This document shows positions 1 through 64,000 of a stretch of 64,000 nucleotides of DNA, in pieces. Source of the stretch: Frigoribacterium sp. Leaf263. GTDB taxonomy: Bacteria; Actinomycetota; Actinomycetes; Actinomycetales; Microbacteriaceae. The stretch spans positions 511,297 to 575,296 of the forward strand of contig NZ_LMMO01000003.1 of the NCBI RefSeq assembly GCF_001422285.1, in the 5' to 3' direction. How positions within the stretch are numbered: position 1 is the stretch's first letter; each line of letters begins with the position of its first letter. A program made the position numbers and the translations under genes. The notes beneath the pieces are model-generated. The model did no database searches. It was not told the origin of the DNA and was given only the letters and a program-made list of their open reading frames with translations.

Positions 1-1
1 G

Positions 2-1894
2 GTCGTCGGTCTCAGCGTGGCACTCCGATCCCGTCGAGGGGAGGTCGCCGTCGTCGCCCCCGTCGTGGTCTTCCTGGCCGGCATCGTGCTCGGGCCCGAG
101 GACGCCTGGGTGCCGACCCTCACGGGCGTCGCTCTCGTCGTCGCCGCCGTGGTCTGGTCCCTCGGGTGGCGTCTGCACCGCCGACGTCAGGCCGTCCTCT
201 CTCTCGAAGGAGGCGCGCGATCCGTCCGGACGTCGGGTCACCGGGCCGTCGCCGTGCGCGCCGTCGCCGGCACGATCGTCACGCTCCTGGTCGCCGGCGC
301 GGCGGCCGCCGCGGTCGTCGAGGCGGCTCCGCCGTCGTCGCCGCGGACGGTCGCCCGCTCGATCGTCGAGGCCCCCTTCGACCCGCGGCGTCTCGTCAGT
401 CCGCTGACCCGACTCCGGGTCTACGAGCAGGAGCCCGCCGTGGACGAGACGCTCTTCTCCGTCAGCGGACTGGAGGAGGGTGCTCTCCTCCGCCTCGCGA
501 CCCTCGACACGTACGACGGCGTCGCGTACACCGTCGGGAGCGCCGAGGTCTCGAGCGAATCCGGCACCTTCGACCGCGTCCCCGCGAGTGTCGACCAGAG
601 CGCGTCGCCGGGTACGGCGACCACCCTGTCGGTCGAGGTCGGATCGTACGAGGGAGTCTGGCTGCCGACCGTCGGCAGGCTCCGATCGATCGCCTTCGAC
701 GGGTCGGACGCCTCGACCCTCCGCTCCGGCTTCGTCTACAACGACGTCAGCGGCACCGCGGCGGTCGACGGGGGCCTCGATGCCGGCGACTCGTACCGCA
801 TCGACGCCGTGCTGGCGCCGCAGCCCACGGCCGAGGCCCTCGAGACGGTGACGCCCGGTGCTGCGACCGTCCCGGCGGCCCAGGCGGTGCCCACCGAGCT
901 GATCGACTCGCTCGCAGGCGACGTCCGCGGAGTGGAGGGCCCGGGGGCTCGTCTCCAGGCGGCTCTCGGGGCGATCCGCGAAGACGGCTACATCAGTCAC
1001 GGCGTCTCCTCCGACGAGCCGGCCAGCCGGTCGGGACACGGGGCCGACCGGCTGGCGGAGCTCTTCACGGATCCGGTGATGATCGGCGACGCGGAGCAGT
1101 ACGCGGCCGCGGCCGCGTTGATGGCCGGCGAGCTCGGTTTCCCCGCGCGCGTGGTCATGGGCTTCGTCCCGGAGGCCGCCTCCGCGGGGACGGAGGCGGT
1201 CGCCGTCCGGGGCGGCGACGTCACGGCGTGGATCGAGGTGGACACGGCCGAGTACGGCTGGGTCGCGATCGATCCCGTCCCCGACGAGCGCCCCATCCCC
1301 GATGATCGACTCCTCGACCCGAACCGCCTCCAGAGGCCGGAGTCGGTCGTGCAGCCCCCGCCGGACGAACCCCAGCTGAGAGACGAGCAGACGCCTCCGC
1401 AGGCCGACCAGGAGTCCCCGGAGGCCCCCGCGGCGTGGCTGGCCGTGGCTCGGCTCGTGCTCCGCGCGGTCGGGGTCGGCGCCGTCGTGCTGGCCCTGGT
1501 GGCATCGCCGTTCCTGGCGATCGTCGCCGCGAAGGCCCGGCGTCGGCGGAGGAGGATGCGGCACCCCGATCCGACGTCCCGCATCGTCGGCGGCTGGCAG
1601 GAGTTCCGAGATGCCGCGGTGGATCACGGCGTCGAGACGCCCGCCGCCGCCACGCGCGGCGAGTTCGCGGCGATCGTCGGGGGCTCCCGGCCGGCCGTGC
1701 TCGCGCGGGTCGCCGATCGGGCGACCTTCGCCCCGGGCGGACCGGCGTCGGACGACGCCGATCGCGTCTGGAGCGCCGTCTCCGACATGCGGAGGGCGCT
1801 CGGGTCCGGGAAGACGAGATGGCAGCGTGCGAGGGCGGCGGTCTCGTTGCGTTCACTCCGCCGTTACCATGGCGGGACACGTCCCGAACGCTAG
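2..1894 (+). CDS. Transglutaminase-fold membrane protein (TgpA/DUF3488-like), degenerate active site, 5' end outside window
   Basis: The frame is open from the window edge; the first start inside is GTG at 17 (625 aa, numbering used here). Hydrophobic segments lie at about 10-26, 33-52 and 79-103, followed by a ~370-residue extracytoplasmic part, another membrane segment at about 472-508 and a basic tail. TgpA-type proteins normally have five or six N-terminal helices, so the real start is probably upstream of the window. The transglutaminase-like core (about 350-425) keeps GFPARVVMGF and WVAIDPVP. However, the catalytic Cys position in the G-x-C-E-Q motif is Ala359 and the His of HAWxE is Thr403; only Asp419 remains. 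It is therefore unlikely to be an active transglutaminase and may have a structural or binding role. The next gene follows after 13 bp, suggesting one operon. Family assignment is fairly firm, function is not. Confidence 0.75.
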   Translation, partial: VVGLSVALRSRRGEVAVVAPVVVFLAGIVLGPEDAWVPTLTGVALVVAAVVWSLGWRLHRRRQAVLSLEGGARSVRTSGHRAVAVRAVAGTIVTLLVAGAAAAAVVEAAPPSSPRTVARSIVEAPFDPRRLVSPLTRLRVYEQEPAVDETLFSVSGLEEGALLRLATLDTYDGVAYTVGSAEVSSESGTFDRVPASVDQSASPGTATTLSVEVGSYEGVWLPTVGRLRSIAFDGSDASTLRSGFVYNDVSGTAAVDGGLDAGDSYRIDAVLAPQPTAEALETVTPGAATVPAAQAVPTELIDSLAGDVRGVEGPGARLQAALGAIREDGYISHGVSSDEPASRSGHGADRLAELFTDPVMIGDAEQYAAAAALMAGELGFPARVVMGFVPEAASAGTEAVAVRGGDVTAWIEVDTAEYGWVAIDPVPDERPIPDDRLLDPNRLQRPESVVQPPPDEPQLRDEQTPPQADQESPEAPAAWLAVARLVLRAVGVGAVVLALVASPFLAIVAAKARRRRRRMRHPDPTSRIVGGWQEFRDAAVDHGVETPAAATRGEFAAIVGGSRPAVLARVADRATFAPGGPASDDADRVWSAVSDMRRALGSGKTRWQRARAAVSLRSLRRYHGGTRPER

Positions 1895-1907
1895 AGGTCC
1901 CTTCCGC

Positions 1908-3611
<1,704 letters not shown>

Positions 3612-3752
3612 GGCCTCCGTCGCCGGCGGTCCGTCGTCGCGGACGGGTCGTCCGGCTCCCATCCCTCCTCCCCGATCGCGAGCGGCCGGGGATCATCCCC
3701 ACGAAGCCGCCGACGACGTCCGCTCGACGACCGACCCTGATGTCCTGGGGTC

Positions 3753-4625
3753 ATGTCGTCCGCCGAACCCCCGCCCCGTCTCACGATCCAGCTCCCGGTC
3801 GTCCCGCGTGCGCCGGCGACCCGGTCGCCCCCGGTGGCCAGCGCCGCTGCCGCCGCCCTCGCCTCGGTCGTGGGCACCGCGCTCTGGTCGGGCTCGGCCG
3901 CCCAGGCCATGACGGCGGCGCTCGGCGTCGTCTGCGCGATCCTCGCCCTCTGGGGCATCGACGGCCTGGTCGGCTCGCCGTCACGGGCCCGTCGTGAGCG
4001 GCGTCGGTTCGACGACGACATGCGGGCGACCGCGACGACTCTGCACGACCTCCACCGACGAGAACGGGCGGAGCTGCGCAGCCGGTTCCCCGGCAGCGCG
4101 GCGGTGGCCAGGGCCGCTCGGGCGCGTACCGACGCGACGTCCGGTGCGCTGACGACCCGCGCCTCCTCGGCCGGCCCCCAGCTCGTGCTCGGCCGGGGCG
4201 AGGTCGCGAGTGCGGTCGTGCCGCTGCCGATCCGGGCGCCCGAGGCGAGCGAGGGTCGTGACGGGCGAGGTGGCGTCGACGTCGAGGCCGAGGCGGCCCG
4301 CGCTCGACTCTCCGCCGCGGCGTCGGTCCTCGACGACGCGCCGCTCTGCGTCGAGGCGCGCGGTCTCGTCGGCGTCGTCGGGCCCGTCCCGCTCGCCCGT
4401 GCAGCCGCCTCGGGGTACCTGCTGCAGGCGCGGCGCTCGCGGGCCGACCGGCTGGAGGTGATGTACGCGGCGGACCTCGACGCCGTGAGCGGCGCCGACG
4501 TGATCATCGAGATCGCCCTCGACGCCTCGGCCGAGGTGACGCGACGAGCCGGGCGACCGTGTCGCGTGCCCGTCGACCTCGACTACGTGTCCGTGCTCGA
4601 CGTCGTCGACCGACGACCCGCGTGA
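3753..4625 (+). CDS. Hypothetical protein resembling the N-terminal part of EccC/EssC (FtsK-type) secretion ATPases, without ATPase domains
   Basis: 290 aa. Two hydrophobic stretches (about 29-48 and 51-70) are followed by a charged helix (RRERRRFDDDMR) and then an LGRGEV segment. The order of membrane hairpin, R/E-rich helix and short beta-rich domain resembles the region before the FtsK ATPase modules in type VII secretion EccC/EssC proteins. No Walker A or B motif is present and the gene ends where those modules would start, so it cannot be an ATPase itself. It follows the FHA gene by about 140 bp on the same strand. It could be a stand-alone accessory protein or the remnant of a larger gene. 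The homology is judged by eye and is tentative. Confidence 0.45.
   Translation: MSSAEPPPRLTIQLPVVPRAPATRSPPVASAAAAALASVVGTALWSGSAAQAMTAALGVVCAILALWGIDGLVGSPSRARRERRRFDDDMRATATTLHDLHRRERAELRSRFPGSAAVARAARARTDATSGALTTRASSAGPQLVLGRGEVASAVVPLPIRAPEASEGRDGRGGVDVEAEAARARLSAAASVLDDAPLCVEARGLVGVVGPVPLARAAASGYLLQARRSRADRLEVMYAADLDAVSGADVIIEIALDASAEVTRRAGRPCRVPVDLDYVSVLDVVDRRPA
4154..4170 (-). repeat. Copy of the dispersed GAGGAGGCGCGGGTC word
   Basis: The + strand carries GACCCGCGCCTCCTCGG, the exact 17-mer complement, inside the EccC-like gene, where it is read as Thr-Arg-Ala-Ser-Ser. Confidence 0.8.
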
Positions 4626-4646
4626 TGCCCGGGCGCGGCCTGAGCG

Positions 4647-5699
4647 TCAGCCCCGCCGGCCCACCAGCTCGTCGGAGAGCCGGATGCGTCCCACGTCGCG
4701 TCCCGCACCCAGCACGCGCTCGCGGGTCGCCTCGACGACGGCCTCCGCCGCGTCCGCGTCGACCGCGCCCTGACCGACGAGGAGATGCAGCGCCACCATC
4801 GTCGCGGCCCGGAGGTTCCCGTCGAGCATCTTGACGGCCGTCCCGATGCCGTCCACCGTGCCCATGACAAGCACGCCCTCGGCACCGAGCTTGGCGAACA
4901 CGCCCAGCTCGTCGATCGCGACCGTGTTCGCCCGCCCCGGGCCGTCGATGGCCCACGCGTCCGCCAGCACCGCCTCGACGAGGGCGCGAGCGTCCGGGTC
5001 CACGGCGGTCGGGGCGCCGGAAGTCGCTCCGAGCGCGCCGGCCGCACCCGCGACGGTCGCCACCGCTCGCGCGAGCCCGGTGATGGTCGTGTCGAACACC
5101 GGTGCGCCGCATCCGTCGACCCCCGCGTGATCGATCCGCTCGCCGGTGAACTCGGCGACGGTCTCGCGCGCCGCCCGCTGCAGCGGGTGGTCGAGATCGG
5201 TGTAGTTCGTCGGGTCCCAGCCGTTCTCGGCGCACGCGAGGAGGAACGCCGCGTGCTTCCCGGAGCAGTTCATGGCCATGCGCCGCGCTCCCTCGGCACG
5301 ACGGGCGCTCGCGCGGTCGCCGGGCCAGTCGGGCGGGCAGAGCAGGTCCTCCTCGCCGCTGCCCGACCGCTCGAGCAGGGCCGAGACGACCTGCAGATGC
5401 TCGGCGGTGCCGGCGTGGCTCGCGGTGGCCAGAACGGCCTGCGGCCCGCTCAGGGCGACGCCCGAGCGCATGACCGTGAGGGCCTGCAGGGGCTTGAGGC
5501 ACGACCGCGGGTAGATGGACGCGCCCACGTCGCCGACCTCGCGGAGGACCGAGCCGGCGGCGTCGACGACCACGCCGGCTCCGAGATGACGGCTCTCGTC
5601 GAGACCCGATCGCGTCAGCACGGCCAGCTCGACGCTCCCGTCGACCGTCAGCGGGCGGCGGGCGGCGGACGATGGCTCGAGGAGGCGCGGGTCGGTCAT
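4647..5699 (-). CDS. L-asparaginase II family protein
   Basis: 350 aa. The start at 5699 is supported by a -10 box (TACACT) 7 nt upstream, giving a leaderless mRNA and the sequence MTDPRLLEP. The protein matches the thermolabile asparaginase family (PF06089; Rhizobium etli type), which hydrolyses L-asparagine to aspartate and ammonia. It has the typical SIYPRSCLKPLQ segment near residue 60, the MNCSGKHAAFL motif in the middle, and a VDGCGAPVF block. No signal peptide is seen, so it is cytoplasmic. It converges on the EccC-like gene with only 21 bp between stops and is divergent from the OsmC gene. The dispersed repeat word lies within its first ten codons. Family call is firm. Confidence 0.85.
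   Translation of the reverse strand: MTDPRLLEPSSAARRPLTVDGSVELAVLTRSGLDESRHLGAGVVVDAAGSVLREVGDVGASIYPRSCLKPLQALTVMRSGVALSGPQAVLATASHAGTAEHLQVVSALLERSGSGEEDLLCPPDWPGDRASARRAEGARRMAMNCSGKHAAFLLACAENGWDPTNYTDLDHPLQRAARETVAEFTGERIDHAGVDGCGAPVFDTTITGLARAVATVAGAAGALGATSGAPTAVDPDARALVEAVLADAWAIDGPGRANTVAIDELGVFAKLGAEGVLVMGTVDGIGTAVKMLDGNLRAATMVALHLLVGQGAVDADAAEAVVEATRERVLGAGRDVGRIRLSDELVGRRG
5678..5695 (+). repeat. Copy of the dispersed GAGGAGGCGCGGGTC word
   Basis: Exact 15-mer GAGGAGGCGCGGGTC on the + strand, within the first codons of the asparaginase gene (read there as Asp-Pro-Arg-Leu-Leu-Glu). Confidence 0.8.
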
Positions 5700-5706
5700 G
5701 ATGGGG

Positions 5707-5712
5707 AGTGTA
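5707..5712 (-). promoter_or_regulatory. -10 element of the asparaginase gene (leaderless)
   Basis: TACACT on the minus strand, 7 nt from the ATG at 5699. Spacing places the transcription start at or next to the start codon. Confidence 0.55.
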
Positions 5713-5744
5713 CCGAGACCGTCGGCACCGACCGAGGAGGACCC

Positions 5745-6233
5745 ATGCTCGACCACGACTACGCCGTCGACCTGCGCTGGACGGGCGCCCGCGACGTCGG
5801 CACCGTCTCGTACCGGTCGTACGGGCGGGACAACACGCTGAGCGCCGCCGACAAGCGGCACGACATCGAGGCATCCGCCGACCGCACCTTCCACGGCGAT
5901 GCGGATCGCTGGAACCCCGAGGAGCTGCTCCTGGGGGCTCTGGCCCAGTGCCACCTCCTCAGCTACCTCCACGTCGCCGCGACCGCCGGGGTCGTCGTCG
6001 TCGCCTACGAGGACGCCGCCGTCGGACGCATGACGCAGACCGCCGACGGCGGCGGGCGGTTCACCTCCGTCACGTTGCGCCCCGTGGTCACCGTGGCCGC
6101 CGCCGAGATGGTCGACCGCGCGCTCGAGCTGCACGCCGAGGCGGCCCGGAAGTGCTTCATCGCCTCGTCGGTGGCGTTCCCCGTGGGGCACGAGCCCCGC
6201 ATCGCGGTCGCCGACTCCGCGCAGACCGACTGA
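5745..6233 (+). CDS. OsmC family peroxide-resistance protein
   Basis: 162 aa from ATG 5745, which has a strong GAGGAGG ribosome-binding site at 5734-5740. It shows the OsmC/Ohr fold signatures: an N-terminal beta region, LLLGALAQCHLLSYLHVA carrying the first Cys, and a second conserved Cys in ARKCFIASSV near the C terminus. These two cysteines are the peroxidatic and resolving residues of thiol-dependent organic hydroperoxide reductases. Cytoplasmic. It is divergent from the asparaginase gene. The sequence looks closer to the YhfA/OsmC-like branch than to Ohr, so the preferred substrate is uncertain. Confidence 0.85.
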   Translation: MLDHDYAVDLRWTGARDVGTVSYRSYGRDNTLSAADKRHDIEASADRTFHGDADRWNPEELLLGALAQCHLLSYLHVAATAGVVVVAYEDAAVGRMTQTADGGGRFTSVTLRPVVTVAAAEMVDRALELHAEAARKCFIASSVAFPVGHEPRIAVADSAQTD

Positions 6234-6331
6234 GCACTCAGCCGGCCGACCGATCGGTGCGGCAGACTGATCAGGCTCGCGGCGCGCCACCGGCCGCGGC
6301 AGTTTCCGCCCCCACCTACCGGAAGATCCCC

Positions 6332-6898
6332 ATGCGCCGTCCCCTCGCCCTGCTCGCCGTCCCCGTCCTCGTCCTCGCGCTCGCCGCGTGCGGCGGCACC
6401 GACGCCGGTGAGGAGTCCACCGCCGGTGGAGCTCCCGCCCCGAGCGCCACCGCGACGTCCGAGGCGCCTCTGCGCGCCACCGGCGAGCCGCAGGACCCGA
6501 CCCCCGGGTTCCCGACGGTCGAGCTCGCCGACGACGGAGCCCCCACGGTGACCGTGCCCGAGACCGACCCGCCGGCCGACCTGCAGGTCGAGGTCCTCAA
6601 GAAGGGCGACGGCGCCGTCGTCCAGGACGGCGACACCGTCACGGTGCAGTACGAGGGCGTCGTCTGGCAGACCGGCGAGACGTTCGACTCGAGCTGGCAG
6701 CGCGGCGAGCCCGCGACCTTCGGCACCGGCCAGGTCATCACGGGCTTCGCCGAGGGCATGGTCGGTCAGACCGTCGGCTCGCAGACCATCGTGTCGATCC
6801 CGCCGGCGGACGGCTACGGCGACAACGTGCCGCAGGGTGCGGCGTTCACGGCGACCGACACGCTCGTCTTCGTCATCGACATCCTCGCGGTCGGCTGA
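6332..6898 (+). CDS. FKBP-type peptidyl-prolyl cis-trans isomerase, lipoprotein
   Basis: 188 aa. The N terminus is a lipoprotein signal with lipobox LAAC (Cys20), then a low-complexity Ser/Thr/Ala/Pro linker. A single C-terminal FKBP domain (about 85-188) follows: GDTVTVQYEGVVWQTGETFDSSW, ITGFAEGMVGQTVGS, IPPADGYG and TLVFVIDILAV. It should act on the outer face of the membrane in folding of secreted proteins. The neighbour at 6978 encodes a second, longer FKBP lipoprotein with a very similar C-terminal half, indicating tandem duplication. A weak GGAAG lies before the ATG at 6332. Confidence 0.88.
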   Translation: MRRPLALLAVPVLVLALAACGGTDAGEESTAGGAPAPSATATSEAPLRATGEPQDPTPGFPTVELADDGAPTVTVPETDPPADLQVEVLKKGDGAVVQDGDTVTVQYEGVVWQTGETFDSSWQRGEPATFGTGQVITGFAEGMVGQTVGSQTIVSIPPADGYGDNVPQGAAFTATDTLVFVIDILAVG

Positions 6899-6977
6899 CG
6901 GGACCGCGACGGGGCGGTGATGCGTCCCGTCGGCCCGTTCCGCCCGACCCGACCCGAACAGTGAGTCCGAGACCGAC

Positions 6978-8000
6978 GTGACCGACACGACCGAGACGAC
7001 CCGCGCCTCCTCGACCCGCGCCTCCCGGCTCCGACGGGGTCGTGTCCCGGCGCTCGTGTGCGTGCCCATCGCCGCGCTGCTGCTGGCGGGCTGCACGACC
7101 GACGCCGACCCGGCGCCGACCGATGCCCCCTCCGTCTCGGCGACTCCGACGACGTGTCTCGAACCGGGTGCCGAGTCCGACTCCGTCCGGGTCTCGGGCG
7201 GCTTCGGCGAGAAGCCCTCCATCGAGCTCGCCGCGCCGCTGGCCGCCGAGACGAGTCAGCAGACGGTGGTCGTCGCGGGAAAGGGCCCGTCGACCGAGGT
7301 CGGCGACGTCGTCCGCGTGGCGATCACCGTCTTCGACGCGGAGTCCGGTGCGGAGCTCAGCACCGCCGGGTACACGGGCGACTCGGGTGAGCAGCTGACC
7401 ATCAGCGGGCAGTTCTACGTCCCGGGGATCGAAGGCGCGCTCTCGTGCGCCCGGGCCGGTTCGCGCACCGTGACGGTCGCGTCCGCCGCGGACATGCAGC
7501 CGGCCACCCCGGGGACGGCTGCGCCCAACCCGGCGGCCGTCATCGTCGTCGACACCTTCTCCCTCGTGCCGACGAGCGCCACGGGCGAGCCCCAGGCCGC
7601 CGTCGAGGGCTTCCCCGAGGTGACGCTCGCCGACGACGGCCGACCCACCGTGACCATCCCCGACGCCGACCCGCCGACCGACCTCCGGATCGAGGTGCTG
7701 AAGAAGGGCGACGGCGAGGTCGTGCCCGATCCGGCGAACGTCACCGTGCAGTACCAGGGGGTCACCTGGCGGACGGGCGAGGTCTTCGACGAGAGCTGGG
7801 GACGCGGCAGCGTCGCCTCGTTCTCGACCGACCAGGTCGTGTCGGGGTTCGCCGAGGCGATGATCGGGCAGACGGTCGGCTCGCAGGTCGTCGTGATCGT
7901 GCCCCCGGCCGACGGGTACGGCGACGCGGGGGAGCCGGGCGCCGAGATCGAGCCCACCGACACCCTGGTGTTCGTGATCGACATCCTCGCCGTCGCCTAG
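6978..8000 (+). CDS. FKBP-type peptidyl-prolyl isomerase lipoprotein with two FKBP-like domains
   Basis: 340 aa from GTG 6978. A basic N terminus precedes a signal with lipobox LLAGC (Cys39). The first half (about 65-190) looks like a divergent FKBP domain (GDVVRVAITVFDAESGAEL, VPGIEGALSCARAGSRTVT). The second half (about 215-340) is a canonical FKBP domain closely matching the upstream lipoprotein, including PPADGYGDAG and TLVFVIDILAVA. It is presumably an extracytoplasmic foldase. The first domain probably lacks activity because its loop residues are not conserved. Codons 5-11 contain the dispersed repeat word (read Thr-Arg-Ala-Ser-Ser), which lengthens the cytoplasmic part of the signal. 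Confidence 0.85.
   Translation: MTDTTETTRASSTRASRLRRGRVPALVCVPIAALLLAGCTTDADPAPTDAPSVSATPTTCLEPGAESDSVRVSGGFGEKPSIELAAPLAAETSQQTVVVAGKGPSTEVGDVVRVAITVFDAESGAELSTAGYTGDSGEQLTISGQFYVPGIEGALSCARAGSRTVTVASAADMQPATPGTAAPNPAAVIVVDTFSLVPTSATGEPQAAVEGFPEVTLADDGRPTVTIPDADPPTDLRIEVLKKGDGEVVPDPANVTVQYQGVTWRTGEVFDESWGRGSVASFSTDQVVSGFAEAMIGQTVGSQVVVIVPPADGYGDAGEPGAEIEPTDTLVFVIDILAVA
6998..7013 (-). repeat. Copy of the dispersed GAGGAGGCGCGGGTC word
   Basis: GACCCGCGCCTCCTCG on the + strand, followed directly by a second partial copy (GACCCGCGCCTCCC, 7013-7026), in the N-terminal codons of the second FKBP lipoprotein. Confidence 0.75.
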
Positions 8001-8038
8001 GCCGCCGAGACGGCTCCCGGCCCGTCGGCGGCGGGGCC

Positions 8039-8044
8039 TAGGGT
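8039..8044 (+). promoter_or_regulatory. -10 element of dxr (leaderless)
   Basis: TAGGGT followed by 6 nt and the ATG at 8051. The transcript would begin at the start codon; no ribosome-binding site precedes it. Confidence 0.6.
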
Positions 8045-8050
8045 GGCCTC

Positions 8051-9127
8051 ATGCGACGCATCACCATCCTCGGGTCCACCGGTTCGATCGGCGTCCAGGC
8101 GCTCGACGTCATCCAGAGGAACCCGCACCTGTTCGATGTCGTCGGACTCTCGGCCGGCACCAATCGCGAGCTGGTCGGCGAGCAGGCGGCCCGCTTCGGG
8201 GTCGAGCACGTGGCGCTCGGCACCGACGAGTCGGTGGCGCTCGTCCGGGACGTCGAGGCCGACGTCGTCCTGAACGGCATCACCGGGTCCGTCGGGCTCG
8301 CCCCGACCCTGGCGGCGCTCGACTCGGGGGCGACGCTCGCGCTCGCCAACAAAGAGAGCCTCATCGTCGGGGGCGACCTCGTCCGCCAGCGGGCGCGGCC
8401 CGGCCAGATCGTGCCGGTCGACTCCGAGCACTCGGCCATCGCGCAGGCGCTCCGATCCGGCTCCGCGTCCGAGGTCCGGCGACTCGTGCTGACGGCCTCG
8501 GGCGGGCCGTTCCGAGGGCGCTCGCGGTCATCGCTCGAGAACGTGACGCCGGCCGAGGCGCTGGCGCACCCGACCTGGGACATGGGTCTCGTCGTGACGA
8601 CCAACTCGTCGACGATGGTCAACAAGGGGCTCGAGGTCATCGAGGCGCACCTCCTGTTCGACGTGCCCTACGACGACATCGAGGTGACGGTCCACCCCCA
8701 GTCGATCGTCCATTCGATGGTCGAGTTCGTCGACGGCTCGACGATCGCGCAGGCCTCGCCGCCCGACATGCGCCTGCCGATCTCGCTCGGTCTCGCCTGG
8801 CCCGACCGCGTGGCAGGAGTCGGGCGTCCGCTCGACTGGACGACCGCCTCCTCCTGGACCTTCGAGCCCCTCGACGTCGAGGCGTTCCCCGCCGTCGATC
8901 TCGCGAAGCAGGTCGGGCGGGCGGGCGCGACGTTCCCGGCCGTGTTCAACGCCGCGAACGAGCAGGCCGTGCTCGCCTTCCACGCCGGCCGGGTGGGTTA
9001 TCTGGGCATCCTCGACACGGTCCGCGAGGTCGTCGACCGGCACGAGGCCGGCCCGTCGAGCCTCGAGGGGGTCCTCGAGGCCGAGCGCTGGGCCCGGGCC
9101 GAGGCCGACGCCCTGCTCGCCCGCTGA
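8051..9127 (+). CDS. dxr: 1-deoxy-D-xylulose 5-phosphate reductoisomerase
   Basis: 358 aa, slightly short for the family but complete. The N terminus holds the NADPH-binding [16 protein letters not shown]. The central metal and substrate region includes [29 protein letters not shown] and HPTWDMG, followed by the [16 protein letters not shown] motif. It converts DXP to 2-C-methyl-D-erythritol 4-phosphate, the second step of the non-mevalonate isoprenoid pathway, in the cytoplasm. rseP and ispG, another pathway gene, follow on the same strand, a conserved actinobacterial order. Each of the three has its own leaderless promoter, so they need not form one transcript. Confidence 0.96.
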
Positions 9128-9216
9128 CGCGCCGACCATCCGTCGGCCGAGGAGGCGCGCTCGGGTTCACAGCGTCGCCTGGGTGATCCCGTGGCGGCTT
9201 CCCGGCGCGGCACGGC

Positions 9217-9222
9217 TACCCT
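9217..9222 (+). promoter_or_regulatory. -10 element of rseP (leaderless)
   Basis: TACCCT, then 6 nt, then the GTG at 9229. Confidence 0.6.
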
Positions 9223-9228
9223 TGCCCG

Positions 9229-10563
9229 GTGCTCACCGTTCTGCTCTTCATCGTCGGCGTCCTGATCATGGTCGTCGGCCTCGCCGTGTCGATCGCCCTG
9301 CACGAGGTGGGGCACCTCGTCCCGGCGAAGCGGTTCGGCGTCAAGGTCGGCCAGTACATGATCGGCTTCGGGCCGACGATCTTCTCGCGGATGCGGGGTG
9401 AGACGCAGTACGGCGTGAAGGCGCTGCCCCTCGGCGGCTACATCTCGATGTCGGGCATGTTCCCGCCGGCGAAGGACGGCGTCGCCGGACGCGCCTCGAG
9501 CACGGGGTTCTTCCAGACCCTCGTGCAGGACGCCCGGACGGCCAGCGCCGAGACGATCGACGAGGGCGCCGAGGAGCGCACGTTCTACCGTCTGCCCGTC
9601 TACAAGCGGATCGTCATCATGCTCGGCGGCCCGGTGATGAACCTGCTCATCGCCGTCGTCCTGTTCGCCGTCGTGCTCTGCGGCTTCGGCGTCGCGCGGG
9701 AGAGCACCACGGTCGGCCTGGTCAACGAGTGCGTGCTGCCCGCCGGGTCGACGGCGACGTCGTGCCCGACGGACGCGACCCCGGCCCCGGCCTTCGCCGC
9801 GGGACTGCGCAACGGCGACCGCATCGTGTCGATCGACGGCCGGGCGATGACCGACGGCGACCAGGTCGCGTCGGTCCTCCGGGCCTCCGCCGACACCACG
9901 CTCGACGTCGTCGTCGACCGCGACGGGTCGGAGCGGACGCTGCAGGTGACCCCCACGCTCTCCGAGCGCTACGTCGTCGACGAGAGCACCGGCCAGTACG
10001 AGGAGGAGGCGGACGGCACCCCGGTGACCCGAGAGGTCGGCTTCGTCGGCATCGGCTTCGCCACCGAGACGGCCCGTCAGCCCGTCACGGCCGTCCTGCC
10101 GGCCGTGTGGGACAACGTCACCCACGTCGTCGACCTGATCATCCACCTGCCCCAGCGTCTCGTGGGGGTCGCGGAGGCCGCCTTCGGCGGCGGGGAGCGC
10201 GACGCGAACGGCCCCGTCAGCGTCGTCGGGGTCGGACGCATGGCGGGCGAGATCGTGAGCCTCGACTCCGTCCCGATCGTCGACCGCGCCGCCTACGTCG
10301 TCAACCTCCTCGCGAGTCTCAACGTGGCGCTCTTCGTCTTCAACCTCATCCCGCTGATGCCGCTCGACGGCGGCCACATCGCCGGTGCGCTCGTCGAGGC
10401 CGTGCGTCGGGGCTTCGCGAAGCTCCTGCGTCGCCCCGACCCGGGGCCCGTCGACACCGCGAAGGTCATCCCGCTGACGTTCGCCGTCGTCATCCTGCTC
10501 GGCGGCATGAGCGTGCTGCTCGTGTACGCCGACATCGTGAACCCGATCTCGCTGTTCGGCTGA
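9229..10563 (+). CDS. rseP: Site-2 intramembrane metalloprotease (RseP/Rip1 family)
   Basis: 444 aa from GTG 9229. TM1 holds the zinc-binding HEVGH motif (residues 25-29). A cytoplasmic loop and a PDZ-like domain (about 165-260, [22 protein letters not shown]) follow. The second conserved TM motif [13 protein letters not shown] lies near 370, and further TM helices end the protein. The family (peptidase M50B) cuts anti-sigma factors and other membrane proteins after a first external cut; Rip1 is the mycobacterial member. It sits between dxr and ispG as in most actinobacteria. All catalytic motifs are intact. Confidence 0.93.
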
Positions 10564-10569
10564 CGGTCA

Positions 10570-10588
10570 CTCGGCGCTCAGCGCCGAG
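10570..10588. promoter_or_regulatory. 19-bp palindrome between rseP and ispG
   Basis: CTCGGCGCTCAGCGCCGAG is a perfect 9-bp inverted repeat around one base. It starts 6 bp after the rseP stop and ends 3 bp before the ispG -10 box, overlapping the -35 region. It could be an operator or a short hairpin; the sequence cannot tell. Confidence 0.4.
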
Positions 10589-10591
10589 GAT

Positions 10592-10597
10592 TACGAT
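10592..10597 (+). promoter_or_regulatory. -10 element of ispG (leaderless); decides the start
   Basis: TACGAT followed by exactly 6 nt and the GTG at 10604. This spacing, repeated at many genes here, favours GTG 10604 over GTG 10598 as the start. Confidence 0.55.
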
Positions 10598-10603
10598 GTG
10601 GAC

Positions 10604-11752
10604 GTGCCAGCAGTCAATCTCGGAATGCCTAAGGTCCCCGAAGTCCTCGCCCCGCGCCGCAAGACGCGGCAGATCAAGGTCGGGAAGGTCCTCGTCGGCG
10701 GTGATGCACCCGTCAGCGTGCAGTCCATGACGACGACGCCGACCCCCAACATCAACGCGACCCTGCAGCAGATCGCCGAGCTCACGGCCAGCGGCTGCGA
10801 CATCGTGCGCGTGGCCGTGCCCAGCCGCGACGACGCCGAGGCCCTTCCGATCATCGCGAAGAAGAGCCAGATCCCGGTCATCGCCGACATCCACTTCCAG
10901 CCCAACTACGTGTTCCAGGCGATCGACGCCGGCTGCGCCGCCGTCCGGGTCAACCCCGGCAACATCCGCAAGTTCGACGACCAGGTCGGCAAGATCGCGG
11001 CCGCGGCCAAGGCGGCGGGCGTCTCGATCCGCATCGGCGTCAACGCCGGATCCCTCGAGCCGAGCATCCTGCAGAAGTACGGCAAGGCGACGCCCGAGGC
11101 GCTCGTCGAGTCCGCCGTCTGGGAGGCCTCCCTCTTCGAGGAGCACGACTTCCACGACTTCAAGATCTCGGTGAAGCACAACGATCCGATCGTCATGGTC
11201 AAGGCGTACCGTCAGCTCGCCGAGCGGGGCGACTGGCCTCTGCACCTCGGCGTGACCGAGGCGGGTCCCGAGTTCCAGGGCACGATCAAGTCCGCCACCG
11301 CCTTCGGCATCCTGCTGGGCGAGGGCATCGGCGACACCATCCGCGTCAGCCTCAGCGCTCCGCCCGCGCAGGAGGTCAAGGTGGGTCTGCAGATCCTCCA
11401 GTCGCTGAACCTCCGTGAGCGCAAGCTCGAGATCGTCAGCTGCCCGAGCTGCGGGCGTGCCCAGGTCGACGTCTACAAGCTGGCCAACGACGTGACCGAC
11501 GGCCTCGAGGGCATGACCGTGCCCCTCCGCGTCGCCGTCATGGGCTGCGTCGTCAACGGACCGGGCGAGGCGCGCGAGGCCGACCTCGGCGTCGCCTCGG
11601 GCAACGGCAAGGGCCAGATCTTCGTCAAGGGCGAGGTCATCAAGACGGTCCCCGAGTCCGAGATCGTCCAGACGCTGATCGACGAGGCCAACCGCCTCGC
11701 AGCCGAGATGCCCCCGGGCGAGACCGGTTCGCCTCAGGTCCTGACGGTCTGA
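10604..11752 (+). CDS. ispG: 4-hydroxy-3-methylbut-2-enyl diphosphate synthase
   Basis: 382 aa from GTG 10604 (10598 is possible, adding two residues). It has a TIM-barrel N-terminal region ([33 protein letters not shown]) and a C-terminal [4Fe-4S] domain with [11 protein letters not shown] and [10 protein letters not shown] providing the cysteine ligands. It reductively converts MEcPP to HMBPP, the penultimate step of the MEP isoprenoid pathway. It lies downstream of rseP with its own promoter. A strong hairpin 15 bp after the stop closes the transcript. Confidence 0.97.
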
Positions 11753-11766
11753 CGACACGGTTCCCC

Positions 11767-11808
11767 CGAGGAGGCGCGGCGCGGCGAGAGCCGCACCGCG
11801 CCTCCTCG
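11767..11808 (+). terminator. Hairpin terminator after ispG, built from two copies of the dispersed word
   Basis: CGAGGAGGCGCGG (11767-11779) pairs perfectly with CCGCGCCTCCTCG (11796-11808), a 13-bp stem with a 16-nt loop. No T-tract follows, as is common in high-GC actinobacteria. Confidence 0.65.
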
Positions 11809-11892
11809 TCGTGGTGCCCTCCCCGAGACGGACGAGGCGCACGTGTGTGTCGTCGTGTGACTCCCCGGTGAGCGCGGAGCGGCGGGGTGCGT

Positions 11893-11898
11893 CATCAT
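11893..11898 (+). promoter_or_regulatory. Probable -10 element of the metQ operon
   Basis: CATCAT; 6-8 nt downstream is the first base of the leader stem (11907), so the transcript would begin at the base of the hairpin. Inferred from position only. Confidence 0.35.
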
Positions 11899-11906
11899 GG
11901 AAGCGC

Positions 11907-11960
11907 CTCGATGGTCCGCACAGCAGCCGGCCTCGGGGCTTCCCTGTGCCATCGAGAGGA
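11907..11960 (+). promoter_or_regulatory. Structured 5' leader covering the metQ ribosome-binding site
   Basis: CTCGATGG (11907-11914) pairs with CCATCGAG (11949-11956). Inside it CACAG (11919-11923) pairs with CTGTG (11944-11948) and AGCC (11925-11928) with GGCT (11937-11940). The 3' arm runs into the GAGAGGA ribosome-binding site (11954-11960) of metQ. The nested perfect pairing suggests a translational switch or RNA-binding site. It lacks the conserved SAM-I/SAM-IV core, so I do not call it a known riboswitch. Confidence 0.5.
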
Positions 11961-11965
11961 CACCC

Positions 11966-12889
11966 ATGACCGACGCCACCCCCCTGATCGACGCCCCGAA
12001 GAAGGGCCCCGGCCGACTGATCGCGATCATCGTCGTCGTCGTGCTCGTGCTGGCCGCCGTCGGGATCGGCTTCGCCGTGTCGCGCGGGGGCTCGTCCGAC
12101 GAGACCGTCCGCATCGGCGTCGTCGGCAAGAGCGACCCCTACTGGGCGACGTTCGTCGACGCGGCCGCCGACGAGGGCATCGACGTCGAACTCGTCGACT
12201 TCGGCACCTACGAGCAGCCGAACCCGGCGCTCACGGAGGGCGAGGTCGACCTCAACCAGTTCCAGCACATCGTGTACCTCGCGCAGTACGACGTCGCCGC
12301 CGACGCCGACCTCGTGCCGATCGGCTCGACCGCCATCTACCCGCTGCCGCTGTACTCCGAGCGGTACACCGACGTGAGCGACTTCGAGAAGGGCGACACC
12401 ATCGCCGTCCCGGACGACGCCAGCAACCTCGCTCGCTCGCTGCTCGTGCTGCAGTCCAACGGCCTCATCGAGCTGAAGGACGGCGGCAGCATCTTCTCGG
12501 GTGTGAACGACATCGACACGGACGCCTCGACGGTCGAGGTCACCCCGGTGGCCGCCGATCTCGCCGCGACGTCGCTGCCCGACTTCGACGGGTCGATCAT
12601 CACGAACGACTACGCGACGAAGGCCGGCCTCTCGCCCGACGACATCATCGCGCAGGACGACCCCAACGACCCGAAGGCGCTGCCCTACGTGAACGTGTTC
12701 GCGGCGCGCGAGGCAGACAAGGACGACGAGACGTACGCGAAGCTCGTCGAGATCTACCAGGACACCCAGGCGGTCACCGACGGCGTCGTCGAGAACTCGG
12801 GCGGCACCGCGGTCACCGTCAAGGTCCCCGTCGCCGACCTCGAGTCGTCGCTCTCCGAGACCGAGGAGCTCGTCGAGCAGAACGGCTGA
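11966..12889 (+). CDS. metQ: MetQ/NlpA-family substrate-binding protein of a methionine-type ABC importer
   Basis: 307 aa from ATG 11966, preceded by GAGAGGA. An N-terminal uncleaved membrane anchor (about 17-40) replaces the usual lipoprotein signal; no lipobox Cys is seen. The rest is an NlpA/lipoprotein-9 domain (RIGVVGKSDPYWATF, VDFGTYEQPNPALTEGEVDLNQFQH, NLARSLLVLQ, AREADKDDE). It would deliver methionine or a related compound to MetNI. The leader hairpin suggests regulation at translation. The operon continues with metN and metI, separated by a strong hairpin that may set a higher level of the binding protein. Family firm; substrate inferred. Confidence 0.88.
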   Translation: MTDATPLIDAPKKGPGRLIAIIVVVVLVLAAVGIGFAVSRGGSSDETVRIGVVGKSDPYWATFVDAAADEGIDVELVDFGTYEQPNPALTEGEVDLNQFQHIVYLAQYDVAADADLVPIGSTAIYPLPLYSERYTDVSDFEKGDTIAVPDDASNLARSLLVLQSNGLIELKDGGSIFSGVNDIDTDASTVEVTPVAADLAATSLPDFDGSIITNDYATKAGLSPDDIIAQDDPNDPKALPYVNVFAAREADKDDETYAKLVEIYQDTQAVTDGVVENSGGTAVTVKVPVADLESSLSETEELVEQNG

Positions 12890-12908
12890 CGCCGAGCACG
12901 ACCCCACG

Positions 12909-12945
12909 ACACGACCCGCGCGCCACGCCGGCGCGCGGGTCGTGT
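12909..12945 (+). terminator. Intra-operon hairpin between metQ and metN
   Basis: A perfect 16-bp stem, ACACGACCCGCGCGCC (12909-12924) with its complement at 12930-12945, and a 5-nt loop. It probably acts as a partial terminator or mRNA 3'-end stabiliser, making more MetQ than MetNI. Confidence 0.6.
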
Positions 12946-12971
12946 CCGCCCCGCCCCCGACGAGGAGAACC

Positions 12972-14015
12972 ATGCCCGCGATCACCCTGACCGACGTCGT
13001 CAAGACGTACCCGCCTCGCGAGAAGGGCGCGGCGCCGCTGACGGCCGTCGACGGCGTCAGCCTCGAGATCGCGGACGGCGAGATCTTCGGCATCATCGGC
13101 TACTCCGGTGCGGGCAAGAGCACGCTCGTCAGGCTCATCAACGCCCTCGAGCCGACGACGAGCGGTCGGATCGAGATCGACGGGTCGCCGATCACCGGTC
13201 TGTCGGAGCGGCAGCTGCGCGTCAAGCGCGCCGGCATCGGCATGATCTTCCAGCAGTTCAACCTCTTCTCGTCCAAGACGGTCTGGGGCAACGTGGAGTT
13301 CCCGCTGAAGGCCGCCGGCGTCCCCAGATCGGAGCACCAGCGCCGCATCAGCGATCTGCTGCACTTCGTCGGGCTGGCGGACAAGGCGCACGCCCGCCCC
13401 GATCAGCTCTCGGGCGGACAGAAGCAGAGGGTCGGCATCGCTCGCGCCCTGGCGACCTCGCCGGGGATCCTGCTCGCCGACGAGGCGACCAGCGCGCTGG
13501 ATCCCGAGACCACGCAGGAGGTCCTGGCCCTGCTTCGCCGGGTCAACGCCGAGCTCGGCATCACGATCGTCGTCATCACCCACGAGATGGACGTCATCAA
13601 GTCCATCGCCGACCGGGTGGCCGTCATGGACAAGGGGCGCGTCGTCGAGATCGGCGAGACCTTCGACGTCTTCTCCGCACCCCGCGAGACCTCGACCCGG
13701 CGGTTCGTGTCGACGGTCGTCGCGGGTTCACCCGACGGCGACGAGCTCACGGCGCTCCGAGGTCGGCACGCCGGCAGGCTCGTCACGGTCCGGGTCTCCG
13801 AGGGCGGCGTCGACCAGGGGCACGTCTTCGGTGCGCTCGCCCGTCATGCCGTGGGCTTCGAGATCGTGTACGGAGGCATCGACGAGATCGCGGGGCGGAC
13901 GTTCGGCACCCTGACCCTCGCCCTGTCGGGGAGGCCCACCGACATCGACGCCGCCCTGGCGGACCTGGGCGCCGCCGCGACCGAGCTCCCCTCATCCGCT
14001 TCGGAAGGACGCTGA
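12972..14015 (+). CDS. metN: Methionine ABC transporter ATP-binding protein
   Basis: 347 aa from ATG 12972 with GAGGAG upstream at 12962. The ABC domain carries Walker A GYSGAGKST (about 43-51), the Q-loop, signature LSGGQKQR, Walker B ILLADEATSALD and the H-loop ITHEMD. A C-terminal ~75-residue NIL/ACT-like domain (about 265-340) fits MetN, where it binds methionine for trans-inhibition. The polypeptide ends two bases before metI. Confidence 0.93.
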   Translation: MPAITLTDVVKTYPPREKGAAPLTAVDGVSLEIADGEIFGIIGYSGAGKSTLVRLINALEPTTSGRIEIDGSPITGLSERQLRVKRAGIGMIFQQFNLFSSKTVWGNVEFPLKAAGVPRSEHQRRISDLLHFVGLADKAHARPDQLSGGQKQRVGIARALATSPGILLADEATSALDPETTQEVLALLRRVNAELGITIVVITHEMDVIKSIADRVAVMDKGRVVEIGETFDVFSAPRETSTRRFVSTVVAGSPDGDELTALRGRHAGRLVTVRVSEGGVDQGHVFGALARHAVGFEIVYGGIDEIAGRTFGTLTLALSGRPTDIDAALADLGAAATELPSSASEGR

Positions 14016-14016
14016 C

Positions 14017-14676
14017 ATGGACTCCCTCATCGAACTGCAGCCTCTGCTCTGGCAGGCCGCCTACGAGACCGTCTACATCGTCGCGCTGACCCTGTTCTTC
14101 GGCGGCATCGGCGGGCTGCTGATCGGTCTGGCCCTCTACCTCACCCGCGGGGGAGCGCTCTTCGCGAACCGCGCCGTCTTCAGCGTGCTCAACGTGGTCG
14201 TGAACGTGTTCCGTCCCATCCCGTTCATCATCTTCCTCGCCGCGGCTCAGCCGCTGGCCCGGGTCGCCGTGGGCAGCGGCGTCGGCAACTCGGCCATCAT
14301 CTTCACCCTGTCGCTGGCGGCGTCGTTCGCCATCTCGCGGATCGTCGAGCAGAACCTCCTGACGGTGCAGCCGGGAGTCGTCGAGGCGGCCCGTGCGGCG
14401 GGAGCCGGTCCGTTCCGCATCATCCGGAGCATCATCCTGCCCGAGGCCCTCGGGCCGCTCATCCTCGGCTACACCTTCATCTTCGTCGCGCTGGTCGACA
14501 TGTCGGCCGTCGCGGGGTACGTCGGCGGCGGCGGTCTCGGCGCCTTCGCCCTGCTGTACGGATACCGCCAGTTCGACCCGGTCGTCACGTGGGCCGCCGT
14601 CCTGCTCATCATCGTGCTGGTGCAGCTGGTCCAGTACGTCGGCAACACGCTGGCCCGCAAGGCGCTCCGGAGGTAG
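14017..14676 (+). CDS. metI: Methionine ABC transporter permease
   Basis: 219 aa with five predicted membrane helices and the binding-protein-dependent permease EAA loop (EAARAAGAGPFRIIRSIILPEALGPLI, about 127-152). It starts one base after the metN stop, so translation is probably coupled. It forms the membrane channel of MetNIQ. The sequence matches the MetI family throughout. Confidence 0.93.
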   Translation: MDSLIELQPLLWQAAYETVYIVALTLFFGGIGGLLIGLALYLTRGGALFANRAVFSVLNVVVNVFRPIPFIIFLAAAQPLARVAVGSGVGNSAIIFTLSLAASFAISRIVEQNLLTVQPGVVEAARAAGAGPFRIIRSIILPEALGPLILGYTFIFVALVDMSAVAGYVGGGGLGAFALLYGYRQFDPVVTWAAVLLIIVLVQLVQYVGNTLARKALRR

Positions 14677-14732
14677 CTCCGCCGGCATCCGCGCTCGTCA
14701 TCCCGCTCAGGGGCGATGGCGGCCGCCTGGTT

Positions 14733-14738
14733 TACAGT
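14733..14738 (+). promoter_or_regulatory. -10 element of the moxR operon (leaderless)
   Basis: TACAGT, then 6 nt, then the GTG at 14745. Confidence 0.6.
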
Positions 14739-14744
14739 GGGCGC

Positions 14745-15776
14745 GTGACGGACACGACGACGCCCCCGCCTGCTGCTCCCGCCCGCGGCCCGATCACCCC
14801 GGGCGAGCTCGACCGGGCGCGCGAGGTCGTCATCGCCGTGTCGCAGGCGTTCTCGCGCAAGGTCGTCGGGCAGACCTCGCTCCGGGACACCCTGCTCATC
14901 GCTCTGGTCACCGGGGGCCACGTGCTGCTCGAGAGCGTCCCGGGTCTCGCCAAGACGACGGCCGCCCAGACCCTCGCCCAGTCCGTCGAGGCGTCGTTCA
15001 CGCGCATCCAGTGCACCCCCGACCTGCTGCCGAGCGACATCACCGGCACGCAGATCTACGACGCCCGGCAGTCGACCTTCGTCACGCGTCTCGGGCCGGT
15101 CCACTCGAACTTCGTCCTGCTCGACGAGATCAACAGATCGAGCGCCAAGACCCAGAGCGCCATGCTGGAGGCGATGCAGGAACGTCAGACGAGCATCGGC
15201 GGCGTCGTGCACCGGTTGCCGCACCCGTTCCTGGTCCTCGCGACGCAGAACCCCATCGAGCAGGAGGGCACGTACCAGCTTCCCGAGGCGCAGCTCGACC
15301 GGTTCCTGCTGAAAGAGGTCCTCGACTACCCGTCACCCGCCGACGAGGCCGAGATCATCCGACGCATCGAGTCCGGCGTCTACGACGACGGGGCGCCGGA
15401 GCCCCGCACAGGGGTCTCGCTCGACGACGTCCTGTTCCTCCAGGGTCTCGCGAAGCGCGTCTACGTCGATCCGTCGATCGTCAACTACATCGTCCAGCTG
15501 GTCTACGTGACCCGCCACCCGCAGCAGTACCTGCCCGGTTCCCTGGCCGACTACGTCCGGTTCGGCGCCAGCCCGCGAGGCAGCATCGCCTTCACGCAGG
15601 CGGCCAGGGCGCTCGCTCTTCTGCACGGGCGCGACTACGTCATCCCGGAGGACGTCAAGCACCTGCGTCACGGCGTGCTCCGGCACCGCATCATCCTCGG
15701 CTACGAGGCCACGGCCGACGAGGTAGCCCCCGAGACCATCATCGACGCCGTCTTCGGCGCCGTGCAGACGCCCTGA
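14745..15776 (+). CDS. MoxR family AAA+ ATPase
   Basis: 343 aa; the start is fixed by the leaderless promoter. Walker A is atypical but family-like (ESVPGLAKTT, about 66-75). Walker B is FVLLDEINRSS, sensor 1 is LATQNPIEQEG and the Arg finger region QLDRFLLK. MoxR ATPases are chaperone-like partners of VWA-domain proteins, helping metal insertion or complex assembly. It heads a five- or six-gene operon with DUF58 and two VWA proteins, the classic Bat/aerotolerance-like arrangement. Cytoplasmic, probably a hexamer. Confidence 0.93.
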   Translation: MTDTTTPPPAAPARGPITPGELDRAREVVIAVSQAFSRKVVGQTSLRDTLLIALVTGGHVLLESVPGLAKTTAAQTLAQSVEASFTRIQCTPDLLPSDITGTQIYDARQSTFVTRLGPVHSNFVLLDEINRSSAKTQSAMLEAMQERQTSIGGVVHRLPHPFLVLATQNPIEQEGTYQLPEAQLDRFLLKEVLDYPSPADEAEIIRRIESGVYDDGAPEPRTGVSLDDVLFLQGLAKRVYVDPSIVNYIVQLVYVTRHPQQYLPGSLADYVRFGASPRGSIAFTQAARALALLHGRDYVIPEDVKHLRHGVLRHRIILGYEATADEVAPETIIDAVFGAVQTP

Positions 15777-15781
15777 CCACC

Positions 15782-16669
15782 GTGCCCGGCCTGCTCCTCC
15801 GTGTTCGGACCACGATGTCGTTGCTCGCTCATCGGCGCACCCTCGATCTGCTCGAGGGCGGATACGCGTCGGTGCACCACGGTCGCAGCCACGACTTCGA
15901 CGATCTGCGGGCGTACGTGGCGGGCGACGACGTCAAGGACATCGACTGGAAGGCGACGGCGCGGCACGGGGAGCCTCTGGTCAAGCGCTACATCGCGAGC
16001 CGGCGCCAGCATCTCGTCCTCGTCGTCGACACGGGTCGCAACATGGCGGCGACCGCGGCCGGGGGCGAGACGAAGAAGGACATCGCGGTGATGGCTGCCG
16101 GGGCGCTCGGATACATCGCGGCCACGCACGGCGACACGGTCTCGCTCGTCATGGGCGACGAATCCGGGGCCGTCGCACTCCCGTCCGGCGGCACGGAGGC
16201 GCATCTCGAGATGCTCCTGAGGCGGATCGACGCCCGGGTCTCGCTCGATTCGGCGCGCAGCGACCTCGTGGGCCTGCTCGACTGGGTCGCTCGCGGGGTG
16301 CGGCGTCGCTCCCTGCTGCTGGTCGTCACCGACGACGTCGCTCTCGACGACCGCCTCACCCGGCTGCTCCGTCGGCTGCGGGCCCAGCACGAGATCGTCT
16401 GGCTGACCGTCGGCGACGCGGATCTCATGACCCGCGGGAGCCGGGCGACCGACGTGTACGACGTCCATGAGATGGCGGGGCTGCCCGCGTATCTGCGCGA
16501 GAACCGCGAGCTCCGGCGCGAGTTCGATCGCGCGGACGAGTCGCTGCACGACCGGACGGTGCGCGGGTTGCGGTCGCTGGGCATCAGCAGCGAACGCGTG
16601 GGCAGTCGTGCCGCCGTCGTGCCGGCGCTGTTCGCCCTGATCGAGAAGCACCGCCGTGCTCGCCGATAA
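15782..16669 (+). CDS. DUF58 domain protein
   Basis: 295 aa from GTG 15782, 5 bp after the moxR stop; a downstream ATG gives a protein 12 residues shorter. The family signature DDVKDIDWKATARHGEPLVKRY lies at about 51-72. A VWA-like fold follows (LVLVVDTGRNM, with a MIDAS-like D-x-G/S motif). DUF58 proteins partner MoxR ATPases. Unlike many members it has no N-terminal membrane segments, so it is cytoplasmic or peripheral. It overlaps the next gene by 14 bp. Confidence 0.88.
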   Translation: MPGLLLRVRTTMSLLAHRRTLDLLEGGYASVHHGRSHDFDDLRAYVAGDDVKDIDWKATARHGEPLVKRYIASRRQHLVLVVDTGRNMAATAAGGETKKDIAVMAAGALGYIAATHGDTVSLVMGDESGAVALPSGGTEAHLEMLLRRIDARVSLDSARSDLVGLLDWVARGVRRRSLLLVVTDDVALDDRLTRLLRRLRAQHEIVWLTVGDADLMTRGSRATDVYDVHEMAGLPAYLRENRELRREFDRADESLHDRTVRGLRSLGISSERVGSRAAVVPALFALIEKHRRARR

Positions 16670-17128
16670 CGGGTTCTTCGGCCCCTATCAGTACCCGGGC
16701 TGGGTGCTGTGGACGGCGCTCGGTCTCGTCCTCCTGCTCCTCGTGGCGGGCTGGTTCGTCTTCGTGGCGCGATTCACCGCGCGTCGGCTGCCTCCGGAGG
16801 CGCGGCTCGCCCTCCGTCGGGAGCCACCGGCCGATCTCGCCTCGCTCCGCAGCCGCTACCTCGCTCTCATCGACGAGATCGCGTCGGCGTCCGAGGAGGG
16901 GGTCCTCGACGACCGTGCGGTCCATTCACGGCTCAGTCTGCTGCTGCGGTTCTTCGTGCACGAGACCGACGGGGTCGACACGCACGTCATGACCCTCGCC
17001 GATCTCCGCGAGGCGGACCTGCCGCGACTCACGGGGGCGGTCGCGCAGTTCTACCCGCCGGCGTTCGAACGGCTGCGGCCGGGCGAGCCCGCGCAGGCTC
17101 TCGAGACCGCTCGGGAGGTCGTGCGCTC

Positions 17129-17138
<10 letters not shown>
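16656..17138 (+). CDS. Small membrane protein of the MoxR/VWA operon
   Basis: 160 aa from GTG 16656, overlapping the DUF58 gene by 14 bp and the next by 10 bp. One TM helix near 15-38 (PGWVLWTALGLVLLLLVAGWFVF) is followed by a helical cytoplasmic domain. Its place between DUF58 and VWA genes corresponds to the DUF4381-like component of Bat operons. I cannot name a function beyond operon membership. Confidence 0.75.
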
Positions 17139-18144
<1,006 letters not shown>

Positions 18145-18148
<4 letters not shown>

Positions 18149-19209
18149 CCCCGGTCGTGTTCGATCCCGTGCTGCCCGTCGGCGTGCTGATCGTCGCCGC
18201 GGCCGTGCTCGGCGGTTTCGCGGTCTGGCGGCTCGTGGCCGAGCGCCGGAGTCCCCGCCTCAGGGCGGCGTGGGCGCGGCGGACGGCCGTGGTCGTGCTG
18301 CTGCTCGTCATCGCCGCACGCCCCGGGGTGCCCGGCGGCTCGTCGCCCGCGTCGGCGGCGGATCTCAACGTCTTCTTCGTCGTCGACACGACCTCGAGCA
18401 TCGCGGCGGAGGACTGGGGGGACGGCGCCCCTCGTCTGGACGGCGTGCGTGCCGACGTGGCCTCCGTGACGGAGCAGCTGGCGGGCGCCCGCTTCTCGCT
18501 CATCTCCTTCGACAGCTCGGCCGTGCTGCGGACGCCGCTGACGGACGACGCGTCGGCGCTCCTCACCGCCGCCCGGGTGATGAACCGCGAGATCACCTAC
18601 TACTCGTCGGGCAGCTCCATCAGCGAGGCGAACGACCTCCTCGCCGAGCGGTTGTCCGAAGCGCGCGAGACCGACCCCGGACGGGCGAACGTCGTCTACT
18701 ACCTGGGCGACGGCGAGCAGACGGCCGACGAGGACCCCGGGTCCTTCGCCGCCGCGGCGGATGACGTCGACGGGGGAGCGGTGCTGGGCTACGGCACCGC
18801 CGAGGGCGGCCGCATGAAGGTCTTCGACGGCTACGGCGACGACTACTCGACCGACGAGTACATCGTCGACCGCACCCGGGCCGGTTCGCCCGAGGCGGTG
18901 TCCCGCATCGACGAGGAGGCGCTCCGGACGATCGCGGACCAGCTCGGCGTTCCCTACGTACACCGCGAGGCCGACACCCCGGTCGACGCCGCGGTGGCCG
19001 ATGCTCGCGACGGCCGCGTGGTCTCGACCGACGCGCGCGCGGAGAGCGTCACCGAGCTCTACTGGCTCGCCGCGGTGCCCCTCGTCGTCCTGGTGCTCCT
19101 CGACGTCCTGCTCGTGCTGCGGGCGCTCGGGGAGATCCGGCCGGCCCGGGGCGACGGATCGTCCCGCGCCTCCTCGGCTCCGCGCTCGGCGGATCGGGCA
19201 CGGTCGTGA
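18145..19209 (+). CDS. VWA-domain membrane protein (BatB-like)
   Basis: 354 aa from GTG 18145 (overlap GTGA). TM helices lie at about 10-30 and 44-62, then a VWA domain (about 74-290) with DTTSS at the MIDAS position (D-x-T-x-S instead of D-x-S-x-S), and a C-terminal TM (about 295-320) with a basic tail. It is the second VWA protein of the operon and probably pairs with the first on the outer face. Its last residues contain a near copy of the dispersed word (19162-19176, read Ser-Arg-Ala-Ser-Ser). It overlaps the next gene by 4 bp. Confidence 0.85.
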
Positions 19210-20030
19210 CGGCCGTGACCGGCCCCCCGCCCGTCGACCGGTGGGGCGGCACCTCGCCTGTGGACGAGACGGCGGTCGACGCGTACCGTCGTCGCCTCCG
19301 ACGACGCCTCGTGCTGTGGTCGCTGCCGGTCGTCGTCGTGGCGCTGCTCGTGGCGGTCAAGCTGCTGAGCCTGCCCGTCCTGGCGGGTCTCACCCGATGG
19401 GCCTACGACGAGGGGGCCTACGAGCGGAGCACCTCGTTCAGTGAGCCGCTCGGGCTGGCCAACGTCGTCGAACCCTGGGTGCATCACTTCGATCGCGGGG
19501 CGGGCTACGCCCGGATCGGGGTCCTCGACGTGGCCCGGCAGGAGTTCGGCACGGCCCTGCGTCTGGCCCCCGACGACCCGACCATCTCGTGCGTCATCCG
19601 CACGAACCTCGTGCTGACGATCGAGGCGCAGGGTGACGCCGCCCTTCTCGAGCAGCGCTTCGACGACGCCGAGGAACTCTTCGGCGAGGGGCGGGAGGCC
19701 ATCGCGGAGGCGCCCGAGGGATGCTTCCTGCCGCCGGAGGACGCGGCGGCGCCCGACACGTCCGAACCCCTCGAGGAGGCCGACGGTCGTCTCGGCGACA
19801 AGGAGGAGGAGGCGCAGCGCGAGCAGGAGGGCGGCGATCAGCAGCCCGGCGACGAGGGCGAGCCCGGCGCCGGTGGCGACGACCAGGGCGAGGGCGGCGG
19901 CGGGTCGGGCGACCCGCTCGACCGGCTGCGCGACCAGGGCGAGCAGAGCCGGCGCGAGCAGCAGCAGGACGCCGACCGCGAGCGCTACTACGACGAGAAT
20001 CCGCAGGAGTACGACGGCCGTCCCTGGTGA
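19206..20030 (+). CDS. Membrane-anchored protein with TPR-like region and acidic Gln/Glu-rich tail (end of MoxR/VWA operon)
   Basis: 274 aa. One TM helix (about 35-60) is followed by a helical region with a TPR-like pattern (FDRGAGYARIGVLDVARQEFGTALRLAPDD, about 95-160), then a low-complexity tail rich in Glu, Gln, Gly and Asp that ends YDENPQEYDGRPW. TPR proteins are common last members of Bat-type operons (compare BatC/BatE). Translationally coupled to the upstream VWA gene. Function unknown. Confidence 0.7.
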   Translation: MTAVTGPPPVDRWGGTSPVDETAVDAYRRRLRRRLVLWSLPVVVVALLVAVKLLSLPVLAGLTRWAYDEGAYERSTSFSEPLGLANVVEPWVHHFDRGAGYARIGVLDVARQEFGTALRLAPDDPTISCVIRTNLVLTIEAQGDAALLEQRFDDAEELFGEGREAIAEAPEGCFLPPEDAAAPDTSEPLEEADGRLGDKEEEAQREQEGGDQQPGDEGEPGAGGDDQGEGGGGSGDPLDRLRDQGEQSRREQQQDADRERYYDENPQEYDGRPW

Positions 20031-20083
20031 GGTCGGGTGGCGCCCGGCTGCTCCGTGCCACGGGAGCGAACGGGCGTCGGCCC

Positions 20084-20089
20084 TAAGCT
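20084..20089 (+). promoter_or_regulatory. -10 element of proS (leaderless)
   Basis: TAAGCT, then 6 nt, then the GTG at 20096. Confidence 0.6.
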
Positions 20090-20095
20090 AGGGCC

Positions 20096-21859
20096 GTGTC
20101 CACACGTCTGTCCCAGCTCTTCGTCCGAACCCTCCGTGAAGATCCCTCCGATGCGGAGGTGACCAGCCATCGGCTCCTCGTCCGCGCGGGGTACATCCGT
20201 CGCCAGGCGCCGGGAGTATTCGCCTGGCTGCCTCTCGGCCTCCGGGTCAAGGCGAAGATCGAGGCCGTCATCCGCGACGAGATGCAGGCGGCGGGGGCCC
20301 AGGAGGTCCACTTCCCCGCTCTGCTGCCCCGGGAGCCCTACGAGGTCACGGGTCGCTGGGTCGAGTACGGCGACGCTCTCTTCCGTCTGAAGGACCGCAA
20401 GGGCGGCGACTACCTGCTCGCGCCCACCCACGAAGAGGCCTTCACGCTGCTCGTGAAGGACCTCTACTCGTCGTACAAGGACCTCCCCCTGACGCTCTTC
20501 CAGATCCAGGACAAATACCGCGACGAGGCGCGTCCGCGTGCCGGACTCCTGCGCGGCCGCGAGTTCACCATGAAGGACGCCTACTCGTTCGACGTGTCCG
20601 ACGCCGGTCTCGACGCCAGCTATCAGGCGCAGCGCGACGCCTACGAGCGCATCTTCACGCGTCTCGGCCTCGAGTACGTGATCGTCAAGGCCGACGCCGG
20701 CGCGATGGGCGGCTCCCGCAGCGAGGAGTTCCTGCACCCGACGGCCGTCGGCGAGGACACCTTCGTCCGCTCCGCCGGCGGGTACGCCGCCAACGTCGAG
20801 GCGTTCACGACCGTCGTGCCGGGCGCCGTGCCCCTCGACGGTCTCCCGGAGGCGCTCGAGCTCGAGCCCGCCGACACCCCCACGATCGACACGCTGGTCG
20901 CGCAGCTCAACGCGCACAACGCACGCCCCGACGGCCGCGAGTGGACGGCGGCCGACACCCTGAAGAACGTCGTCGTCGCTCTCAGCCACCTCGACGGCTC
21001 TCGCGAGCTGGTCGTGGTCGGTCTGCCCGGCGACCGCGACGTCGACATGAAGCGCCTCGAGGTCGCCTTCGCCCCCGCCGAGGTCGAGGCGGCCGGCGAG
21101 GCCGACTTCGCCAAGCACCCCGTGCTCGTCAAGGGCTACCTCGGTCCGCAGGTCCTCGGGCTCGAGTCCGACTCCGGCATCCGCTACGTCGTCGACCCCC
21201 GTGTCGTCGACGGGTCGGCCTGGGTCACGGGCGCGAACCGACAAAGAGTGCACGTCGCGGGTCTCGTCGCCGGCCGCGACTTCGTCCCCGACGCCGTCAT
21301 CGAGGCCGCTCAGGTCCGCGAGGGCGACCCCGCGCCCGACGGCTCGGGGCCGATCGAGACGGCCCGGGGCATGGAGATCGGCCACGTCTTCCAGCTCGGT
21401 CGGAAGTACGCCGAGGCGCTCGGCCTCAAGGTGCTCGACGAGAACGGCAAGCAGGCCACGGTCACCATGGGCTCGTACGGCATCGGCGTGACGCGCATCC
21501 TCGCGGTCATCGCCGAGTCGAACAACGACGAGAAGGGCCTCGTCTGGCCCGCGAACGTCGCCCCCTTCGACGTGCACGTCGTCGCCACCGGCAAGGACCC
21601 CGTCGTCTTCGAGGTCGCGGAGCGGCTGACCGCCGAGCTCGAGGCGAACCGTCTCGACGTCCTCTACGACGACCGGCCCAAGGTCTCGCCCGGGGTCAAG
21701 TTCGGTGACGCGGAGCTCCTCGGGGTGCCGCAGATCGTCGTCGTCGGCCGGTCGGCCGGCGAGGGCGTCGTCGAGCTCTGGGACCGCCGGACGGGCGAGC
21801 GGACCCCCGTGCCCGTGGCCGAGGCCGTGGCGACCCTCTCGGCTCCCCGCACCGTCTGA
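20096..21859 (+). CDS. proS: Prolyl-tRNA synthetase
   Basis: 587 aa, bacterial-type class II enzyme. Motif 1 region ([19 protein letters not shown]), motif 2 ([24 protein letters not shown], about 142-165) and motif 3 ([11 protein letters not shown], about 461-471) are present. An editing insertion sits between motifs 2 and 3 and an anticodon-binding domain is C-terminal. It charges tRNA-Pro with proline in the cytoplasm. It has its own leaderless promoter and is closed by the longest hairpin in the window. Confidence 0.96.
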
Positions 21860-21863
21860 TCGA

Positions 21864-21913
21864 CCGACGACCCGCGCCTCCTCGGTCCCGGCCCAGGAGG
21901 CGCGGGTCGTCGG
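21864..21913 (+). terminator. 19-bp stem terminator after proS, made of an inverted pair of the dispersed word
   Basis: CCGACGACCCGCGCCTCCT (21864-21882) pairs perfectly with its complement at 21895-21913; loop of 12 nt. The left arm contains an exact 17-mer copy of the dispersed word, the right arm a copy with one change. No T-tract. Confidence 0.75.
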
Positions 21914-21946
21914 ACGTCCCGGTGTCGCGGCGGTCCGCCACTCGGG

Positions 21947-21952
21947 TACCGT
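21947..21952 (+). promoter_or_regulatory. -10 element of the nusA operon
   Basis: TACCGT, then 6 nt, then an ATG at 21959 that opens a short reading frame ahead of nusA. Confidence 0.5.
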
Positions 21953-21958
21953 AGGGGG

Positions 21959-22030
21959 ATGCTGTGCGCGCCACCGCGCGTGCAGCCTGCAGATCTGAAT
22001 AGTGGAGGCCCTCAGTGGACATCGACCTGA
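21959..22030 (+). CDS. Candidate leaderless upstream ORF overlapping nusA start
   Basis: 23 codons plus stop, beginning with MLCAPPRVQPADLNSGG. Its ATG is at the usual leaderless distance from a -10 box, and its TGA (22028-22030) lies 13 bases past the nusA GTG in another frame. Termination there could feed ribosomes to nusA. No protein family is recognisable; it may be only a leader or a chance ORF. Confidence 0.3.
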   Translation: MLCAPPRVQPADLNSGGPQWTST

Positions 22031-23004
22031 GTGTGCTGCGCCTCATGGAGCGCGAGCGTGAAATTCCCTTCGACGAACTCGTCGGCATCATCGAGCAGGC
22101 CATCCTCACGGCTTACCTCAAGCACACGAACCAGCCGGAGAGCCGTGTGCCGGCCGCCCGCGTCGAGCTGGACCGCAAGACCGGTCACGTGTCGGTCTTC
22201 GCCATCGAGCGCGACGAGGAGGGCGAGGTCGTCGGCGAGTCCGTCGACAGCCCCAGCGACTTCGGTCGCATCGCCGCCTTCGCCGCGAAGCAGGTGATCA
22301 ACCAGCGTCTGCGCGACATCGGCGACGACAAGGTCCTCGGGCAGTTCAAGGGGCGCGAGGGCGACATCGTCGCCGGCGTCATCCAGCAGGGTCCGAACCC
22401 CCGCATGGTCCATGTCGACCTCGGGACGGTCGAGGCGATCCTCCCCCCGGAGGAGCAGGTGCCCGGCGAGAAGTACGTGCACGGTTCGCGCATCCGCGTG
22501 TACGTGACCGGCGTCAGCAAGGGGACGAAGGGGCCGCAGATCACGGTCTCGCGCACGCACCCGTCGCTCGTCCGCAAGCTGTTCTCCCTCGAGGTGCCCG
22601 AGATCGCCAGCGGCGTCGTCGAGATCGTCTCCCTGGCCCGCGAGGCGGGGCACCGCACCAAGATCGCCGTCCGCGCCACCGAGGCCGGCGTCAACGCCAA
22701 GGGCGCCTGCATCGGCGAGATGGGCGCGAGGGTCCGCGCCGTGCAGACCGAGCTGAACGACGAGAAGATCGACATCGTCGACTACTCGAGCGATCTGCCC
22801 GTCTTCGTCGCGAGCGCGCTGTCGCCCGCCAAGGTGTCGTCCGCCTTCGTCATCGACAAGGCGACCAAGGCCGTCCGCGCCCTCGTGCCCGATTACCAGC
22901 TGTCGCTCGCCATCGGCAAGGAGGGCCAGAACGCCCGCCTCGCCGCCAAGCTGACGGGCGCGCGCATCGACATCCAGCCCGACTCGATCCTCGAGGACGA
23001 CTGA
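22015..23004 (+). CDS. nusA: Transcription termination/antitermination factor NusA
   Basis: 329 aa from GTG 22015 with GTGGAGG upstream. An N-terminal RNA-polymerase-binding domain (about 1-125) is followed by S1 (about 126-195, with RVYVTGV) and two KH domains (about 200-329; [11 protein letters not shown] and [17 protein letters not shown]). It lacks the C-terminal acidic repeats of proteobacterial NusA, as is normal for actinobacteria. It modulates pausing, termination and rRNA antitermination. ylxR and infB follow. rimP, usually just upstream, is not here; proS precedes instead. Confidence 0.95.
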
Positions 23005-23097
23005 GCCGGCCTCTCCGAACCCGAGTCGCCCGGGGTCGATCGGCGCACCACGCCGTTCGCCCCGAGCGTCTCCCGTCCGACGACCCGAGGGGGTAAG

Positions 23098-23400
23098 GTG
23101 GAACCCGTCAGAACGTGCATCGGTACTCGAGCGCGCGCTCCGCGATCCTCACTCGTGAGGGTCGTCGCCCGAAACGGACATCTCGTGGTCGACCAGACCG
23201 CGACGCTTCCCGGGCGGGGTGCGTGGTTGACGCCGTCGATCGACGCGTTCGAGTCGGCAGCGAAGCGCAGGGCCTTCCGCCGTGCGCTCCGCCTCGACTC
23301 AGAACCCGACGTCGACGAGCTCCGCGCCTATTTCATGCGGATCACCCCTGCACGACCAGTAGCCACGACAGAACAGGCTGAACGGCACATGGACAACTAA
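23098..23400 (+). CDS. ylxR: YlxR family RNA-binding protein
   Basis: 100 aa from GTG 23098. It has the family motifs PVRTCIG (residues 3-9) and GRGAWL (about 40-45). The usual second Cys of the C-x-x-C pair after RTC is Thr here. YlxR/RnpM is a small nucleic-acid-binding protein linked to RNase P and transcription. It lies between nusA and infB, its conserved location. A TAAGGT box overlaps the GTG, so the start is held by conservation of the first motif rather than by a ribosome-binding site. Confidence 0.85.
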
Positions 23401-23435
23401 TGAGCGGCTCGAAATGAGACCCGTCCAGAACTGAA

Positions 23436-23460
23436 GGCCCCTCCCGTCTCGGGAAGGGCC
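23436..23460 (+). terminator. Attenuator-like hairpin before infB
   Basis: GGCCCCTCCCG (23436-23446) and CGGGAAGGGCC (23450-23460) form an 11-bp stem with one mismatch and a 3-nt loop, 15 bp before the infB GTG. It may slow or partly terminate transcription between ylxR and infB. Confidence 0.45.
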
Positions 23461-23475
23461 CGAGACAGGAGAACT

Positions 23476-26259
23476 GTGGCTAAACCACGCGTACACGAGA
23501 TCGCCAGCGAGCTGGGGATCGACAGCAAGACCGCACTCGAGAAATTGAAGGAGATGGGCGAGTTCGTCAAGGGACCGTCCTCCAGCGTCGAGCCCCCTGT
23601 GGCTCGCAAGCTGCGCCAGGCCTTCGCCGGCGCCGCGAAGCCCGCGGCCGCTCCGGCCGCTCCGGCCGCCGCCCCCAAGACGCCGGCCTCATCGGCGCCC
23701 AAGCCCGGCGGACCCCGCCCGGCCGCGCCCAAGCCCCCCGTCGCCGAGCCGGAGTCCGCGCCCGTCGTGGCGAGCGAGCCCGACGCCGAGGCCGCTCCCG
23801 CCCCCGTGGCGCCCCTGACGGTCGCCGAGCGTCAGGCCCAGGCCGAGGCGCAGCGCGCCGCCGCCGCTGCGGCGAAGGACGACACCACTGCTCCGGCCGC
23901 CGACGCCGCCACCCCCGGTGCCGCGGGTCCGAAGCCCGGCGGCCCGCGCCCCGGTGCTCCCCGCCCCGGCAACAACCCCTTCGCCAGCAACCAGGGCATG
24001 GGGCGACCCAGTGCTCCGCGTCCCGGCGGATCCGGTGCGGCCAGCAGCATGCCGCGTCCCGGTGGAGCAGCGGGCCCCCGCCCCATGGCTCCCCGTCCCG
24101 GCGCACCCCGCCCCGGCGCCCCGCGCCCCGGTGTCGGCGCCAGCCCCCGTCCCAACGGCTTCGGCCAGCGTCCCGCCGGCGCGGGTGCCCGTCCCGGCGG
24201 CGCCGGCGGCGGGTTCCAGCGTCCCGGCGGCGGCGCCCCCGGTGCTGCCGGCGGATTCCGCCCCGGCTTCGGCCCGCCCCGTCCCGCCGGTGGCGGTGGC
24301 GGTCGCGGTCGTGGCCCCGGCGGCGGCACGGCCGGTGCCTTCGGTCGCGGTGGCGGCAAGAGCAAGGCCCGCAAGTCGAAGCGGACGAAGAGGGCCGAGT
24401 TCGAGATGCGGTCGGCTCCGTCGCTGGGTGGCGTCAGCGTCCCCCGCGGCGACGGCAGCACGATCGTCCGTCTCCGCCGCGGTGCCTCGATCAGCGACTT
24501 CGCCGACAAGATCGACGCCAGCCCCGGCAACCTGGTGACCGTCCTCTTCCACCTCGGTGAGATGGCGACGGCGACCGAGTCGCTCGACGAGGCGACCTTC
24601 CAGGTCCTCGGCGAGGAGCTGGGCTACAACATCCAGGTCGTCTCCCCGGAGGACGAAGACAAGGAGCTCCTCGAGGGCTTCGACATCGACCTCGAGCAGG
24701 AGCTCGAGGACGAGGACGAGTCCGTCCTGCAGATCCGTCCCCCGGTCGTCACGGTCATGGGACACGTCGATCACGGTAAGACGCGACTCCTCGACGCGAT
24801 CCGCAACGCCAACGTCGTCGCCGGCGAGGCGGGCGGGATCACGCAGCACATCGGTGCGTACCAGGTATGGGCGCCGCACGAGGGCGTCGAGCGCGCCATC
24901 ACCTTCATCGACACACCCGGTCACGAGGCGTTCACCGCCATGCGTGCCCGTGGTGCGCAGGTGACCGACATCGCGATCCTCGTCGTCGCGGCCGACGACG
25001 GCATCATGCCGCAGACGGTCGAGGCGCTGAACCACGCCCAGGCGGCCGGCGTGCCGATCGTGGTCGCGGTCAACAAGATCGACAAAGAGGGTGCGAACCC
25101 GGCGAAGGTGCGCCAGCAGCTCACCGAATACGGCCTCGTCGCCGAGGAGTACGGCGGAGACGTCATGTTCGTCGACGTGTCGGCGCGCGACAACAAGAAC
25201 ATCGACGCGCTGCTCGAGGCGGTCCTCCTCACGGCGGACGCCGGTCTCGACCTGCGGGCGAACCCCGACAAGGACGCCCGAGGCGTCGCGATCGAGGCTC
25301 GTCTCGACAAGGGACGCGGTGCCGTCGCGACGGTGCTCATCCAGTCGGGAACCCTCCGCGTCGGAGACGCCATCGTCGCCGGGACGGCCTACGGCCGCGT
25401 CCGAGCGATGATGGACGAGAACGGCGAGGCCGTGCTCGAGGCCTACCCCAGCCGCCCCGTGCTGGTCCAGGGTCTGTCGAGCGTCCCGCGAGCCGGCGAC
25501 ACCTTCCTCGTCACCGAGGAGGACCGCACGGCCCGCCAGATCGCCGAGAAGCGCGAGGCCGTCGAGCGCAATGCGTCGCTGGCCAAGGCCCGCAAGCGCA
25601 TCTCGCTCGAGGACTTCACCCGTGCACTCGAAGAGGGCAAGGTCGAAGCGCTCAACATCATCATCAAGGGTGACGTGTCGGGTGCCGTCGAGGCGCTCGA
25701 GGAGTCGCTGCTGAAGATCGAGGTGGACGACAGCGTGCAGCTGCGCATCATCCACCGCGGTGTGGGTGCGGTGACCGAGAGCGACGTGAACCTGGCGACG
25801 GTGGACAACGCCGTCATCATCGGGTTCAACGTCCGTCCTGACACGAAGGCCCGTGAGCGCGCCGCTCGCGAAGGCGTCGACGTCCGCTTCTACTCGGTCA
25901 TCTACGCGGCTCTCGAGGACATCGAGAACTCGCTGAAGGGCATGCTCAAGCCTGAGTTCGAAGAGAAGCAGTCCGGTGTCGCCGAGATCCGCGAGATCTT
26001 CCGCTCGTCGAAGGTCGGCAACATCGCCGGTGTCATCGTCCGCTCCGGAACGATCACGAGGAACGCCCGGGCCCGGGTCATCCGCGAGGGCGTCGTCGTC
26101 GGCGACAACCTGGCGATCGACTCGCTCCGCCGCTTCAAGGACGACGTCACCGAGGTGCGGACGGACTTCGAGGCCGGTATCGGTCTCGGAAAGTTCAACG
26201 ACATCCAGATCGGCGACGAGATCGAGACCATCGAGATGGTCGAGAAGCCGCGGGTCTGA
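23476..26259 (+). CDS. infB: Translation initiation factor IF-2
   Basis: 927 aa from GTG 23476. An N-terminal IF2N motif ([28 protein letters not shown]) precedes a ~250-residue disordered Pro/Gly/Arg-rich region with repeated RPGAPRPG units, a second IF2-N domain, then the GTPase domain (G1 [10 protein letters not shown]3 DTPGHEAF, G4 NKID). Domains II, III and the fMet-tRNA-binding domain IV follow. It brings fMet-tRNA to the 30S subunit and promotes subunit joining. The long low-complexity N terminus is typical of actinobacterial IF-2. A hairpin follows the stop before rbfA. Confidence 0.97.
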
Positions 26260-26280
26260 TCCCGCGTCGTCGCAGTACAC

Positions 26281-26316
26281 GAGGCCCCGCTCCGACTACG
26301 GTCGGGGCGGGGCCTC
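26281..26316 (+). terminator. Hairpin between infB and rbfA
   Basis: GAGGCCCCGCTCCGAC (26281-26296) and GTCGGGGCGGGGCCTC (26301-26316) form a 16-bp stem with one mismatch. It is probably a terminator or partial terminator inside the infB-rbfA unit. Confidence 0.6.
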
Positions 26317-26358
26317 ACCCCTCTCGCCACCCCGGCGAACAGCACGAAGGAGCGAACA

Positions 26359-26901
26359 ATGGTTGACGCGCAACGCGCCCGCAAGATGGCGGACCGCATC
26401 CAGGAGATCGTCGCCCGGCGTCTCGAACGCGGCATCAGAGACCCCCGTCTCGGATTCGTCACGATCACCGACGTCAAGGTGACCGGTGACCTCCAGCACG
26501 CCTCGATCTTCTACACGGTCTACGGCACGGACGAGGAGCGCCGCGACACCGGCGCGGCCCTCAAGTCCGCGACCGGCATGCTCCGCAGCGAGGTCGGCAA
26601 GAACATCACCGCCCGGCTGACCCCGAGTCTCGAGTTCATCCTCGACGCCCTGCCCGAGAACGCCGCCTCGATCGACCGACTCCTGCAGGAGGCGCGACAG
26701 CGCGATCACGAGAGCCAGACGATGGCCTCGTCCGCCGAGTTCGCCGGCGAGGCGGACCCGTACGTCAAGCCCCGTGATCTCGACGCCGACGATCTGGACG
26801 ATGACGATCTGGACGGGGACGACCCCCGCGACGAGCACCCTGCGGTCGACGCGGCGAGTTCGGGCGACGACCTCGCGGAGCCGGACGGCTCGACCCGCTA
26901 G
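26359..26901 (+). CDS. rbfA: Ribosome-binding factor A
   Basis: 180 aa from ATG 26359 with AAGGAG upstream. The KH-like RbfA domain occupies about 1-115 (RARKMADRIQEIVARRLERGI, DPRLGFVTITDVKVTGDLQHASIF, LRSEVGKNI, TPSLEFILD). A strongly acidic tail with Asp-Asp-Leu repeats ends the protein. It is needed for late 30S maturation and cold adaptation. The stop overlaps the mutY stop on the other strand by 4 bp. Confidence 0.94.
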   Translation: MVDAQRARKMADRIQEIVARRLERGIRDPRLGFVTITDVKVTGDLQHASIFYTVYGTDEERRDTGAALKSATGMLRSEVGKNITARLTPSLEFILDALPENAASIDRLLQEARQRDHESQTMASSAEFAGEADPYVKPRDLDADDLDDDDLDGDDPRDEHPAVDAASSGDDLAEPDGSTR

Positions 26902-27767
26902 TCGGGAAGGCGGTAGCCCTCGTCGGGCGAACCCGCGGCGAGACCGTCGCGGAGGAGCCCGGCGAGGGCTCTGTCGCGCTGGAGCGGCTCCGGCCAGACG
27001 GCGTCGATCTCCTTCTTCGTCACGGGTACGTCGCTCGCGCGCAGCTCGGCCATGATGAGCCCCCTGACCTGCCGATCGGATCCGGCGAAGCGCGCCTGAC
27101 CAGGGAGGCGCGGGCCGACATGGGCCGGACGGCCCGCTGCCACCCAGGCGCACTGTGCGAGCAGAGGGCACGCGTCGCACGAGGGGGAGCGGGCGGTGCA
27201 GACGAGTGCCCCGAGCTCCATGACTCCTGCGCTGGCGACCCGCGCCTCCTCGGCGTCGTCGGGAAGCTGGCTCTCCATCAGCGGCAGGTCCCGGGAGGCC
27301 TTGGGCGCCCAGGGTTCGGCGAGTCCCTCGACCGCTCGGGCGAGGACTCGTCGGACGTTCGTATCGACGACGGGGTGCCGGTGGCCGTACGCGAACACGG
27401 CGACCGCCCGCGCCGTGTAGTCGCCGACGCCCGGCAGGGCGAGCAGCGACGGGACGTCCTCGGGGACGACGCCGCCGTGGCGCTCGGTGATCGCCACGGC
27501 CGCCGCGTGAAGCGCCAGCGCCCGACGGGGGTAGCCGAGGCGATCCCAGGCCCGCACCGCCTCCGACGCGGGGGAGGCCGCGAGGTCCGCCGGCCGGGGC
27601 CAGCGGTCGAGCCATCGTTCGAGACGCGGGACCACGCGCACCACGGGCGTCTGCTGCAGCATGACCTCGCTGACCAGCGTGCCCCAGGCCGGGAACCCCG
27701 GCCGGCGCCACGGCAGATCGCGCCTGTTGACGGTGAACCAGTCGCTGACGGCGGGGGAGATGCTCAC
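26898..27767 (-). CDS. mutY: A/G-specific adenine glycosylase
   Basis: 289 aa from GTG 27767, placed by a leaderless -10 box. Catalytic Glu34 lies in SEVMLQQT. The helix-hairpin-helix is LPGVGDYTARAVAVF (about 109-123), followed by VVDTNV carrying the catalytic Asp, and a complete [4Fe-4S] loop C-x6-C-x2-C-x5-C (about 199-215). The C-terminal Nudix-like 8-oxoG recognition domain of E. coli MutY is absent or very short, as in many actinobacteria. It removes A paired with 8-oxoG. The dispersed word sits in the middle (read Glu-Glu-Ala-Arg-Val). Confidence 0.92.
   Translation of the reverse strand: MSISPAVSDWFTVNRRDLPWRRPGFPAWGTLVSEVMLQQTPVVRVVPRLERWLDRWPRPADLAASPASEAVRAWDRLGYPRRALALHAAAVAITERHGGVVPEDVPSLLALPGVGDYTARAVAVFAYGHRHPVVDTNVRRVLARAVEGLAEPWAPKASRDLPLMESQLPDDAEEARVASAGVMELGALVCTARSPSCDACPLLAQCAWVAAGRPAHVGPRLPGQARFAGSDRQVRGLIMAELRASDVPVTKKEIDAVWPEPLQRDRALAGLLRDGLAAGSPDEGYRLPD
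27237..27253 (-). repeat. Copy of the dispersed GAGGAGGCGCGGGTC word
   Basis: Exact 17-mer GACCCGCGCCTCCTCGG on the + strand inside mutY. Confidence 0.8.
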
Positions 27768-27773
27768 CCGCCG

Positions 27774-27779
27774 AGCCTA
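27774..27779 (-). promoter_or_regulatory. -10 element of mutY (leaderless)
   Basis: TAGGCT on the minus strand, 6 nt before the GTG at 27767. Confidence 0.6.
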
Positions 27780-27840
27780 GGGGCCTCGGGGCTGCCGCAG
27801 CCTGCGCGCCGCCGCCGGGAGCGCTGTCGGGGGTGCGGCG

Positions 27841-27846
27841 TAGCGT
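27841..27846 (+). promoter_or_regulatory. -10 element of the kinase-like gene at 27853 (leaderless)
   Basis: TAGCGT, then 6 nt, then the ATG at 27853. Confidence 0.6.
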
Positions 27847-27852
27847 GGGGGC

Positions 27853-28413
27853 ATGACGACGAGATGGGCTCCGGCCAAGAGGGACACGCTCCGCGAACTG
27901 GCGAACGAGATCGGGCACAACTACGGCCGCGGCCGCGTCATCATCGCGGTCGACGGTCCTCCCAGCGGCTCCGTGGTGACCGCCGGCCTGGCGGACGACC
28001 TGGCGGACGCCCTGCGCGAGTCCGGCCTGACCGCGTTCCGCGCGTCGGTGTCGGCGTTCTCCCGCCGCCCGGAGGGTGCGGGGCGCGACGCCGCGCCCGA
28101 GCTGGACGAGAGCGTGTTCCGCCGAGTCCTCATCGAGCCCTTCCGCCTCGGGGGCAGCACGGGATGGGTCGAGGCGGCCTACGACGCCGAGGCCGACCGC
28201 CCCGTCGAGTCGAGCTGGGTGACGGGTCCGGCCGACGCCGTCCTCCTCGTCGACGGGTCGGATCTGAGCCGTGACGGGCTCGCGGGCATCTGGCATTACC
28301 GCGTGTGGGTGTCGGCCGACGACGACCGCCCCGCCGCCCGGGCGACGGCGTCGGCCGTCATCGACGGCTCGGACCCCGAGCACCCGCGCCGGCGATTCGA
28401 CGACGCGTGCTGA
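27853..28413 (+). CDS. Uridine-kinase-like protein with degenerate P-loop
   Basis: 186 aa. The layout (N-terminal helix, then beta strand RVIIAVDGPPSGS at about 28-40, later FRRVLIEPFR and DAVLLVDGSDL) follows the uridine kinase/P-loop nucleoside kinase fold. The Walker A motif G-x4-G-K-S/T is missing: the sequence reads GPPSGSVV, with neither Lys nor the following Ser/Thr in place. The Walker-B-like LLVDG is recognisable. It probably does not bind ATP in the usual way. It is divergent from mutY with its own leaderless promoter. Fold call moderate, function unknown. Confidence 0.55.
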   Translation: MTTRWAPAKRDTLRELANEIGHNYGRGRVIIAVDGPPSGSVVTAGLADDLADALRESGLTAFRASVSAFSRRPEGAGRDAAPELDESVFRRVLIEPFRLGGSTGWVEAAYDAEADRPVESSWVTGPADAVLLVDGSDLSRDGLAGIWHYRVWVSADDDRPAARATASAVIDGSDPEHPRRRFDDAC

Positions 28414-28447
28414 GGGCCGCGCGGCTCCCGGGCCCGCTCACCTGCGA

Positions 28448-28453
28448 TAACGT
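28448..28453 (+). promoter_or_regulatory. -10 element of truB (leaderless)
   Basis: TAACGT, then 6 nt, then the GTG at 28460. Confidence 0.6.
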
Positions 28454-28459
28454 CGTCTG

Positions 28460-29359
28460 GTGAACAGCGGCATCCTCCTCGTCGATAAGCCGCAGGGCAT
28501 CACCAGCCACGATGCGGTCGCCCGGGTCCGCCGTGCGGCGGGGACGCGCAAGGTCGGCCACGCCGGCACCCTCGACCCCCTGGCCACCGGTCTCCTCGTG
28601 CTCGGTCTGAACTCGTCCACGCGCCTCCTGACCTTCCTCGTGGGGCTCGACAAGGGCTACGACGCGACGATCCGGCTCGGGGTCTCGACCACGTCCGACG
28701 ACAGCGACGGCGACGTCATAGAGCGGGTGTCGGCGGCGGACGTCGACGACGCCGCAGTCGATGCGGGCGTCGCCGCGCTCACCGGTCCGATCAGCCAGGT
28801 GCCGACCACCGTCAGCGCCATCAAGGTGGGCGGACGACGGGCCTACGATCTCGCCCGTGAGGGCGTCGAGGTCGAACTGACGGCCCGCGACGTCACGATC
28901 ACGGAGTTCGCCGTGCTCGACCGCCGCGAGAGCGTCGTCGACGGGCTCCTCGTCCGCGACCTCGACGTGCGCGTCTCGTGCACCTCGGGGACGTACGTCA
29001 GAGCCCTGGCTCGCGACCTCGGCGCGGCGTTGGGGGTCGGCGGGCACCTGACGGCCCTCCGGCGCACCCGGGTCGGGCCGTTCGACGTGAGGAGCGCCTC
29101 CGTCCTCGAGGGCATCGACGTCGCCCCGGCGCTCATCCCCCCGGCCGCCGTGGCCGAGACGCTGTTCCCGGTCTGGCGGATGACGGCGGGCGAGACCGTC
29201 GACCTCGGACACGGCAAGCGCGTCGCGGTGGAGCGCGCCGACACCGAGGGTCCCCTCGCGGCGCTCACTCCCGCCGGCGCTCTCGCCGGGCTGGTGTCGG
29301 TCCGCGGCGGTCGGGCCAAGCCCATCGTGAACTTCCCGACCGACGAGGTCGTCTCGTGA
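28460..29359 (+). CDS. truB: tRNA pseudouridine-55 synthase
   Basis: 299 aa from GTG 28460. The catalytic motif HAGTLDPLATG has Asp39. KPQGITSHDAV, DKGYDATIRLG and SGTYVRALARDLG are the other TruB signatures, and a C-terminal PUA-like domain completes it. It makes pseudouridine 55 in the T-loop of tRNAs. Its stop overlaps the start of the next membrane-protein gene by 4 bp (GTGA). Confidence 0.95.
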   Translation: MNSGILLVDKPQGITSHDAVARVRRAAGTRKVGHAGTLDPLATGLLVLGLNSSTRLLTFLVGLDKGYDATIRLGVSTTSDDSDGDVIERVSAADVDDAAVDAGVAALTGPISQVPTTVSAIKVGGRRAYDLAREGVEVELTARDVTITEFAVLDRRESVVDGLLVRDLDVRVSCTSGTYVRALARDLGAALGVGGHLTALRRTRVGPFDVRSASVLEGIDVAPALIPPAAVAETLFPVWRMTAGETVDLGHGKRVAVERADTEGPLAALTPAGALAGLVSVRGGRAKPIVNFPTDEVVS

Positions 29360-29724
29360 TCGAGTGGTTCACCTGGCTGCAGGTCGTCGTCGCCTGCCTC
29401 GCCGGCATCGTGTGCCTCGTGGCGGGGCTGGCCGGCAGGCTGCCCAACGACGTCACCGTCGGGGCCGCCGCCGTCGTGCTGGTCCTGCTCCTCGTGCAGC
29501 TCGTCGTGGCGATCGTCGCGCCCTTCGCGGGCAACGATCCGACCGGCAACGTCGTCGAGTTCTACATCTACCTGATCTCCGCCATCCTGCTGCCGCCGCT
29601 CGCGGTCGTCTGGGCGCTGGTCGACAGGTCCCGCTGGAGCAACGTGGTGCTCTCGGCCGCGGTCTTCGCCGTCGCGGTCATGGTCTACCGGATGCTGCAG
29701 ATCTGGACGGTGCAGACCGCATGA
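29356..29724 (+). CDS. Small integral membrane protein downstream of truB
   Basis: 122 aa from GTG 29356, overlapping the truB stop. Four hydrophobic helices are predicted (about 6-26, 32-54, 68-88 and 96-116) with short loops. No motif is recognised. Translational coupling to truB and its position before ribF suggest only shared expression. Confidence 0.7.
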   Translation: MIEWFTWLQVVVACLAGIVCLVAGLAGRLPNDVTVGAAAVVLVLLLVQLVVAIVAPFAGNDPTGNVVEFYIYLISAILLPPLAVVWALVDRSRWSNVVLSAAVFAVAVMVYRMLQIWTVQTA

Positions 29725-29782
29725 CCCACCGCCTCCCCGCACGGTCGTCGACCGGCGCCCCCGCGTCATATCCTTGGTCGTG

Positions 29783-30202
29783 ATGGACACTCAGAAGTCA
29801 ACGCGTGCGGTCGGGGTCGGTCGCGTCCTCATCGCCGTCTACGCCGTGCTCGCTCTCGCCGCCACCGGTCGATCGGTCTTCCAGATCCTCGAGCAGTTCA
29901 CCGAGGCTCCGCTGGCTTACACGCTGAGCGCCCTCGCGGCCGTGGTCTACATCGTCGCCACGGTCTCGCTCATCAAGCGGGGTCAGGCCTCGTACGCGGT
30001 CGCCTGGGCCACGATCTCGTTCGAGCTGGCCGGTGTGCTGATCGTCGGCCTGCTCACGACCCTCGACCCCCAGCTGTTCCCCGACGACACCGTGTGGTCG
30101 TTCTTCGGCCGGGGCTACGGCTTCATCCCGCTCATCCTGCCCGTGCTCGGGATGGTGTGGCTGGCACGGACGCGTCCGCGTTCCGACGACATCGCGCGCT
30201 GA
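29783..30202 (+). CDS. Small integral membrane protein upstream of ribF
   Basis: About 139 aa from ATG 29783; GTG 29780 and TTG 29774 are alternatives. A TATCCT box ending at 29774 would place the transcript start very close to 29780-29783. Four TM helices are predicted (about 14-33, 44-66, 75-97 and 111-127). No family is recognised. Its stop shares a base with the ribF ATG, so it is probably coupled to ribF. Confidence 0.65.
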   Translation: MDTQKSTRAVGVGRVLIAVYAVLALAATGRSVFQILEQFTEAPLAYTLSALAAVVYIVATVSLIKRGQASYAVAWATISFELAGVLIVGLLTTLDPQLFPDDTVWSFFGRGYGFIPLILPVLGMVWLARTRPRSDDIAR

Positions 30203-31146
30203 TGGAGTTCTACGAATCGGTGGCGGACGTCCCGGCCGGGTTCGGCCCCAGCGCGGTCACGATCGGCAAGTTCGACGGCGTCCACGTGGGCCATCGCGCC
30301 GTGATCGACCTGCTGGAGGAGGTCGCCGCCGCCGAGGGGCTGACGGCCACGGTCGTCACCTTCGACCGGCACCCCCTCGCCGTGCTGCGACCCGACCGGG
30401 TTCCGACGGCCCTGGTGAGCAACCGGCAGAAGCGCGAGCTGCTGGAGGCCGCGGGGGTCGCCGCGACGTTGATGCTGCCCTTCGACGAAGAACTGCGCGC
30501 GCTCACCCCCGAGCAGTTCGTCGACCGCATCCTGGCAGGCGCGTTGCATGCCCGGGTGGTCTTCGTCGGGGATGACTTCCGGTTCGGCGTCCGGGGGAGC
30601 GGGTCGGTGGCGACTCTCCGCGACCTGGGCGCCTCGCGCGGATTCCGAGTGGTGTCCATCGACGACGTCCGTCCCGCCGGCGGGCGCCGCGCCTCCTCGA
30701 CCTGGATCCGCGAGCTGCTCGACTCGGGCCGCGTGGGCGAGGCCGCGGACCTCCTCGGGCGGGAACCCACGGTGAGGGGGATCGTGGTGAAGGGCGAGCA
30801 GCGCGGGCGCGAGCTGGGGTTCCCCACGGCGAATCTCGCGCCCTTCAGCGAGGGCTTCGTGCCCGCCGACGGCGTCTACGCCGCCCGTGTCCTCGTCGAC
30901 GGCGTCAGCTACCCCGCAGCCGTGTCGGTCGGGAACAACCCGACGTTCGAGGGGGTCCCGGCGAAGCAGGTCGAGGCGCACCTGCTCGACGTGACCATGG
31001 ACCTCTACGGCCGCGAGGTCACGGTGCAGTTCATCGACTGGGTTCGGGGCAACGTGCGCTTCGACGGGCTCGAGGCGCTCATCGAGCACATCGCGGCCGA
31101 CGTCCGTCGGACGCGGCAGATCCTCGGCGTGCCCGCGCCCGCCTGA
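30202..31146 (+). CDS. ribF: Bifunctional riboflavin kinase / FAD synthetase
   Basis: 314 aa from ATG 30202. The N-terminal FMN adenylyltransferase domain (about 1-180) has IGKFDGVHVGHRAVI, TFDRHPL, VGDDFRFG and SSTWIRELL. The C-terminal flavokinase domain (about 185-310) has GEQRGRELGFPTANL, DGVYAARV, SVGNNPTF and VEAHLLD. It makes FMN and FAD from riboflavin. It directly follows a small membrane protein gene. A partial copy of the dispersed word (30685-30700) falls at the SSTWIR segment. Confidence 0.95.
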   Translation: MEFYESVADVPAGFGPSAVTIGKFDGVHVGHRAVIDLLEEVAAAEGLTATVVTFDRHPLAVLRPDRVPTALVSNRQKRELLEAAGVAATLMLPFDEELRALTPEQFVDRILAGALHARVVFVGDDFRFGVRGSGSVATLRDLGASRGFRVVSIDDVRPAGGRRASSTWIRELLDSGRVGEAADLLGREPTVRGIVVKGEQRGRELGFPTANLAPFSEGFVPADGVYAARVLVDGVSYPAAVSVGNNPTFEGVPAKQVEAHLLDVTMDLYGREVTVQFIDWVRGNVRFDGLEALIEHIAADVRRTRQILGVPAPA

Positions 31147-31209
31147 CGTTCGGCCAGGCGCGGCCCGGGCGGGTCCCGACGAGACCGGCTGGGTGTCGGG
31201 GGTCCGGCG

Positions 31210-31215
31210 TACGGT
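31210..31215 (+). promoter_or_regulatory. -10 element of the SDR/DUF2867 gene (leaderless)
   Basis: TACGGT, then 6 nt, then the GTG at 31222. Confidence 0.6.
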
Positions 31216-31221
31216 GGGCGC

Positions 31222-32808
31222 GTGCCCCCCGAGAATTCGAACCCCCAGAATCCGCTCGACAGCGACGCGACCCCGATCGAGGGGGGCGTGTCCGGCAGGC
31301 GGGTGCTCGTGACGGGCGCAACCGGCTACATCGGGGGTCGTCTCGCCCCCCGACTGGTCGAGGCGGGGGCCGACGTCCGGGTCCTCGTGCGCTCGCCCGA
31401 GAAGCTGGTCGACGTCCCCTGGGCGCAGAACGTCGAGGTGCTCCCCGGCGATCTGACCGATCCCGAGACCGTCGGGCCCGCGATGGCGGGTGTCGACGTC
31501 GTCTACTACCTGGCGCACGCGATGGGCGGCAAGGGCGACTTCGGCGATGCCGAGGCCCGAGCGGCCCACACGGTCGCCGACGCGGCGTCGGCCGCCGGTG
31601 TCCGGCGCATCGTCTACCTGGGGGGTCTGCATCCGGACGGCGAGCTGTCGAAGCACCTGCAGTCCCGCAAGGACGTCGGTGACATCCTCCTCGCCAGCGG
31701 GGTCCCCACCGTGGCGCTGCAGGCCGGGGTGGTCATCGGCTCGGGGTCCGCGTCGTTCGAGATGATCCGTCACCTGACCGACGTCCTGCCCTACATGCCG
31801 GCCCCGAAGTGGGTGCGCAACCGGATCCAGCCGATCGCGGTGCGCGACGTGCTGCACTACCTGCTCGGGGCGGCGGACGTGCCCGCCGACGTCAATCGGA
31901 CCTTCGACATCGGGGGACCGGATGTCCTGCGGTACGGGCAGATGATGAACGGCTACGCGCTCGAGGCGGGGCTGAAGCAGCGGCCGATCGCGTCGCTCCC
32001 CGTGTTCACGCCCTGGCTCGCCTCGCAGTGGGTCAATCTCGTGACGCCCGTGCCGCGGGCGCTCGCCGTGCCGATCATCGCGTCGCTGCAGTACGACTGC
32101 GTGGTGCACGAGCACGACATCGATCAGCACATCGCTCCACCGGCGAGCGGCCTGCTCCGCTACCGGACAGCCGTCCGGCTGGCCCTCCAGAAGGAGAAGG
32201 ACGGCGACGTCGAGACGAGCTGGCAGGACAGCAGCGTCTCCGGTGCCCCGAGCGACCTGCTGCCGAGCGATCCCGACTGGTCGGGTCACACCGTCTACAC
32301 CGACGATCGCGAGACCGAGACGAGCGCCCCGCCGGCGGAGCTCTGGCGTGTCGTCGAGAGCATCGGCGGCGAGAACGGCTGGTACTCGTTCCCTCTGGCC
32401 TGGGCGGCCCGGGGATGGATGGACCGCCTCGTCGGCGGGGTCGGTCTGCGTCGTGGGCGGCGCAGCCAGACGACGCTCCGCGTCGGCGACGCCCTCGACT
32501 GGTGGCGCGTCGAGAGGATCGAGCACGGCACCCTCCTGCGTCTCCGAGCGGAGATGAAGGTCCCGGGAGGCGCGTGGCTCGACATGACCGTCACACCCGT
32601 CGAGGGCGGCGGCTCGCATTATCGACAGCGCGCGGTGTTCTTCCCGCAGGGGCTCGGGGGCCGTCTCTACTGGTTCGCCATCCTCCCGTTCCACGGGGTG
32701 ATCTTCTCCGGCATGCTCAAACGCATCACCGCGACGGCCGAGCGGGACGCGGCGCACCGGGTCGTCGCACCATCGGGAGCACCGGCCGACGCCACGGACG
32801 CGGCATGA
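31222..32808 (+). CDS. NAD(P)-binding SDR protein fused to DUF2867 domain
   Basis: 528 aa. The N-terminal half is an atypical short-chain dehydrogenase (Rossmann motif VTGATGYIGGRLAP at about 29-42, then VEVLPGDLTD, VDVVYYLAHAMG and VRRIVYLGGL). The C-terminal part (about 340-505) is a DUF2867/SRPBCC-like domain (GENGWYSFPLAW, LRVGDALDWWRVE, YWFAILPFHGVIFSGML). Proteins of this architecture are widespread in actinobacteria, function unknown. The usual SDR Tyr-x3-Lys is not evident (HLQSRKDVG at the position), so NADPH-dependent reductase activity is uncertain. Confidence 0.8.
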   Translation: MPPENSNPQNPLDSDATPIEGGVSGRRVLVTGATGYIGGRLAPRLVEAGADVRVLVRSPEKLVDVPWAQNVEVLPGDLTDPETVGPAMAGVDVVYYLAHAMGGKGDFGDAEARAAHTVADAASAAGVRRIVYLGGLHPDGELSKHLQSRKDVGDILLASGVPTVALQAGVVIGSGSASFEMIRHLTDVLPYMPAPKWVRNRIQPIAVRDVLHYLLGAADVPADVNRTFDIGGPDVLRYGQMMNGYALEAGLKQRPIASLPVFTPWLASQWVNLVTPVPRALAVPIIASLQYDCVVHEHDIDQHIAPPASGLLRYRTAVRLALQKEKDGDVETSWQDSSVSGAPSDLLPSDPDWSGHTVYTDDRETETSAPPAELWRVVESIGGENGWYSFPLAWAARGWMDRLVGGVGLRRGRRSQTTLRVGDALDWWRVERIEHGTLLRLRAEMKVPGGAWLDMTVTPVEGGGSHYRQRAVFFPQGLGGRLYWFAILPFHGVIFSGMLKRITATAERDAAHRVVAPSGAPADATDAA

Positions 32809-32886
32809 CCCTGACGCGCCTCCTTGTCGGTTCCCAGCGCGTGCTGACAGCATGGTGCGACAACGCTGTGAAGAAGGAGGTCGACC

Positions 32887-33471
32887 ATGTCGAAGAATGA
32901 GACCGTGGTGTTCGTCGGCGACGACGTGACCCGTGCCGGGGACTGGGCCGCCTGGTTCCCCGAAGACGACGTCGTCAACCTGGGCGTCGACGGCGACACG
33001 ACGGCCACGCTGGCCGAACGCGTGGACGCCGTGGTGGCGGCTCGTGCCGATTCGGTCGTGCTGCTCATCGGGACGAACGACTTCACGGGCCGTCGGTCGG
33101 TCGAGCAGGTCGTGCGCGGGGTCGAGAGCCTCCTCGTGACCATGCGCCGCGAGCTGCCGGGGACCCGTCTGCTGCTGCAGTCCATCCTGCCCCGGGGTGC
33201 GGAGCTCGCTCCGCGCATCCGCGATGCGAACCGCCACCTGCGCCAGTTCTCGTCGACCGTCCGCGCGCAGTACCTCGACCTCTGGCCGGCCCTGGCCGAC
33301 GAGTCGGGCGATGCCATCCGACCCGAGTTCGTCGACGAGCAGGGTCGCCTCAGTGCCGAGGGATACGAGGCCTGGCTGACCGAACTGCGTCCGGGCCTCG
33401 AGCGCCTCCGGGACGAGCCGCCCATGAGCCGTCCCCTCAGCGTGCTCAACGTCCCCTACGACATCGACTGA
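32887..33471 (+). CDS. SGNH/GDSL hydrolase-fold protein lacking catalytic Ser and His
   Basis: 194 aa from ATG 32887 with a canonical GAAGGAGGTCG ribosome-binding site. The fold motifs are clear: block I FVGDDVTRAG (about 9-18), block II Gly33, block III GTND (62-65). In block I the nucleophile Ser is replaced by Asp13, and in block V the D-x-x-H motif reads DEQGRLSAEGY with no His. The protein probably has no esterase activity and may bind a ligand. The neighbours give no further hint. Confidence 0.75.
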   Translation: MSKNETVVFVGDDVTRAGDWAAWFPEDDVVNLGVDGDTTATLAERVDAVVAARADSVVLLIGTNDFTGRRSVEQVVRGVESLLVTMRRELPGTRLLLQSILPRGAELAPRIRDANRHLRQFSSTVRAQYLDLWPALADESGDAIRPEFVDEQGRLSAEGYEAWLTELRPGLERLRDEPPMSRPLSVLNVPYDID

Positions 33472-33540
33472 GGCCGGCGCCGGCGGGCCGATAAACTCGG
33501 GCGGTACCGCCGTCGGCGGTCGATCGAGAGGTTCCCAGAC

Positions 33541-33906
33541 GTGCCAACGCCCACCGCCCCCGCCTACACCCGTCCCGCTCTGGCCCCCGGTCTCCTCGGG
33601 GCCGTGGCTCTCATCGTCGGTGTCGTGCTCATCGACTCGGGGCTGTTCATCGGGTTCCGGTACGTCGTGTCGATCCTGGCGCTCATCATGCTCGTGTTCG
33701 CCGTCCGCGGCCGGGCATGGTGGGCGACCCCGCTGCTCGCCGCCGTCGCCGTCATCTGGAACCCCGTCGTGGTCATCCCCATCGAGGGGCAGCCCTGGGC
33801 GGCACTCCAGTTCGTGGCCGCTGCCGTCTTCATCGCCGTGGGGATCCTCGTCAAGGTGCCCACGGACGAGGCCTCCGTGCCGTCCTCGCGGGCCGGTCGA
33901 CGCTGA
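33541..33906 (+). CDS. Small membrane protein (DUF6804-like)
   Basis: 121 aa from GTG 33541. Four hydrophobic segments (about 14-34, 37-55, 60-80 and 86-104), with the loop WWATPLLAAVAVIWNPVVVIP, resemble the actinobacterial DUF6804 family. A GC palindrome (33478-33489) lies just upstream, after the GDSL gene. Function unknown. Confidence 0.65.
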   Translation: MPTPTAPAYTRPALAPGLLGAVALIVGVVLIDSGLFIGFRYVVSILALIMLVFAVRGRAWWATPLLAAVAVIWNPVVVIPIEGQPWAALQFVAAAVFIAVGILVKVPTDEASVPSSRAGRR

Positions 33907-33955
33907 GACCTCCCCGCTTCGGTGGCGGCGATCAGCGCAGAGACGCCACTACCGC

Positions 33956-33961
33956 TAAAAT
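33956..33961 (+). promoter_or_regulatory. Promoter -10 element of the Stealth gene
   Basis: TAAAAT within the most AT-rich short stretch of the window, about 58 bp before the start, leaving a ~50-nt leader with GGAAGG (34003-34008). Unlike most genes here this one is not leaderless. Confidence 0.5.
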
Positions 33962-34019
33962 CAAATGTTCCCCAGTGTGAAGCGGCCTACCCGAGGCCCG
34001 CACGGAAGGTTGAGTCTGA

Positions 34020-35651
34020 ATGGTCACCGAGATCACCGGTACGACGGAGAGCCCTCTGCTGACCCCTCGTACCCGATCCGGTGGTCTCGATCGCGATGAC
34101 GTCGTGCTCCGCAAGGGGCAGTTCACCCTGCTGAACGGGCATCTGACGCCCCAGCAGTCCATGATCGAGGACCTGCTCTACCTGCGCCGCGTCCTCGACG
34201 AGTCGGACATCCCGTACCTCCTCGTCCGAGGGAACGACATCCGTCCGGTGATCGCCGTCGACATCGTCCACCGCGAGGCCTTCGTGGCCGCCATGGTCGC
34301 CGCCTCGGCGACGGAGCCGTTCTACGCGAAAGCAGGCAAAGGACGCGCGGTCCTCGTGGTCGAGGGCGGCCTGGATGCCGAGAACGAGCGCATCTTCAAG
34401 ATCTACCGGCCCCGGGTCGAGCCCATCGGGCGACTCCGGTACGGCGCCGGCACGGCCGTGCAGGTCGAGTTCTGGATCGTCACGGACGACGAGATCCTGG
34501 CTCCGACCGAGAACGCGCTCATGCGCACGGCGCTGCCCCGGGTCGAGGCCGTCGAGGACACCGTCGAGCGCTTCGGTCTCGAGTGGCCCACCCTCGCGCA
34601 CATGTTCGACGATCACGCGACCGACATCACGTTCGACATCGACCTCATCTTCTCGTGGGTCGACGGCAACTCGGTCGAGTACCAGCGTGCTCGGGCGGCA
34701 CAGGCCAAGCGCCACGTCGTCGGCGAGGGCGACGACGCCGCCGCCAGGTTCCGTCAGATCGACGAGCTGAAGTACGCGCTCCGATCGGTCTACATGTTCG
34801 CGCCGTGGGTGCGGAACATCTACATCGCCACCGACTCGCCGGTGCCCGAGTGGCTCGGCGACCACCCCCGCGTCCGCGTGGTGCGCAGCGAGGAGTTCTT
34901 CTCCGACCTCTCGTACCTGCCGACCCACAACTCGCAGGCCGTCGAATCCCAGCTGCACCACATCGAGGGGCTGAGCGAGCACTTCCTGTACTCGAACGAC
35001 GACATGTTCTTCGGCCGACCCGTCGCACCGTCGATGTTCTTCTCACCGGGTTCCGTCACGAAGTTCATCGAGGCGGACACCCGCATCGGTCTCGGTCTGA
35101 ACAACCCGGAGCGCAGCGGCTTCGAGAACGCCGCCCGGGTCAACCGGCGCCTGCTCCAGCAGCGCTTCGGACGCGTGACGACGCGGCACCTCGAGCACAC
35201 GGCGGCTCCGCTCCGGCGCAGCGTCATGTACGAGCTCGAGCACGAGTTCGCCGACGAGTTCTCGGCCACGGCCGCCAGCCCGTTCCGGGCGAAGGAGAAC
35301 ATCTCGGTCACGAACTCGCTGTACCACTACTACTCGCTCATGACCGGTCGTGCGATCGTGCAGGAGAACGCGCGGGTCAGCTACGTCGACACCACGATGG
35401 TGTCGGGGCTCGCCTCGCTCTCCGAGCTGTTGAAGAAGCGCTCCTACGACTTCTTCTGCCTCAACGACGGCAGCTTCCCCGAGGTCAGCGACGACGAGCG
35501 CACGGCCACGGTGACCGACTTCCTCGAGCGCTACTACCCGTTCCCGGCACCCTGGGAGCAGGCCGAGATGGACCGGGTCGCCCGCGAGAGCGCGGAGCAG
35601 GACCGCCGGGCGCTCCGGGCCGGCGGGCCCCAGGGCAGCATCGAGGGCTAG
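34020..35651 (+). CDS. Stealth-family sugar-phosphate (capsular/wall polysaccharide) transferase
   Basis: 543 aa. The four conserved Stealth regions are visible: CR1 ITFDIDLIFSWVDGNS (about 202-217), CR2 DELKYALRSVYMFAPWVRNIYIATD (about 246-270), CR3 LSEHFLYSNDDMFFGRPV (about 318-335) and CR4 near the C terminus. These proteins transfer hexose-1-phosphate to build phosphodiester-linked capsule or cell-wall polymers, as does GlcNAc-1-phosphotransferase in animals. No TM is seen. It stands alone, with no other polysaccharide genes nearby. Catalytic residues appear intact. Confidence 0.9.
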   Translation: MVTEITGTTESPLLTPRTRSGGLDRDDVVLRKGQFTLLNGHLTPQQSMIEDLLYLRRVLDESDIPYLLVRGNDIRPVIAVDIVHREAFVAAMVAASATEPFYAKAGKGRAVLVVEGGLDAENERIFKIYRPRVEPIGRLRYGAGTAVQVEFWIVTDDEILAPTENALMRTALPRVEAVEDTVERFGLEWPTLAHMFDDHATDITFDIDLIFSWVDGNSVEYQRARAAQAKRHVVGEGDDAAARFRQIDELKYALRSVYMFAPWVRNIYIATDSPVPEWLGDHPRVRVVRSEEFFSDLSYLPTHNSQAVESQLHHIEGLSEHFLYSNDDMFFGRPVAPSMFFSPGSVTKFIEADTRIGLGLNNPERSGFENAARVNRRLLQQRFGRVTTRHLEHTAAPLRRSVMYELEHEFADEFSATAASPFRAKENISVTNSLYHYYSLMTGRAIVQENARVSYVDTTMVSGLASLSELLKKRSYDFFCLNDGSFPEVSDDERTATVTDFLERYYPFPAPWEQAEMDRVARESAEQDRRALRAGGPQGSIEG

Positions 35652-35695
35652 ACGGCGGCGGGTCGGCGGACCCTCGCGCGCCTCCTCGGCTCCGG

Positions 35696-36172
35696 TCAGT
35701 CGGCGGCGGTCCCGAAGCGGGCGGCCGACTCGTCGGACAGAGCCGCGTCGATCCGCCGCCGCATCTCGTCGCCCAGCGGCGGCAGCGAGTCCTGGGCGAA
35801 CCAGCGCGCCTCGGTGTTCTCGCCATCGGCCGGGTGCGGGTCGCCCGCGCGGTAGCTCATGACGAACGTGTGATCGATGTACTGGGCACGATCGCCGTTG
35901 CCGTACACGATCTCGTCGGTCACACCCACAGCGGCGAGTCGGGAGGCGACGGCGACGACCCCGGCCTCCTCGAGGGTCTCGCGGGCAGCGGCATCAGCGG
36001 GGTGCTCGCCGGGGTCGATGATGCCGGTGACCGGGGTCCAGGCGCCCGTGTCCGCTCGTCGCACCAGGAGGAGATCGTCGCCCCGCACGACGACGGCGGT
36101 GACGCCGCTCAACCAGAGGCGCTCGGTGCCGATCTTCTCGCGGAGGGACAGGACGAATTCGGGCGTCGACAT
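35696..36172 (-). CDS. Nudix hydrolase
   Basis: 158 aa. The Nudix box GIIDPGEHPADAAARETLEEAGV (about 49-71) follows the G-x5-E-x7-R-E-U-x-E-E-x-G-U rule. The start is fixed by a leaderless -10 box. The domain hydrolyses nucleoside diphosphates linked to another group; the exact substrate is unknown. It is divergent from the MpaB-like gene with only 38 bp between the two start codons. Confidence 0.9.
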   Translation of the reverse strand: MSTPEFVLSLREKIGTERLWLSGVTAVVVRGDDLLLVRRADTGAWTPVTGIIDPGEHPADAAARETLEEAGVVAVASRLAAVGVTDEIVYGNGDRAQYIDHTFVMSYRAGDPHPADGENTEARWFAQDSLPPLGDEMRRRIDAALSDESAARFGTAAD

Positions 36173-36178
36173 GGAGGA

Positions 36179-36184
36179 ACCCTA
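36179..36184 (-). promoter_or_regulatory. -10 element of the Nudix gene (leaderless)
   Basis: TAGGGT on the minus strand, 6 nt before the ATG at 36172. Confidence 0.6.
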
Positions 36185-36198
36185 CCGAGGCCGGGCCG

Positions 36199-36204
36199 TA
36201 GGCT
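36199..36204 (+). promoter_or_regulatory. -10 element of the MpaB-like gene (leaderless)
   Basis: TAGGCT, then 6 nt, then the ATG at 36211. It is only 14 bp from the opposing Nudix -10, so the two polymerases must compete. Confidence 0.6.
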
Positions 36205-36210
36205 GACCGG

Positions 36211-37038
36211 ATGAGGCTTCCGTGGACACTGCGCGGTTCCGACGTGCGGGGCATCTCCGACATGGCGGGGGAGTCGGTGCTCCTCGCCGGAGGCGGCCGG
36301 GCGATCCTGCTGCAGCTGGCCCACCCCGCCGTGGGGCACGGCGTCGCGGACCACAGCGACTTCGCCGACCGACCGCTCTCGAGATTGCACGGCACGATGA
36401 CGTATCTCTACGCGATCGTCTTCGGGACGCCCGCCGAGCGTGCGCACGTCCGGCGCGAGGTCGGGCGCGCGCATCGGCCGGTGCGATCCGGGCCCGACGC
36501 CGACATCGTCTACGACGCCTTCGACCCCGAGCTGCAGCTCTGGGTCGCAGCCACGTTGTACGACTCGGCGATGACCGTGTTCGAACGCGTCCACGGCCCG
36601 CTTCCCGGCCCCGTCGCCGACGCCCTCTATCAGGAGTACGCCGTGGTCGGAACGGCCCTGCAGATGCCCCGCGAGCTGTGGCCCGCCGACCGGGCGGCCT
36701 TCGGGCGCTACTGGGACCATTCGCTCGCCACCCTCGTCGTCGACGATGCGACGCGCTCGGTCGCGCAGCGGCTGCTGCACCCGGCAGCGGCACCGTGGTG
36801 GCTGCGCGCCGTCATGCCCGTCGCCCGCCTGGTCACCGCGGGGTCCCTCCCGCCGGAGGTGCGTCGGCAGTTCGAGTTGCCGTGGGACGCCCGGGCGGCC
36901 CGGCGCTACGACCTGGTCATGGCCATCGCTGCGGCCGTCGTGCCGCATCTGCCGGCTCGGCTGCGTCATGTGCTGCGCGACGGGTACCTGCGGCGGATGC
37001 GCGTCTCCATGGCCTCGGATCCGGCGCGCGCCGCCTGA
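36211..37038 (+). CDS. MpaB-like oxygenase (DUF2236 family)
   Basis: 275 aa. The DUF2236/MpaB signatures include ESVLLAGGGRAILLQLAHPAVGHGVADHSDF (about 21-51, with the conserved His residues) and the later TLYDSAMTVFERVHGP and YWDHSLATL segments. The family (latex-clearing protein, mycophenolic acid cleavage protein MpaB) contains heme-dependent oxygenases. The two conserved His of the heme pocket look present. The substrate cannot be inferred. The gene is followed by the ~1-kb repeat region. Confidence 0.82.
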   Translation: MRLPWTLRGSDVRGISDMAGESVLLAGGGRAILLQLAHPAVGHGVADHSDFADRPLSRLHGTMTYLYAIVFGTPAERAHVRREVGRAHRPVRSGPDADIVYDAFDPELQLWVAATLYDSAMTVFERVHGPLPGPVADALYQEYAVVGTALQMPRELWPADRAAFGRYWDHSLATLVVDDATRSVAQRLLHPAAAPWWLRAVMPVARLVTAGSLPPEVRRQFELPWDARAARRYDLVMAIAAAVVPHLPARLRHVLRDGYLRRMRVSMASDPARAA

Positions 37039-37289
37039 CCACCAGCCGGCCGTGCGCAAGAGGCCCATGGGCTCTCGCCGGCCGCCGCGGGCTGGCTGCC
37101 TCGCGCCGGCCGCTTCGGGCCGGCCGGCTCCAGCCCGACGGTCCTGAGCCGGCCCAGGGCCGGCCCGACCCGCGCCGCGCCGCGCCGGCAACCTCGTGCC
37201 GACCCGGAGAGGCAGCCGCCGACGCCTCAGGCTCGACTCGACCGCGGGTCCGCCCCGTCCCGCGGCGCGGTTTCGCCTCGTCTTCGAGT
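37039..37289. other. Gene-free GC-rich stretch with clustered GCCGGCC words
   Basis: No credible coding sequence. GCCGGCC occurs repeatedly between about 37076 and 37170 in both senses and can form several small hairpins. It may hold the terminator of the MpaB-like gene. Confidence 0.5.
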
Positions 37290-37375
37290 GTCGCTAACTC
37301 CTGCCGCCTGCGCTCGTGAGGCCGGAAAGGCGGACCGACGACTCCCGCGTCGTACCGGAATCAGGACTTGCCGAC
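37290..37375 (+). repeat. Diverged copy of the 85-bp inverted-repeat element
   Basis: Begins GTCGCTAACTCC and ends GGACTTGCCGAC, degenerate versions of the 12-bp termini; 86 bp, the same length as the intact copy at 49238. Confidence 0.55.
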
Positions 37376-37428
37376 GCGATGGCCGAGGTTGCGTCGAGGC
37401 TGGTCGTCCCCTGACTCTGTGCCACGCC

Positions 37429-37909
37429 GTCGGCAACTCCGGCTCTGTGCGCGCGCGGGGCGACGGCAGCCGGTACGGCGGCGTCGGGGGTGCAGTGGGC
37501 AGGAGTTGCCGTCCGGGCGGGACGGCGGGCGCCCGGCTGGTTCGGGGTGCCGTCGCTGTCGGCAACTCCGGTGCTGTGCGTGCGAGGTGTGTCGGCAGCC
37601 GGTGCGGCGGCGTCGGGGGTGCAGTGGGCAGGAGTTGCCGTCAGGGCGGGACGGCGGGCGCCCGGCTGGTTCGGGGTGCCGTCGCCGTCGGCAACTCCGG
37701 CTCTGTGCGCGCGCGGGGCGTCAGCAGCCTTTACGGCGGAGTCGGGGTGCAGGGAGCAGGAGTTGCCCACCACCGGGCGGGACCGCGGGTGCCCGGCTGG
37801 TTCGGGAGTGCCGTCGCCGTCGCCGTCGGCAACTCCGGCTCTGTGCGCGCGCGGGGCGTCAGCAGCCGGTCCGGCGGCGCGGAGGACGCAGGGGGCAGGA
37901 GTTGCCGAC
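37429..37909 (+). repeat. Tandem array of four 85-bp elements with inverted ends (period about 129 bp)
   Basis: Left ends GTCGGCAACTCC are at 37429, 37558, 37687 and 37825; right ends GGAGTTGCC are at 37502, 37631, 37759 and 37898. Each unit is a self-complementary ~83-85-bp element. The first three are followed by a ~45-bp spacer rich in GGGCGGGAC and GGCTGGTTCGGG. Units 1-3 have a regular 129-bp spacing, the last 138. No gene lies here; long open frames through it are a product of the GC-rich repeats. Confidence 0.85.
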
Positions 37910-37975
37910 GGGGATGGGTCGGGAGCGACGAGGACGGGTCGGGCACGCTGACGGGTGCGGCAAGACGTCCGGGGC

Positions 37976-38050
37976 GTCCGAGCCGCGCGGAGGCGAGCCC
38001 GTCCGAGCCGCGCGGAGGCGAGCCCGTCCGAGCCGCACGGAGGAGAGCCC
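37976..38050 (+). repeat. 25-bp direct repeat, three copies
   Basis: Units begin GTCCGAGCCGCGCGGAGG at 37976 and 38001, with a slightly changed copy at 38026. The 25-bp period is not a multiple of three. It ends 15 bp before the phosphodiesterase stop codon. Confidence 0.85.
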
Positions 38051-38064
38051 CGCGCGGCGACGGC

Positions 38065-39036
38065 TCAGAGGGTGTCGATCGGCCCGGTCAGCGCGAAGTC
38101 CTGCTGCACGGGAAGGGGCACCGGAGCGGTGTCCGTCGCGCGGTGTCGCGGCGCAGCCGGGGCGATCCGCACGCCGGCCAGGGCGAGGCGTTCGGCGACC
38201 ACGTCGGCCGGGACCCGCTCGCCCACCGTCTCGTAGGTGCCGATCGGCACGACCGAGTGCACGACCGCGCCGTCGTAGACGTGCACGAGGTTGAACGACT
38301 GCGCTCCGTCGCGCCCCCGGGTGCCTCCGCCTGCGGCGTTGAGGTCCTGCGTGTAGCAGGTGGCCGAGGCCACGGAGACGGGGATGCCGGCGAAGACGGT
38401 GTTCGTCGAGTAGTGGAGGTGCCCCGCGATGATCGAGCGCACGTCGCTGCCCTCGACGACCTCGGCCAAGGCGGCCTGGTCGCGCAGCTCGACGAGGGCG
38501 GTGAGGTCCTGCACGCTCGGAACAGGCGGGTGGTGCATGGCGATGATGGTGCCGTCGGGCGCATCGGTGCTGAGCTCCTCGGCCAGCCAGTCGAGCTGTT
38601 CGCCCGTGAGCTCGCCGTGGTGATGCCCGGGGACGGTCGTGTCGAGGGTGATGATCCGCAGACCGTTGACGTCGTAGACGAGGTCGACCGGCCGCTGCGA
38701 CGGGAGCTGCCCGAAGAGCTGCTCCCGGAACGCACCGCGCTCGTCGTGGTTTCCCATGGCCCAGATCACCTGGGCTCCGAGTCGCTCGGCCATGGGCTCG
38801 ACCAGGGCGCGGAGCTTGCGGTAGGCGTCCGGTTCGCCCTTGTCGGCGAGGTCGCCGGTGAAGACGATGGCCTCCGGGTGGTTCCCCGACGCCTCGATCT
38901 CGGTGACGATCTGCCGCAGTCGGGCTGCGCTGTCGACCGCTCCGTAGAGGGCGCCGTCACCTCCGACGAGGTGCGTGTCGCTGAGGTGCAGGATGAAGTG
39001 GTTCGGCCTGGGGTGTTCGGCCGTCCGGAGATCCAT
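38065..39036 (-). CDS. Class III metallophosphoesterase, CpdA-like (3',5'-cyclic nucleotide phosphodiesterase)
   Basis: 323 aa. The metal ligands of the calcineurin-like fold are all present: LSDTHL (D-x-H, about 18-23), FTGDLAD (GD, about 59-65), AMGNHDERG (GNHD, about 93-101), AMHHPP and GHLHYST (GH-x-H). The pattern matches CpdA and Rv0805-type phosphodiesterases that hydrolyse cAMP. Cytoplasmic, no signal seen. A 219-bp gap separates it from the dehydrogenase gene upstream. Substrate is inferred. Confidence 0.85.
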
Positions 39037-39195
39037 GGTTCTCTCTTCGATGTCGCCGACGCGGGACCGGGAGGAGACCCGCGTTGTTGATTCGATGCCT
39101 AGTCCATCATCGGATTGCTCCGGATGTCATGAACGACGGTACGCGTTTCGGTTAACGGTCTGCGAACTCGACGGATTCCCGGGCGTGCCGGACGT

Positions 39196-39239
39196 GGCCG
39201 CCCCCTCGACCCGAGGAGGCGCGGGTCGAGGGGGCGGCC
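39196..39239 (-). terminator. 18-bp stem terminator after the zinc dehydrogenase, containing the dispersed word
   Basis: 39196-39213 pairs perfectly with 39222-39239 around an 8-nt loop. The 17-mer CCGAGGAGGCGCGGGTC (39211-39227) spans the loop and right arm. It lies 16 bp past the dehydrogenase stop on the minus strand. Confidence 0.75.
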
Positions 39240-39255
39240 GGAGGGCCGATCGGGA

Positions 39256-40431
39256 TCAGGGCTTCAGGACGACCTTGATGCAGCCGTCGTCCTTGTTCTT
39301 GAAGACGTCGTACATGGCGGCGGCCTCGGAGAGCGGCACGGGGTGGGTCACGAGGTCCATGGTGCCGAGGGGGTCGGACGGGTCCTCGACGAGCGGCATC
39401 AGCGTGTCGATCCAGTGCTGGACGTTGCACTGGCCCATCTTGATGGTGATCTGCTTGTCGAAGAGCGTCAGGAACGGCGTCGGGTCGGCGGTCCCGCCGT
39501 AGACGCCGCTGAGCGAGACGGTGCCTCCTCGACGGACGATCTCGAACGCGAGGTGCATGGCGCCGAGGCTGTCGATGCCCGCCTTCTGCATGACGGCCTG
39601 TCCGATGGGGGAGGGCAGTGCGGCGGCGAACTTCTGGACGAGGCCGATGCCGGCGTGCTCGTGGGCCTCCATGCCCACGGCGTCCACGACGGAGTCGGGT
39701 CCGCGGTCGTCGGTCATGCCCTTGACGACGTCGGCGACGTCCTTCGTCAGGTCGAGGACCTCGACGCCGTGCCGGGCCGCCATGTCGCGACGCTCGGCGA
39801 CGGGGTCGATCCCGATGACGCGGTATCCCTTGTGGACGCCGATGCGGGCCGCGAACTGCCCGACCGGACCGAGCCCCAGGACGACGAGCGTGCCGCCGTC
39901 GGGCACCTGCGCGTACTCGACGCCCTGCCAGGCCGTCGGCAGGATGTCGCTGAGGAAGAGATAGCGCTCGTCGGGGAGCTCGTCACCGACGCGGATGAGG
40001 TTCGCGTCGGCGCGGGCGATGCGCAGCTGCTCGGCCTGTCCGCCGGGGACCTGACCGTAGAGCTTGCTGAACCCGTAGAGGGTCGCGCCGGAGTCGAACT
40101 CGGTGACCTGGGTGGTCTCGCACTGGGAGAACAGACCGCGGTCGCACATGAAGCAGTGACCGCAGGCGATGACGAAGGGGACGACGACGCGGTCGCCGAC
40201 CTTGATGCGGCTGACGTCGGAGCCGACGTGGGTGACGACGCCCATCGTCTCGTGGCCGAGCACGTCGCCCTTGTCGAGGAACGCGCCGAGTGCGTCGTAC
40301 AGGTGGAGGTCGCTGCCGCAGATGGCGGCCGAGGTGACGCGGATGACGGCGTCGGTGGGTTCGATGATCGAGGGGTCGGGCACGTCTTCGACGGAGACGT
40401 TCGTGACGGACTGGAAAGTGAGTGCCTTCAT
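39256..40431 (-). CDS. Zinc-dependent alcohol dehydrogenase (formaldehyde-dehydrogenase-like MDR)
   Basis: 391 aa. Catalytic zinc ligands lie in AAICGSDLHL (Cys near 38) and GHETMG (His-Glu near 59-60). The structural zinc site is CGHCFMCDRGLFSQC (about 90-104). The Rossmann motif is VLGLGPVGQFAA (about 184-195). The long C-terminal part places it among glutathione-independent formaldehyde/threonine-dehydrogenase-like MDR enzymes. It reversibly oxidises alcohols or aldehyde adducts with NAD(P). It lies 129 bp downstream of rpmA on the same strand, where obgE is usually found. Confidence 0.85.
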   Translation of the reverse strand: MKALTFQSVTNVSVEDVPDPSIIEPTDAVIRVTSAAICGSDLHLYDALGAFLDKGDVLGHETMGVVTHVGSDVSRIKVGDRVVVPFVIACGHCFMCDRGLFSQCETTQVTEFDSGATLYGFSKLYGQVPGGQAEQLRIARADANLIRVGDELPDERYLFLSDILPTAWQGVEYAQVPDGGTLVVLGLGPVGQFAARIGVHKGYRVIGIDPVAERRDMAARHGVEVLDLTKDVADVVKGMTDDRGPDSVVDAVGMEAHEHAGIGLVQKFAAALPSPIGQAVMQKAGIDSLGAMHLAFEIVRRGGTVSLSGVYGGTADPTPFLTLFDKQITIKMGQCNVQHWIDTLMPLVEDPSDPLGTMDLVTHPVPLSEAAAMYDVFKNKDDGCIKVVLKP

Positions 40432-40505
40432 CCGTCCCGTCTACGCGGTCCGGCACCGCGCCTCCTGAGCGAGGGGTACAGGCGGTCGGCTGCGGCACAG
40501 GAACG

Positions 40506-40543
40506 CCTCAGGGCGACCGGACCGTGGTCCGATCGCCCCGAGG
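40506..40543 (-). terminator. Terminator of rplU-rpmA
   Basis: GGGCGACCGGAC (40511-40522) pairs with GTCCGATCGCCC (40527-40538) with one mismatch and a 4-nt loop. The stem extends by CCTC/GAGG at the base. It lies just downstream of the rpmA stop. Confidence 0.6.
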
Positions 40544-40560
40544 CGCGTGCTGGTGCCGAC

Positions 40561-40920
40561 CTACGCGGTGGCGCCGGCGACGATGTTGACGACCTTGCGG
40601 CCGCCCTTGGTGCCGAACTCGACCGAGCCGGGGGCGAGGGCGAACAGGGTGTCGTCGCCGCCGCGGCCGACGTTGGCGCCGGGGTGGAAGTGGGTGCCGC
40701 GCTGGCGGACGATGATCTCGCCGGCGAGGACGACCTGGCCGCCGAAGCGCTTCACGCCGAGGCGCTGGGCGTTGGAGTCGCGGCCGTTACGGGTGGACGA
40801 TGCGCCCTTTATGATCTCGCCGGCGAGGACGACCTGGCCGCCGAAGCGCTTCACGCCGAGGCGCTGGGCGTTGGAGTCGCGGCCGTTACGGGTGGACGAT
40901 GCGCCCTTTTTGTGTGCCAT
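40561..40920 (-). CDS. rpmA: 50S ribosomal protein L27 with internal 33-residue duplication
   Basis: 119 aa instead of the usual ~85. It starts [17 protein letters not shown] as expected. The 33-residue block [13 protein letters not shown]...VVLAGEII is then repeated exactly before the normal C-terminal part ([28 protein letters not shown]). Removing one copy restores a textbook L27. L27's N-terminal tail reaches the peptidyl-transferase centre, so a duplication there is surprising. The repeat is perfect at DNA level (99 bp x 2), so it is either very recent or an assembly artefact. It lies 28 bp after rplU; obgE does not follow. Confidence 0.9.
40712..40909 (-). repeat. Perfect 99-bp tandem duplication inside rpmA
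   Basis: 40712-40810 is identical to 40811-40909. The unit is 33 codons, so the frame is kept. Confidence 0.97.
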
Positions 40921-40948
40921 GTGTTCTCAGCTCCTGGTGGTCGCGGTG

Positions 40949-41353
40949 CTACTTGGTCGTGATTGAGGTGATCTTGACGCGGGTGAGGTCGGCACGGAAG
41001 CCCATGCGGCGCTTGTACCCGGTCTTGTTCTTGTAGTTCTGGATGACGATCTTCGGGCCGCGGATCTTGACGCGGGTGAGGTCGGCACGGAAGCCCATGC
41101 GGCGCTTGTACCCGGTCTTGTTCTTGTAGTTCTGGATGACGATCTTCGGGCCGCGGAGGTCGTTCAGGACCTCGCCCTCGACCGTGACCTTGGCCAGGTC
41201 GTCGCCGGAGAGGATCGTGTCGCCGTCGACGTGCAGGACGGGGACGAACGAGACGGTGTCGGCGGTCGCGGCCTTGAGGCGATCGACGGTCAGAATCGTT
41301 CCGACCTCGACCTTCTCCTGACGGCCACCGGCGCGCACGATTGCGAAAGCCAT
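40949..41353 (-). CDS. rplU: 50S ribosomal protein L21 with internal 31-residue duplication
   Basis: 134 aa from ATG 41353 instead of about 102. [18 protein letters not shown] and the central DGDTILSG region are normal. The C-terminal block [19 protein letters not shown]...RVKI (31 residues) occurs twice in a row before the end ITSITTK. One copy alone gives a standard L21. The extra block repeats the rRNA-binding basic hairpin. As in the adjacent rpmA, the DNA repeat is perfect (93 bp x 2). The gene is divergent from a helix-turn-helix gene with 86 bp between starts. Confidence 0.9.
40971..41156 (-). repeat. Perfect 93-bp tandem duplication inside rplU
   Basis: 40971-41063 is identical to 41064-41156. 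The unit is 31 codons, so the frame is kept. Confidence 0.97.
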
Positions 41354-41426
41354 GGGAACTCCAAAGTGTGGGGGTGTGACGCCCGGACTGCCGGGCGACG
41401 TCGTGGTGCCGTGATGGCAACTTCGA

Positions 41427-41432
41427 TAGTCT
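41427..41432 (+). promoter_or_regulatory. -10 element of the helix-turn-helix gene (leaderless)
   Basis: TAGTCT, then 7 nt, then the ATG at 41440, in the 86-bp region shared with the divergent rplU. Confidence 0.5.
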
Positions 41433-41439
41433 TTCACAA

Positions 41440-42183
41440 ATGTCACGATCGATCAAACTTCGCCGGCCCCCGCAGTTCACCGCCGAGATCGTCGACGACG
41501 CCCGGGAGCGGCTCCTCGATCTGCTCGACGACCTCAAGCGGCTCACCTCGGAGCACGCCGACGACATCGAGGTCTGGGGATCGGCGGTGACGGCCGCCGG
41601 GTGGGAGATCGCGAGCCTCGGCCAGTGGCTGGGGCTCGAGGGCGAGGCGGTGCTGCTGCTGGGGGGCGCCTCCTACCCCGAGATCGCGGAGCACCAGGGA
41701 ACGAGCGCGTCGGCCGTCTACGCACGGGTCGGTCGCTCGTTGACCCTCGCCCCGTACGCGCAGGCGTCGGGTGCCGACGGGGCGATCACCCGCGTCGCGG
41801 CCGAGGGCCTCGACCACGCGAGGGCGGAGTACCTGCAGGAGGCGCGAGTCGACGAGGAGGGCCCGTCGGGTGATGCAGGCGCTGACGTCGGCGACTCCCT
41901 CGCCGACCGGATCCCGGAGATCCTGCGGGGCGGCGAGCTGCGCACCGCGGCCATCGTCGAGGCGCTGCCGGACTACCGGCGCAGCAGCGTGCTGTCGACG
42001 CTGAGCGTCCTCGCCCGCCAGGGGCGGGTCGCTCGGGTGGGCCACGGCGTGTACGCCCTCCCGCAGCGCAGGGCAACGCCCGAGCACGAGCTCCAGTCCG
42101 AACCCGAACCCGAACCCGAACCCGCGCACGCGCACGCGCACGCGCCCGCACCCGAGCCCGACCGGGCGGGCCCGGTCGACTGA
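41440..42183 (+). CDS. Helix-turn-helix DNA-binding protein, divergent from rplU
   Basis: 247 aa. The N-terminal third contains a sigma-70 region-4-like helix-turn-helix ([21 protein letters not shown], about 78-98). A second winged-helix-like unit ([55 protein letters not shown], about 150-205) follows. The tail is a run of Glu-Pro and Ala-His repeats from hexanucleotide microsatellites. A transcription factor is likely. Its location suggests it could act on the shared promoter region with rplU, but this is only positional inference. One near copy of the dispersed word lies mid-gene. Confidence 0.6.
42100..42160 (+). repeat. Adjacent hexanucleotide repeats (GAACCC)n and (GCGCAC)n
   Basis: Several tandem GAACCC units followed by GCGCAC-type units encode Glu-Pro and Ala-His runs at the end of the helix-turn-helix protein. 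Confidence 0.8.
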
Positions 42184-42236
42184 GGCGGCGTCCGGCCCGC
42201 ACGTCGGGCGGGGCGATGCGCAGGTCGAAGATGACC

Positions 42237-42242
42237 TAGGCT
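42237..42242 (+). promoter_or_regulatory. -10 element of the SGNH-like gene (leaderless)
   Basis: TAGGCT, then 6 nt, then the ATG at 42249. Confidence 0.6.
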
Positions 42243-42248
42243 CGACGA

Positions 42249-42959
42249 ATGGCCTCAGGACACCGCCCGCGACCGAAGCGATCACGACGGGGCGGCCCGC
42301 TCCCGTACATCGGGCTCGCGGTCCTCGCCGTCGCGGCCGTGGCCTTGACCGGTCTCGCCCTCACCGCCACGCGTCCCTCCGACGCCGGCGGCTCTCCCTA
42401 CGCCTCGGCGTCGTCGACGCCGCCGGCGGTCACCGTGTCGATCCTCGGCGACTCGCATGCGCTCGCCGCCGGCAGCTGGTGGCGTCAGACGGTCGAGGCC
42501 GGGGCTGTCGACGGCGCGAGTCAGGGCGCGTTCGAGGCGTACGAGGGGGCCACGGCCGCCGACCTCGTCGAGCACCTCGACGCGGCGACGGCCGACGGCG
42601 GCCTCGTCGTCGTGCAGGCCGGCACGTTCGATCTCGCGGCCGGGCGCACGGCCGGCGAGACGGCCACCGACGTCGCCGCCCTCTGGCAGGGCGTGCTCGA
42701 TCGGGGCGCGACGCCGGTCGCCGCCCTGCTGCCGCCCTCGGGAGACCGGGGCACGGACACCGTCGACGTCAACACGCGGCTCAGCGAGGGGGCGGCGGAC
42801 CGGGGGATCGACGTGCTCGACCTGACGACCCCGGTGGAGGGCGGCGAGGGCGACTGGAAGTCCGGGCTGACCGATGACGGCATCCTGGCGAACCCGACCG
42901 CCGCCGCCCGCATGGCGCAGGCGGCGGACGATCAGCTCAGCGCGCTCGTCGAGGGCTGA
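42249..42959 (+). CDS. Membrane-anchored SGNH-hydrolase-like protein
   Basis: 236 aa. A basic N terminus and one TM helix (about 20-41) precede an extracytoplasmic SGNH-like domain. Block I is ILGDSHALAAGSWW with Ser69 present. Block III is weak (VVQAGTFDLAAG). The block V D-x-x-H motif is replaced by DDGILANP, so the catalytic His is missing. It may be an acyl-transfer or binding protein rather than an esterase. Its end overlaps the DUF779 gene on the other strand by 28 bp. Confidence 0.6.
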   Translation: MASGHRPRPKRSRRGGPLPYIGLAVLAVAAVALTGLALTATRPSDAGGSPYASASSTPPAVTVSILGDSHALAAGSWWRQTVEAGAVDGASQGAFEAYEGATAADLVEHLDAATADGGLVVVQAGTFDLAAGRTAGETATDVAALWQGVLDRGATPVAALLPPSGDRGTDTVDVNTRLSEGAADRGIDVLDLTTPVEGGEGDWKSGLTDDGILANPTAAARMAQAADDQLSALVEG

Positions 42960-43363
42960 CCTCGCTCCTCCGGTGCTCCGGCCAGGTCGAAGGCCGTCAG
43001 CTCGGCGTCGTCGAGCAGGCGCGACCTGATCAGGAAGCGCCGTCCGTCCGGGGACTCGATCGAGAAGCCGGCGCCGCGACCCGGCACCACGTCGATGGTC
43101 AGGTGCGTGTACTTCCAGTACTCGAACTGGCTGCGCGACATGTGCACCTCGATCGGATCGAGACCCGCGATGCGGAGATCGCCGAGGTGGACGTCGACGG
43201 TGCCGAGGCGGAAGAACCCGACGGGGTAGCACATCGGCGAGGAGCCGTCGCAGCACCCGCCCGACTGATGGAACATCAGCGGACCGTGCCGGGCCGTGAG
43301 ATCCACCAGGAACGCGGCGGCCTCGGCGGTGACGTCGACCCGGGACGGGCTGGCGGTCGGCAT
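42932..43363 (-). CDS. DUF779 protein, aldehyde dehydrogenase partner
   Basis: 143 aa from ATG 43363, which overlaps the stop of the dehydrogenase gene (ATGA). It carries the DUF779 signature HQSGGCCDGSSPMCYP (about 32-47) with three Cys that probably bind metal, and EVHMSRSQFEYWKYTHLTIDVVPGRGAGFSIES. DUF779 genes are consistently placed after acetaldehyde dehydrogenase genes; the molecular role is not known. Translationally coupled to the dehydrogenase. Confidence 0.88.
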   Translation of the reverse strand: MPTASPSRVDVTAEAAAFLVDLTARHGPLMFHQSGGCCDGSSPMCYPVGFFRLGTVDVHLGDLRIAGLDPIEVHMSRSQFEYWKYTHLTIDVVPGRGAGFSIESPDGRRFLIRSRLLDDAELTAFDLAGAPEERGQPSTSALS

Positions 43364-44904
43364 CAGAAGAACCCCATCGGGCCGTCCGCGTAGCTGACCA
43401 GCAGGTTCTTCGTCTGCTGGTAGTGATCGAGCATCATCTTGTGGTTCTCGCGCCCGATGCCCGACTGCTTGTACCCGCCGAACGCCGCTCCGGCCGGGTA
43501 CTGGTGGTACGTGTTCGACCACACGCGACCGGCCTGGATGTCGCGCCCGGCGCGGTAGAGCTGGGCGCCGTTGCGGCTCCACACCCCGGCACCGAGGCCG
43601 TAGAGGGTGTCGTTGGCGATCTTGATGGCGTCGTCGTAGTCGCTGAAGCTCGTCAGCGACAGGACGGGCCCGAAGATCTCCTCCTGGAAGATGCGCATCG
43701 AGTTGCGGCCCTCGAAGACGGTGGGGTTCACGTAGTAGCCGTCGGTGAGGTCGCCGCCCAGATCGGCCCGGTCTCCGCCGATGAGCAGCTTCGCGCCCTC
43801 CTGCCGGCCGATGTCCATGTAGCTGAGGATCTTCTCGAGCTGGTCGTTCGAGGCCTGGGCCCCGATCATCGTGTCGATCGACAGGGGGTTCCCCTGCTTC
43901 ACCTTCCTGACCCGGTCGAGGCCGTCGGCCGTGAACTGGTCGTAGATCGACTTCTGCACCAGCGCCCGTGAGGGGCAGGTGCAGACCTCTCCCGAGTTCA
44001 GGTTGAAGAACGAGAAGCCCTCGAGGGCCTTGTCGTAGAAGTCGTCGCGTTCGTCGGCGACGTCCGCGAAGAAGACGTTCGGGCTCTTGCCGCCGAGCTC
44101 GAGGGTGACGGGGATGAGGTTCTCGCTCGCCATCTGCATGATGAGCCGCCCCGTCGTCGTCTCGCCGGTGAACGCGATCTTGCGGATGTTCGGGTGACTG
44201 GCCAGCGGGGCGCCGGCCTCGACGCCGAACCCGTTGACGATGTTGAGGACGCCCGCCGGGAGGAGGTCCTTGACGAGGTCCATGAACACGTGGATGGAGG
44301 CCGGGGTCTGCTCGGCGGGCTTCAGCACGACGCAGTTGCCGGCGGCGAGGGCGGGGGCCAGCTTCCACACCGCCATGAGCAGCGGGAAGTTCCAGGGGAT
44401 GATCTGCCCGACCACGCCGAGCGGTTCGTGGAAGTGATACGCCACGGTGTCGCCGTCGATCTCGCCGGTCGAGCCCTCCTGGGCGCGGATGGCGCCCGCG
44501 AAGTAGCGGAAGTGGTCGATCGCGAGCGGGACGTCGGCGGCGAGGGACTCGCGGATGGGCTTGCCGTTGTCCCACGTCTCGGCGACGGCGAGCATCTCGA
44601 GGTTGGCCTCCATGACGTCGGCGATCCGGTTGAGGATGATCGACCGTTCGGCGATCGTGGTCCTCCGCCAGGTGTCGAAGGCCCGCCACGCGGCCTCGAC
44701 GGCCTTGTCGATGTCGGCGGCGTCGCCCCGGGCGACCTCGGTGAAGACCTTGCCGTTCACCGGGCTCGGGTTCTCGAAGTACCGTCCGCTCGCCGGTGCG
44801 ACGTACTCGCCGCCGATGAAGTGGTCGTAGCGCGCCCGGAACCGGACCTTCGCGTCGGGCGTGCCCGGCGCCGCGTAGGTGGTGGGAGGGGTGGTGACGG
44901 TCAT
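43363..44904 (-). CDS. NAD-dependent (acet)aldehyde dehydrogenase
   Basis: 513 aa. Catalytic Cys lies in [15 protein letters not shown] (about 309-323) and the general base Glu in [34 protein letters not shown] binds NAD, and the C-terminal [13 protein letters not shown]...[23 protein letters not shown] is standard. The sequence is of the ExaC/AldB acetaldehyde dehydrogenase class, which oxidises acetaldehyde and related aldehydes to acids. The operon is aldehyde dehydrogenase then DUF779, with the GAF regulator immediately upstream on the same strand. GAAAGGGA precedes the ATG. Confidence 0.92.
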
Positions 44905-44982
44905 GGCTGTCCCTTTCGACGTCGTCGTCGGACCGGTCGCGATGCGACCGGGGGCGGCGGGGTCCGCCCACCGCTCGGCGGC

Positions 44983-45014
44983 AGACTATGCGGGGCGGGG
45001 TTGCATCAGGTTGC
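44983..45014 (-). promoter_or_regulatory. Candidate promoter and activator site of the aldehyde dehydrogenase operon
   Basis: On the minus strand a TAGTCT -10 box (44983-44988) lies downstream of a direct repeat read on the + strand as GGTTGC-ATCA-GGTTGC (44999-45014), which covers the -35 region. It may be the site for the GAF regulator. Inferred from position. Confidence 0.3.
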
Positions 45015-46289
45015 GATCGCGTCGCGGCGGCCGGAGAGCGCCTCGAGGCGCGCGACGACCCCGGCGCGGCGGGGCGAGTGCGGGGCCAGCCGCCGCAGCA
45101 GCTCGAGCAGCACGGTCTCGTCGTCATGACCGGTGGGGGCCTCGGCGAAGGCGGTGAGCGCGTCGGTCGAGCCCGCCGCCAGCACGGCGTCGCGGAGCCC
45201 GGCCCGCGCCTCCGCCCGGAGCTCGACGACTCCCGGCGCGGTCGACGACGGCAGCACCGGTCCCCGGTCGGCCCGCACGGCCGCGCGATGCGAACCCCGG
45301 CCCAGGAGCGCGGCGAGGTCGTGGAGGTCGAGGGCCACGGGCCGGGGCAGCCGGTAGGGGCGCGACAGGGGGACGAGCGTCGGATCGACGGACTCGACGA
45401 CATGCCGCAGCCGCACCATCTCGGGGCGCAGCGTCGTGACGGCGTCGACGTCGCCGTAGACGGCGTCCGCGAGGTCGGCGGCCCGGTACCCCTCGGGTCG
45501 GTGCGCCAGCAGCAGCAGGATCTCGGAGTGCCGGGCGCTCAGCACCGTGCGCCGTCCGCCGACGGAGAGCACGGCCTCGTCACGGCCGAGCGCGGCCAGG
45601 CGCGCCGGCGCGGGCGTGCTCTCGGGCGCGAGTGCGAGCTCGCGTGCGGTGCGACGGGGAGCCGAGGAGGCGCGGGTCGACCCGCCGGCGACCGCCGCCG
45701 CCCTCGAGAGCGCGAGGTGCGCCTCCATCGCCGCGACCGTCGCCCGGACCAGGGGCAGGGTCTGCGACCCCGCGGCCCGGGCGTCGCCCGTGATGTCGAC
45801 GACCCCGAGGAGGCGCCCGTCGACGGGATCGTGGACGGGCACGGCCGTGCAGCACCAGGCCTGGACGCGATGATTCCAGTGCTCCTCGCCGCGGATCTGC
45901 ACGCCTCGGTCGAGTTCGAGCGCCGTGCCGGGAGCGGACGTGCCGACCCGCGCCTCCGACCATCCGGCTCCGGCGACGAACAGCATGCTCTCGGCCTGCC
46001 GTCGCGCCGACGAGTCGCCCTCGACCCAGAGCAGTCGGCCGTGCTCGTCGCCGACCGCGACGAGCAGACCCGAGCCCTCGGCGTCGTCGACGAGCAGACG
46101 TCGGAGGACGGGGAGGACGAGGGCGAGCGGATGACCGCGCCGCCACGCCTCGAGGTCGTCCTCCGGAAGCTCGAGGCGGGGGAGCTCGTCGGGGTCGAGG
46201 CGGTGCCCGGCCGCCCGGCCCCACGACTCGCGGACGACCCGTCGCAGGGGCACGCCTCCTGCGGGGCCGGGGCTCGTCACGAGCGTCAT
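45006..46289 (-). CDS. GAF-domain transcriptional regulator (AcoR-like sensor)
   Basis: 427 aa. An N-terminal sensor region (about 1-190) has a GAF-like fold typical of acetoin/aldehyde-responsive regulators (RRVVRESWGRA, LLWVEGDSSARRQAESMLFVAGAGWSEARVGTSAPGTALEL, WCCTAVPVHDPVDGRLLGVVDITG). A winged-helix-like DNA-binding part follows (LSARHSEILLLLAHRPEGYRAADLADAVYGD, about 250-280). There is no sigma-54 AAA+ domain. It lies upstream of the aldehyde dehydrogenase operon on the same strand and probably activates it. The dispersed word falls in the linker. Confidence 0.8.
   Translation of the reverse strand: MTLVTSPGPAGGVPLRRVVRESWGRAAGHRLDPDELPRLELPEDDLEAWRRGHPLALVLPVLRRLLVDDAEGSGLLVAVGDEHGRLLWVEGDSSARRQAESMLFVAGAGWSEARVGTSAPGTALELDRGVQIRGEEHWNHRVQAWCCTAVPVHDPVDGRLLGVVDITGDARAAGSQTLPLVRATVAAMEAHLALSRAAAVAGGSTRASSAPRRTARELALAPESTPAPARLAALGRDEAVLSVGGRRTVLSARHSEILLLLAHRPEGYRAADLADAVYGDVDAVTTLRPEMVRLRHVVESVDPTLVPLSRPYRLPRPVALDLHDLAALLGRGSHRAAVRADRGPVLPSSTAPGVVELRAEARAGLRDAVLAAGSTDALTAFAEAPTGHDDETVLLELLRRLAPHSPRRAGVVARLEALSGRRDAIAT
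45662..45680 (+). repeat. Copy of the dispersed GAGGAGGCGCGGGTC word
   Basis: CCGAGGAGGCGCGGGTCGA on the + strand, in the linker of the GAF regulator (read Thr-Arg-Ala-Ser-Ser). A one-mismatch copy follows at 45804-45821. Confidence 0.8.
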
Positions 46290-46436
46290 CGAGCACCAAT
46301 CGTCGTCGATCGGGCGGGTCGGCCGTGGTGCGGCGTCATCGCCGGGTGCTCACAGGGTACGTCGGAGCGGCCCGGGGCGGAAGGTCGTGTCCTGGGTGGA
46401 CGACCGACGTGCCGGGCCCGGGCCGCCCGGCTCAGC

Positions 46437-47675
46437 TCACCAGTCGTGCACCGTGCCGTCGGCCAGCCGGTTGTAGGGCAGGTAGGCCTTCTCGTACGGG
46501 TACGCGGCCGCCGCCCGCTCGTTCAGCTCGACGCCGATGCCCGGCTGGTCGCCCGGGTGCAGCATCCCGTCCGTGAAGGTGAAGCTCTGCTCGAAGACCT
46601 CGTCCGTCCGGGCGCCGTGCTTCATGTACTCCTGGATGCCGAAGTTGTGGATCGCGAGGCCGAGGTGCATCGCGGCCGCCATCCCCACCGGGGAGATGTC
46701 GGTCGGACCGTGCATGCCCGACTTGATCTGGTACTGCGCCGCGTAGTCGAGCACCTTGCGGAGGTGGGTGACGCCCCCGGTGTGCGTGACCGCGCTGCGG
46801 ACGTAGTCGACGAGCTGCTCGCGGATGATCTGCTGGTAGTCCCAGACCGTGTTGAAGATCTCGCCGATCGCCAGGGGAGTCGTCGTGTGCTGGCGGACGA
46901 GGCGCAGCGCCTCGGGGTTCTCGGCCGGGGTGACGTCCTCCAGCCAGAAGAGGTCGTAGGGCTCCAGGGACTTCCCGAGCGACGCCGCCTGGATGGGCGT
47001 CATGCGGTGGTGTCCGTCGTGCAGCAGCGGGATCTCGGGGCCGAACTCGTTCCGCACGGCCTCGAAGACCGTCGGCACGTGCCGCAGGTACGACCGGGTG
47101 TCCCAGTCCTCCTCGTTGGGCAGCGCCCCGCGCTGGGCGGGCTCGTGGTCGTAGCGGACACCGCTGTTGGCGTCGAAGGTCGCATTCGAGGCGATGCCGT
47201 AGATCGACTTCAGACCGGGCACCCCCGTCTGGATCCGGATCGCCCTGTAGCCCTGCTCCTGGTGGTCGCGGACGCTGTCGAACAGCTCCTCGAGGTCCTT
47301 GCCCGAGGCGTGACCGTAGGTCAGCAGGCCCGTCCTCGACGCCCCGCCGAGCAGCTGGTAGAGCGGCATCCCGGCGATCTTCGCCTTGATGTCCCAGAGG
47401 GCGACGTCGACGGCGGCGATGGCGGCCATGGTCACCGGCCCGCGACGCCAGTAGGCGCTGCGGTAGAGGAACTGCCAGGTGTCCTCGATTCGGGCGGGAT
47501 CGCGTCCGATCAGCAGCGGCACGACGTGCTCGGTCAGATAGGCGACGACCGCGAGCTCGCGCCCGTTCAGCGTGGCGTCGCCGAGCCCCGTGACCCCCTC
47601 GTCGGTCGTCAGCTTCAGCGTGACGAAGTTGCGGTCGGGGCTGGTGACGATGACCTCGGCCTCATCGATCTTCAT
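46437..47675 (-). CDS. Enolase-superfamily sugar acid dehydratase (mannonate dehydratase/RspA-like)
   Basis: 412 aa. Mandelate-racemase-type fold with metal ligands in [11 protein letters not shown] (Asp near 219), WLEDVTP (Glu) and [13 protein letters not shown] (Glu). The end [30 protein letters not shown] is diagnostic of the ManD/RspA group. It dehydrates D-mannonate or another sugar acid to a 2-keto-3-deoxy acid. It is not surrounded by sugar-acid transport or uptake genes, so the true substrate is open. An AAGGAGA-type site precedes the ATG. Confidence 0.85.
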
Positions 47676-47774
47676 TCGGTCTCCTTCGACTGGATGGCTG
47701 CGCGGTGACGGAACCTCGCTTCTTCCAGCCTACGGAGGCGATGCGGCGTCGACTCGGCGAGGCACGGGCCTGCC

Positions 47775-47814
47775 GACCCGCGCCTCCTCGGCTCCCGGCT
47801 CCGCGCCTCCTCGG
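47775..47814 (-). repeat. Two neighbouring copies of the dispersed word in intergenic DNA
   Basis: GACCCGCGCCTCCTCGG at 47775-47791 and CCGCGCCTCCTCGG at 47801-47814 on the + strand, in the gap between the TraR/DksA-like and mannonate-dehydratase-like genes. Confidence 0.8.
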
Positions 47815-47860
47815 CTCGGGCCCCGTCTGCTGGCACTCGTCGCGGCGGGGGAGGGGCGGG

Positions 47861-48196
47861 TCACCGCGCGCAGTCGATGCAGAGCCTCGCGGTGGGCCGG
47901 GCCTCGAGCCGCGCCTCGCCGATGCGGGCGGAGCAGCGCTCGCACCGGCCGAAGGTGCCGGACTCGATTCGTTCGAGAGCGGCACGGGCGTCATCGGCCC
48001 GTTCCAGCGCCGAGAGCCGGATGGCGTCGAGCTGCGACCGTTCGTAGGCGATGGTCGACCCCTCGGGATCGTGCTCGTCGTCGACGTTGGCCGACTCGCG
48101 GGCCTCGGACACCGCCTCCATGTCGCGTCGCAGGCGGTCGGCCAGCGACAGGGCGTCGTCGCGGATCCGCTCGAGGCGGGCGACCGGCCCGATCAC
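47861..48196 (-). CDS. TraR/DksA-like C4 zinc-finger protein
   Basis: 111 aa from GTG 48196, which overlaps the GST gene stop by 4 bp. It has a coiled-coil N-terminal helix pair (about 1-75) and a C4 zinc finger CERC...CIDC (about 87-108). Members of this family bind RNA polymerase through the secondary channel. The acidic coiled-coil tip of E. coli DksA is not obvious, so it may be a minimal actinobacterial member. Coupled to the gene upstream. Confidence 0.8.
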   Translation of the reverse strand: MIGPVARLERIRDDALSLADRLRRDMEAVSEARESANVDDEHDPEGSTIAYERSQLDAIRLSALERADDARAALERIESGTFGRCERCSARIGEARLEARPTARLCIDCAR

Positions 48197-49215
48197 GGGG
48201 CGACGAGCGGGGGCACCTCTTCGCCGGCGCGGGGAGGAGCCGGGGGAGTGCCGTCGCCGAAGGGCCGTCCGCCGAGTCGCTCTCGGCCGTGCTCGGTCAG
48301 CCAGCCCGACGGGTCGGGTCCGGCGGGCACGATGCCGGTCGGATTGATGTCGCTGTGGACGACGTAGTAGTGCTTCTTGATCTGGTCGAAGTCGATCGTG
48401 TCGCCGAAGCCGGGGGTCTGGAAGAGGTCGCGGGCGTAGGCCCAGAGCACCGGCATCTCGGTGAGCTTGTTCCGGTTGCACTTGAAGTGGCCGTGGTAGA
48501 CGGCGTCGAAGCGGGCCAGCGTGGTGAAGAGCCGGATGTCGGCCTCGGTGATCGTGTCGCCCACGAGGAACCGCTGATCGGTCAGTCGTCCGGACAGCCA
48601 GTCGAGGCGCTCGAAGAGGGTTCGGTAGGCCCGCTCGTAGCTCTTCTGCGAGCCGGCGAACCCCGCGCGGTAGACGCCGTTGTTGACGTCTCGGAAGACG
48701 ACGGCGTCGACCTCGTCGATCTCGGCCCGGAGGTGCTCGGGGTAGAGGTCGGGCGCGCCGTCGCGATGGAACTCCGTCCACTCGGTGGCGAGGTCGAGGG
48801 TGATCTGCGGGAAGTCGTTCGTGACGACCTTGCCGCTCGGCACATCGACGATCGCGGGCACGGTGATCCCCCGCGGGTAGTCGGGCGTGCGCTTGAAGAA
48901 CGCCTCCTGGAGCCGCTCGATGCCGAGCACGGGGTCACGGCCGTCGGGGTCGAGGTCGAAGGTCCAGCTGCGGGCGTCGTGCGTGGGGCCGGGCAGCCCG
49001 AGGGAGATCGCGTCCTCGAGACCGAGCAGGCGGCGCGAGATGACGCTGCGGTTCGCCCAGGGGCAGGCGCGGGCGGCGACGAGCCGGTACCGGCCGGATT
49101 CGACCGGCCAGCCGTCGCCGGCGTCGCGGGTGATCCGGTCTTCGATGTAGTTGGTGTCGCGGGTGTACTCCTGGCCGGGCTCGACGTAGGTGCCGTTCGC
49201 GTGCTGCTCGCTCAT
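48193..49215 (-). CDS. Glutathionyl-hydroquinone-reductase-like GST (Xi class)
   Basis: 340 aa. The active Cys lies in ARACPWANRSVISRRLLGLE (about 49-68). GWLTEHG and the C-terminal HYYVVHSDINPTGIVPAGP match the ECM4/YqjG family. The enzyme reduces S-thiol-hydroquinone adducts; in actinobacteria the thiol would more likely be mycothiol than glutathione. The start is set by the leaderless promoter. Confidence 0.88.
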   Translation of the reverse strand: MSEQHANGTYVEPGQEYTRDTNYIEDRITRDAGDGWPVESGRYRLVAARACPWANRSVISRRLLGLEDAISLGLPGPTHDARSWTFDLDPDGRDPVLGIERLQEAFFKRTPDYPRGITVPAIVDVPSGKVVTNDFPQITLDLATEWTEFHRDGAPDLYPEHLRAEIDEVDAVVFRDVNNGVYRAGFAGSQKSYERAYRTLFERLDWLSGRLTDQRFLVGDTITEADIRLFTTLARFDAVYHGHFKCNRNKLTEMPVLWAYARDLFQTPGFGDTIDFDQIKKHYYVVHSDINPTGIVPAGPDPSGWLTEHGRERLGGRPFGDGTPPAPPRAGEEVPPLVAP

Positions 49216-49221
49216 GCCGCC

Positions 49222-49227
49222 ACCCTA
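49222..49227 (-). promoter_or_regulatory. -10 element of the GST gene (leaderless)
   Basis: TAGGGT on the minus strand, 6 nt before the ATG at 49215. Confidence 0.6.
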
Positions 49228-49237
49228 CGCACGCGCG

Positions 49238-49323
49238 GTCGGCAAGTCCTGTCCGGTGTCGCGGCGGGTGGCGACGCGCGGTCGTCGGGGGCGTGTGCGC
49301 GGCAGGGAGGAGGAGTTGCCGAC
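49238..49323 (+). repeat. Single copy of the 85-bp inverted-repeat element
   Basis: 86 bp with GTCGGCAAGTCC at the left end and GGAGTTGCCGAC at the right end, between the GST gene and dnaE2. Same element as the array at 37290-37909, 11 kb away. Confidence 0.75.
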
Positions 49324-49339
49324 GCGGGGTGGGTGCGGG

Positions 49340-52300
49340 TCAGGCTCCGGCGTCGTCCGAGCCGACGCCGACGCCGACCCCCGAGGAGGCGCGGGTGGCG
49401 CTCCACTCCCGCCACATCGTCTTGAGATCCCAGGCGTCGTCGGCCTCGAGCGAGATGCCGCGCTCGCCGGTGCGACGCGTGCGGCCCTTGATCACCATGA
49501 GCCGGGTGCCGAAGAGCAGCGACCCCGCACGCTGCTGGGCCTCGTCGAAGAACGTCGAGTCGGAGACGCCGCTGCCGTCGTCGAGGCTGATGAAGACGAC
49601 GCGCCGACCGCTGCGCATCGGCGGGGTCTGGGTGGCGATGCGGATGCCCGCCACGAGCACCGTGGTGCCGTTCCAGTGGTCGCGCAGGTCGGCGGCCCGG
49701 ACCACCCCGAGATCGTCGAGCATGGGCCGGTAGCTCTCGATGACGTGCTCGCTGACCTCCATCGAGAGGATGTCGAGCTCGGCGCTCACGCGGTCTCGGA
49801 TGCCGACGTCGGGGGTGCCGGTGGGCACGGTGTCGGAGTCGTCGATGGCGAAGTCGAGCTGGTTCTCGACGTCCACCGCCCGTGGCCGCGTCGCCCGGCC
49901 GGTCAGCGCCCGCACCCGGGCCAGCACGTCGCCGCGGGTCCGGTCGGGTCCGGCGAGCGAGTCGAGGGCCCCGACCTGCGCGAGTCGCTCGAACAGGGAT
50001 CTCGACGGCGTCGCCCGCTGCCAGAAGTCGGTGATGGACTCGTACGGGCGGCCGACGACGACCCGGGCGAGCTCGGCGTCGCTGATGCCGTGCACGTCGG
50101 CGAGCGACAGACGGATGCCCAGGTCGCCCGTGCGGGTCGGGGCGATCGGGGTGGCCGGAGGGCGCAGCCGCTCGACCTGGTAGACGTCGGTCGAGGCGTT
50201 GACGTCGAGCGGCAGCACCGGGATGCCCATCCGCCGCGCCTCGGTCAGCAGCAGCCTCTTCGGGTACATCCCCGGGTCGTGGGTGAGGACGCCGGCGAGG
50301 AACTCGGCCGGGTAGTGCGTCTTCAACCAGGCGCTCTGATAGGTGGGCAGAGCGAACGCCGCACCGTGCGCCTTGCAGAACCCGAACGAGCCGAACCCCT
50401 TCAGCACGGCCCAGACGCGGTCGATGTCGGCATCGGTGTATCGACGACGCCCGGTCTCGGGGTCGACGTTGGCCCGGGTGCGTGCCCTGAACGTCGACTC
50501 GAGGGCGTCGTCGTCGCCCTTGCCCATGTGCCGTCGGATCTCGTCGGCCTCGGCGAGGCTGACCTGCATCGTGGCCTCGAGGATCCGCAGGACGTGCTCG
50601 TGGTAGATCACGACGCCGTAGCTGTCGTCGAGGAACGACGCGAAGCTCGGGTGCACGTAGTCGGGGTGCTGGAACCCGTGCTTCGTGTCGAGGAACGGGG
50701 CGATCATGTTGCCCTTCATCGGGCCGGGGCGGAACAGCGAGATGTCGGCGATGAGATCGGAGTAGCGGTCGGGCTGCATCTTGCCGATCAGCTCGCGTTG
50801 CCCCGGGCTCTCGATCTGGAACATGCCGAGGGTGTGCGTGGTGCGGATGGAGGCGAACGTCGGCTCGTCGTCATGGGGGATCTCGTCGAGCTCGATGCGC
50901 CCCTGGCGGTCGACGTACCGGGCGTCGACGGGCAGCGCCCCCGCCACCGCGGCCCTCGAGCCGTTGACCCGCTCGATCTCGTCGAGGGCGTACGCCAGCG
51001 AGCTCTGCATGCGGACACCCAGCACGTCGAGCTTCAGCAGCCCGGCGTCGTTCATGTCGTGCTTGTCGAACTGGCTCATCGGCAGACCGATTCCGCTCGG
51101 CTGGACGGGGGTCATGCTGAGCAGGTCGGAGTCGCCGAGGATCACCCCGCACGGGTGCATCGAGATGTGCCGAGGCAGTCGGTCGAGCCGCTCGCTGAGA
51201 TCGACGAGCAGGTCGATCTGCCGGTCGCTGCGCGCCAGCTCGGCGATCTCGCGCAGCTCGGGCTTCTCGGCCAGGGCCGTGCGCAGGTCTCGGGCGTTCG
51301 AGCGCCAGACGTTCTTGGCGACGAGATCGATCTGCTCGTCGTCGAGACCGAGGGCCAGACCGGCGTCGCGCACCGCGCCCCTGCCTCGGTAGGTCGACTG
51401 CATCGACATCAGCGTCACGCGGTTGCTGCCGTAGCGGTCGAAGATCGCCCGGTAGACCTCGTGCCTCCTCGCCGACTCCACGTCGATGTCGATGTCGGGC
51501 AGGGTCTCCCTCTTGTTGCCGAGGAACCTCTCGAACAGCAGGTCGTGCTCGATCGGATCGACGTTGGAGATCCGCAGCAGATAGGTGACGAGGCTGCCGG
51601 CCCCCGAGCCGCGAGCGGCGTTCCGGACCCTCATCTCGCGCATGAGCCTCGACACGTCGGCCACGGTCAGGAAGTACCCGGCGAACCCGAACCCGGTGAT
51701 GATGCCGAGCTCGTAGCGCATGCGCTCCTCGACCTTCTCGCGCAGTTCGCGCCCCGCATCGCCGAACCGCTCGGTGACACCGGCCTCGGCCCGACGGAAC
51801 AGCACCTGATCGGGGTCGCCGTCGACGCCCACGGCGCTCGGCTCGGGGACCTTCGGGCGACCCCAGCCGAGATCGGCGGCCGGATCGAGCCGGCACCGGT
51901 CGGCCAGCCTCTCGGTCGCCGACAGCATCTCGTCGGCGGCGCTGCGGGGCAGGGAGGAGGCGTCGGTCACCATCCGCGCGATGCCGCGCATCTCGCCGGC
52001 CCCCTTCAGGTGCGCCTGAGCGTTCGGCTGCGGACGGAAGCTGCCGAGAGCGGCGAGATGACCGGCCGAGTCGAGGACGTCGGCGGTGACCGCCTCGTCG
52101 GAGTCGAGATACCGCACGGCGTTGGTCAGCACGGCCGGCACCCCGACATGATCGGCCAGCTCGAGCATGCGGGCGGCGTGTCGGATGCTGCGGCTCTCGC
52201 CCGGCTCGGTCAGATGGCAGACGACCTCGACCACGACCCCTCCGGGCAGCATCGCCGCCCAGTCCGTCAACGCCGCCGCCGCCTCCGTGTGCCGACCCGC

Positions 52301-52789
52301 CTGCACCAGTCTGCCCACGTCGGAGTCGGGGCCGAGCAGCACCGTCGCCGCCGGCCCGGAGTCTCCTTGGACGAAAGCCCTGACCCTCGACCGGCCGATC
52401 GTCGCCACGCTGTTCGCGCTGCCGCTCGCCTTCTTCGTCGCCCGCCCGTGCGCGGCGCTGATCAGGCGGCAGAGGGCCGCCCACCCCGCCCCCGCCGGTC
52501 CGCCGTCGACCGCCCCGTGAGCGAGCACGACGATCCGCTCGACCGTCGAGCCCTCCGGGGCGGCGCCCGGCCGGTCGTCGCGGCACCCGAGCTCGACGCC
52601 GACGATGGGGTCGACGCCCGCCGCCCGGCACGCCCCGATGTGCCGGATCGCCCCGTAGAGGCCGTCTCGGTCGGTGATGGCGGCCGCGTCGGCCCCGCGT
52701 TCGGCGACGGCGTCGACGAGGGTCTTCGGATGGGCCGTGCCGTAGTGGGCGCTGAACGCCGACGCGACGCGCAGATGGGTGAAACGCAT
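49340..52789 (-). CDS. dnaE2: Error-prone DNA polymerase III alpha subunit
   Basis: 1149 aa from ATG 52789. PHP domain at the N terminus (THLRVASAFSAHYG, AITDRDGLYG), polymerase palm with the catalytic PDIDIDVESARR, then the tau-binding-type and OB regions. The PHP metal-ligand pattern and length fit DnaE2/ImuC rather than replicative DnaE1. It performs damage-induced mutagenesis with ImuA' and ImuB. A perfect LexA box overlaps its promoter. imuA' and imuB, normally just upstream, are not in the window, while DUF6504 lies 6 kb away. Confidence 0.92.
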   Translation of the reverse strand: MRFTHLRVASAFSAHYGTAHPKTLVDAVAERGADAAAITDRDGLYGAIRHIGACRAAGVDPIVGVELGCRDDRPGAAPEGSTVERIVVLAHGAVDGGPAGAGWAALCRLISAAHGRATKKASGSANSVATIGRSRVRAFVQGDSGPAATVLLGPDSDVGRLVQAGRHTEAAAALTDWAAMLPGGVVVEVVCHLTEPGESRSIRHAARMLELADHVGVPAVLTNAVRYLDSDEAVTADVLDSAGHLAALGSFRPQPNAQAHLKGAGEMRGIARMVTDASSLPRSAADEMLSATERLADRCRLDPAADLGWGRPKVPEPSAVGVDGDPDQVLFRRAEAGVTERFGDAGRELREKVEERMRYELGIITGFGFAGYFLTVADVSRLMREMRVRNAARGSGAGSLVTYLLRISNVDPIEHDLLFERFLGNKRETLPDIDIDVESARRHEVYRAIFDRYGSNRVTLMSMQSTYRGRGAVRDAGLALGLDDEQIDLVAKNVWRSNARDLRTALAEKPELREIAELARSDRQIDLLVDLSERLDRLPRHISMHPCGVILGDSDLLSMTPVQPSGIGLPMSQFDKHDMNDAGLLKLDVLGVRMQSSLAYALDEIERVNGSRAAVAGALPVDARYVDRQGRIELDEIPHDDEPTFASIRTTHTLGMFQIESPGQRELIGKMQPDRYSDLIADISLFRPGPMKGNMIAPFLDTKHGFQHPDYVHPSFASFLDDSYGVVIYHEHVLRILEATMQVSLAEADEIRRHMGKGDDDALESTFRARTRANVDPETGRRRYTDADIDRVWAVLKGFGSFGFCKAHGAAFALPTYQSAWLKTHYPAEFLAGVLTHDPGMYPKRLLLTEARRMGIPVLPLDVNASTDVYQVERLRPPATPIAPTRTGDLGIRLSLADVHGISDAELARVVVGRPYESITDFWQRATPSRSLFERLAQVGALDSLAGPDRTRGDVLARVRALTGRATRPRAVDVENQLDFAIDDSDTVPTGTPDVGIRDRVSAELDILSMEVSEHVIESYRPMLDDLGVVRAADLRDHWNGTTVLVAGIRIATQTPPMRSGRRVVFISLDDGSGVSDSTFFDEAQQRAGSLLFGTRLMVIKGRTRRTGERGISLEADDAWDLKTMWREWSATRASSGVGVGVGSDDAGA
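49381..49397 (+). repeat. Near copy of the dispersed word
   Basis: CCGAGGAGGCGCGGGTG, one change from the 17-mer, in the last codons of dnaE2 (read Thr-Arg-Ala-Ser-Ser). Confidence 0.65.
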
Positions 52790-52828
52790 GACTCGTGCCT
52801 CGTGCTCAGACCCCCCGGCCGGGTCGGT

Positions 52829-52851
52829 TCGAACAGATGTTCGATCAGTGT
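52829..52851 (-). promoter_or_regulatory. LexA (SOS) box and -10 element of dnaE2
   Basis: TCGAAC-AGAT-GTTCGA (52829-52844) is a perfect match to the actinobacterial LexA site. A minus-strand TACACT -10 box (52846-52851) lies next to it, so the box covers the transcription start of dnaE2. The FUSC gene diverges from here and may also be affected. Confidence 0.85.
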
Positions 52852-52902
52852 ACGTGCTGATGCGACCAGTCGGGGTCGCCGCCCGACTGACATCATCGGA
52901 GG

Positions 52903-54273
52903 ATGACCGACCGCCCATCGACCCTCCGCCGGGACGCCCGCACCGTCGGGCACTGGACGCGCGTGCTGCTCGCCCAGCCGCGCCTCCTGCTCGCCGTGAA
53001 GACGGCGCTCGCCGCGGGCCTGGCCTACTGGATCGCCCCGCAGATCCCCGGGACGGCGGCCGACTACCCGTACTACGCGCCCCTCGGTGCGGTCATCGCC
53101 ATGTACCCGACGCTGCGGGCCTCGCTGCGACAGGGCATCCAGGTGCTGCTGGGCGTCGTCGTCGGCATCGCCCTCGCCACGGCGGTCTTCGCCCTGCAGG
53201 AGGGGCCGCCCGGCGTCCTCGCCGTCGCCGCGCTGGTCGGCGTCGGCGTCGTGCTCGCCGGCATCCGCTGGCTCGGCGCCGGTCGCGACTGGGTGCTCAC
53301 CGCCGGCCTGTTCGTGCTGCTGCTCGGAGGATCCGACACCGAGTCGTACGGCATCGGCTACATCGTCCAGCTCGGCGTCGGCGTCGTCGTGGGCGTCGTC
53401 GTCAACTTCGTGATCGTGCCGCCGCTGAACACCTCGCGTGCGGACACGCGGCTCCGTAGGGTCCGGCAGGCGCTCGCCGATCGAGCCGACGAGATCGCCG
53501 GGGTCTTCGAGACGCCCTGGCCCCTCGAGGACGATGACTGGGAGGACCGCGTCGGCGAGCTCCCCGCCACCCTCCACAGCGTCCGATCGTCGGTGCAGTA
53601 CGCCGACGAGTCGCGGAGGATGAACCCCCGGTGGCTGCTGCGTCGACGCGATCTCGGCCGCGAGTACGCCGAACTGGCCGCGTTCGAGCGGGTCTCGTTC
53701 CATCTGCAGGACATCGCCGAGGTCTCGGGGGTCCTCGGCCGACGCATCGGCCGCCAGATCGGCATGCCCGACTCGCTCGCCCCGGCCGTGGCGCACACCC
53801 TCCACGGCGTCGCCGAGGTGATCAGGCGTCACGACTCCGACGCCGACGTGTTCGTCGAGGCCCGTCGTCGCATCGCCGACCTCTGGGAGGCGATCGACGC
53901 CCACCGCGACCGCCCCACCACCGACACCAGCGGCGGGGTCTCGATCGCCGTCTCGCTCGGCCGCATCGTCGCCGCCCTCGACCCCGACGACGGCACCGCC
54001 CCTCGGCCCGCCGAGCCGGACGTGAGCACGGCGGGTGGCGACACCGACGCCGAGGAGGCGCGCACGGGATCCGAGGACGCCGAGGAGGCGCGCACAGGAT
54101 CCGAGGACGCCGACGGAGACGAGGCACCCGACGTGGACGACACCGCCGACGTCGACGACACCGCCGACGGCGACGCCGCCGACGTCGATGACACCGCCGA
54201 CGGGGACGCCGCGGCCAGGGCGGCGGGCGACGACGACGCGCCCCGCGACACCGTCCGACGCGACGCCGACTGA
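52903..54273 (+). CDS. FUSC-family (aromatic acid exporter-like) membrane protein
   Basis: 456 aa. Six predicted helices in the N-terminal ~165 residues, including LAVKTALAAGLAYWIAPQIPG and APLGAVIAMYPTLRASLRQG, then a long helical cytoplasmic region (about 170-370). The tail is very acidic (about 380-456) with repeated AEEARTGSED and DVDDTADGDA units. The family includes AaeB/YccS-like exporters. A GGAGG lies directly before the ATG at 52903. The tail contains two near copies of the dispersed word. Confidence 0.78.
   Translation: MTDRPSTLRRDARTVGHWTRVLLAQPRLLLAVKTALAAGLAYWIAPQIPGTAADYPYYAPLGAVIAMYPTLRASLRQGIQVLLGVVVGIALATAVFALQEGPPGVLAVAALVGVGVVLAGIRWLGAGRDWVLTAGLFVLLLGGSDTESYGIGYIVQLGVGVVVGVVVNFVIVPPLNTSRADTRLRRVRQALADRADEIAGVFETPWPLEDDDWEDRVGELPATLHSVRSSVQYADESRRMNPRWLLRRRDLGREYAELAAFERVSFHLQDIAEVSGVLGRRIGRQIGMPDSLAPAVAHTLHGVAEVIRRHDSDADVFVEARRRIADLWEAIDAHRDRPTTDTSGGVSIAVSLGRIVAALDPDDGTAPRPAEPDVSTAGGDTDAEEARTGSEDAEEARTGSEDADGDEAPDVDDTADVDDTADGDAADVDDTADGDAAARAAGDDDAPRDTVRRDAD
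54050..54095 (+). repeat. Two 30-bp direct repeats in the FUSC tail
   Basis: CCGAGGAGGCGCGCAC at 54050 and 54080, within 30-bp repeats. They are partial matches to the dispersed word, with a second 30-bp repeat family just after (Val-Asp-Asp-Thr-Ala-Asp-Gly-Asp-Ala). Confidence 0.7.
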
Positions 54274-54477
54274 CGGGGTGCGACGCCCGTCGCCCAAGAG
54301 CAGTACGGTTGACCGGGCACCGACGCCGAGACGCGACCCGAGCCACGACCGGCCGGGGCGGTCGACGGGAATGCCCGTCCGCCCTGTGCGTTGACACCCG
54401 TGGCCCGAGCATCCCCACCCGCCGCCAGATCGACAAGCGACGACCCGTTCGCCGCCCTCATCCATGAAAGCCGCACA

Positions 54478-55842
54478 GTGACAGACACCACCACCCTCAT
54501 CATCCTCGGAGCCAGCGGAGACCTCACCGAGCGTCTGCTGCTCCCCGGCCTCGCCAGCCTGCTGAAGAGCGACCGCGGAGTCGACGTGCAGCTGATCGGC
54601 ACCGGCCGCAGCGAGCGGAGCCCCGAAGAATGGGACGACGTCGTCAAGACGGCGTTCAACGGCGACGCCGGCAGCGACCTCGCCAAGAAGACCCTCGCGT
54701 CGAGCCGCTACATCCAGGGCGACCCCACCACGGTCGAGCACCTGAAGGCCCTGTTCGATGCCAGCGAGGGCACCCCCGTGATGTACTTCGCCCTTCCGCC
54801 GGCGATCAGCACCCGCGTGATCCAGGCGCTCGCCGAGATCGACCTGCCCGACGGTCTCCGCCTCGCCCTCGAGAAGCCCTTCGGCTCCGACGAGGAGAGC
54901 GCCCGCGAGCTCAACGCCGAGCTGCTCAAGATCGTCCCGGAGGAGCGCATCCACCGCACCGATCACTTCCTCGGTCGGGCCACGGTGCTCAACATGATCG
55001 GCCTGCGGTTCGCGAACCGCCTCTTCGAGCCGGTCTGGAACAGCGAGAACATCGAGAAGGTCGAGATCTTCTACGACGAGGTCCTCGGTCTCGAGGGTCG
55101 CGCCCAGTACTACGACAAGGCCGGCGCCCTGATCGACATGATCCAGAGCCACCTGCTGCAGGTGCTCGCGGTCATCGCGATGGACGCCCCGTCGTCGATC
55201 GACTCGGTCGAGCTCCGCAGCGAGATCGCCCGCGTCCTCCGCGCCACCTGGGTCCGAGACGCGGACCCCGTCGCGTCGAGCCGTCGGGCGCAGTACACGG
55301 CCGGCACCATCGACGGCAAGGACGTCCCGTCGTACGCCGACGAGGACGGCGTCGACGTCGAGCGTCAGACCGAGACCCTCGCCGAGGTCGAGTTCGAGGT
55401 CAAGACGCGCCGCTGGGCCGGGGTCCCGTTCATCCTCCGCTCGGGCAAGGGCATGACCAAGATCCGCAAGGAGGTCCTCATCACGTTCAAGCCCGTCCCG
55501 GCGCTGCCCGAGGGCCTCAACGGTTCGTCGACGCCCGACACGCTGCGCATCGAGATCAGCCCCGAGACGATGGAGCTCGGCGTCACGACCAACGGCTCCG
55601 GCAACCCCTTCGACCTCGAGAAGTCGACCATGTCGGTCACGCTCGGCAAGCCCGAGCTCACGCCCTACGGCGAGGTCCTCAGCGGCATCTTCCACGACGA
55701 CCCGACGCTGTCGATCCGCGGTGACGTCGCCGAGCGCTGCTGGGCCATCGTCGCTCCCGTGATCGACGCCTGGAAGGCCGGGCAGGTCCCGCTCGACACC
55801 TACGCGGCCGGCTCGACCGGTCCGTCGGACTGGCCCGCCTGA
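54478..55842 (+). CDS. zwf: Glucose-6-phosphate 1-dehydrogenase
   Basis: 454 aa from GTG 54478. NADP-binding GASGDLTERLLLPGL (about 10-24) and the substrate motif RTDHFLGR (about 159-166; consensus R-I-D-H-Y-L-G-K) are clear. EKPFGSDEESA and FILRSGKGM are further signatures. It is about 50 residues shorter than the common actinobacterial Zwf, matching the short isoform seen in Microbacteriaceae, and lacks opcA and gnd nearby. It starts the oxidative pentose phosphate pathway, making NADPH. Confidence 0.88.
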   Translation: MTDTTTLIILGASGDLTERLLLPGLASLLKSDRGVDVQLIGTGRSERSPEEWDDVVKTAFNGDAGSDLAKKTLASSRYIQGDPTTVEHLKALFDASEGTPVMYFALPPAISTRVIQALAEIDLPDGLRLALEKPFGSDEESARELNAELLKIVPEERIHRTDHFLGRATVLNMIGLRFANRLFEPVWNSENIEKVEIFYDEVLGLEGRAQYYDKAGALIDMIQSHLLQVLAVIAMDAPSSIDSVELRSEIARVLRATWVRDADPVASSRRAQYTAGTIDGKDVPSYADEDGVDVERQTETLAEVEFEVKTRRWAGVPFILRSGKGMTKIRKEVLITFKPVPALPEGLNGSSTPDTLRIEISPETMELGVTTNGSGNPFDLEKSTMSVTLGKPELTPYGEVLSGIFHDDPTLSIRGDVAERCWAIVAPVIDAWKAGQVPLDTYAAGSTGPSDWPA

Positions 55843-55863
55843 TCCGTCCGCGTCGTCCTCCGT

Positions 55864-55896
55864 CGGCCGCCCCGCTCCCCGTGAGCAGGGCGGCCG
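55864..55896. terminator. Bidirectional terminator between zwf and the GH15 gene
   Basis: CGGCCGCCCCGCT (55864-55876) and AGCAGGGCGGCCG (55884-55896) form a 13-bp stem with one mismatch between two convergent genes. Confidence 0.65.
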
Positions 55897-55915
55897 TCGT
55901 CGTCGAGGGCGTCCC

Positions 55916-55935
55916 CTAGGAGGCGCGGGTCGACC
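55916..55935 (+). repeat. Copy of the dispersed word at the end of the GH15 gene
   Basis: TAGGAGGCGCGGGTCGACC, one base off the 15-mer, provides the last codons and stop of the GH15 gene (read Ser-Thr-Arg-Ala-Ser-stop). Confidence 0.7.
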
Positions 55936-57703
55936 GGGCGAGCGCGATCGCGTCCGCCGCCCGCACGAGCGCCAGGTGCGACAGCGCCTGAGGGGTGTTC
56001 CCGACGTGGCGGCCGGTCGCCACCTCGATCTCCTCCGAGAGCATGCCCACGTCGTTGCAGTAGCCGACCAGGCGGTCCATGAGGACGACCGCGTCGTCCA
56101 GGCGACCCGAGGCCGCGTACTGCTCGACGAGCCAGAACGAGCAGGTGAGGAACGGGTTCTCGGTGCCCTCCAGCCCGTCGACGCCGCTCTCCGTCCGGTA
56201 GCGCAGCAGCAGGCCGTCGTGCAGGAGGTCGCGCTCGATCGCGGCGACGGTGCCCAGCATGCGGGGGTCGTCGGCTTCGACGAAGCCCACCTGCGCGAGC
56301 TGCAGCAGCGACGCGTCGACCTCGGTGGTGTCGTAGTGCTGGGTGAACGTGCCGAGCTCGGCGTTCCAGCCGTGATCCTCGATGTCGGCCCTCACCTCGT
56401 CGCGGAGCGCTCGCCATCGGTCAACGGGGCCGTCCAGGCCGAACTGCTCGACGCCCTTGATGCCGCGGTCGAGGGCGGCCCAGATCATCACCCGCGAATG
56501 GGTGAAGTGCCGCACCTCGCCGCGGATCTCCCAGATGCCGCTGTCGGGTCGTGACCGGTTGTCGTCGACGTACTGCAGGAGGGCCCGCTGCAGAGGCCAC
56601 GAGTACTCGTTCTCGTCGACCCCGAGGAGGCGCGCCTCGTGGAGTGCGATCATCACCTCTCCGAAGATGTCGCCCTGGTACTGCCGGTAGGCGCCGTTGC
56701 CCACCCGGACGGGGGAGGCGCCTCCGTAGCCGGGGAGGCCGTCGATCTCGCTCTCGTGGAGGTACCGCTCGCCCGCGAGGCCGTACATGATCTGGACGTC
56801 GGCGGGGTCTCCGGCAATCGCCCGCAGCAGCCAGCCACGCCATCGTTCCGCCTCCTCCGCGTAGCCGTGCAGGATGAGCGCCTGGAGGGTCATCGAGGCA
56901 TCGCGGAGCCACACGTAGCGGTAGTCCCAGTTGCGCGACCCGCCGAACTGCTCGGGCAGACTCGTCGTGGCCGCGGCGACGATCCCGCCGGTGTCCTCGT
57001 TCGTCAGCGCGCGGAGGATGAGCAGCGATCGTCGCACCTCGCGCTCGTAGGCGGGAGGAGCGGTGCAGCGCGCGGCCCAGTCACGCCACCAGGCGGTGGT
57101 CTCGGCGATCCGGGCGTCCACGTCGATCGGCGTGGGCGGCGTGCGGTGCGAGGGGTACCACGTGAGGGTGAGATCGACGACGTCGCCGGCGGAGACGTCG
57201 AACCCGGCCTCGTGGGTGTGGTCGGTGGCGGTCAGCCGCGGACCGCGGACGACGACCGCGTCGGGCCCGGCCGTCGCGACCAGGGCGGTGCCGTCCGCCT
57301 CGACGACCTGTCTGACCCAGGGCATGGCGCTGCCGTACCCGAAGCGGATGGCGAGATCGACCCGCATGGGCACCGTCCCGGAGATGCCGGTGACCCGACG
57401 GACGACGTCGGCCCGTCGGTCGCCGAAGGGCATGAGGTCCGTCACCTCGACGACGCCGGTCGGCGTCCGCCAGCGGGTGACGAGCACGAAGGTGTCGTCG
57501 AGGTAGCTCCGGGTGGCGGTCGCCGCGGCGTCGGAGGGGGCGACCAGCCACCGGCCGGCGTCGTGGTCGCCGAGGAGCGCCCCGAACGTCGAGGCGGAGT
57601 CGAAGCGCGGCAGGCACAGCCAGTCGATGCTGCCGTCGGTGCCGACGAGGCATCCGGTGTGCAGATCACCGATCAGGGCGTAGTTCTCGATGGGCAGGGG
57701 CAT
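55916..57703 (-). CDS. Glycoside hydrolase family 15 protein (glucoamylase/trehalase-like)
   Basis: 595 aa from ATG 57703; an upstream ATG at 57715 is less likely because it overlaps the -10 box. MPLPIENYALIGDLHTGCLVGTDGSIDWLCLPRFDS is typical of the N terminus. The (alpha/alpha)6 barrel signatures NWDYRYVWLRDASMTLQAL (catalytic Glu/Asp region) and GIWEIRGEVRHFTHSRVMIWAALDRG follow. The family includes actinobacterial trehalases and glucoamylases; trehalose is the more probable substrate. Cytoplasmic. Convergent with zwf. Confidence 0.88.
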   Translation of the reverse strand: MPLPIENYALIGDLHTGCLVGTDGSIDWLCLPRFDSASTFGALLGDHDAGRWLVAPSDAAATATRSYLDDTFVLVTRWRTPTGVVEVTDLMPFGDRRADVVRRVTGISGTVPMRVDLAIRFGYGSAMPWVRQVVEADGTALVATAGPDAVVVRGPRLTATDHTHEAGFDVSAGDVVDLTLTWYPSHRTPPTPIDVDARIAETTAWWRDWAARCTAPPAYEREVRRSLLILRALTNEDTGGIVAAATTSLPEQFGGSRNWDYRYVWLRDASMTLQALILHGYAEEAERWRGWLLRAIAGDPADVQIMYGLAGERYLHESEIDGLPGYGGASPVRVGNGAYRQYQGDIFGEVMIALHEARLLGVDENEYSWPLQRALLQYVDDNRSRPDSGIWEIRGEVRHFTHSRVMIWAALDRGIKGVEQFGLDGPVDRWRALRDEVRADIEDHGWNAELGTFTQHYDTTEVDASLLQLAQVGFVEADDPRMLGTVAAIERDLLHDGLLLRYRTESGVDGLEGTENPFLTCSFWLVEQYAASGRLDDAVVLMDRLVGYCNDVGMLSEEIEVATGRHVGNTPQALSHLALVRAADAIALARSTRAS

Positions 57704-57709
57704 GCGGCC

Positions 57710-57715
57710 ATCCAA
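57710..57715 (-). promoter_or_regulatory. -10 element of the GH15 gene (leaderless); decides the start
   Basis: TTGGAT on the minus strand, 6 nt before the ATG at 57703. It lies within the alternative ATG at 57715 and so argues against that start. Confidence 0.5.
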
Positions 57716-57724
57716 GCAGCCGGG

Positions 57725-58414
57725 TCAGTGACGGTGCTGCAGGGTGGGGTCGGGCCACCGGGTCTCGACGAGCGGCTTCCGTCGCCTGGTCCGCGCCCAG
57801 ACCACGAAGCCCATGAGGGTGAACGCCCCGTAGAAGACGTACATGAACGCCGAGGCGTAGTAGCCGGCGCTGAAGAGCAGGGGAGTGCCCACGAGGTCCA
57901 CGGCGACCCAGATGAGCCAGAACTCGACCCAGCCCTTCGCCATGCCGTACGTGGCCAGCAGCGACCCCATGAAGATCCAGGCGTCGGCCCACACCGGCTC
58001 GTACGAACCGAGTGCGCTGAAGATCGGGGTGAGGACGGCGGTGCCGCCGAGCAGGGCCACCACCAGCAGGACCCGGTTGCGTCGACCGGCCCACCGCGGC
58101 TCGACGGCCGCCCCGGCGCCGGTCGCGCTCCGTCGCCAGCGGTACCAGCCGTAGACGGACACGGCGATGAACATGACCTGACGCCCGGCCTGCCCGAGCA
58201 GATTGACTGGGTTCGGCGTGTCGAACACCGCGCCGAGGAACACGGTGAACAGCAGCGCGTTGCCGACGATGCCGACCGGCCACGCCCAGACCTTGCGGCG
58301 CATGCCGCCGAGGGCGCTGAGCAGACCGAAGACGTTGCCCACGACCTCACGCCAGAGGATGGTCTGATCACCCAGCACCAGCTGAGCGTCGAAGAGCCAC
58401 CGGATCACCTGCAC
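57725..58414 (-). CDS. pnuC: PnuC-family vitamin/nucleoside transporter
   Basis: 229 aa from GTG 58414, which has AGGAGG 6 nt upstream (complement of CCTCCT at 58421-58426). Seven hydrophobic segments and the PnuC signatures GNVFGLLSALGGMRRKVWAWPVGIVGNAL, WYRWRR and the later WVEFWLIWVAVDL are present. The family takes up nicotinamide riboside, thiamine or riboflavin by facilitated diffusion; no adjacent kinase reveals which. The leader has alternative hairpins. Confidence 0.87.
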   Translation of the reverse strand: MQVIRWLFDAQLVLGDQTILWREVVGNVFGLLSALGGMRRKVWAWPVGIVGNALLFTVFLGAVFDTPNPVNLLGQAGRQVMFIAVSVYGWYRWRRSATGAGAAVEPRWAGRRNRVLLVVALLGGTAVLTPIFSALGSYEPVWADAWIFMGSLLATYGMAKGWVEFWLIWVAVDLVGTPLLFSAGYYASAFMYVFYGAFTLMGFVVWARTRRRKPLVETRWPDPTLQHRH

Positions 58415-58443
58415 GTCGTCCTCCTGGTCGCGGCGACGACCGA

Positions 58444-58502
58444 GCCCGTGGTCCGCCACGGCGTTCGTCCCGCCGAGATCGGGAACGACCGCGGCCCGTG
58501 GT
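58444..58502 (-). promoter_or_regulatory. pnuC leader with mutually exclusive pairing
   Basis: The 9-mer GCCCGTGGT occurs at 58444-58452 and 58494-58502, with CCACGG (58456-58461) between them able to pair with either. This could form a two-state leader. The consensus of TPP, FMN or NAD riboswitches is not seen. Confidence 0.3.
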
Positions 58503-58535
58503 TCATTCCCTCGCCCTGTCGTGCGGTACCGGTGG

Positions 58536-58862
58536 TCAGGCGAACAGCTGCTGCTCGACCCGGTCGTCGAACACGCCCAGCAGCAGCCACGACCCCCTGG
58601 CCGGATCGAGTGCCAGATCGAATGTGCCGTCGATCCGATGGACGCCGTCGGTGAGCGGCAGGGCGTCGACCCGCCAGACCGGCAGCTCGAGCAGGTCGTC
58701 CGCGCCGCCGCGCGGTGCACGATCCGCCGACCGCCACCATTCGCGACGGGTGATCCACCGCTCCGGCGGACTGACGACGCCGTAGACGACGCCTCGCCAC
58801 ACGAACCGGAGCGGCGCCCCGTCGGCGGTCGTCTCGACCGGCACCTTCTCGTCGATCTTCAT
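58536..58862 (-). CDS. DUF6504 protein, SOS-regulated mutasome-associated
   Basis: 108 aa. A small beta-rich protein with VPVETTADGAPLRFVWRGVVYGVVSPPERWITRREWW at the N terminus. It resembles the DUF6504 domain, which actinobacteria carry next to imuB/dnaE2. Its promoter has a near-perfect LexA box. The neighbours hipBA and pnuC are unrelated, so it seems to be a detached member of the imuA'-imuB-dnaE2 cassette. Function unknown. Confidence 0.7.
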   Translation of the reverse strand: MKIDEKVPVETTADGAPLRFVWRGVVYGVVSPPERWITRREWWRSADRAPRGGADDLLELPVWRVDALPLTDGVHRIDGTFDLALDPARGSWLLLGVFDDRVEQQLFA

Positions 58863-58883
58863 GTGATCCGCCTCGCTCGTCGT

Positions 58884-58909
58884 TCGAAAGTGTGTTCGAA
58901 CGGAGTGTA
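58884..58909 (-). promoter_or_regulatory. LexA (SOS) box and -10 element of the DUF6504 gene
   Basis: TCGAAA-GTGT-GTTCGA (58884-58899) has one change from the LexA consensus. A minus-strand TACACT (58904-58909) lies 4 bp away, the same arrangement as at dnaE2. Confidence 0.75.
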
Positions 58910-58931
58910 CGGTCGGCCGCCGACATCCGTC

Positions 58932-60215
58932 TCACCAGCGGGGCAGCGCATCCTCGATCCGACGGGCTGCGTCGTCGTCGAGCCCCGCCTCCTCGGCGAA
59001 GCCCCGCCACCCCGCGACCGCCTCGCTCACCTCGGCCACGATCTCCGACGCGCCGGGGACGAGGTACCGGTCGGCCAGTCGCATGACGTCGTCCCGCCCG
59101 ACGTCGCGGAACACCCCGTCGACCCCCATCAGATGCTGATAGGTCCATCGTCCCGTCGGATTGTGCGCGAACGTGACGTCGTAGGCGGGCGCCAGAGTCC
59201 ACGACGCCGTCGGCGACGCCAGCAGGAACGACGAGTTCTTCGTGTGATCGTCGTTGTTCGCCGCCAGGATGTTCAGCACCATCCGTCGGAGCACCTGCGC
59301 CCTCGCCTCCGCGCCCATCCCCAACGACTCCACCGTGTCGAAGAGCTGACCGTACTCATGGGTCTGCCTCTGACGGAAGTCGAGATGCGCCGTCCCGCAC
59401 AGGGTCACGGAGTGGATCTTGCCCGCCGGCCCGCGGTCGAAGCGACGCGTCATGAAATGAGCGCGACCGTTCTCCTCGAGCAGCCGGCACTCGGCCATCT
59501 CGACCCCCGCCGCCCGCGCCATCAGCGAATAGGCGTACTCCACGCGCCCCGACGACCCGCCCGACCCGAGCTCCGCGTCCGCACCCAGGCCGTCCAGCTT
59601 GATCAGCCAGTGCTCGAACCCCTCAGGGGCCGGCAGCTGCCCCGAGCGGACCTCGCCCGACTCGCGGTCCCACGCGATGACCGCCTTCGCCCGAGCGCCT
59701 CCCGCCGAGGTGCCGACCTGGATCAGCGACTGGATCGCCGCCTCCGTCTCGCGGTCCGAGTCGAACTGCGCGTCGAGCACGCTCCGGGCCCCCTCCACGA
59801 GGGCGCTCAGCTCGACCGCGCTGCTCCGGCGGTGACGCGGCCCCCGCGACGGCCGGAACTCGAGAGCTCCCATGGCCCGGTCCGCCATGTAGGCCAGCCG
59901 GTCGAGCGGACTGACGTCCCCCCGCCGGACACCCTGCCTCGCCAGCCAGGCGTCGATCACCGCGTTGCCGAAGTCGTCGGGCATCGCATCGGCCAGCAGG
60001 GCCGGGAGCCGATGGAAGGTGGCCTCGGGCAGCTGCGGGAACACATGACGCCTCGTGCGCACCGGCATCGTCAGAGGAGCCAGCTCGATCCCCCTGGCCG
60101 CCCAGTCGGGGTAGTACTCGAAGACGTACGCCCCGAGCCCCTCGTCGAGGGCGACCGCGCCGACCCGCGACCCCCACGCCGAGACCTCCACCGCCTGCAC
60201 CGCCGACCAGCTCAT
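58932..60215 (-). CDS. hipA: HipA-family serine/threonine kinase toxin
   Basis: 427 aa. N-subdomain at about 1-110, then the HipA kinase core: VGTSAGGARAKAVIAW (P-loop-like), FEHWLIKLDG, and the catalytic loop NILAANNDDHTKNSSFLL (about 312-329) with the N-x-D-D-H-x-K-N motif intact, followed by LAPAYDVTFA. In E. coli HipA phosphorylates glutamyl-tRNA synthetase and causes persistence. The start overlaps the hipB stop by 4 bp. The LexA box of DUF6504 lies just past its stop. Confidence 0.92.
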   Translation of the reverse strand: MSWSAVQAVEVSAWGSRVGAVALDEGLGAYVFEYYPDWAARGIELAPLTMPVRTRRHVFPQLPEATFHRLPALLADAMPDDFGNAVIDAWLARQGVRRGDVSPLDRLAYMADRAMGALEFRPSRGPRHRRSSAVELSALVEGARSVLDAQFDSDRETEAAIQSLIQVGTSAGGARAKAVIAWDRESGEVRSGQLPAPEGFEHWLIKLDGLGADAELGSGGSSGRVEYAYSLMARAAGVEMAECRLLEENGRAHFMTRRFDRGPAGKIHSVTLCGTAHLDFRQRQTHEYGQLFDTVESLGMGAEARAQVLRRMVLNILAANNDDHTKNSSFLLASPTASWTLAPAYDVTFAHNPTGRWTYQHLMGVDGVFRDVGRDDVMRLADRYLVPGASEIVAEVSEAVAGWRGFAEEAGLDDDAARRIEDALPRW

Positions 60216-60580
60216 CGGGACGGGTCCTCCGTCGACGGCGCCCCGTCGTCGCGGACGGTCGTCCGCGGTCGGTACACCCGCCTCCTCGGCTCACGACCGG
60301 CGCTCCGCAGCACGTCGATCGGGCTCACCGCGCTCGCCGGGAGCAGCCCCTCGAGCGCGTCGGCGGCGTCGAGGGCCCGGAGGACGCGGACGAGGGTCTT
60401 CAGGGTGCTGCCCCGCCCGTTCTCCAGATTCTGCAGGGTGCTCGTCGAGACGCCGGCCTCGCGGGCGAGGTCGACCTGGTCGACGCCCTCGTCGAGTCGG
60501 CGGGCTCGCACGCGCTCGCCGATCAGGGTCTCCCACTCGTCGGTGGATCGTCGCCTGGCGGTGGATCCGTTCCCGTTCAT
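60212..60580 (-). CDS. hipB: HipB-type XRE antitoxin
   Basis: 122 aa from ATG 60580 with GGAGG upstream; GTG 60583 adds one residue. The helix-turn-helix lies at about 20-75 (IGERVRARRLDEGVDQVDLAREAGVSTSTLQNLENGRGSTLKTLVRVLRAL). The C-terminal tail is basic and Pro-rich, longer than in E. coli HipB. It neutralises HipA and represses the operon through the upstream repeats. Coupled to hipA. Confidence 0.9.
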   Translation of the reverse strand: MNGNGSTARRRSTDEWETLIGERVRARRLDEGVDQVDLAREAGVSTSTLQNLENGRGSTLKTLVRVLRALDAADALEGLLPASAVSPIDVLRSAGREPRRRVYRPRTTVRDDGAPSTEDPSR

Positions 60581-60600
60581 CACCCCTCCGAAAACCGATT

Positions 60601-60650
60601 ATCCGGTTATTGCAGCACGATCGGGCCTCAAAAGCGAGAAATCCGGTGAT
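60601..60650 (-). promoter_or_regulatory. Candidate hipBA operators
   Basis: ATCCGGTTAT (60601-60610) and ATCCGGTGAT (60641-60650) are 40 bp apart, about four helical turns, in the AT-richer region upstream of hipB. AACCG-N6-CGGTT also surrounds the first. HipB autoregulation is known in E. coli; binding here is inferred. Confidence 0.45.
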
Positions 60651-60665
60651 AAGAGAAGGCCCGCG

Positions 60666-61706
60666 TCACTCGACGATGCCCGCATCGGCGAGCTGATCCC
60701 ACAGACCTGCGCCGTCGGGGGCCGAGACCCAGGTGACGTCACTGCCCTGCGCGTGCTCGGAGCGCGATCGGCCACCGGCGAGAACGGCCTCGCTCGGCGA
60801 GAGCTGCCGGATCGCCACGGCCGCGACGGAGTCGGGATGCTCGTGCAGGAAGCTCCCGTAGAGCTCCTCGTCGTGCTGCCCGTCGTCACCGACCAGCAGC
60901 CACCGCATGTGGGGGAACTCGGCGGCCAGGCGCTCGAGAGAGGCGCGCTTGTGCTCGCGGCCGCTCCGGAAGAACCGGTCGTGGGTCGGACCCCAGTCGG
61001 TCAGCAGCAGAGGGCCGCTCGGGTACAGGTTGCGCGAGAGGAAGCGCGACAGCGTCGGCGCCACGTTCCAGGCCCCCGTCGAGAGGTAGATCACGGGGCA
61101 TCCGCCGGCGGAGCGCTGCAGGCGCTCGTACAGCACCGACATGCCGGGCACGGGGCGGCGCGCGTGCTCGTTGAGCACGAAGGTGTTCCAGGCAGCCAGG
61201 AAGGGGCGGGGCAGGGAGGTGACCATCACCGTGTCGTCGATGTCGGAGACGATGCCGAACCGCACGTCGGGGTCGATCACGTACACCGGCGCGTCGACGG
61301 GCAGCGAGCCCTCGCAGCTCACGGTGGCGATGTGCCAGCCGGGCTCGAGATCGACCTCGACCCGGACGTCGAGCACCCCGCCGCGGTCGGTCGTGAGGTG
61401 GTGGGTGCGCCCGCCCAGCACCACGTCGACGCGGGCCTTCTCGACCGGCACGCTGGTGAAGCTCCGCCAGCCGCGGACGTTGGCGCGGTCGATCCCCTCG
61501 AGGGTCCCGGCCGGGGTGAGCAGCACCCGGGACAGGACGCGAGCCCACCCGGGGGAGCCGTAGCCCGTGTAGGGCACGATCGTCGGGAGGAGACCCCGCC
61601 TGCGTGCGCGCTTCTCTCGGAACCGGTGGACCGAGTTCTCGATGCGGGCGGCGCGGTGCAGCAGCGGCTCGACTCCGGCCGGGGCCGGTCTACGGGTGTC
61701 GGGCAT
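60666..61706 (-). CDS. App1-family phosphatase (DUF2183)
   Basis: 346 aa. The HAD-type catalytic motif FGIVSDIDDTVMVTSL (D-x-D-x-T, about 150-165) is preceded by a beta-sandwich region (VRVEVDLEPGWHIATVSCEG). STGAWN, GPTHDRFFRSGREHK and WLLVGDDGQHDEELY complete the HAD motifs. The yeast homologue App1 is a phosphatidate phosphatase; the bacterial substrate is not known. A -10-like CAGGAT lies 6 nt before the ATG. Confidence 0.85.
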   Translation of the reverse strand: MPDTRRPAPAGVEPLLHRAARIENSVHRFREKRARRRGLLPTIVPYTGYGSPGWARVLSRVLLTPAGTLEGIDRANVRGWRSFTSVPVEKARVDVVLGGRTHHLTTDRGGVLDVRVEVDLEPGWHIATVSCEGSLPVDAPVYVIDPDVRFGIVSDIDDTVMVTSLPRPFLAAWNTFVLNEHARRPVPGMSVLYERLQRSAGGCPVIYLSTGAWNVAPTLSRFLSRNLYPSGPLLLTDWGPTHDRFFRSGREHKRASLERLAAEFPHMRWLLVGDDGQHDEELYGSFLHEHPDSVAAVAIRQLSPSEAVLAGGRSRSEHAQGSDVTWVSAPDGAGLWDQLADAGIVE

Positions 61707-61712
61707 GCGCCC

Positions 61713-61718
61713 ATCCTG
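61713..61718 (-). promoter_or_regulatory. -10-like element of the App1 gene (leaderless)
   Basis: CAGGAT on the minus strand, 6 nt before the ATG at 61706. It departs from TANNNT at the first base. Confidence 0.4.
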
Positions 61719-61723
61719 TCACG

Positions 61724-62446
61724 TCAGAGGGGCTCGACGAGGGAGGGGGAGTCGGTGCCCACCGAGCCGACGGCGGGCGAGACCTCGTGGGACGTCGTGC
61801 GCCCGGCGATCTCGGGCGACAGCCCCGCGACGCCCTCGACGAGATCGGCGTCGCCCTCGGTCTCGGGGTCGAGCCAGTCGTCCATCACGTCGGCCCCGAC
61901 GAAGACCGGCATGCGGTCGTGCAGCGAGGCGAGCGGACCCGAGGAGGCGCGGGTCAGGATCGTCGTCGACAGCAGCCACCGGGACGGCGCGTCGGGTGCC
62001 GCTCGAGGGTCCCGCCACCATTCGTAGAGCGCGGCGAAGAGCATCACCTCGTCGTCGGGGAGGTGGACGAGGTGGGGGTGCCTGACCCCGGCCGAGTCGG
62101 TCGTCCACTCGTAGTACCCCGTGGCGGGGACCAGCCCCCGACGGGCGGCGACGGCCTCGCGGAACATCGGCTTCGCGGCCGCCGTCTCGGACCGGGCGTT
62201 GATCACGGGCGCGCCCTCGGGTCCGGCCGAGCCGCCGGGCACGAGGCCCCAGCGGGCGGCCGCGAGACGACGGACGGGCGGGCCGCCGGCGTCGTCGCCC
62301 CGGGGCGCCGCATCGACCAGGAGGTGCACCGGGCGGGTCGGAGCGATATTCCAGGAAGGATCTGGGAGAGTGTCTCCTGATACATCAACGTCGAACAGGG
62401 CCACCAGGTCGCTCGAGGCGCGAGCCATCACGAATCGTCCGCACAT
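61724..62446 (-). CDS. SOS-response-associated peptidase (YedK/HMCES family)
   Basis: 240 aa from ATG 62446, so that catalytic Cys2 follows the initiator Met (MCGRFVMA). The SRAP signatures WNIAPTRPVHLL, RWGLVPGG, INARSETAAAKPMFREAV and CRRGL-like RRGLVPATGYYEW are complete; the LHDRMPVFV segment supplies the conserved His. It forms a covalent crosslink to abasic sites in single-stranded DNA. An upstream ATG is less likely. The dispersed word lies in the central part. Confidence 0.92.
   Translation of the reverse strand: MCGRFVMARASSDLVALFDVDVSGDTLPDPSWNIAPTRPVHLLVDAAPRGDDAGGPPVRRLAAARWGLVPGGSAGPEGAPVINARSETAAAKPMFREAVAARRGLVPATGYYEWTTDSAGVRHPHLVHLPDDEVMLFAALYEWWRDPRAAPDAPSRWLLSTTILTRASSGPLASLHDRMPVFVGADVMDDWLDPETEGDADLVEGVAGLSPEIAGRTTSHEVSPAVGSVGTDSPSLVEPL
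61939..61955 (+). repeat. Copy of the dispersed GAGGAGGCGCGGGTC word
   Basis: Exact 17-mer CCGAGGAGGCGCGGGTC on the + strand, read as Thr-Arg-Ala-Ser-Ser in the YedK gene. Confidence 0.8.
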
Positions 62447-62452
62447 GCGTCC

Positions 62453-62458
62453 ATCATC
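62453..62458 (-). promoter_or_regulatory. -10-like element of the YedK gene (leaderless)
   Basis: GATGAT on the minus strand, 6 nt before the ATG at 62446. No LexA box is seen here. Confidence 0.35.
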
Positions 62459-62586
62459 CCGGCTCCCGCCGACATCGGGTGCCATCGGTCGGCGAGGCGG
62501 CGGATGCGCCCGCCGCGGCCCGGCACGATCCCCCGACGTCCAGCACCATGCCGCGACGACGTCGCGACTCGCCAGAAGGAGAACCG

Positions 62587-63234
62587 TTGCTCGTCACCGA
62601 GGTCAATGAAGCACTGCCCGGGGGATCGTCACTGCTCAGGAACGAGCCGGTCCAGGCCCGGAGCTCTGCGCGCCTCACGGGGCTGCTCGACGCCGCGGCG
62701 TCGATCATCGACGAGATCGGCTACGAGCGTCTGACGACGGCGATGGTCGCCGAGCGCGCCGGGGCGTCGATCGGCACCGTCTACCGGTACTTCCCCGACC
62801 GGATCGCCGTGGTCGACGCCCTCGCCCTCCGCTGCATCCAGCGGCTGACGTCGCGGGTGGCCGATCGAGTGGCCGACCCTGAGATCGTCGACTGGCGGCG
62901 TGCCATCGAGGCCCTGATCGACGCGAAGGCCGACATGTACCGCGAGGAGCCCGGGTTCCGGGCCATCCGCTTCGGCGACGCCCCCGACCTCGGAGCCCCG
63001 CACGAGGCGCCCTCCGGCAGTCCTCTGGCCGATCGCATCACGAGCCTGCTGGTCGACCGGTTCGGCGTCGTCCGCGACGTCGAGACCGAGCTGGCGGTCG
63101 AGGTCGTCGTCGAGATCGGCAACTCGCTGCTCGCTCGCGCCTTCGTGTCGGGCGGCGAGGGCGACAGCCGCTTCATCGACGAGTGCCGCCGCGTGGTCGT
63201 CGCCTATCTCGAGCCGGTGCTCGCCGTCCGCTGA
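62587..63234 (+). CDS. TetR-family transcriptional regulator
   Basis: 215 aa from TTG 62587, which has AGAAGGAG 6 nt upstream; ATG 62548 is an alternative without such a site. The N-terminal helix-turn-helix is AAASIIDEIGYERLTTAMVAERAGASIGTVYRYFPDRIAVVDAL (about 35-78), and the C-terminal helical ligand domain resembles the TetR_C_17-like group. It is likely a repressor; no divergent or adjacent transporter tells the target. It is divergent from the YedK gene, with about 140 bp between the start codons. Confidence 0.88.
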   Translation: MLVTEVNEALPGGSSLLRNEPVQARSSARLTGLLDAAASIIDEIGYERLTTAMVAERAGASIGTVYRYFPDRIAVVDALALRCIQRLTSRVADRVADPEIVDWRRAIEALIDAKADMYREEPGFRAIRFGDAPDLGAPHEAPSGSPLADRITSLLVDRFGVVRDVETELAVEVVVEIGNSLLARAFVSGGEGDSRFIDECRRVVVAYLEPVLAVR

Positions 63235-63300
63235 CCTCTCGGGCGCCCGCCGGGCCGAGGTCCGCCGGATCCGCGCCCGCCGGGCTCACGCCCACCGAGC

Positions 63301-63963
63301 TCACGCCTCGGCGTCGTCCTCCGGCGGAGGCGTCATGTGGCGCTCCTCCCGGGAGTGGACGATCCGCTTGATCACCACGACGGCCACCGCGAAGACGACG
63401 ATCGCGGCGACGAACAGGTAGCCGGCGCCGTGCAGCCGGTCGGCGACCTCCCGGTAGCCGCCCGCCGCCCCGGCCCCGACGGACACGTACGCGGTCGACC
63501 ACAGCAGGCACGCGGGGGCGGTCCAGGCCAGGAACGTGCGGTAGCGCATCGGGCTCATCCCGACGGTCAGCGGGATGAGCGAATGGAGCACCGGCAGGAA
63601 GCGCGAGACGAACACGGCGATGCCGCCGCGGCGTGCGAGGTAGGTCTCCGCCCGCACCCAGTTGCGTTCGCCCAGGTGTCGGCCGACGGCGCTGCGGCGG
63701 ATCGCCGGTCCGAAGCGGCGACCCAGAGCGAAGCCCACGCTCTCGCCGACGAGCGCCCCGATCATCAGGGCGGCGATCAGGGCGACGAACTCGGACGGCG
63801 TCGCGACCGCGGTCGACGACACGATGGCGACGGTGTCGCCCGGGACGACCAGTCCGAGGAGCACGGACGTCTCGAGCACCATGGCCAGGCCCGCGAGCAG
63901 GGTCCGGAGCACGGGGTCGACCGACTGGACGAGGTCGAGGAGGCTGCCGAGGAGGTCGTTCAC
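63301..63963 (-). CDS. DedA-family membrane protein
   Basis: 220 aa from GTG 63963, preferred over ATG 63987 because a TAGGAT -10 box lies 7 nt upstream and would overlap the longer form. Five to six hydrophobic segments; the DedA/SNARE-associated signatures LGLVVPGDTVAIVSS, GESVGFALGRRFGP and FVSRFLPVLHSLIPLTVGMSPMRYRTFL are intact. DedA proteins are undecaprenyl-phosphate or phospholipid flippases. The tail is acidic. Confidence 0.88.
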   Translation of the reverse strand: MNDLLGSLLDLVQSVDPVLRTLLAGLAMVLETSVLLGLVVPGDTVAIVSSTAVATPSEFVALIAALMIGALVGESVGFALGRRFGPAIRRSAVGRHLGERNWVRAETYLARRGGIAVFVSRFLPVLHSLIPLTVGMSPMRYRTFLAWTAPACLLWSTAYVSVGAGAAGGYREVADRLHGAGYLFVAAIVVFAVAVVVIKRIVHSREERHMTPPPEDDAEA

Positions 63964-63970
63964 GCCCCCG

Positions 63971-63976
63971 ATCCTA
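63971..63976 (-). promoter_or_regulatory. -10 element of the DedA gene (leaderless); decides the start
   Basis: TAGGAT on the minus strand, 7 nt before the GTG at 63963. Confidence 0.5.
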
Positions 63977-64000
63977 TTCACAGGCATCCGGCAGCGACCG

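What the first reader, a model, noticed from the sequence alone, without database searches (positions are those of the whole stretch)
4154..61955. A 15-17 bp word (GAGGAGGCGCGGGTC) repeated across the window in both orientations, in genes and in terminators
Exact or one-mismatch copies lie at 4154, 5678, 6998, 21869, 21895, 27237, 39211, 45662, 47775, 49381, 55916 and 61939, plus shorter partial copies. By composition alone one would expect far fewer than one in 64 kb. They lie in unrelated genes and are read as different peptides (Thr-Arg-Ala-Ser-Ser, Glu-Glu-Ala-Arg-Val, Asp-Pro-Arg-Leu-Leu-Glu), so selection is on DNA, not protein. Both orientations are frequent, which argues against Chi or KOPS polarity. 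Paired copies form hairpins after genes. This layout is that of DNA-uptake sequences in Neisseria and Haemophilus. I know of no such system described in Microbacteriaceae.
Basis: partly seen in the sequence, partly recalled or inferred. Interest (0 to 1): 0.8.

Follow-up and report, generated by a model that had tools for sequence, protein, structure and literature searches.

The report
Frigoribacterium genome-wide DNA-uptake-like word
A Gram-positive bacterium carries hundreds of copies of one 13-18 letter DNA word scattered through its genes and terminators in both directions, with a one-letter dialect in a sister species, much like the 'self' tags that some Gram-negative bacteria use to pick out DNA of their own kind.

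Summary
All 12 listed copies are there (9 exact, 3 one-mismatch, within 2 bases). In the 3.24 Mb genome the exact 15-mer occurs 266 times (128 forward, 138 reverse; reversed-word control 0). The full consensus, CCGAGGAGGCGCGGGTCG, has 164 perfect copies. All 16 genomes searched of the genus (Frigoribacterium, inferred) have it; of 150 family genomes only this genus and one other exceed background. One species (apparently F. endophyticum) has a second dialect, GGAGTCGCGGGTCG, 108 copies against 0-4 in its 15 congeners. In the own genome 40 of 60 words lie in called genes; intergenic DNA is enriched 3.5-fold. Some form inverted-pair hairpins after genes. No replichore polarity. Orthologous words differ by in-register substitution and are kept more often than codon-permuted controls (pairs p 4e-5; loci only p 0.05). 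No RAYT transposase. comEA-comEC and a Tad locus exist, but ComEC is near-universal in the order. Best reading: a DNA-uptake-sequence-like system, the first I know of in a Gram-positive. Uptake is untested, no receptor is known, and depletion near the terminus leaves a chromosome-organising site as rival.

The parts
4154..4168 (-). exact word, inside called gene 3753-4625 (+)
5679..5693 (+). exact word, inside called gene 4647-6134 (-), poorly conserved stretch
6998..7012 (-). exact word, in tandem with 7013-7027; called gene 6978-8000 (+), near its start
7013..7027 (-). word with exact 13-mer core GGAGGCGCGGGTC, tandem neighbour
11768..11807 (.). inverted pair of variant words (GAGGAGGCGCGGCGC / GAGGAGGCGCGGTGC), within 20 bp after a called gene; strong hairpin, terminator-like
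19161..19175 (-). one-mismatch word in called gene 18145-19209 (+)
21869..21908 (.). inverted pair of words (exact and one-mismatch) about 10 bp after called gene 20159-21859; strong hairpin; the two arms carry matching variants in relatives (GGGTC, GGTGC, GGGCC)
27237..27251 (-). exact word in called gene 26898-27767 (-); core kept in G004 and G006, one mismatch in G010, lost in G007
39213..39227 (+). exact word in an intergenic stretch, inside a hairpin with a 19-bp stem
45664..45678 (+). exact word in called gene 45006-46289 (-)
45945..45959 (-). word with exact 13-mer core in the same gene; kept in G004 and G010, changed in G007, no hit in G006
47775..47812 (-). exact word with a tandem two-mismatch copy, intergenic; no significant fold
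49383..49397 (+). one-mismatch word near the 3' end of called gene 49340-52789 (-); exact in G004, same one-mismatch form in G010
55917..55931 (+). one-mismatch word (exact 13-mer core) at the 3' end of called gene 55916-57703 (-)
61941..61955 (+). exact word in called gene 61724-62329 (-); core kept in all five genomes compared though flanks are 72-91% alike

Best explanation
The word is a genus-specific DNA-uptake-sequence-like signal. Shown: a directional word of about 18 bp (CCGAGGAGGCGCGGGTCG, core AGGAGGCGCGG) lies in hundreds of copies in both orientations in genes and between them, differs between species by in-register substitution, is kept more often than control words, comes in species dialects, and is built into some terminator-like hairpins. 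Inferred: cells competent through ComEA/ComEC and the Tad (Flp) pilus bind or import DNA with the word preferentially; recombination of imported fragments favours alleles that carry it, so words pile up by biased uptake (molecular drive), most where protein and RNA constraints are weak, and drift into dialects when the receptor changes. Which surface protein reads the word is unknown; a Tad minor pilin or ComEA are the obvious candidates.
For: Excess: 266 exact 15-mers and 164 perfect 18-mers, reversed-word controls 0. Range: all 16 genus genomes searched hold 85-447 copies of the 14-mer AGGAGGCGCGGGTC, the other 24 genomes of that search 0-4; of 150 family genomes only the 3 of this genus and the 2 of g47 exceed 4 copies of GGAGGCGCGGGTCG. 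Dialect GGAGTCGCGGGTCG: 108 copies in G006, 0-4 in the 15 other genus genomes. No fork polarity: 54 of 100 co-oriented in complete G007; runs test p 0.32 on 73 sites of own contig 1. Words in genes: 40 of 60 in genes, 23 of them mid-gene, read in several frames. Evolution, named word-selected loci left out and each pair counted once: 47 ortholog pairs, 19 identical, 27 with substitutions, 1 gapped, word identity 89.7% against flanks 84.3%; codon-permuted controls 44 pairs, 2 identical, 78.6% against 85.5% (Fisher on pairs p 4e-5; on loci 7 of 16 against 2 of 18, p 0.052). Little information outside about 18-20 bp. Inverted pairs and hairpins, as described for DUS (PMC3630211 passages). ComEA, ComEC, TadA, T2SSF and TadE matches.
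Against: Uptake was not and could not be tested. ComEC is in 39 of 40 genomes searched, also in those without the word. No receptor found; an alignment of ComEA from five species shows no obvious dialect-linked change. Exact long words are fewer than neisserial 10-mers (266-447 against 943-4265 in the passages), though the 10-mer core GGAGGCGCGG has 204 copies in 464 kb, 48 expected. Words are sparse around the inferred terminus. In sampled G006 and G007 the common-dialect word is mostly intergenic (19 of 35; 8 of 12), and in genus g47 the core is largely a hairpin part. Counted by locus the conservation result is borderline, and many sites had no usable alignment (114 hits dropped for the word, 47 for the control).
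Confidence: 0.58

Rival explanations
1. The word is the binding site of a chromosome-organising or division-regulating protein (working like nucleoid-occlusion sites), spread over the chromosome but kept out of the terminus.
For: Sparse near the inferred terminus in G007; word-poor stretches in own C3 and, for both dialects, in G006; no strand polarity; kept inside genes.
Against: The word is not palindromic, occurs hundreds of times, is built into hairpins, shows a dialect change inside one genus and is absent from other genera; such sites are, from recall, few, often palindromic and slow to change. The sparse region may also reflect fewer core genes or less recombination there.
Confidence: 0.17
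2. It is a family of terminator hairpins or REP-like elements whose stem is the word; single copies are their remnants.
For: In 400 kb of G134 (genus g47) the core forms 14 inverted neighbour pairs, 10 with a 12-13 bp spacer, 12 lying 14-30 bp from the stop of a called gene. In the own genome intergenic and convergent gaps are enriched; in sampled G006 and G007 most common-dialect words are intergenic; three window hairpins are strong.
Against: Only 10 inverted pairs among 181 core words in 400 kb of the own genome, and most words there are single and in genes. Ortholog differences are substitutions, 1 gapped of 47 pairs. RAYT transposase family PF01797 is in 0 of 20 genomes searched, 13 of them of the genus.
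Confidence: 0.13
3. It is a recombination hotspot or segregation signal (Chi- or KOPS-like).
For: Over-represented directional word, also in genes.
Against: No replichore polarity: 54 of 100 co-oriented with the fork, Fisher p 0.42; the word is 13-18 bp, longer than Chi or KOPS words (recalled 5-8 bp); intergenic enrichment.
Confidence: 0.04
4. Chance, composition or codon usage: GC-rich genome with common EARV/TRAS codons.
For: The two commonest readings use common high-GC codons.
Against: Reversed-word control 0 against 266; Markov expectation 0.6 against 73; 0-4 copies outside the genus; 23 codon-permuted words together give 111 sites where the single word gives 181 in the same DNA.
Confidence: 0.005

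Closest known systems
DNA uptake sequence (DUS) and dialects of Neisseriaceae
   Same: Hundreds of copies or more, inside genes and between them, inverted pairs associated with terminators, single-base dialects in related species with minority ('peregrine') copies of other dialects (PMC3630211, passages).
   Different: Sequence unrelated (GCCGTCTGAA there); fewer exact long copies here; Gram-positive host; the only T2SSE ATPase over the cut-off is TadA-like, ComP was not searched for; word sparse near the inferred terminus.
Uptake signal sequence (USS) of Pasteurellaceae
   Same: Dispersed, intragenic; bias to gene termini reported there (PMC2346458, abstract) resembles the 17 of 40 in-gene words near called gene ends here.
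   Different: USS core sequence (recalled) is unrelated; no distant conserved flanks seen here.
REP/BIME elements with RAYT transposases
   Same: Inverted pairs in intergenic hairpins, clearest in genus g47.
   Different: In the own genome most words are single and many are mid-gene; no Y1_Tnp match in 20 genomes.
Natural competence of Micrococcus luteus (ComEA/ComEC and Flp/Tad pilus)
   Same: Same kind of gene set: overlapping comEA-comEC and a tad locus (PMC6370729 and PMC8467076, passages only).
   Different: No uptake word appears in the passages I read; the term 'sequence specificity' does not occur in PMC8467076.
Nucleoid-occlusion sites (Noc, SlmA)
   Same: Spread over the chromosome, depleted at the terminus (recalled for those systems; here).
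   Different: Those sites are palindromic and a few dozen (recalled); this one is directional and in hundreds.

Membership tests
DNA uptake sequence (DUS/USS) system | Short word far over-represented genome-wide in both orientations | tested here: met
   266 exact, 128/138, reversed control 0; 73 against 0.6 expected
DNA uptake sequence (DUS/USS) system | Copies inside genes, reading-frame independent, with intergenic enrichment | tested here: met
   own genome 40 of 60 in genes (own simple gene caller); G006 16 of 35, G007 4 of 12
DNA uptake sequence (DUS/USS) system | Inverted pairs at terminators | tested here: met
   10 pairs, mean 2.8 and largest 9 in 500 random placements; hairpins. A minority of words; termination itself not tested
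DNA uptake sequence (DUS/USS) system | No replication-strand polarity | tested here: met
   54 of 100 co-oriented; runs test p 0.32
DNA uptake sequence (DUS/USS) system | Dialects among related species | tested here: met
   GGAGTCGCGGGTCG in G006; GGGCC variants in G003 and G007; CTGGAGGCGCGG in G134
DNA uptake sequence (DUS/USS) system | Words arise by substitution and are maintained | tested here: inconclusive
   Substitution: 27 of 47 pairs, 1 gapped. Maintenance: 19 of 47 pairs identical against 2 of 44 controls, but 7 of 16 against 2 of 18 loci, p 0.052
DNA uptake sequence (DUS/USS) system | Host has DNA-uptake genes | tested here: met
   comEA, comEC, tad; not discriminating, ComEC in 39 of 40 genomes searched
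DNA uptake sequence (DUS/USS) system | Word increases DNA binding, uptake or transformation | not testable with these tools
   needs experiment
DNA uptake sequence (DUS/USS) system | Dedicated surface receptor for the word | not tested
   no candidate beyond ComEA and Tad pilins; only ComEA was compared across species
Neisserial DUS proper | ComP minor pilin on a type IVa pilus | tested here: inconclusive
   one T2SSE ATPase over the cut-off, TadA-like; no ComP search was run
REP/BIME with RAYT | Y1_Tnp (RAYT) gene in the genome | tested here: not met
   0 of 20 genomes, 13 of them of the genus, own included
REP/BIME with RAYT | Extragenic | tested here: not met
   23 of 60 mid-gene
Chi/KOPS | Polarity along replichores | tested here: not met
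Nucleoid-occlusion type site | Depleted at the terminus | tested here: met
   G007 gap and gradient; terminus taken as the point opposite one dnaA hit
Nucleoid-occlusion type site | Known binding protein present (Noc/SlmA) | not tested

The most novel reading that the evidence does not exclude
A DNA-uptake-sequence system with dialects in a Gram-positive (Actinobacteria), arisen independently of the Gram-negative ones and read by a Tad/Flp pilus or ComEA-type receptor, with word density that follows the ori-ter axis.
Probability: 0.5. Interest if true: 0.92.

Novelty: new variant of a known kind. Interest (0 to 1): 0.8.

Why it matters
As far as I know (recall), sequence-marked self-DNA is established only in Neisseriaceae and Pasteurellaceae, both Gram-negative. 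A third, independent case in a Gram-positive with a Tad pilus would show that the trait evolves repeatedly, would make the old question (adaptive mate choice or by-product of a biased receptor) testable by comparison, and could help to transform this genus in the laboratory. If it is instead a chromosome-organising site, it is one with a fast-changing sequence.

Tried and rejected
Rejected: chance or composition; Chi/KOPS; RAYT-driven REP; mobile insertion (1 gapped of 47 pairs).

Mended on re-checking: the first identity figures (word 93.6%, 92.2%) counted identical pairs from both sides; one search counts each pair once (53 pairs, 20 identical; control 48, 3), but still held 22 named loci that had been fetched because they hold the word, which favours the word; one search leaves these out and is the one I rely on. 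The 'antisense' control is the same set of sites read on the other strand, not a second control.

Led nowhere: papers joining an uptake sequence with Microbacteriaceae, Microbacterium or Curtobacterium, or natural transformation with Frigoribacterium, 0 hits; wider searches gave listings in which I saw no title on such a word in Actinobacteria; Microbacteriaceae with REP gave 2 unrelated titles. ComEA alignment. Scan of viral contigs for AGGAGGCGCGGGTCG: 98 stretches, 80 listed, each with one copy in the stretch held; this looks like background and says nothing on phages of this host. G022's repeated word proved a tandem array.

Limits: genes were called by a simple codon-usage script of mine, which can misplace starts; 14 of 40 in-gene words lie within 150 bp of a called start and may be upstream. 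The genus name is inferred: 22 of the 80 rows listed are Frigoribacterium, and G006 has a contig of 1,588,767 bases, the length of NZ_JAAOYV010000001.1 (F. endophyticum AS3.20). In one search the 4 unlisted G007 sites were placed arbitrarily beyond 3.19 Mb for the gap test, and the own-genome stretches were chosen after seeing the list.
Full report
WHAT IS THERE. In the whole genome (3,243,570 bases, 10 contigs) it occurs 266 times, 128 forward and 138 reverse; the same word read backwards occurs 0 times. The logo from 464 kb (400 kb of contig 1 plus the window) gives CCGAGGAGGCGCGGGTCG, strongest in AGGAGGCGCGG, with little information beyond it; the perfect 18-mer has 164 copies, reversed control 0. 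The 13-mer core has 73 exact, 66 one-mismatch and 208 two-mismatch copies against 0.6, 10.6 and 109.6 expected. The 10-mer GGAGGCGCGG has 204 copies against 48 expected.

WHO HAS IT. In a search of 40 genomes (own included), the 14-mer AGGAGGCGCGGGTC has 85-447 copies in all 16 of the genus and 0-4 in the other 24. In 150 genomes drawn evenly from the family, GGAGGCGCGGGTCG exceeds 4 copies only in the three of this genus (G000 368, G003 183, G007 93; reversed control 1, 0, 0) and in the two of a second genus, g47 (51 and 56). The genus is Frigoribacterium by inference: 22 of the 80 rows listed are Frigoribacterium records, and G006 has a contig of exactly the length of F. endophyticum AS3.20 contig 1.

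DIALECTS. In 400 kb of G006 the top 14-mer is GGAGTCGCGGGTCG, one base from the own word. Genome-wide it has 108 copies in G006 and 0-4 in the 15 other genus genomes; G006 also has 85 copies of AGGAGGCGCGGGTC. Of four T-dialect words in G006 with an ortholog in the DNA held, three lie where G003 has GGAGGCGCGG (flank identity 0.58, 0.66 and 0.85, so only one is a firm alignment). G003 and G007 add GGGCC variants. G134 of genus g47 favours CCTGGAGGCGCGG, often followed by TGCC.

WHERE IN THE GENOME. With a simple gene caller of mine (90.6% coding in 400 kb), the 60 exact 13-mers of own contig 1 divide into 40 in genes and 20 intergenic: 23 mid-gene, 14 within 150 bp of a called start, 3 within 60 bp of a stop, 11 in codirectional, 7 in convergent and 2 in divergent gaps; mid-gene DNA is 72.4%, convergent gaps 1.7%. 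The share in genes differs between species: G006 16 of 35 (common dialect; 34 of 63 with both dialects), G007 4 of 12. In-gene copies are read as EARV, TRAS, GGAGR, DPRL or RPAPP. There are 10 inverted neighbour pairs within 70 bp among 181 core words (mean 2.8, largest 9 in 500 random placements). The window pairs at 11768/11793 and 21869/21894 and the single word at 39213 sit in strong hairpins (z -5.4 to -5.7), the tandem pair at 47775 does not (z -0.7), the in-gene copy at 61941 only weakly (z -2.2). In 400 kb of G134 there are 14 inverted neighbour pairs, 10 with a 12-13 bp spacer and 12 lying 14-30 bp from the stop of a called gene; 25 of its 76 G-core 10-mers are in called genes, where 12.9 are expected over the whole stretch. 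There the core looks mainly like a hairpin part.

STRAND AND POSITION. A runs test on the 73 exact sites of own contig 1 shows no blocks of one orientation (35 runs, 37.5 expected, p 0.32). In the complete genome G007, 100 of the 104 copies were listed; with ori taken at dnaA, C1:218 kb, 54 of 100 point with the fork (Fisher p 0.42). So Chi- or KOPS-like polarity is absent. Density does depend on position: ori-to-ter quartiles 28, 38, 20, 14 (KS p 0.0016), and a 414 kb gap at 1.81-2.22 Mb that includes the point opposite dnaA (largest gap in 5000 random placements never as long; 95% limit 233 kb). In the own genome C3:559-985 kb has 4 perfect 18-mers where 21.5 are expected, and the first 208 kb of the dnaA contig C4 have 22 where 10.5 are expected (chosen after seeing the list). 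G006 lacks both exact dialect words between about 1.04 and 1.30 Mb of C1. I cannot explain this firmly; donor-DNA dosage, fewer core genes near the terminus, or a chromosome-organising role would each do.

HOW WORDS CHANGE. Aligning window words with four relatives shows words kept in place (61941 in all five genomes), changed by substitution, or lying in unalignable stretches. In all unselected Frigoribacterium DNA held (six genomes), 181 sites of the 12-mer GAGGCGCGGGTC gave 47 ortholog pairs, each counted once: 19 identical, 11 with one, 8 with two, 8 with three or more mismatches, 1 gapped; word identity 89.7%, flanks 84.3%. Permutations of the same four codons (111 sites): 44 pairs, 2 identical, 9, 10, 18 and 5 gapped; word 78.6%, flanks 85.5%. 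Fisher p is 4e-5 on pairs, but pairs are not independent; by locus a kept copy is seen in 7 of 16 against 2 of 18, p 0.052. Dropped before the count for short, poor or gappy alignment: 114 hits for the word, 47 for the control. The change by substitution rather than insertion is clear; the extra conservation is likely but rests on few loci. The transposase family behind REP elements, PF01797, is absent in 20 of 20 genomes searched.

UPTAKE MACHINERY. An overlapping comEA-comEC pair lies about 11 kb beyond the right end of the window (L161:11156-14367): ComEA with SLBB and HHH domains, ComEC with Competence and lactamase-B domains (in NCBIfam the domain models TIGR00426 and TIGR00360 pass their cut-offs, TIGR01259 and TIGR00361 do not). 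The only T2SSE ATPase over the cut-off is a TadA-family protein in a tad locus before topA, with T2SSF, DUF4244-type and TadE-type small proteins. Micrococcus luteus transforms with the same kind of set (PMC6370729 and PMC8467076, passages only). ComEC is in 39 of 40 genomes searched, so this shows capacity, not specificity. ComEA of five species is intact with no clear dialect-linked change.

MECHANISM. Most likely the word acts as an uptake sequence: shown are its anatomy, distribution, dialects and mode of change; inferred are recognition at the cell surface, import by Tad/ComEA/ComEC and accumulation by biased uptake and recombination. The passages of PMC3630211 describe the same features for DUS: intragenic copies, inverted pairs associated with terminators, one-base dialects and minority copies of other dialects. 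PMC2346458 (abstract) reports bias to gene ends in Pasteurellaceae. Against a plain transfer of the label: fewer exact long copies, no receptor, sparse terminus, no functional test.

NOVELTY. Searches of an open-access library for uptake sequences with Microbacteriaceae, Microbacterium or Curtobacterium and for natural transformation with Frigoribacterium found nothing; most subscription papers and all preprints are outside it. That uptake sequences are known only from two Gram-negative families is my recall.

Noticed in passing
G016 (L163-L168), G021 (L169-L174), G023 (L212-L216): Other Microbacteriaceae genera have a different dispersed word, CGGATGCCGC(GG) or CGGATGTCGC, in both orientations (39 in 120 kb of G016 against 7.1 expected), rare in the Frigoribacterium DNA held; mostly in called genes.
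   Followed up: partly
G023 (L212-L216): Dispersed repeats GGGTTTCGAGAC and GCGGGTTGAGGA, 12 copies each in 100 kb (0.1 and 0.2 expected); may be arms of an intergenic repeat (pairing not tested).
   Followed up: no
G134 (L237-L256): Palindromic unit GGAGGCGCGGTGCCAGCTGGCACCGCGCCTCC and near-identical forms, mostly within 30 bp of a called stop: a uniform terminator-like hairpin family.
   Followed up: partly
G007:C1:1.81-2.22 Mb; G006:C1:1.04-1.30 Mb; own C3:559-985 kb: Word-poor regions in three species; in G007 it spans the point opposite dnaA.
   Followed up: partly
G022:C1 about 77.76-78.04 kb (L178): Tandem array of a GC-rich unit GCGAGGCGCGGCGCA, not dispersed.
   Followed up: no
G007:C1:343364-343425; G006:C1:325680-325765: Three tandem copies of the word at 24-bp spacing in G007, and three T-dialect copies at 36-bp spacing in G006.
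   Followed up: no
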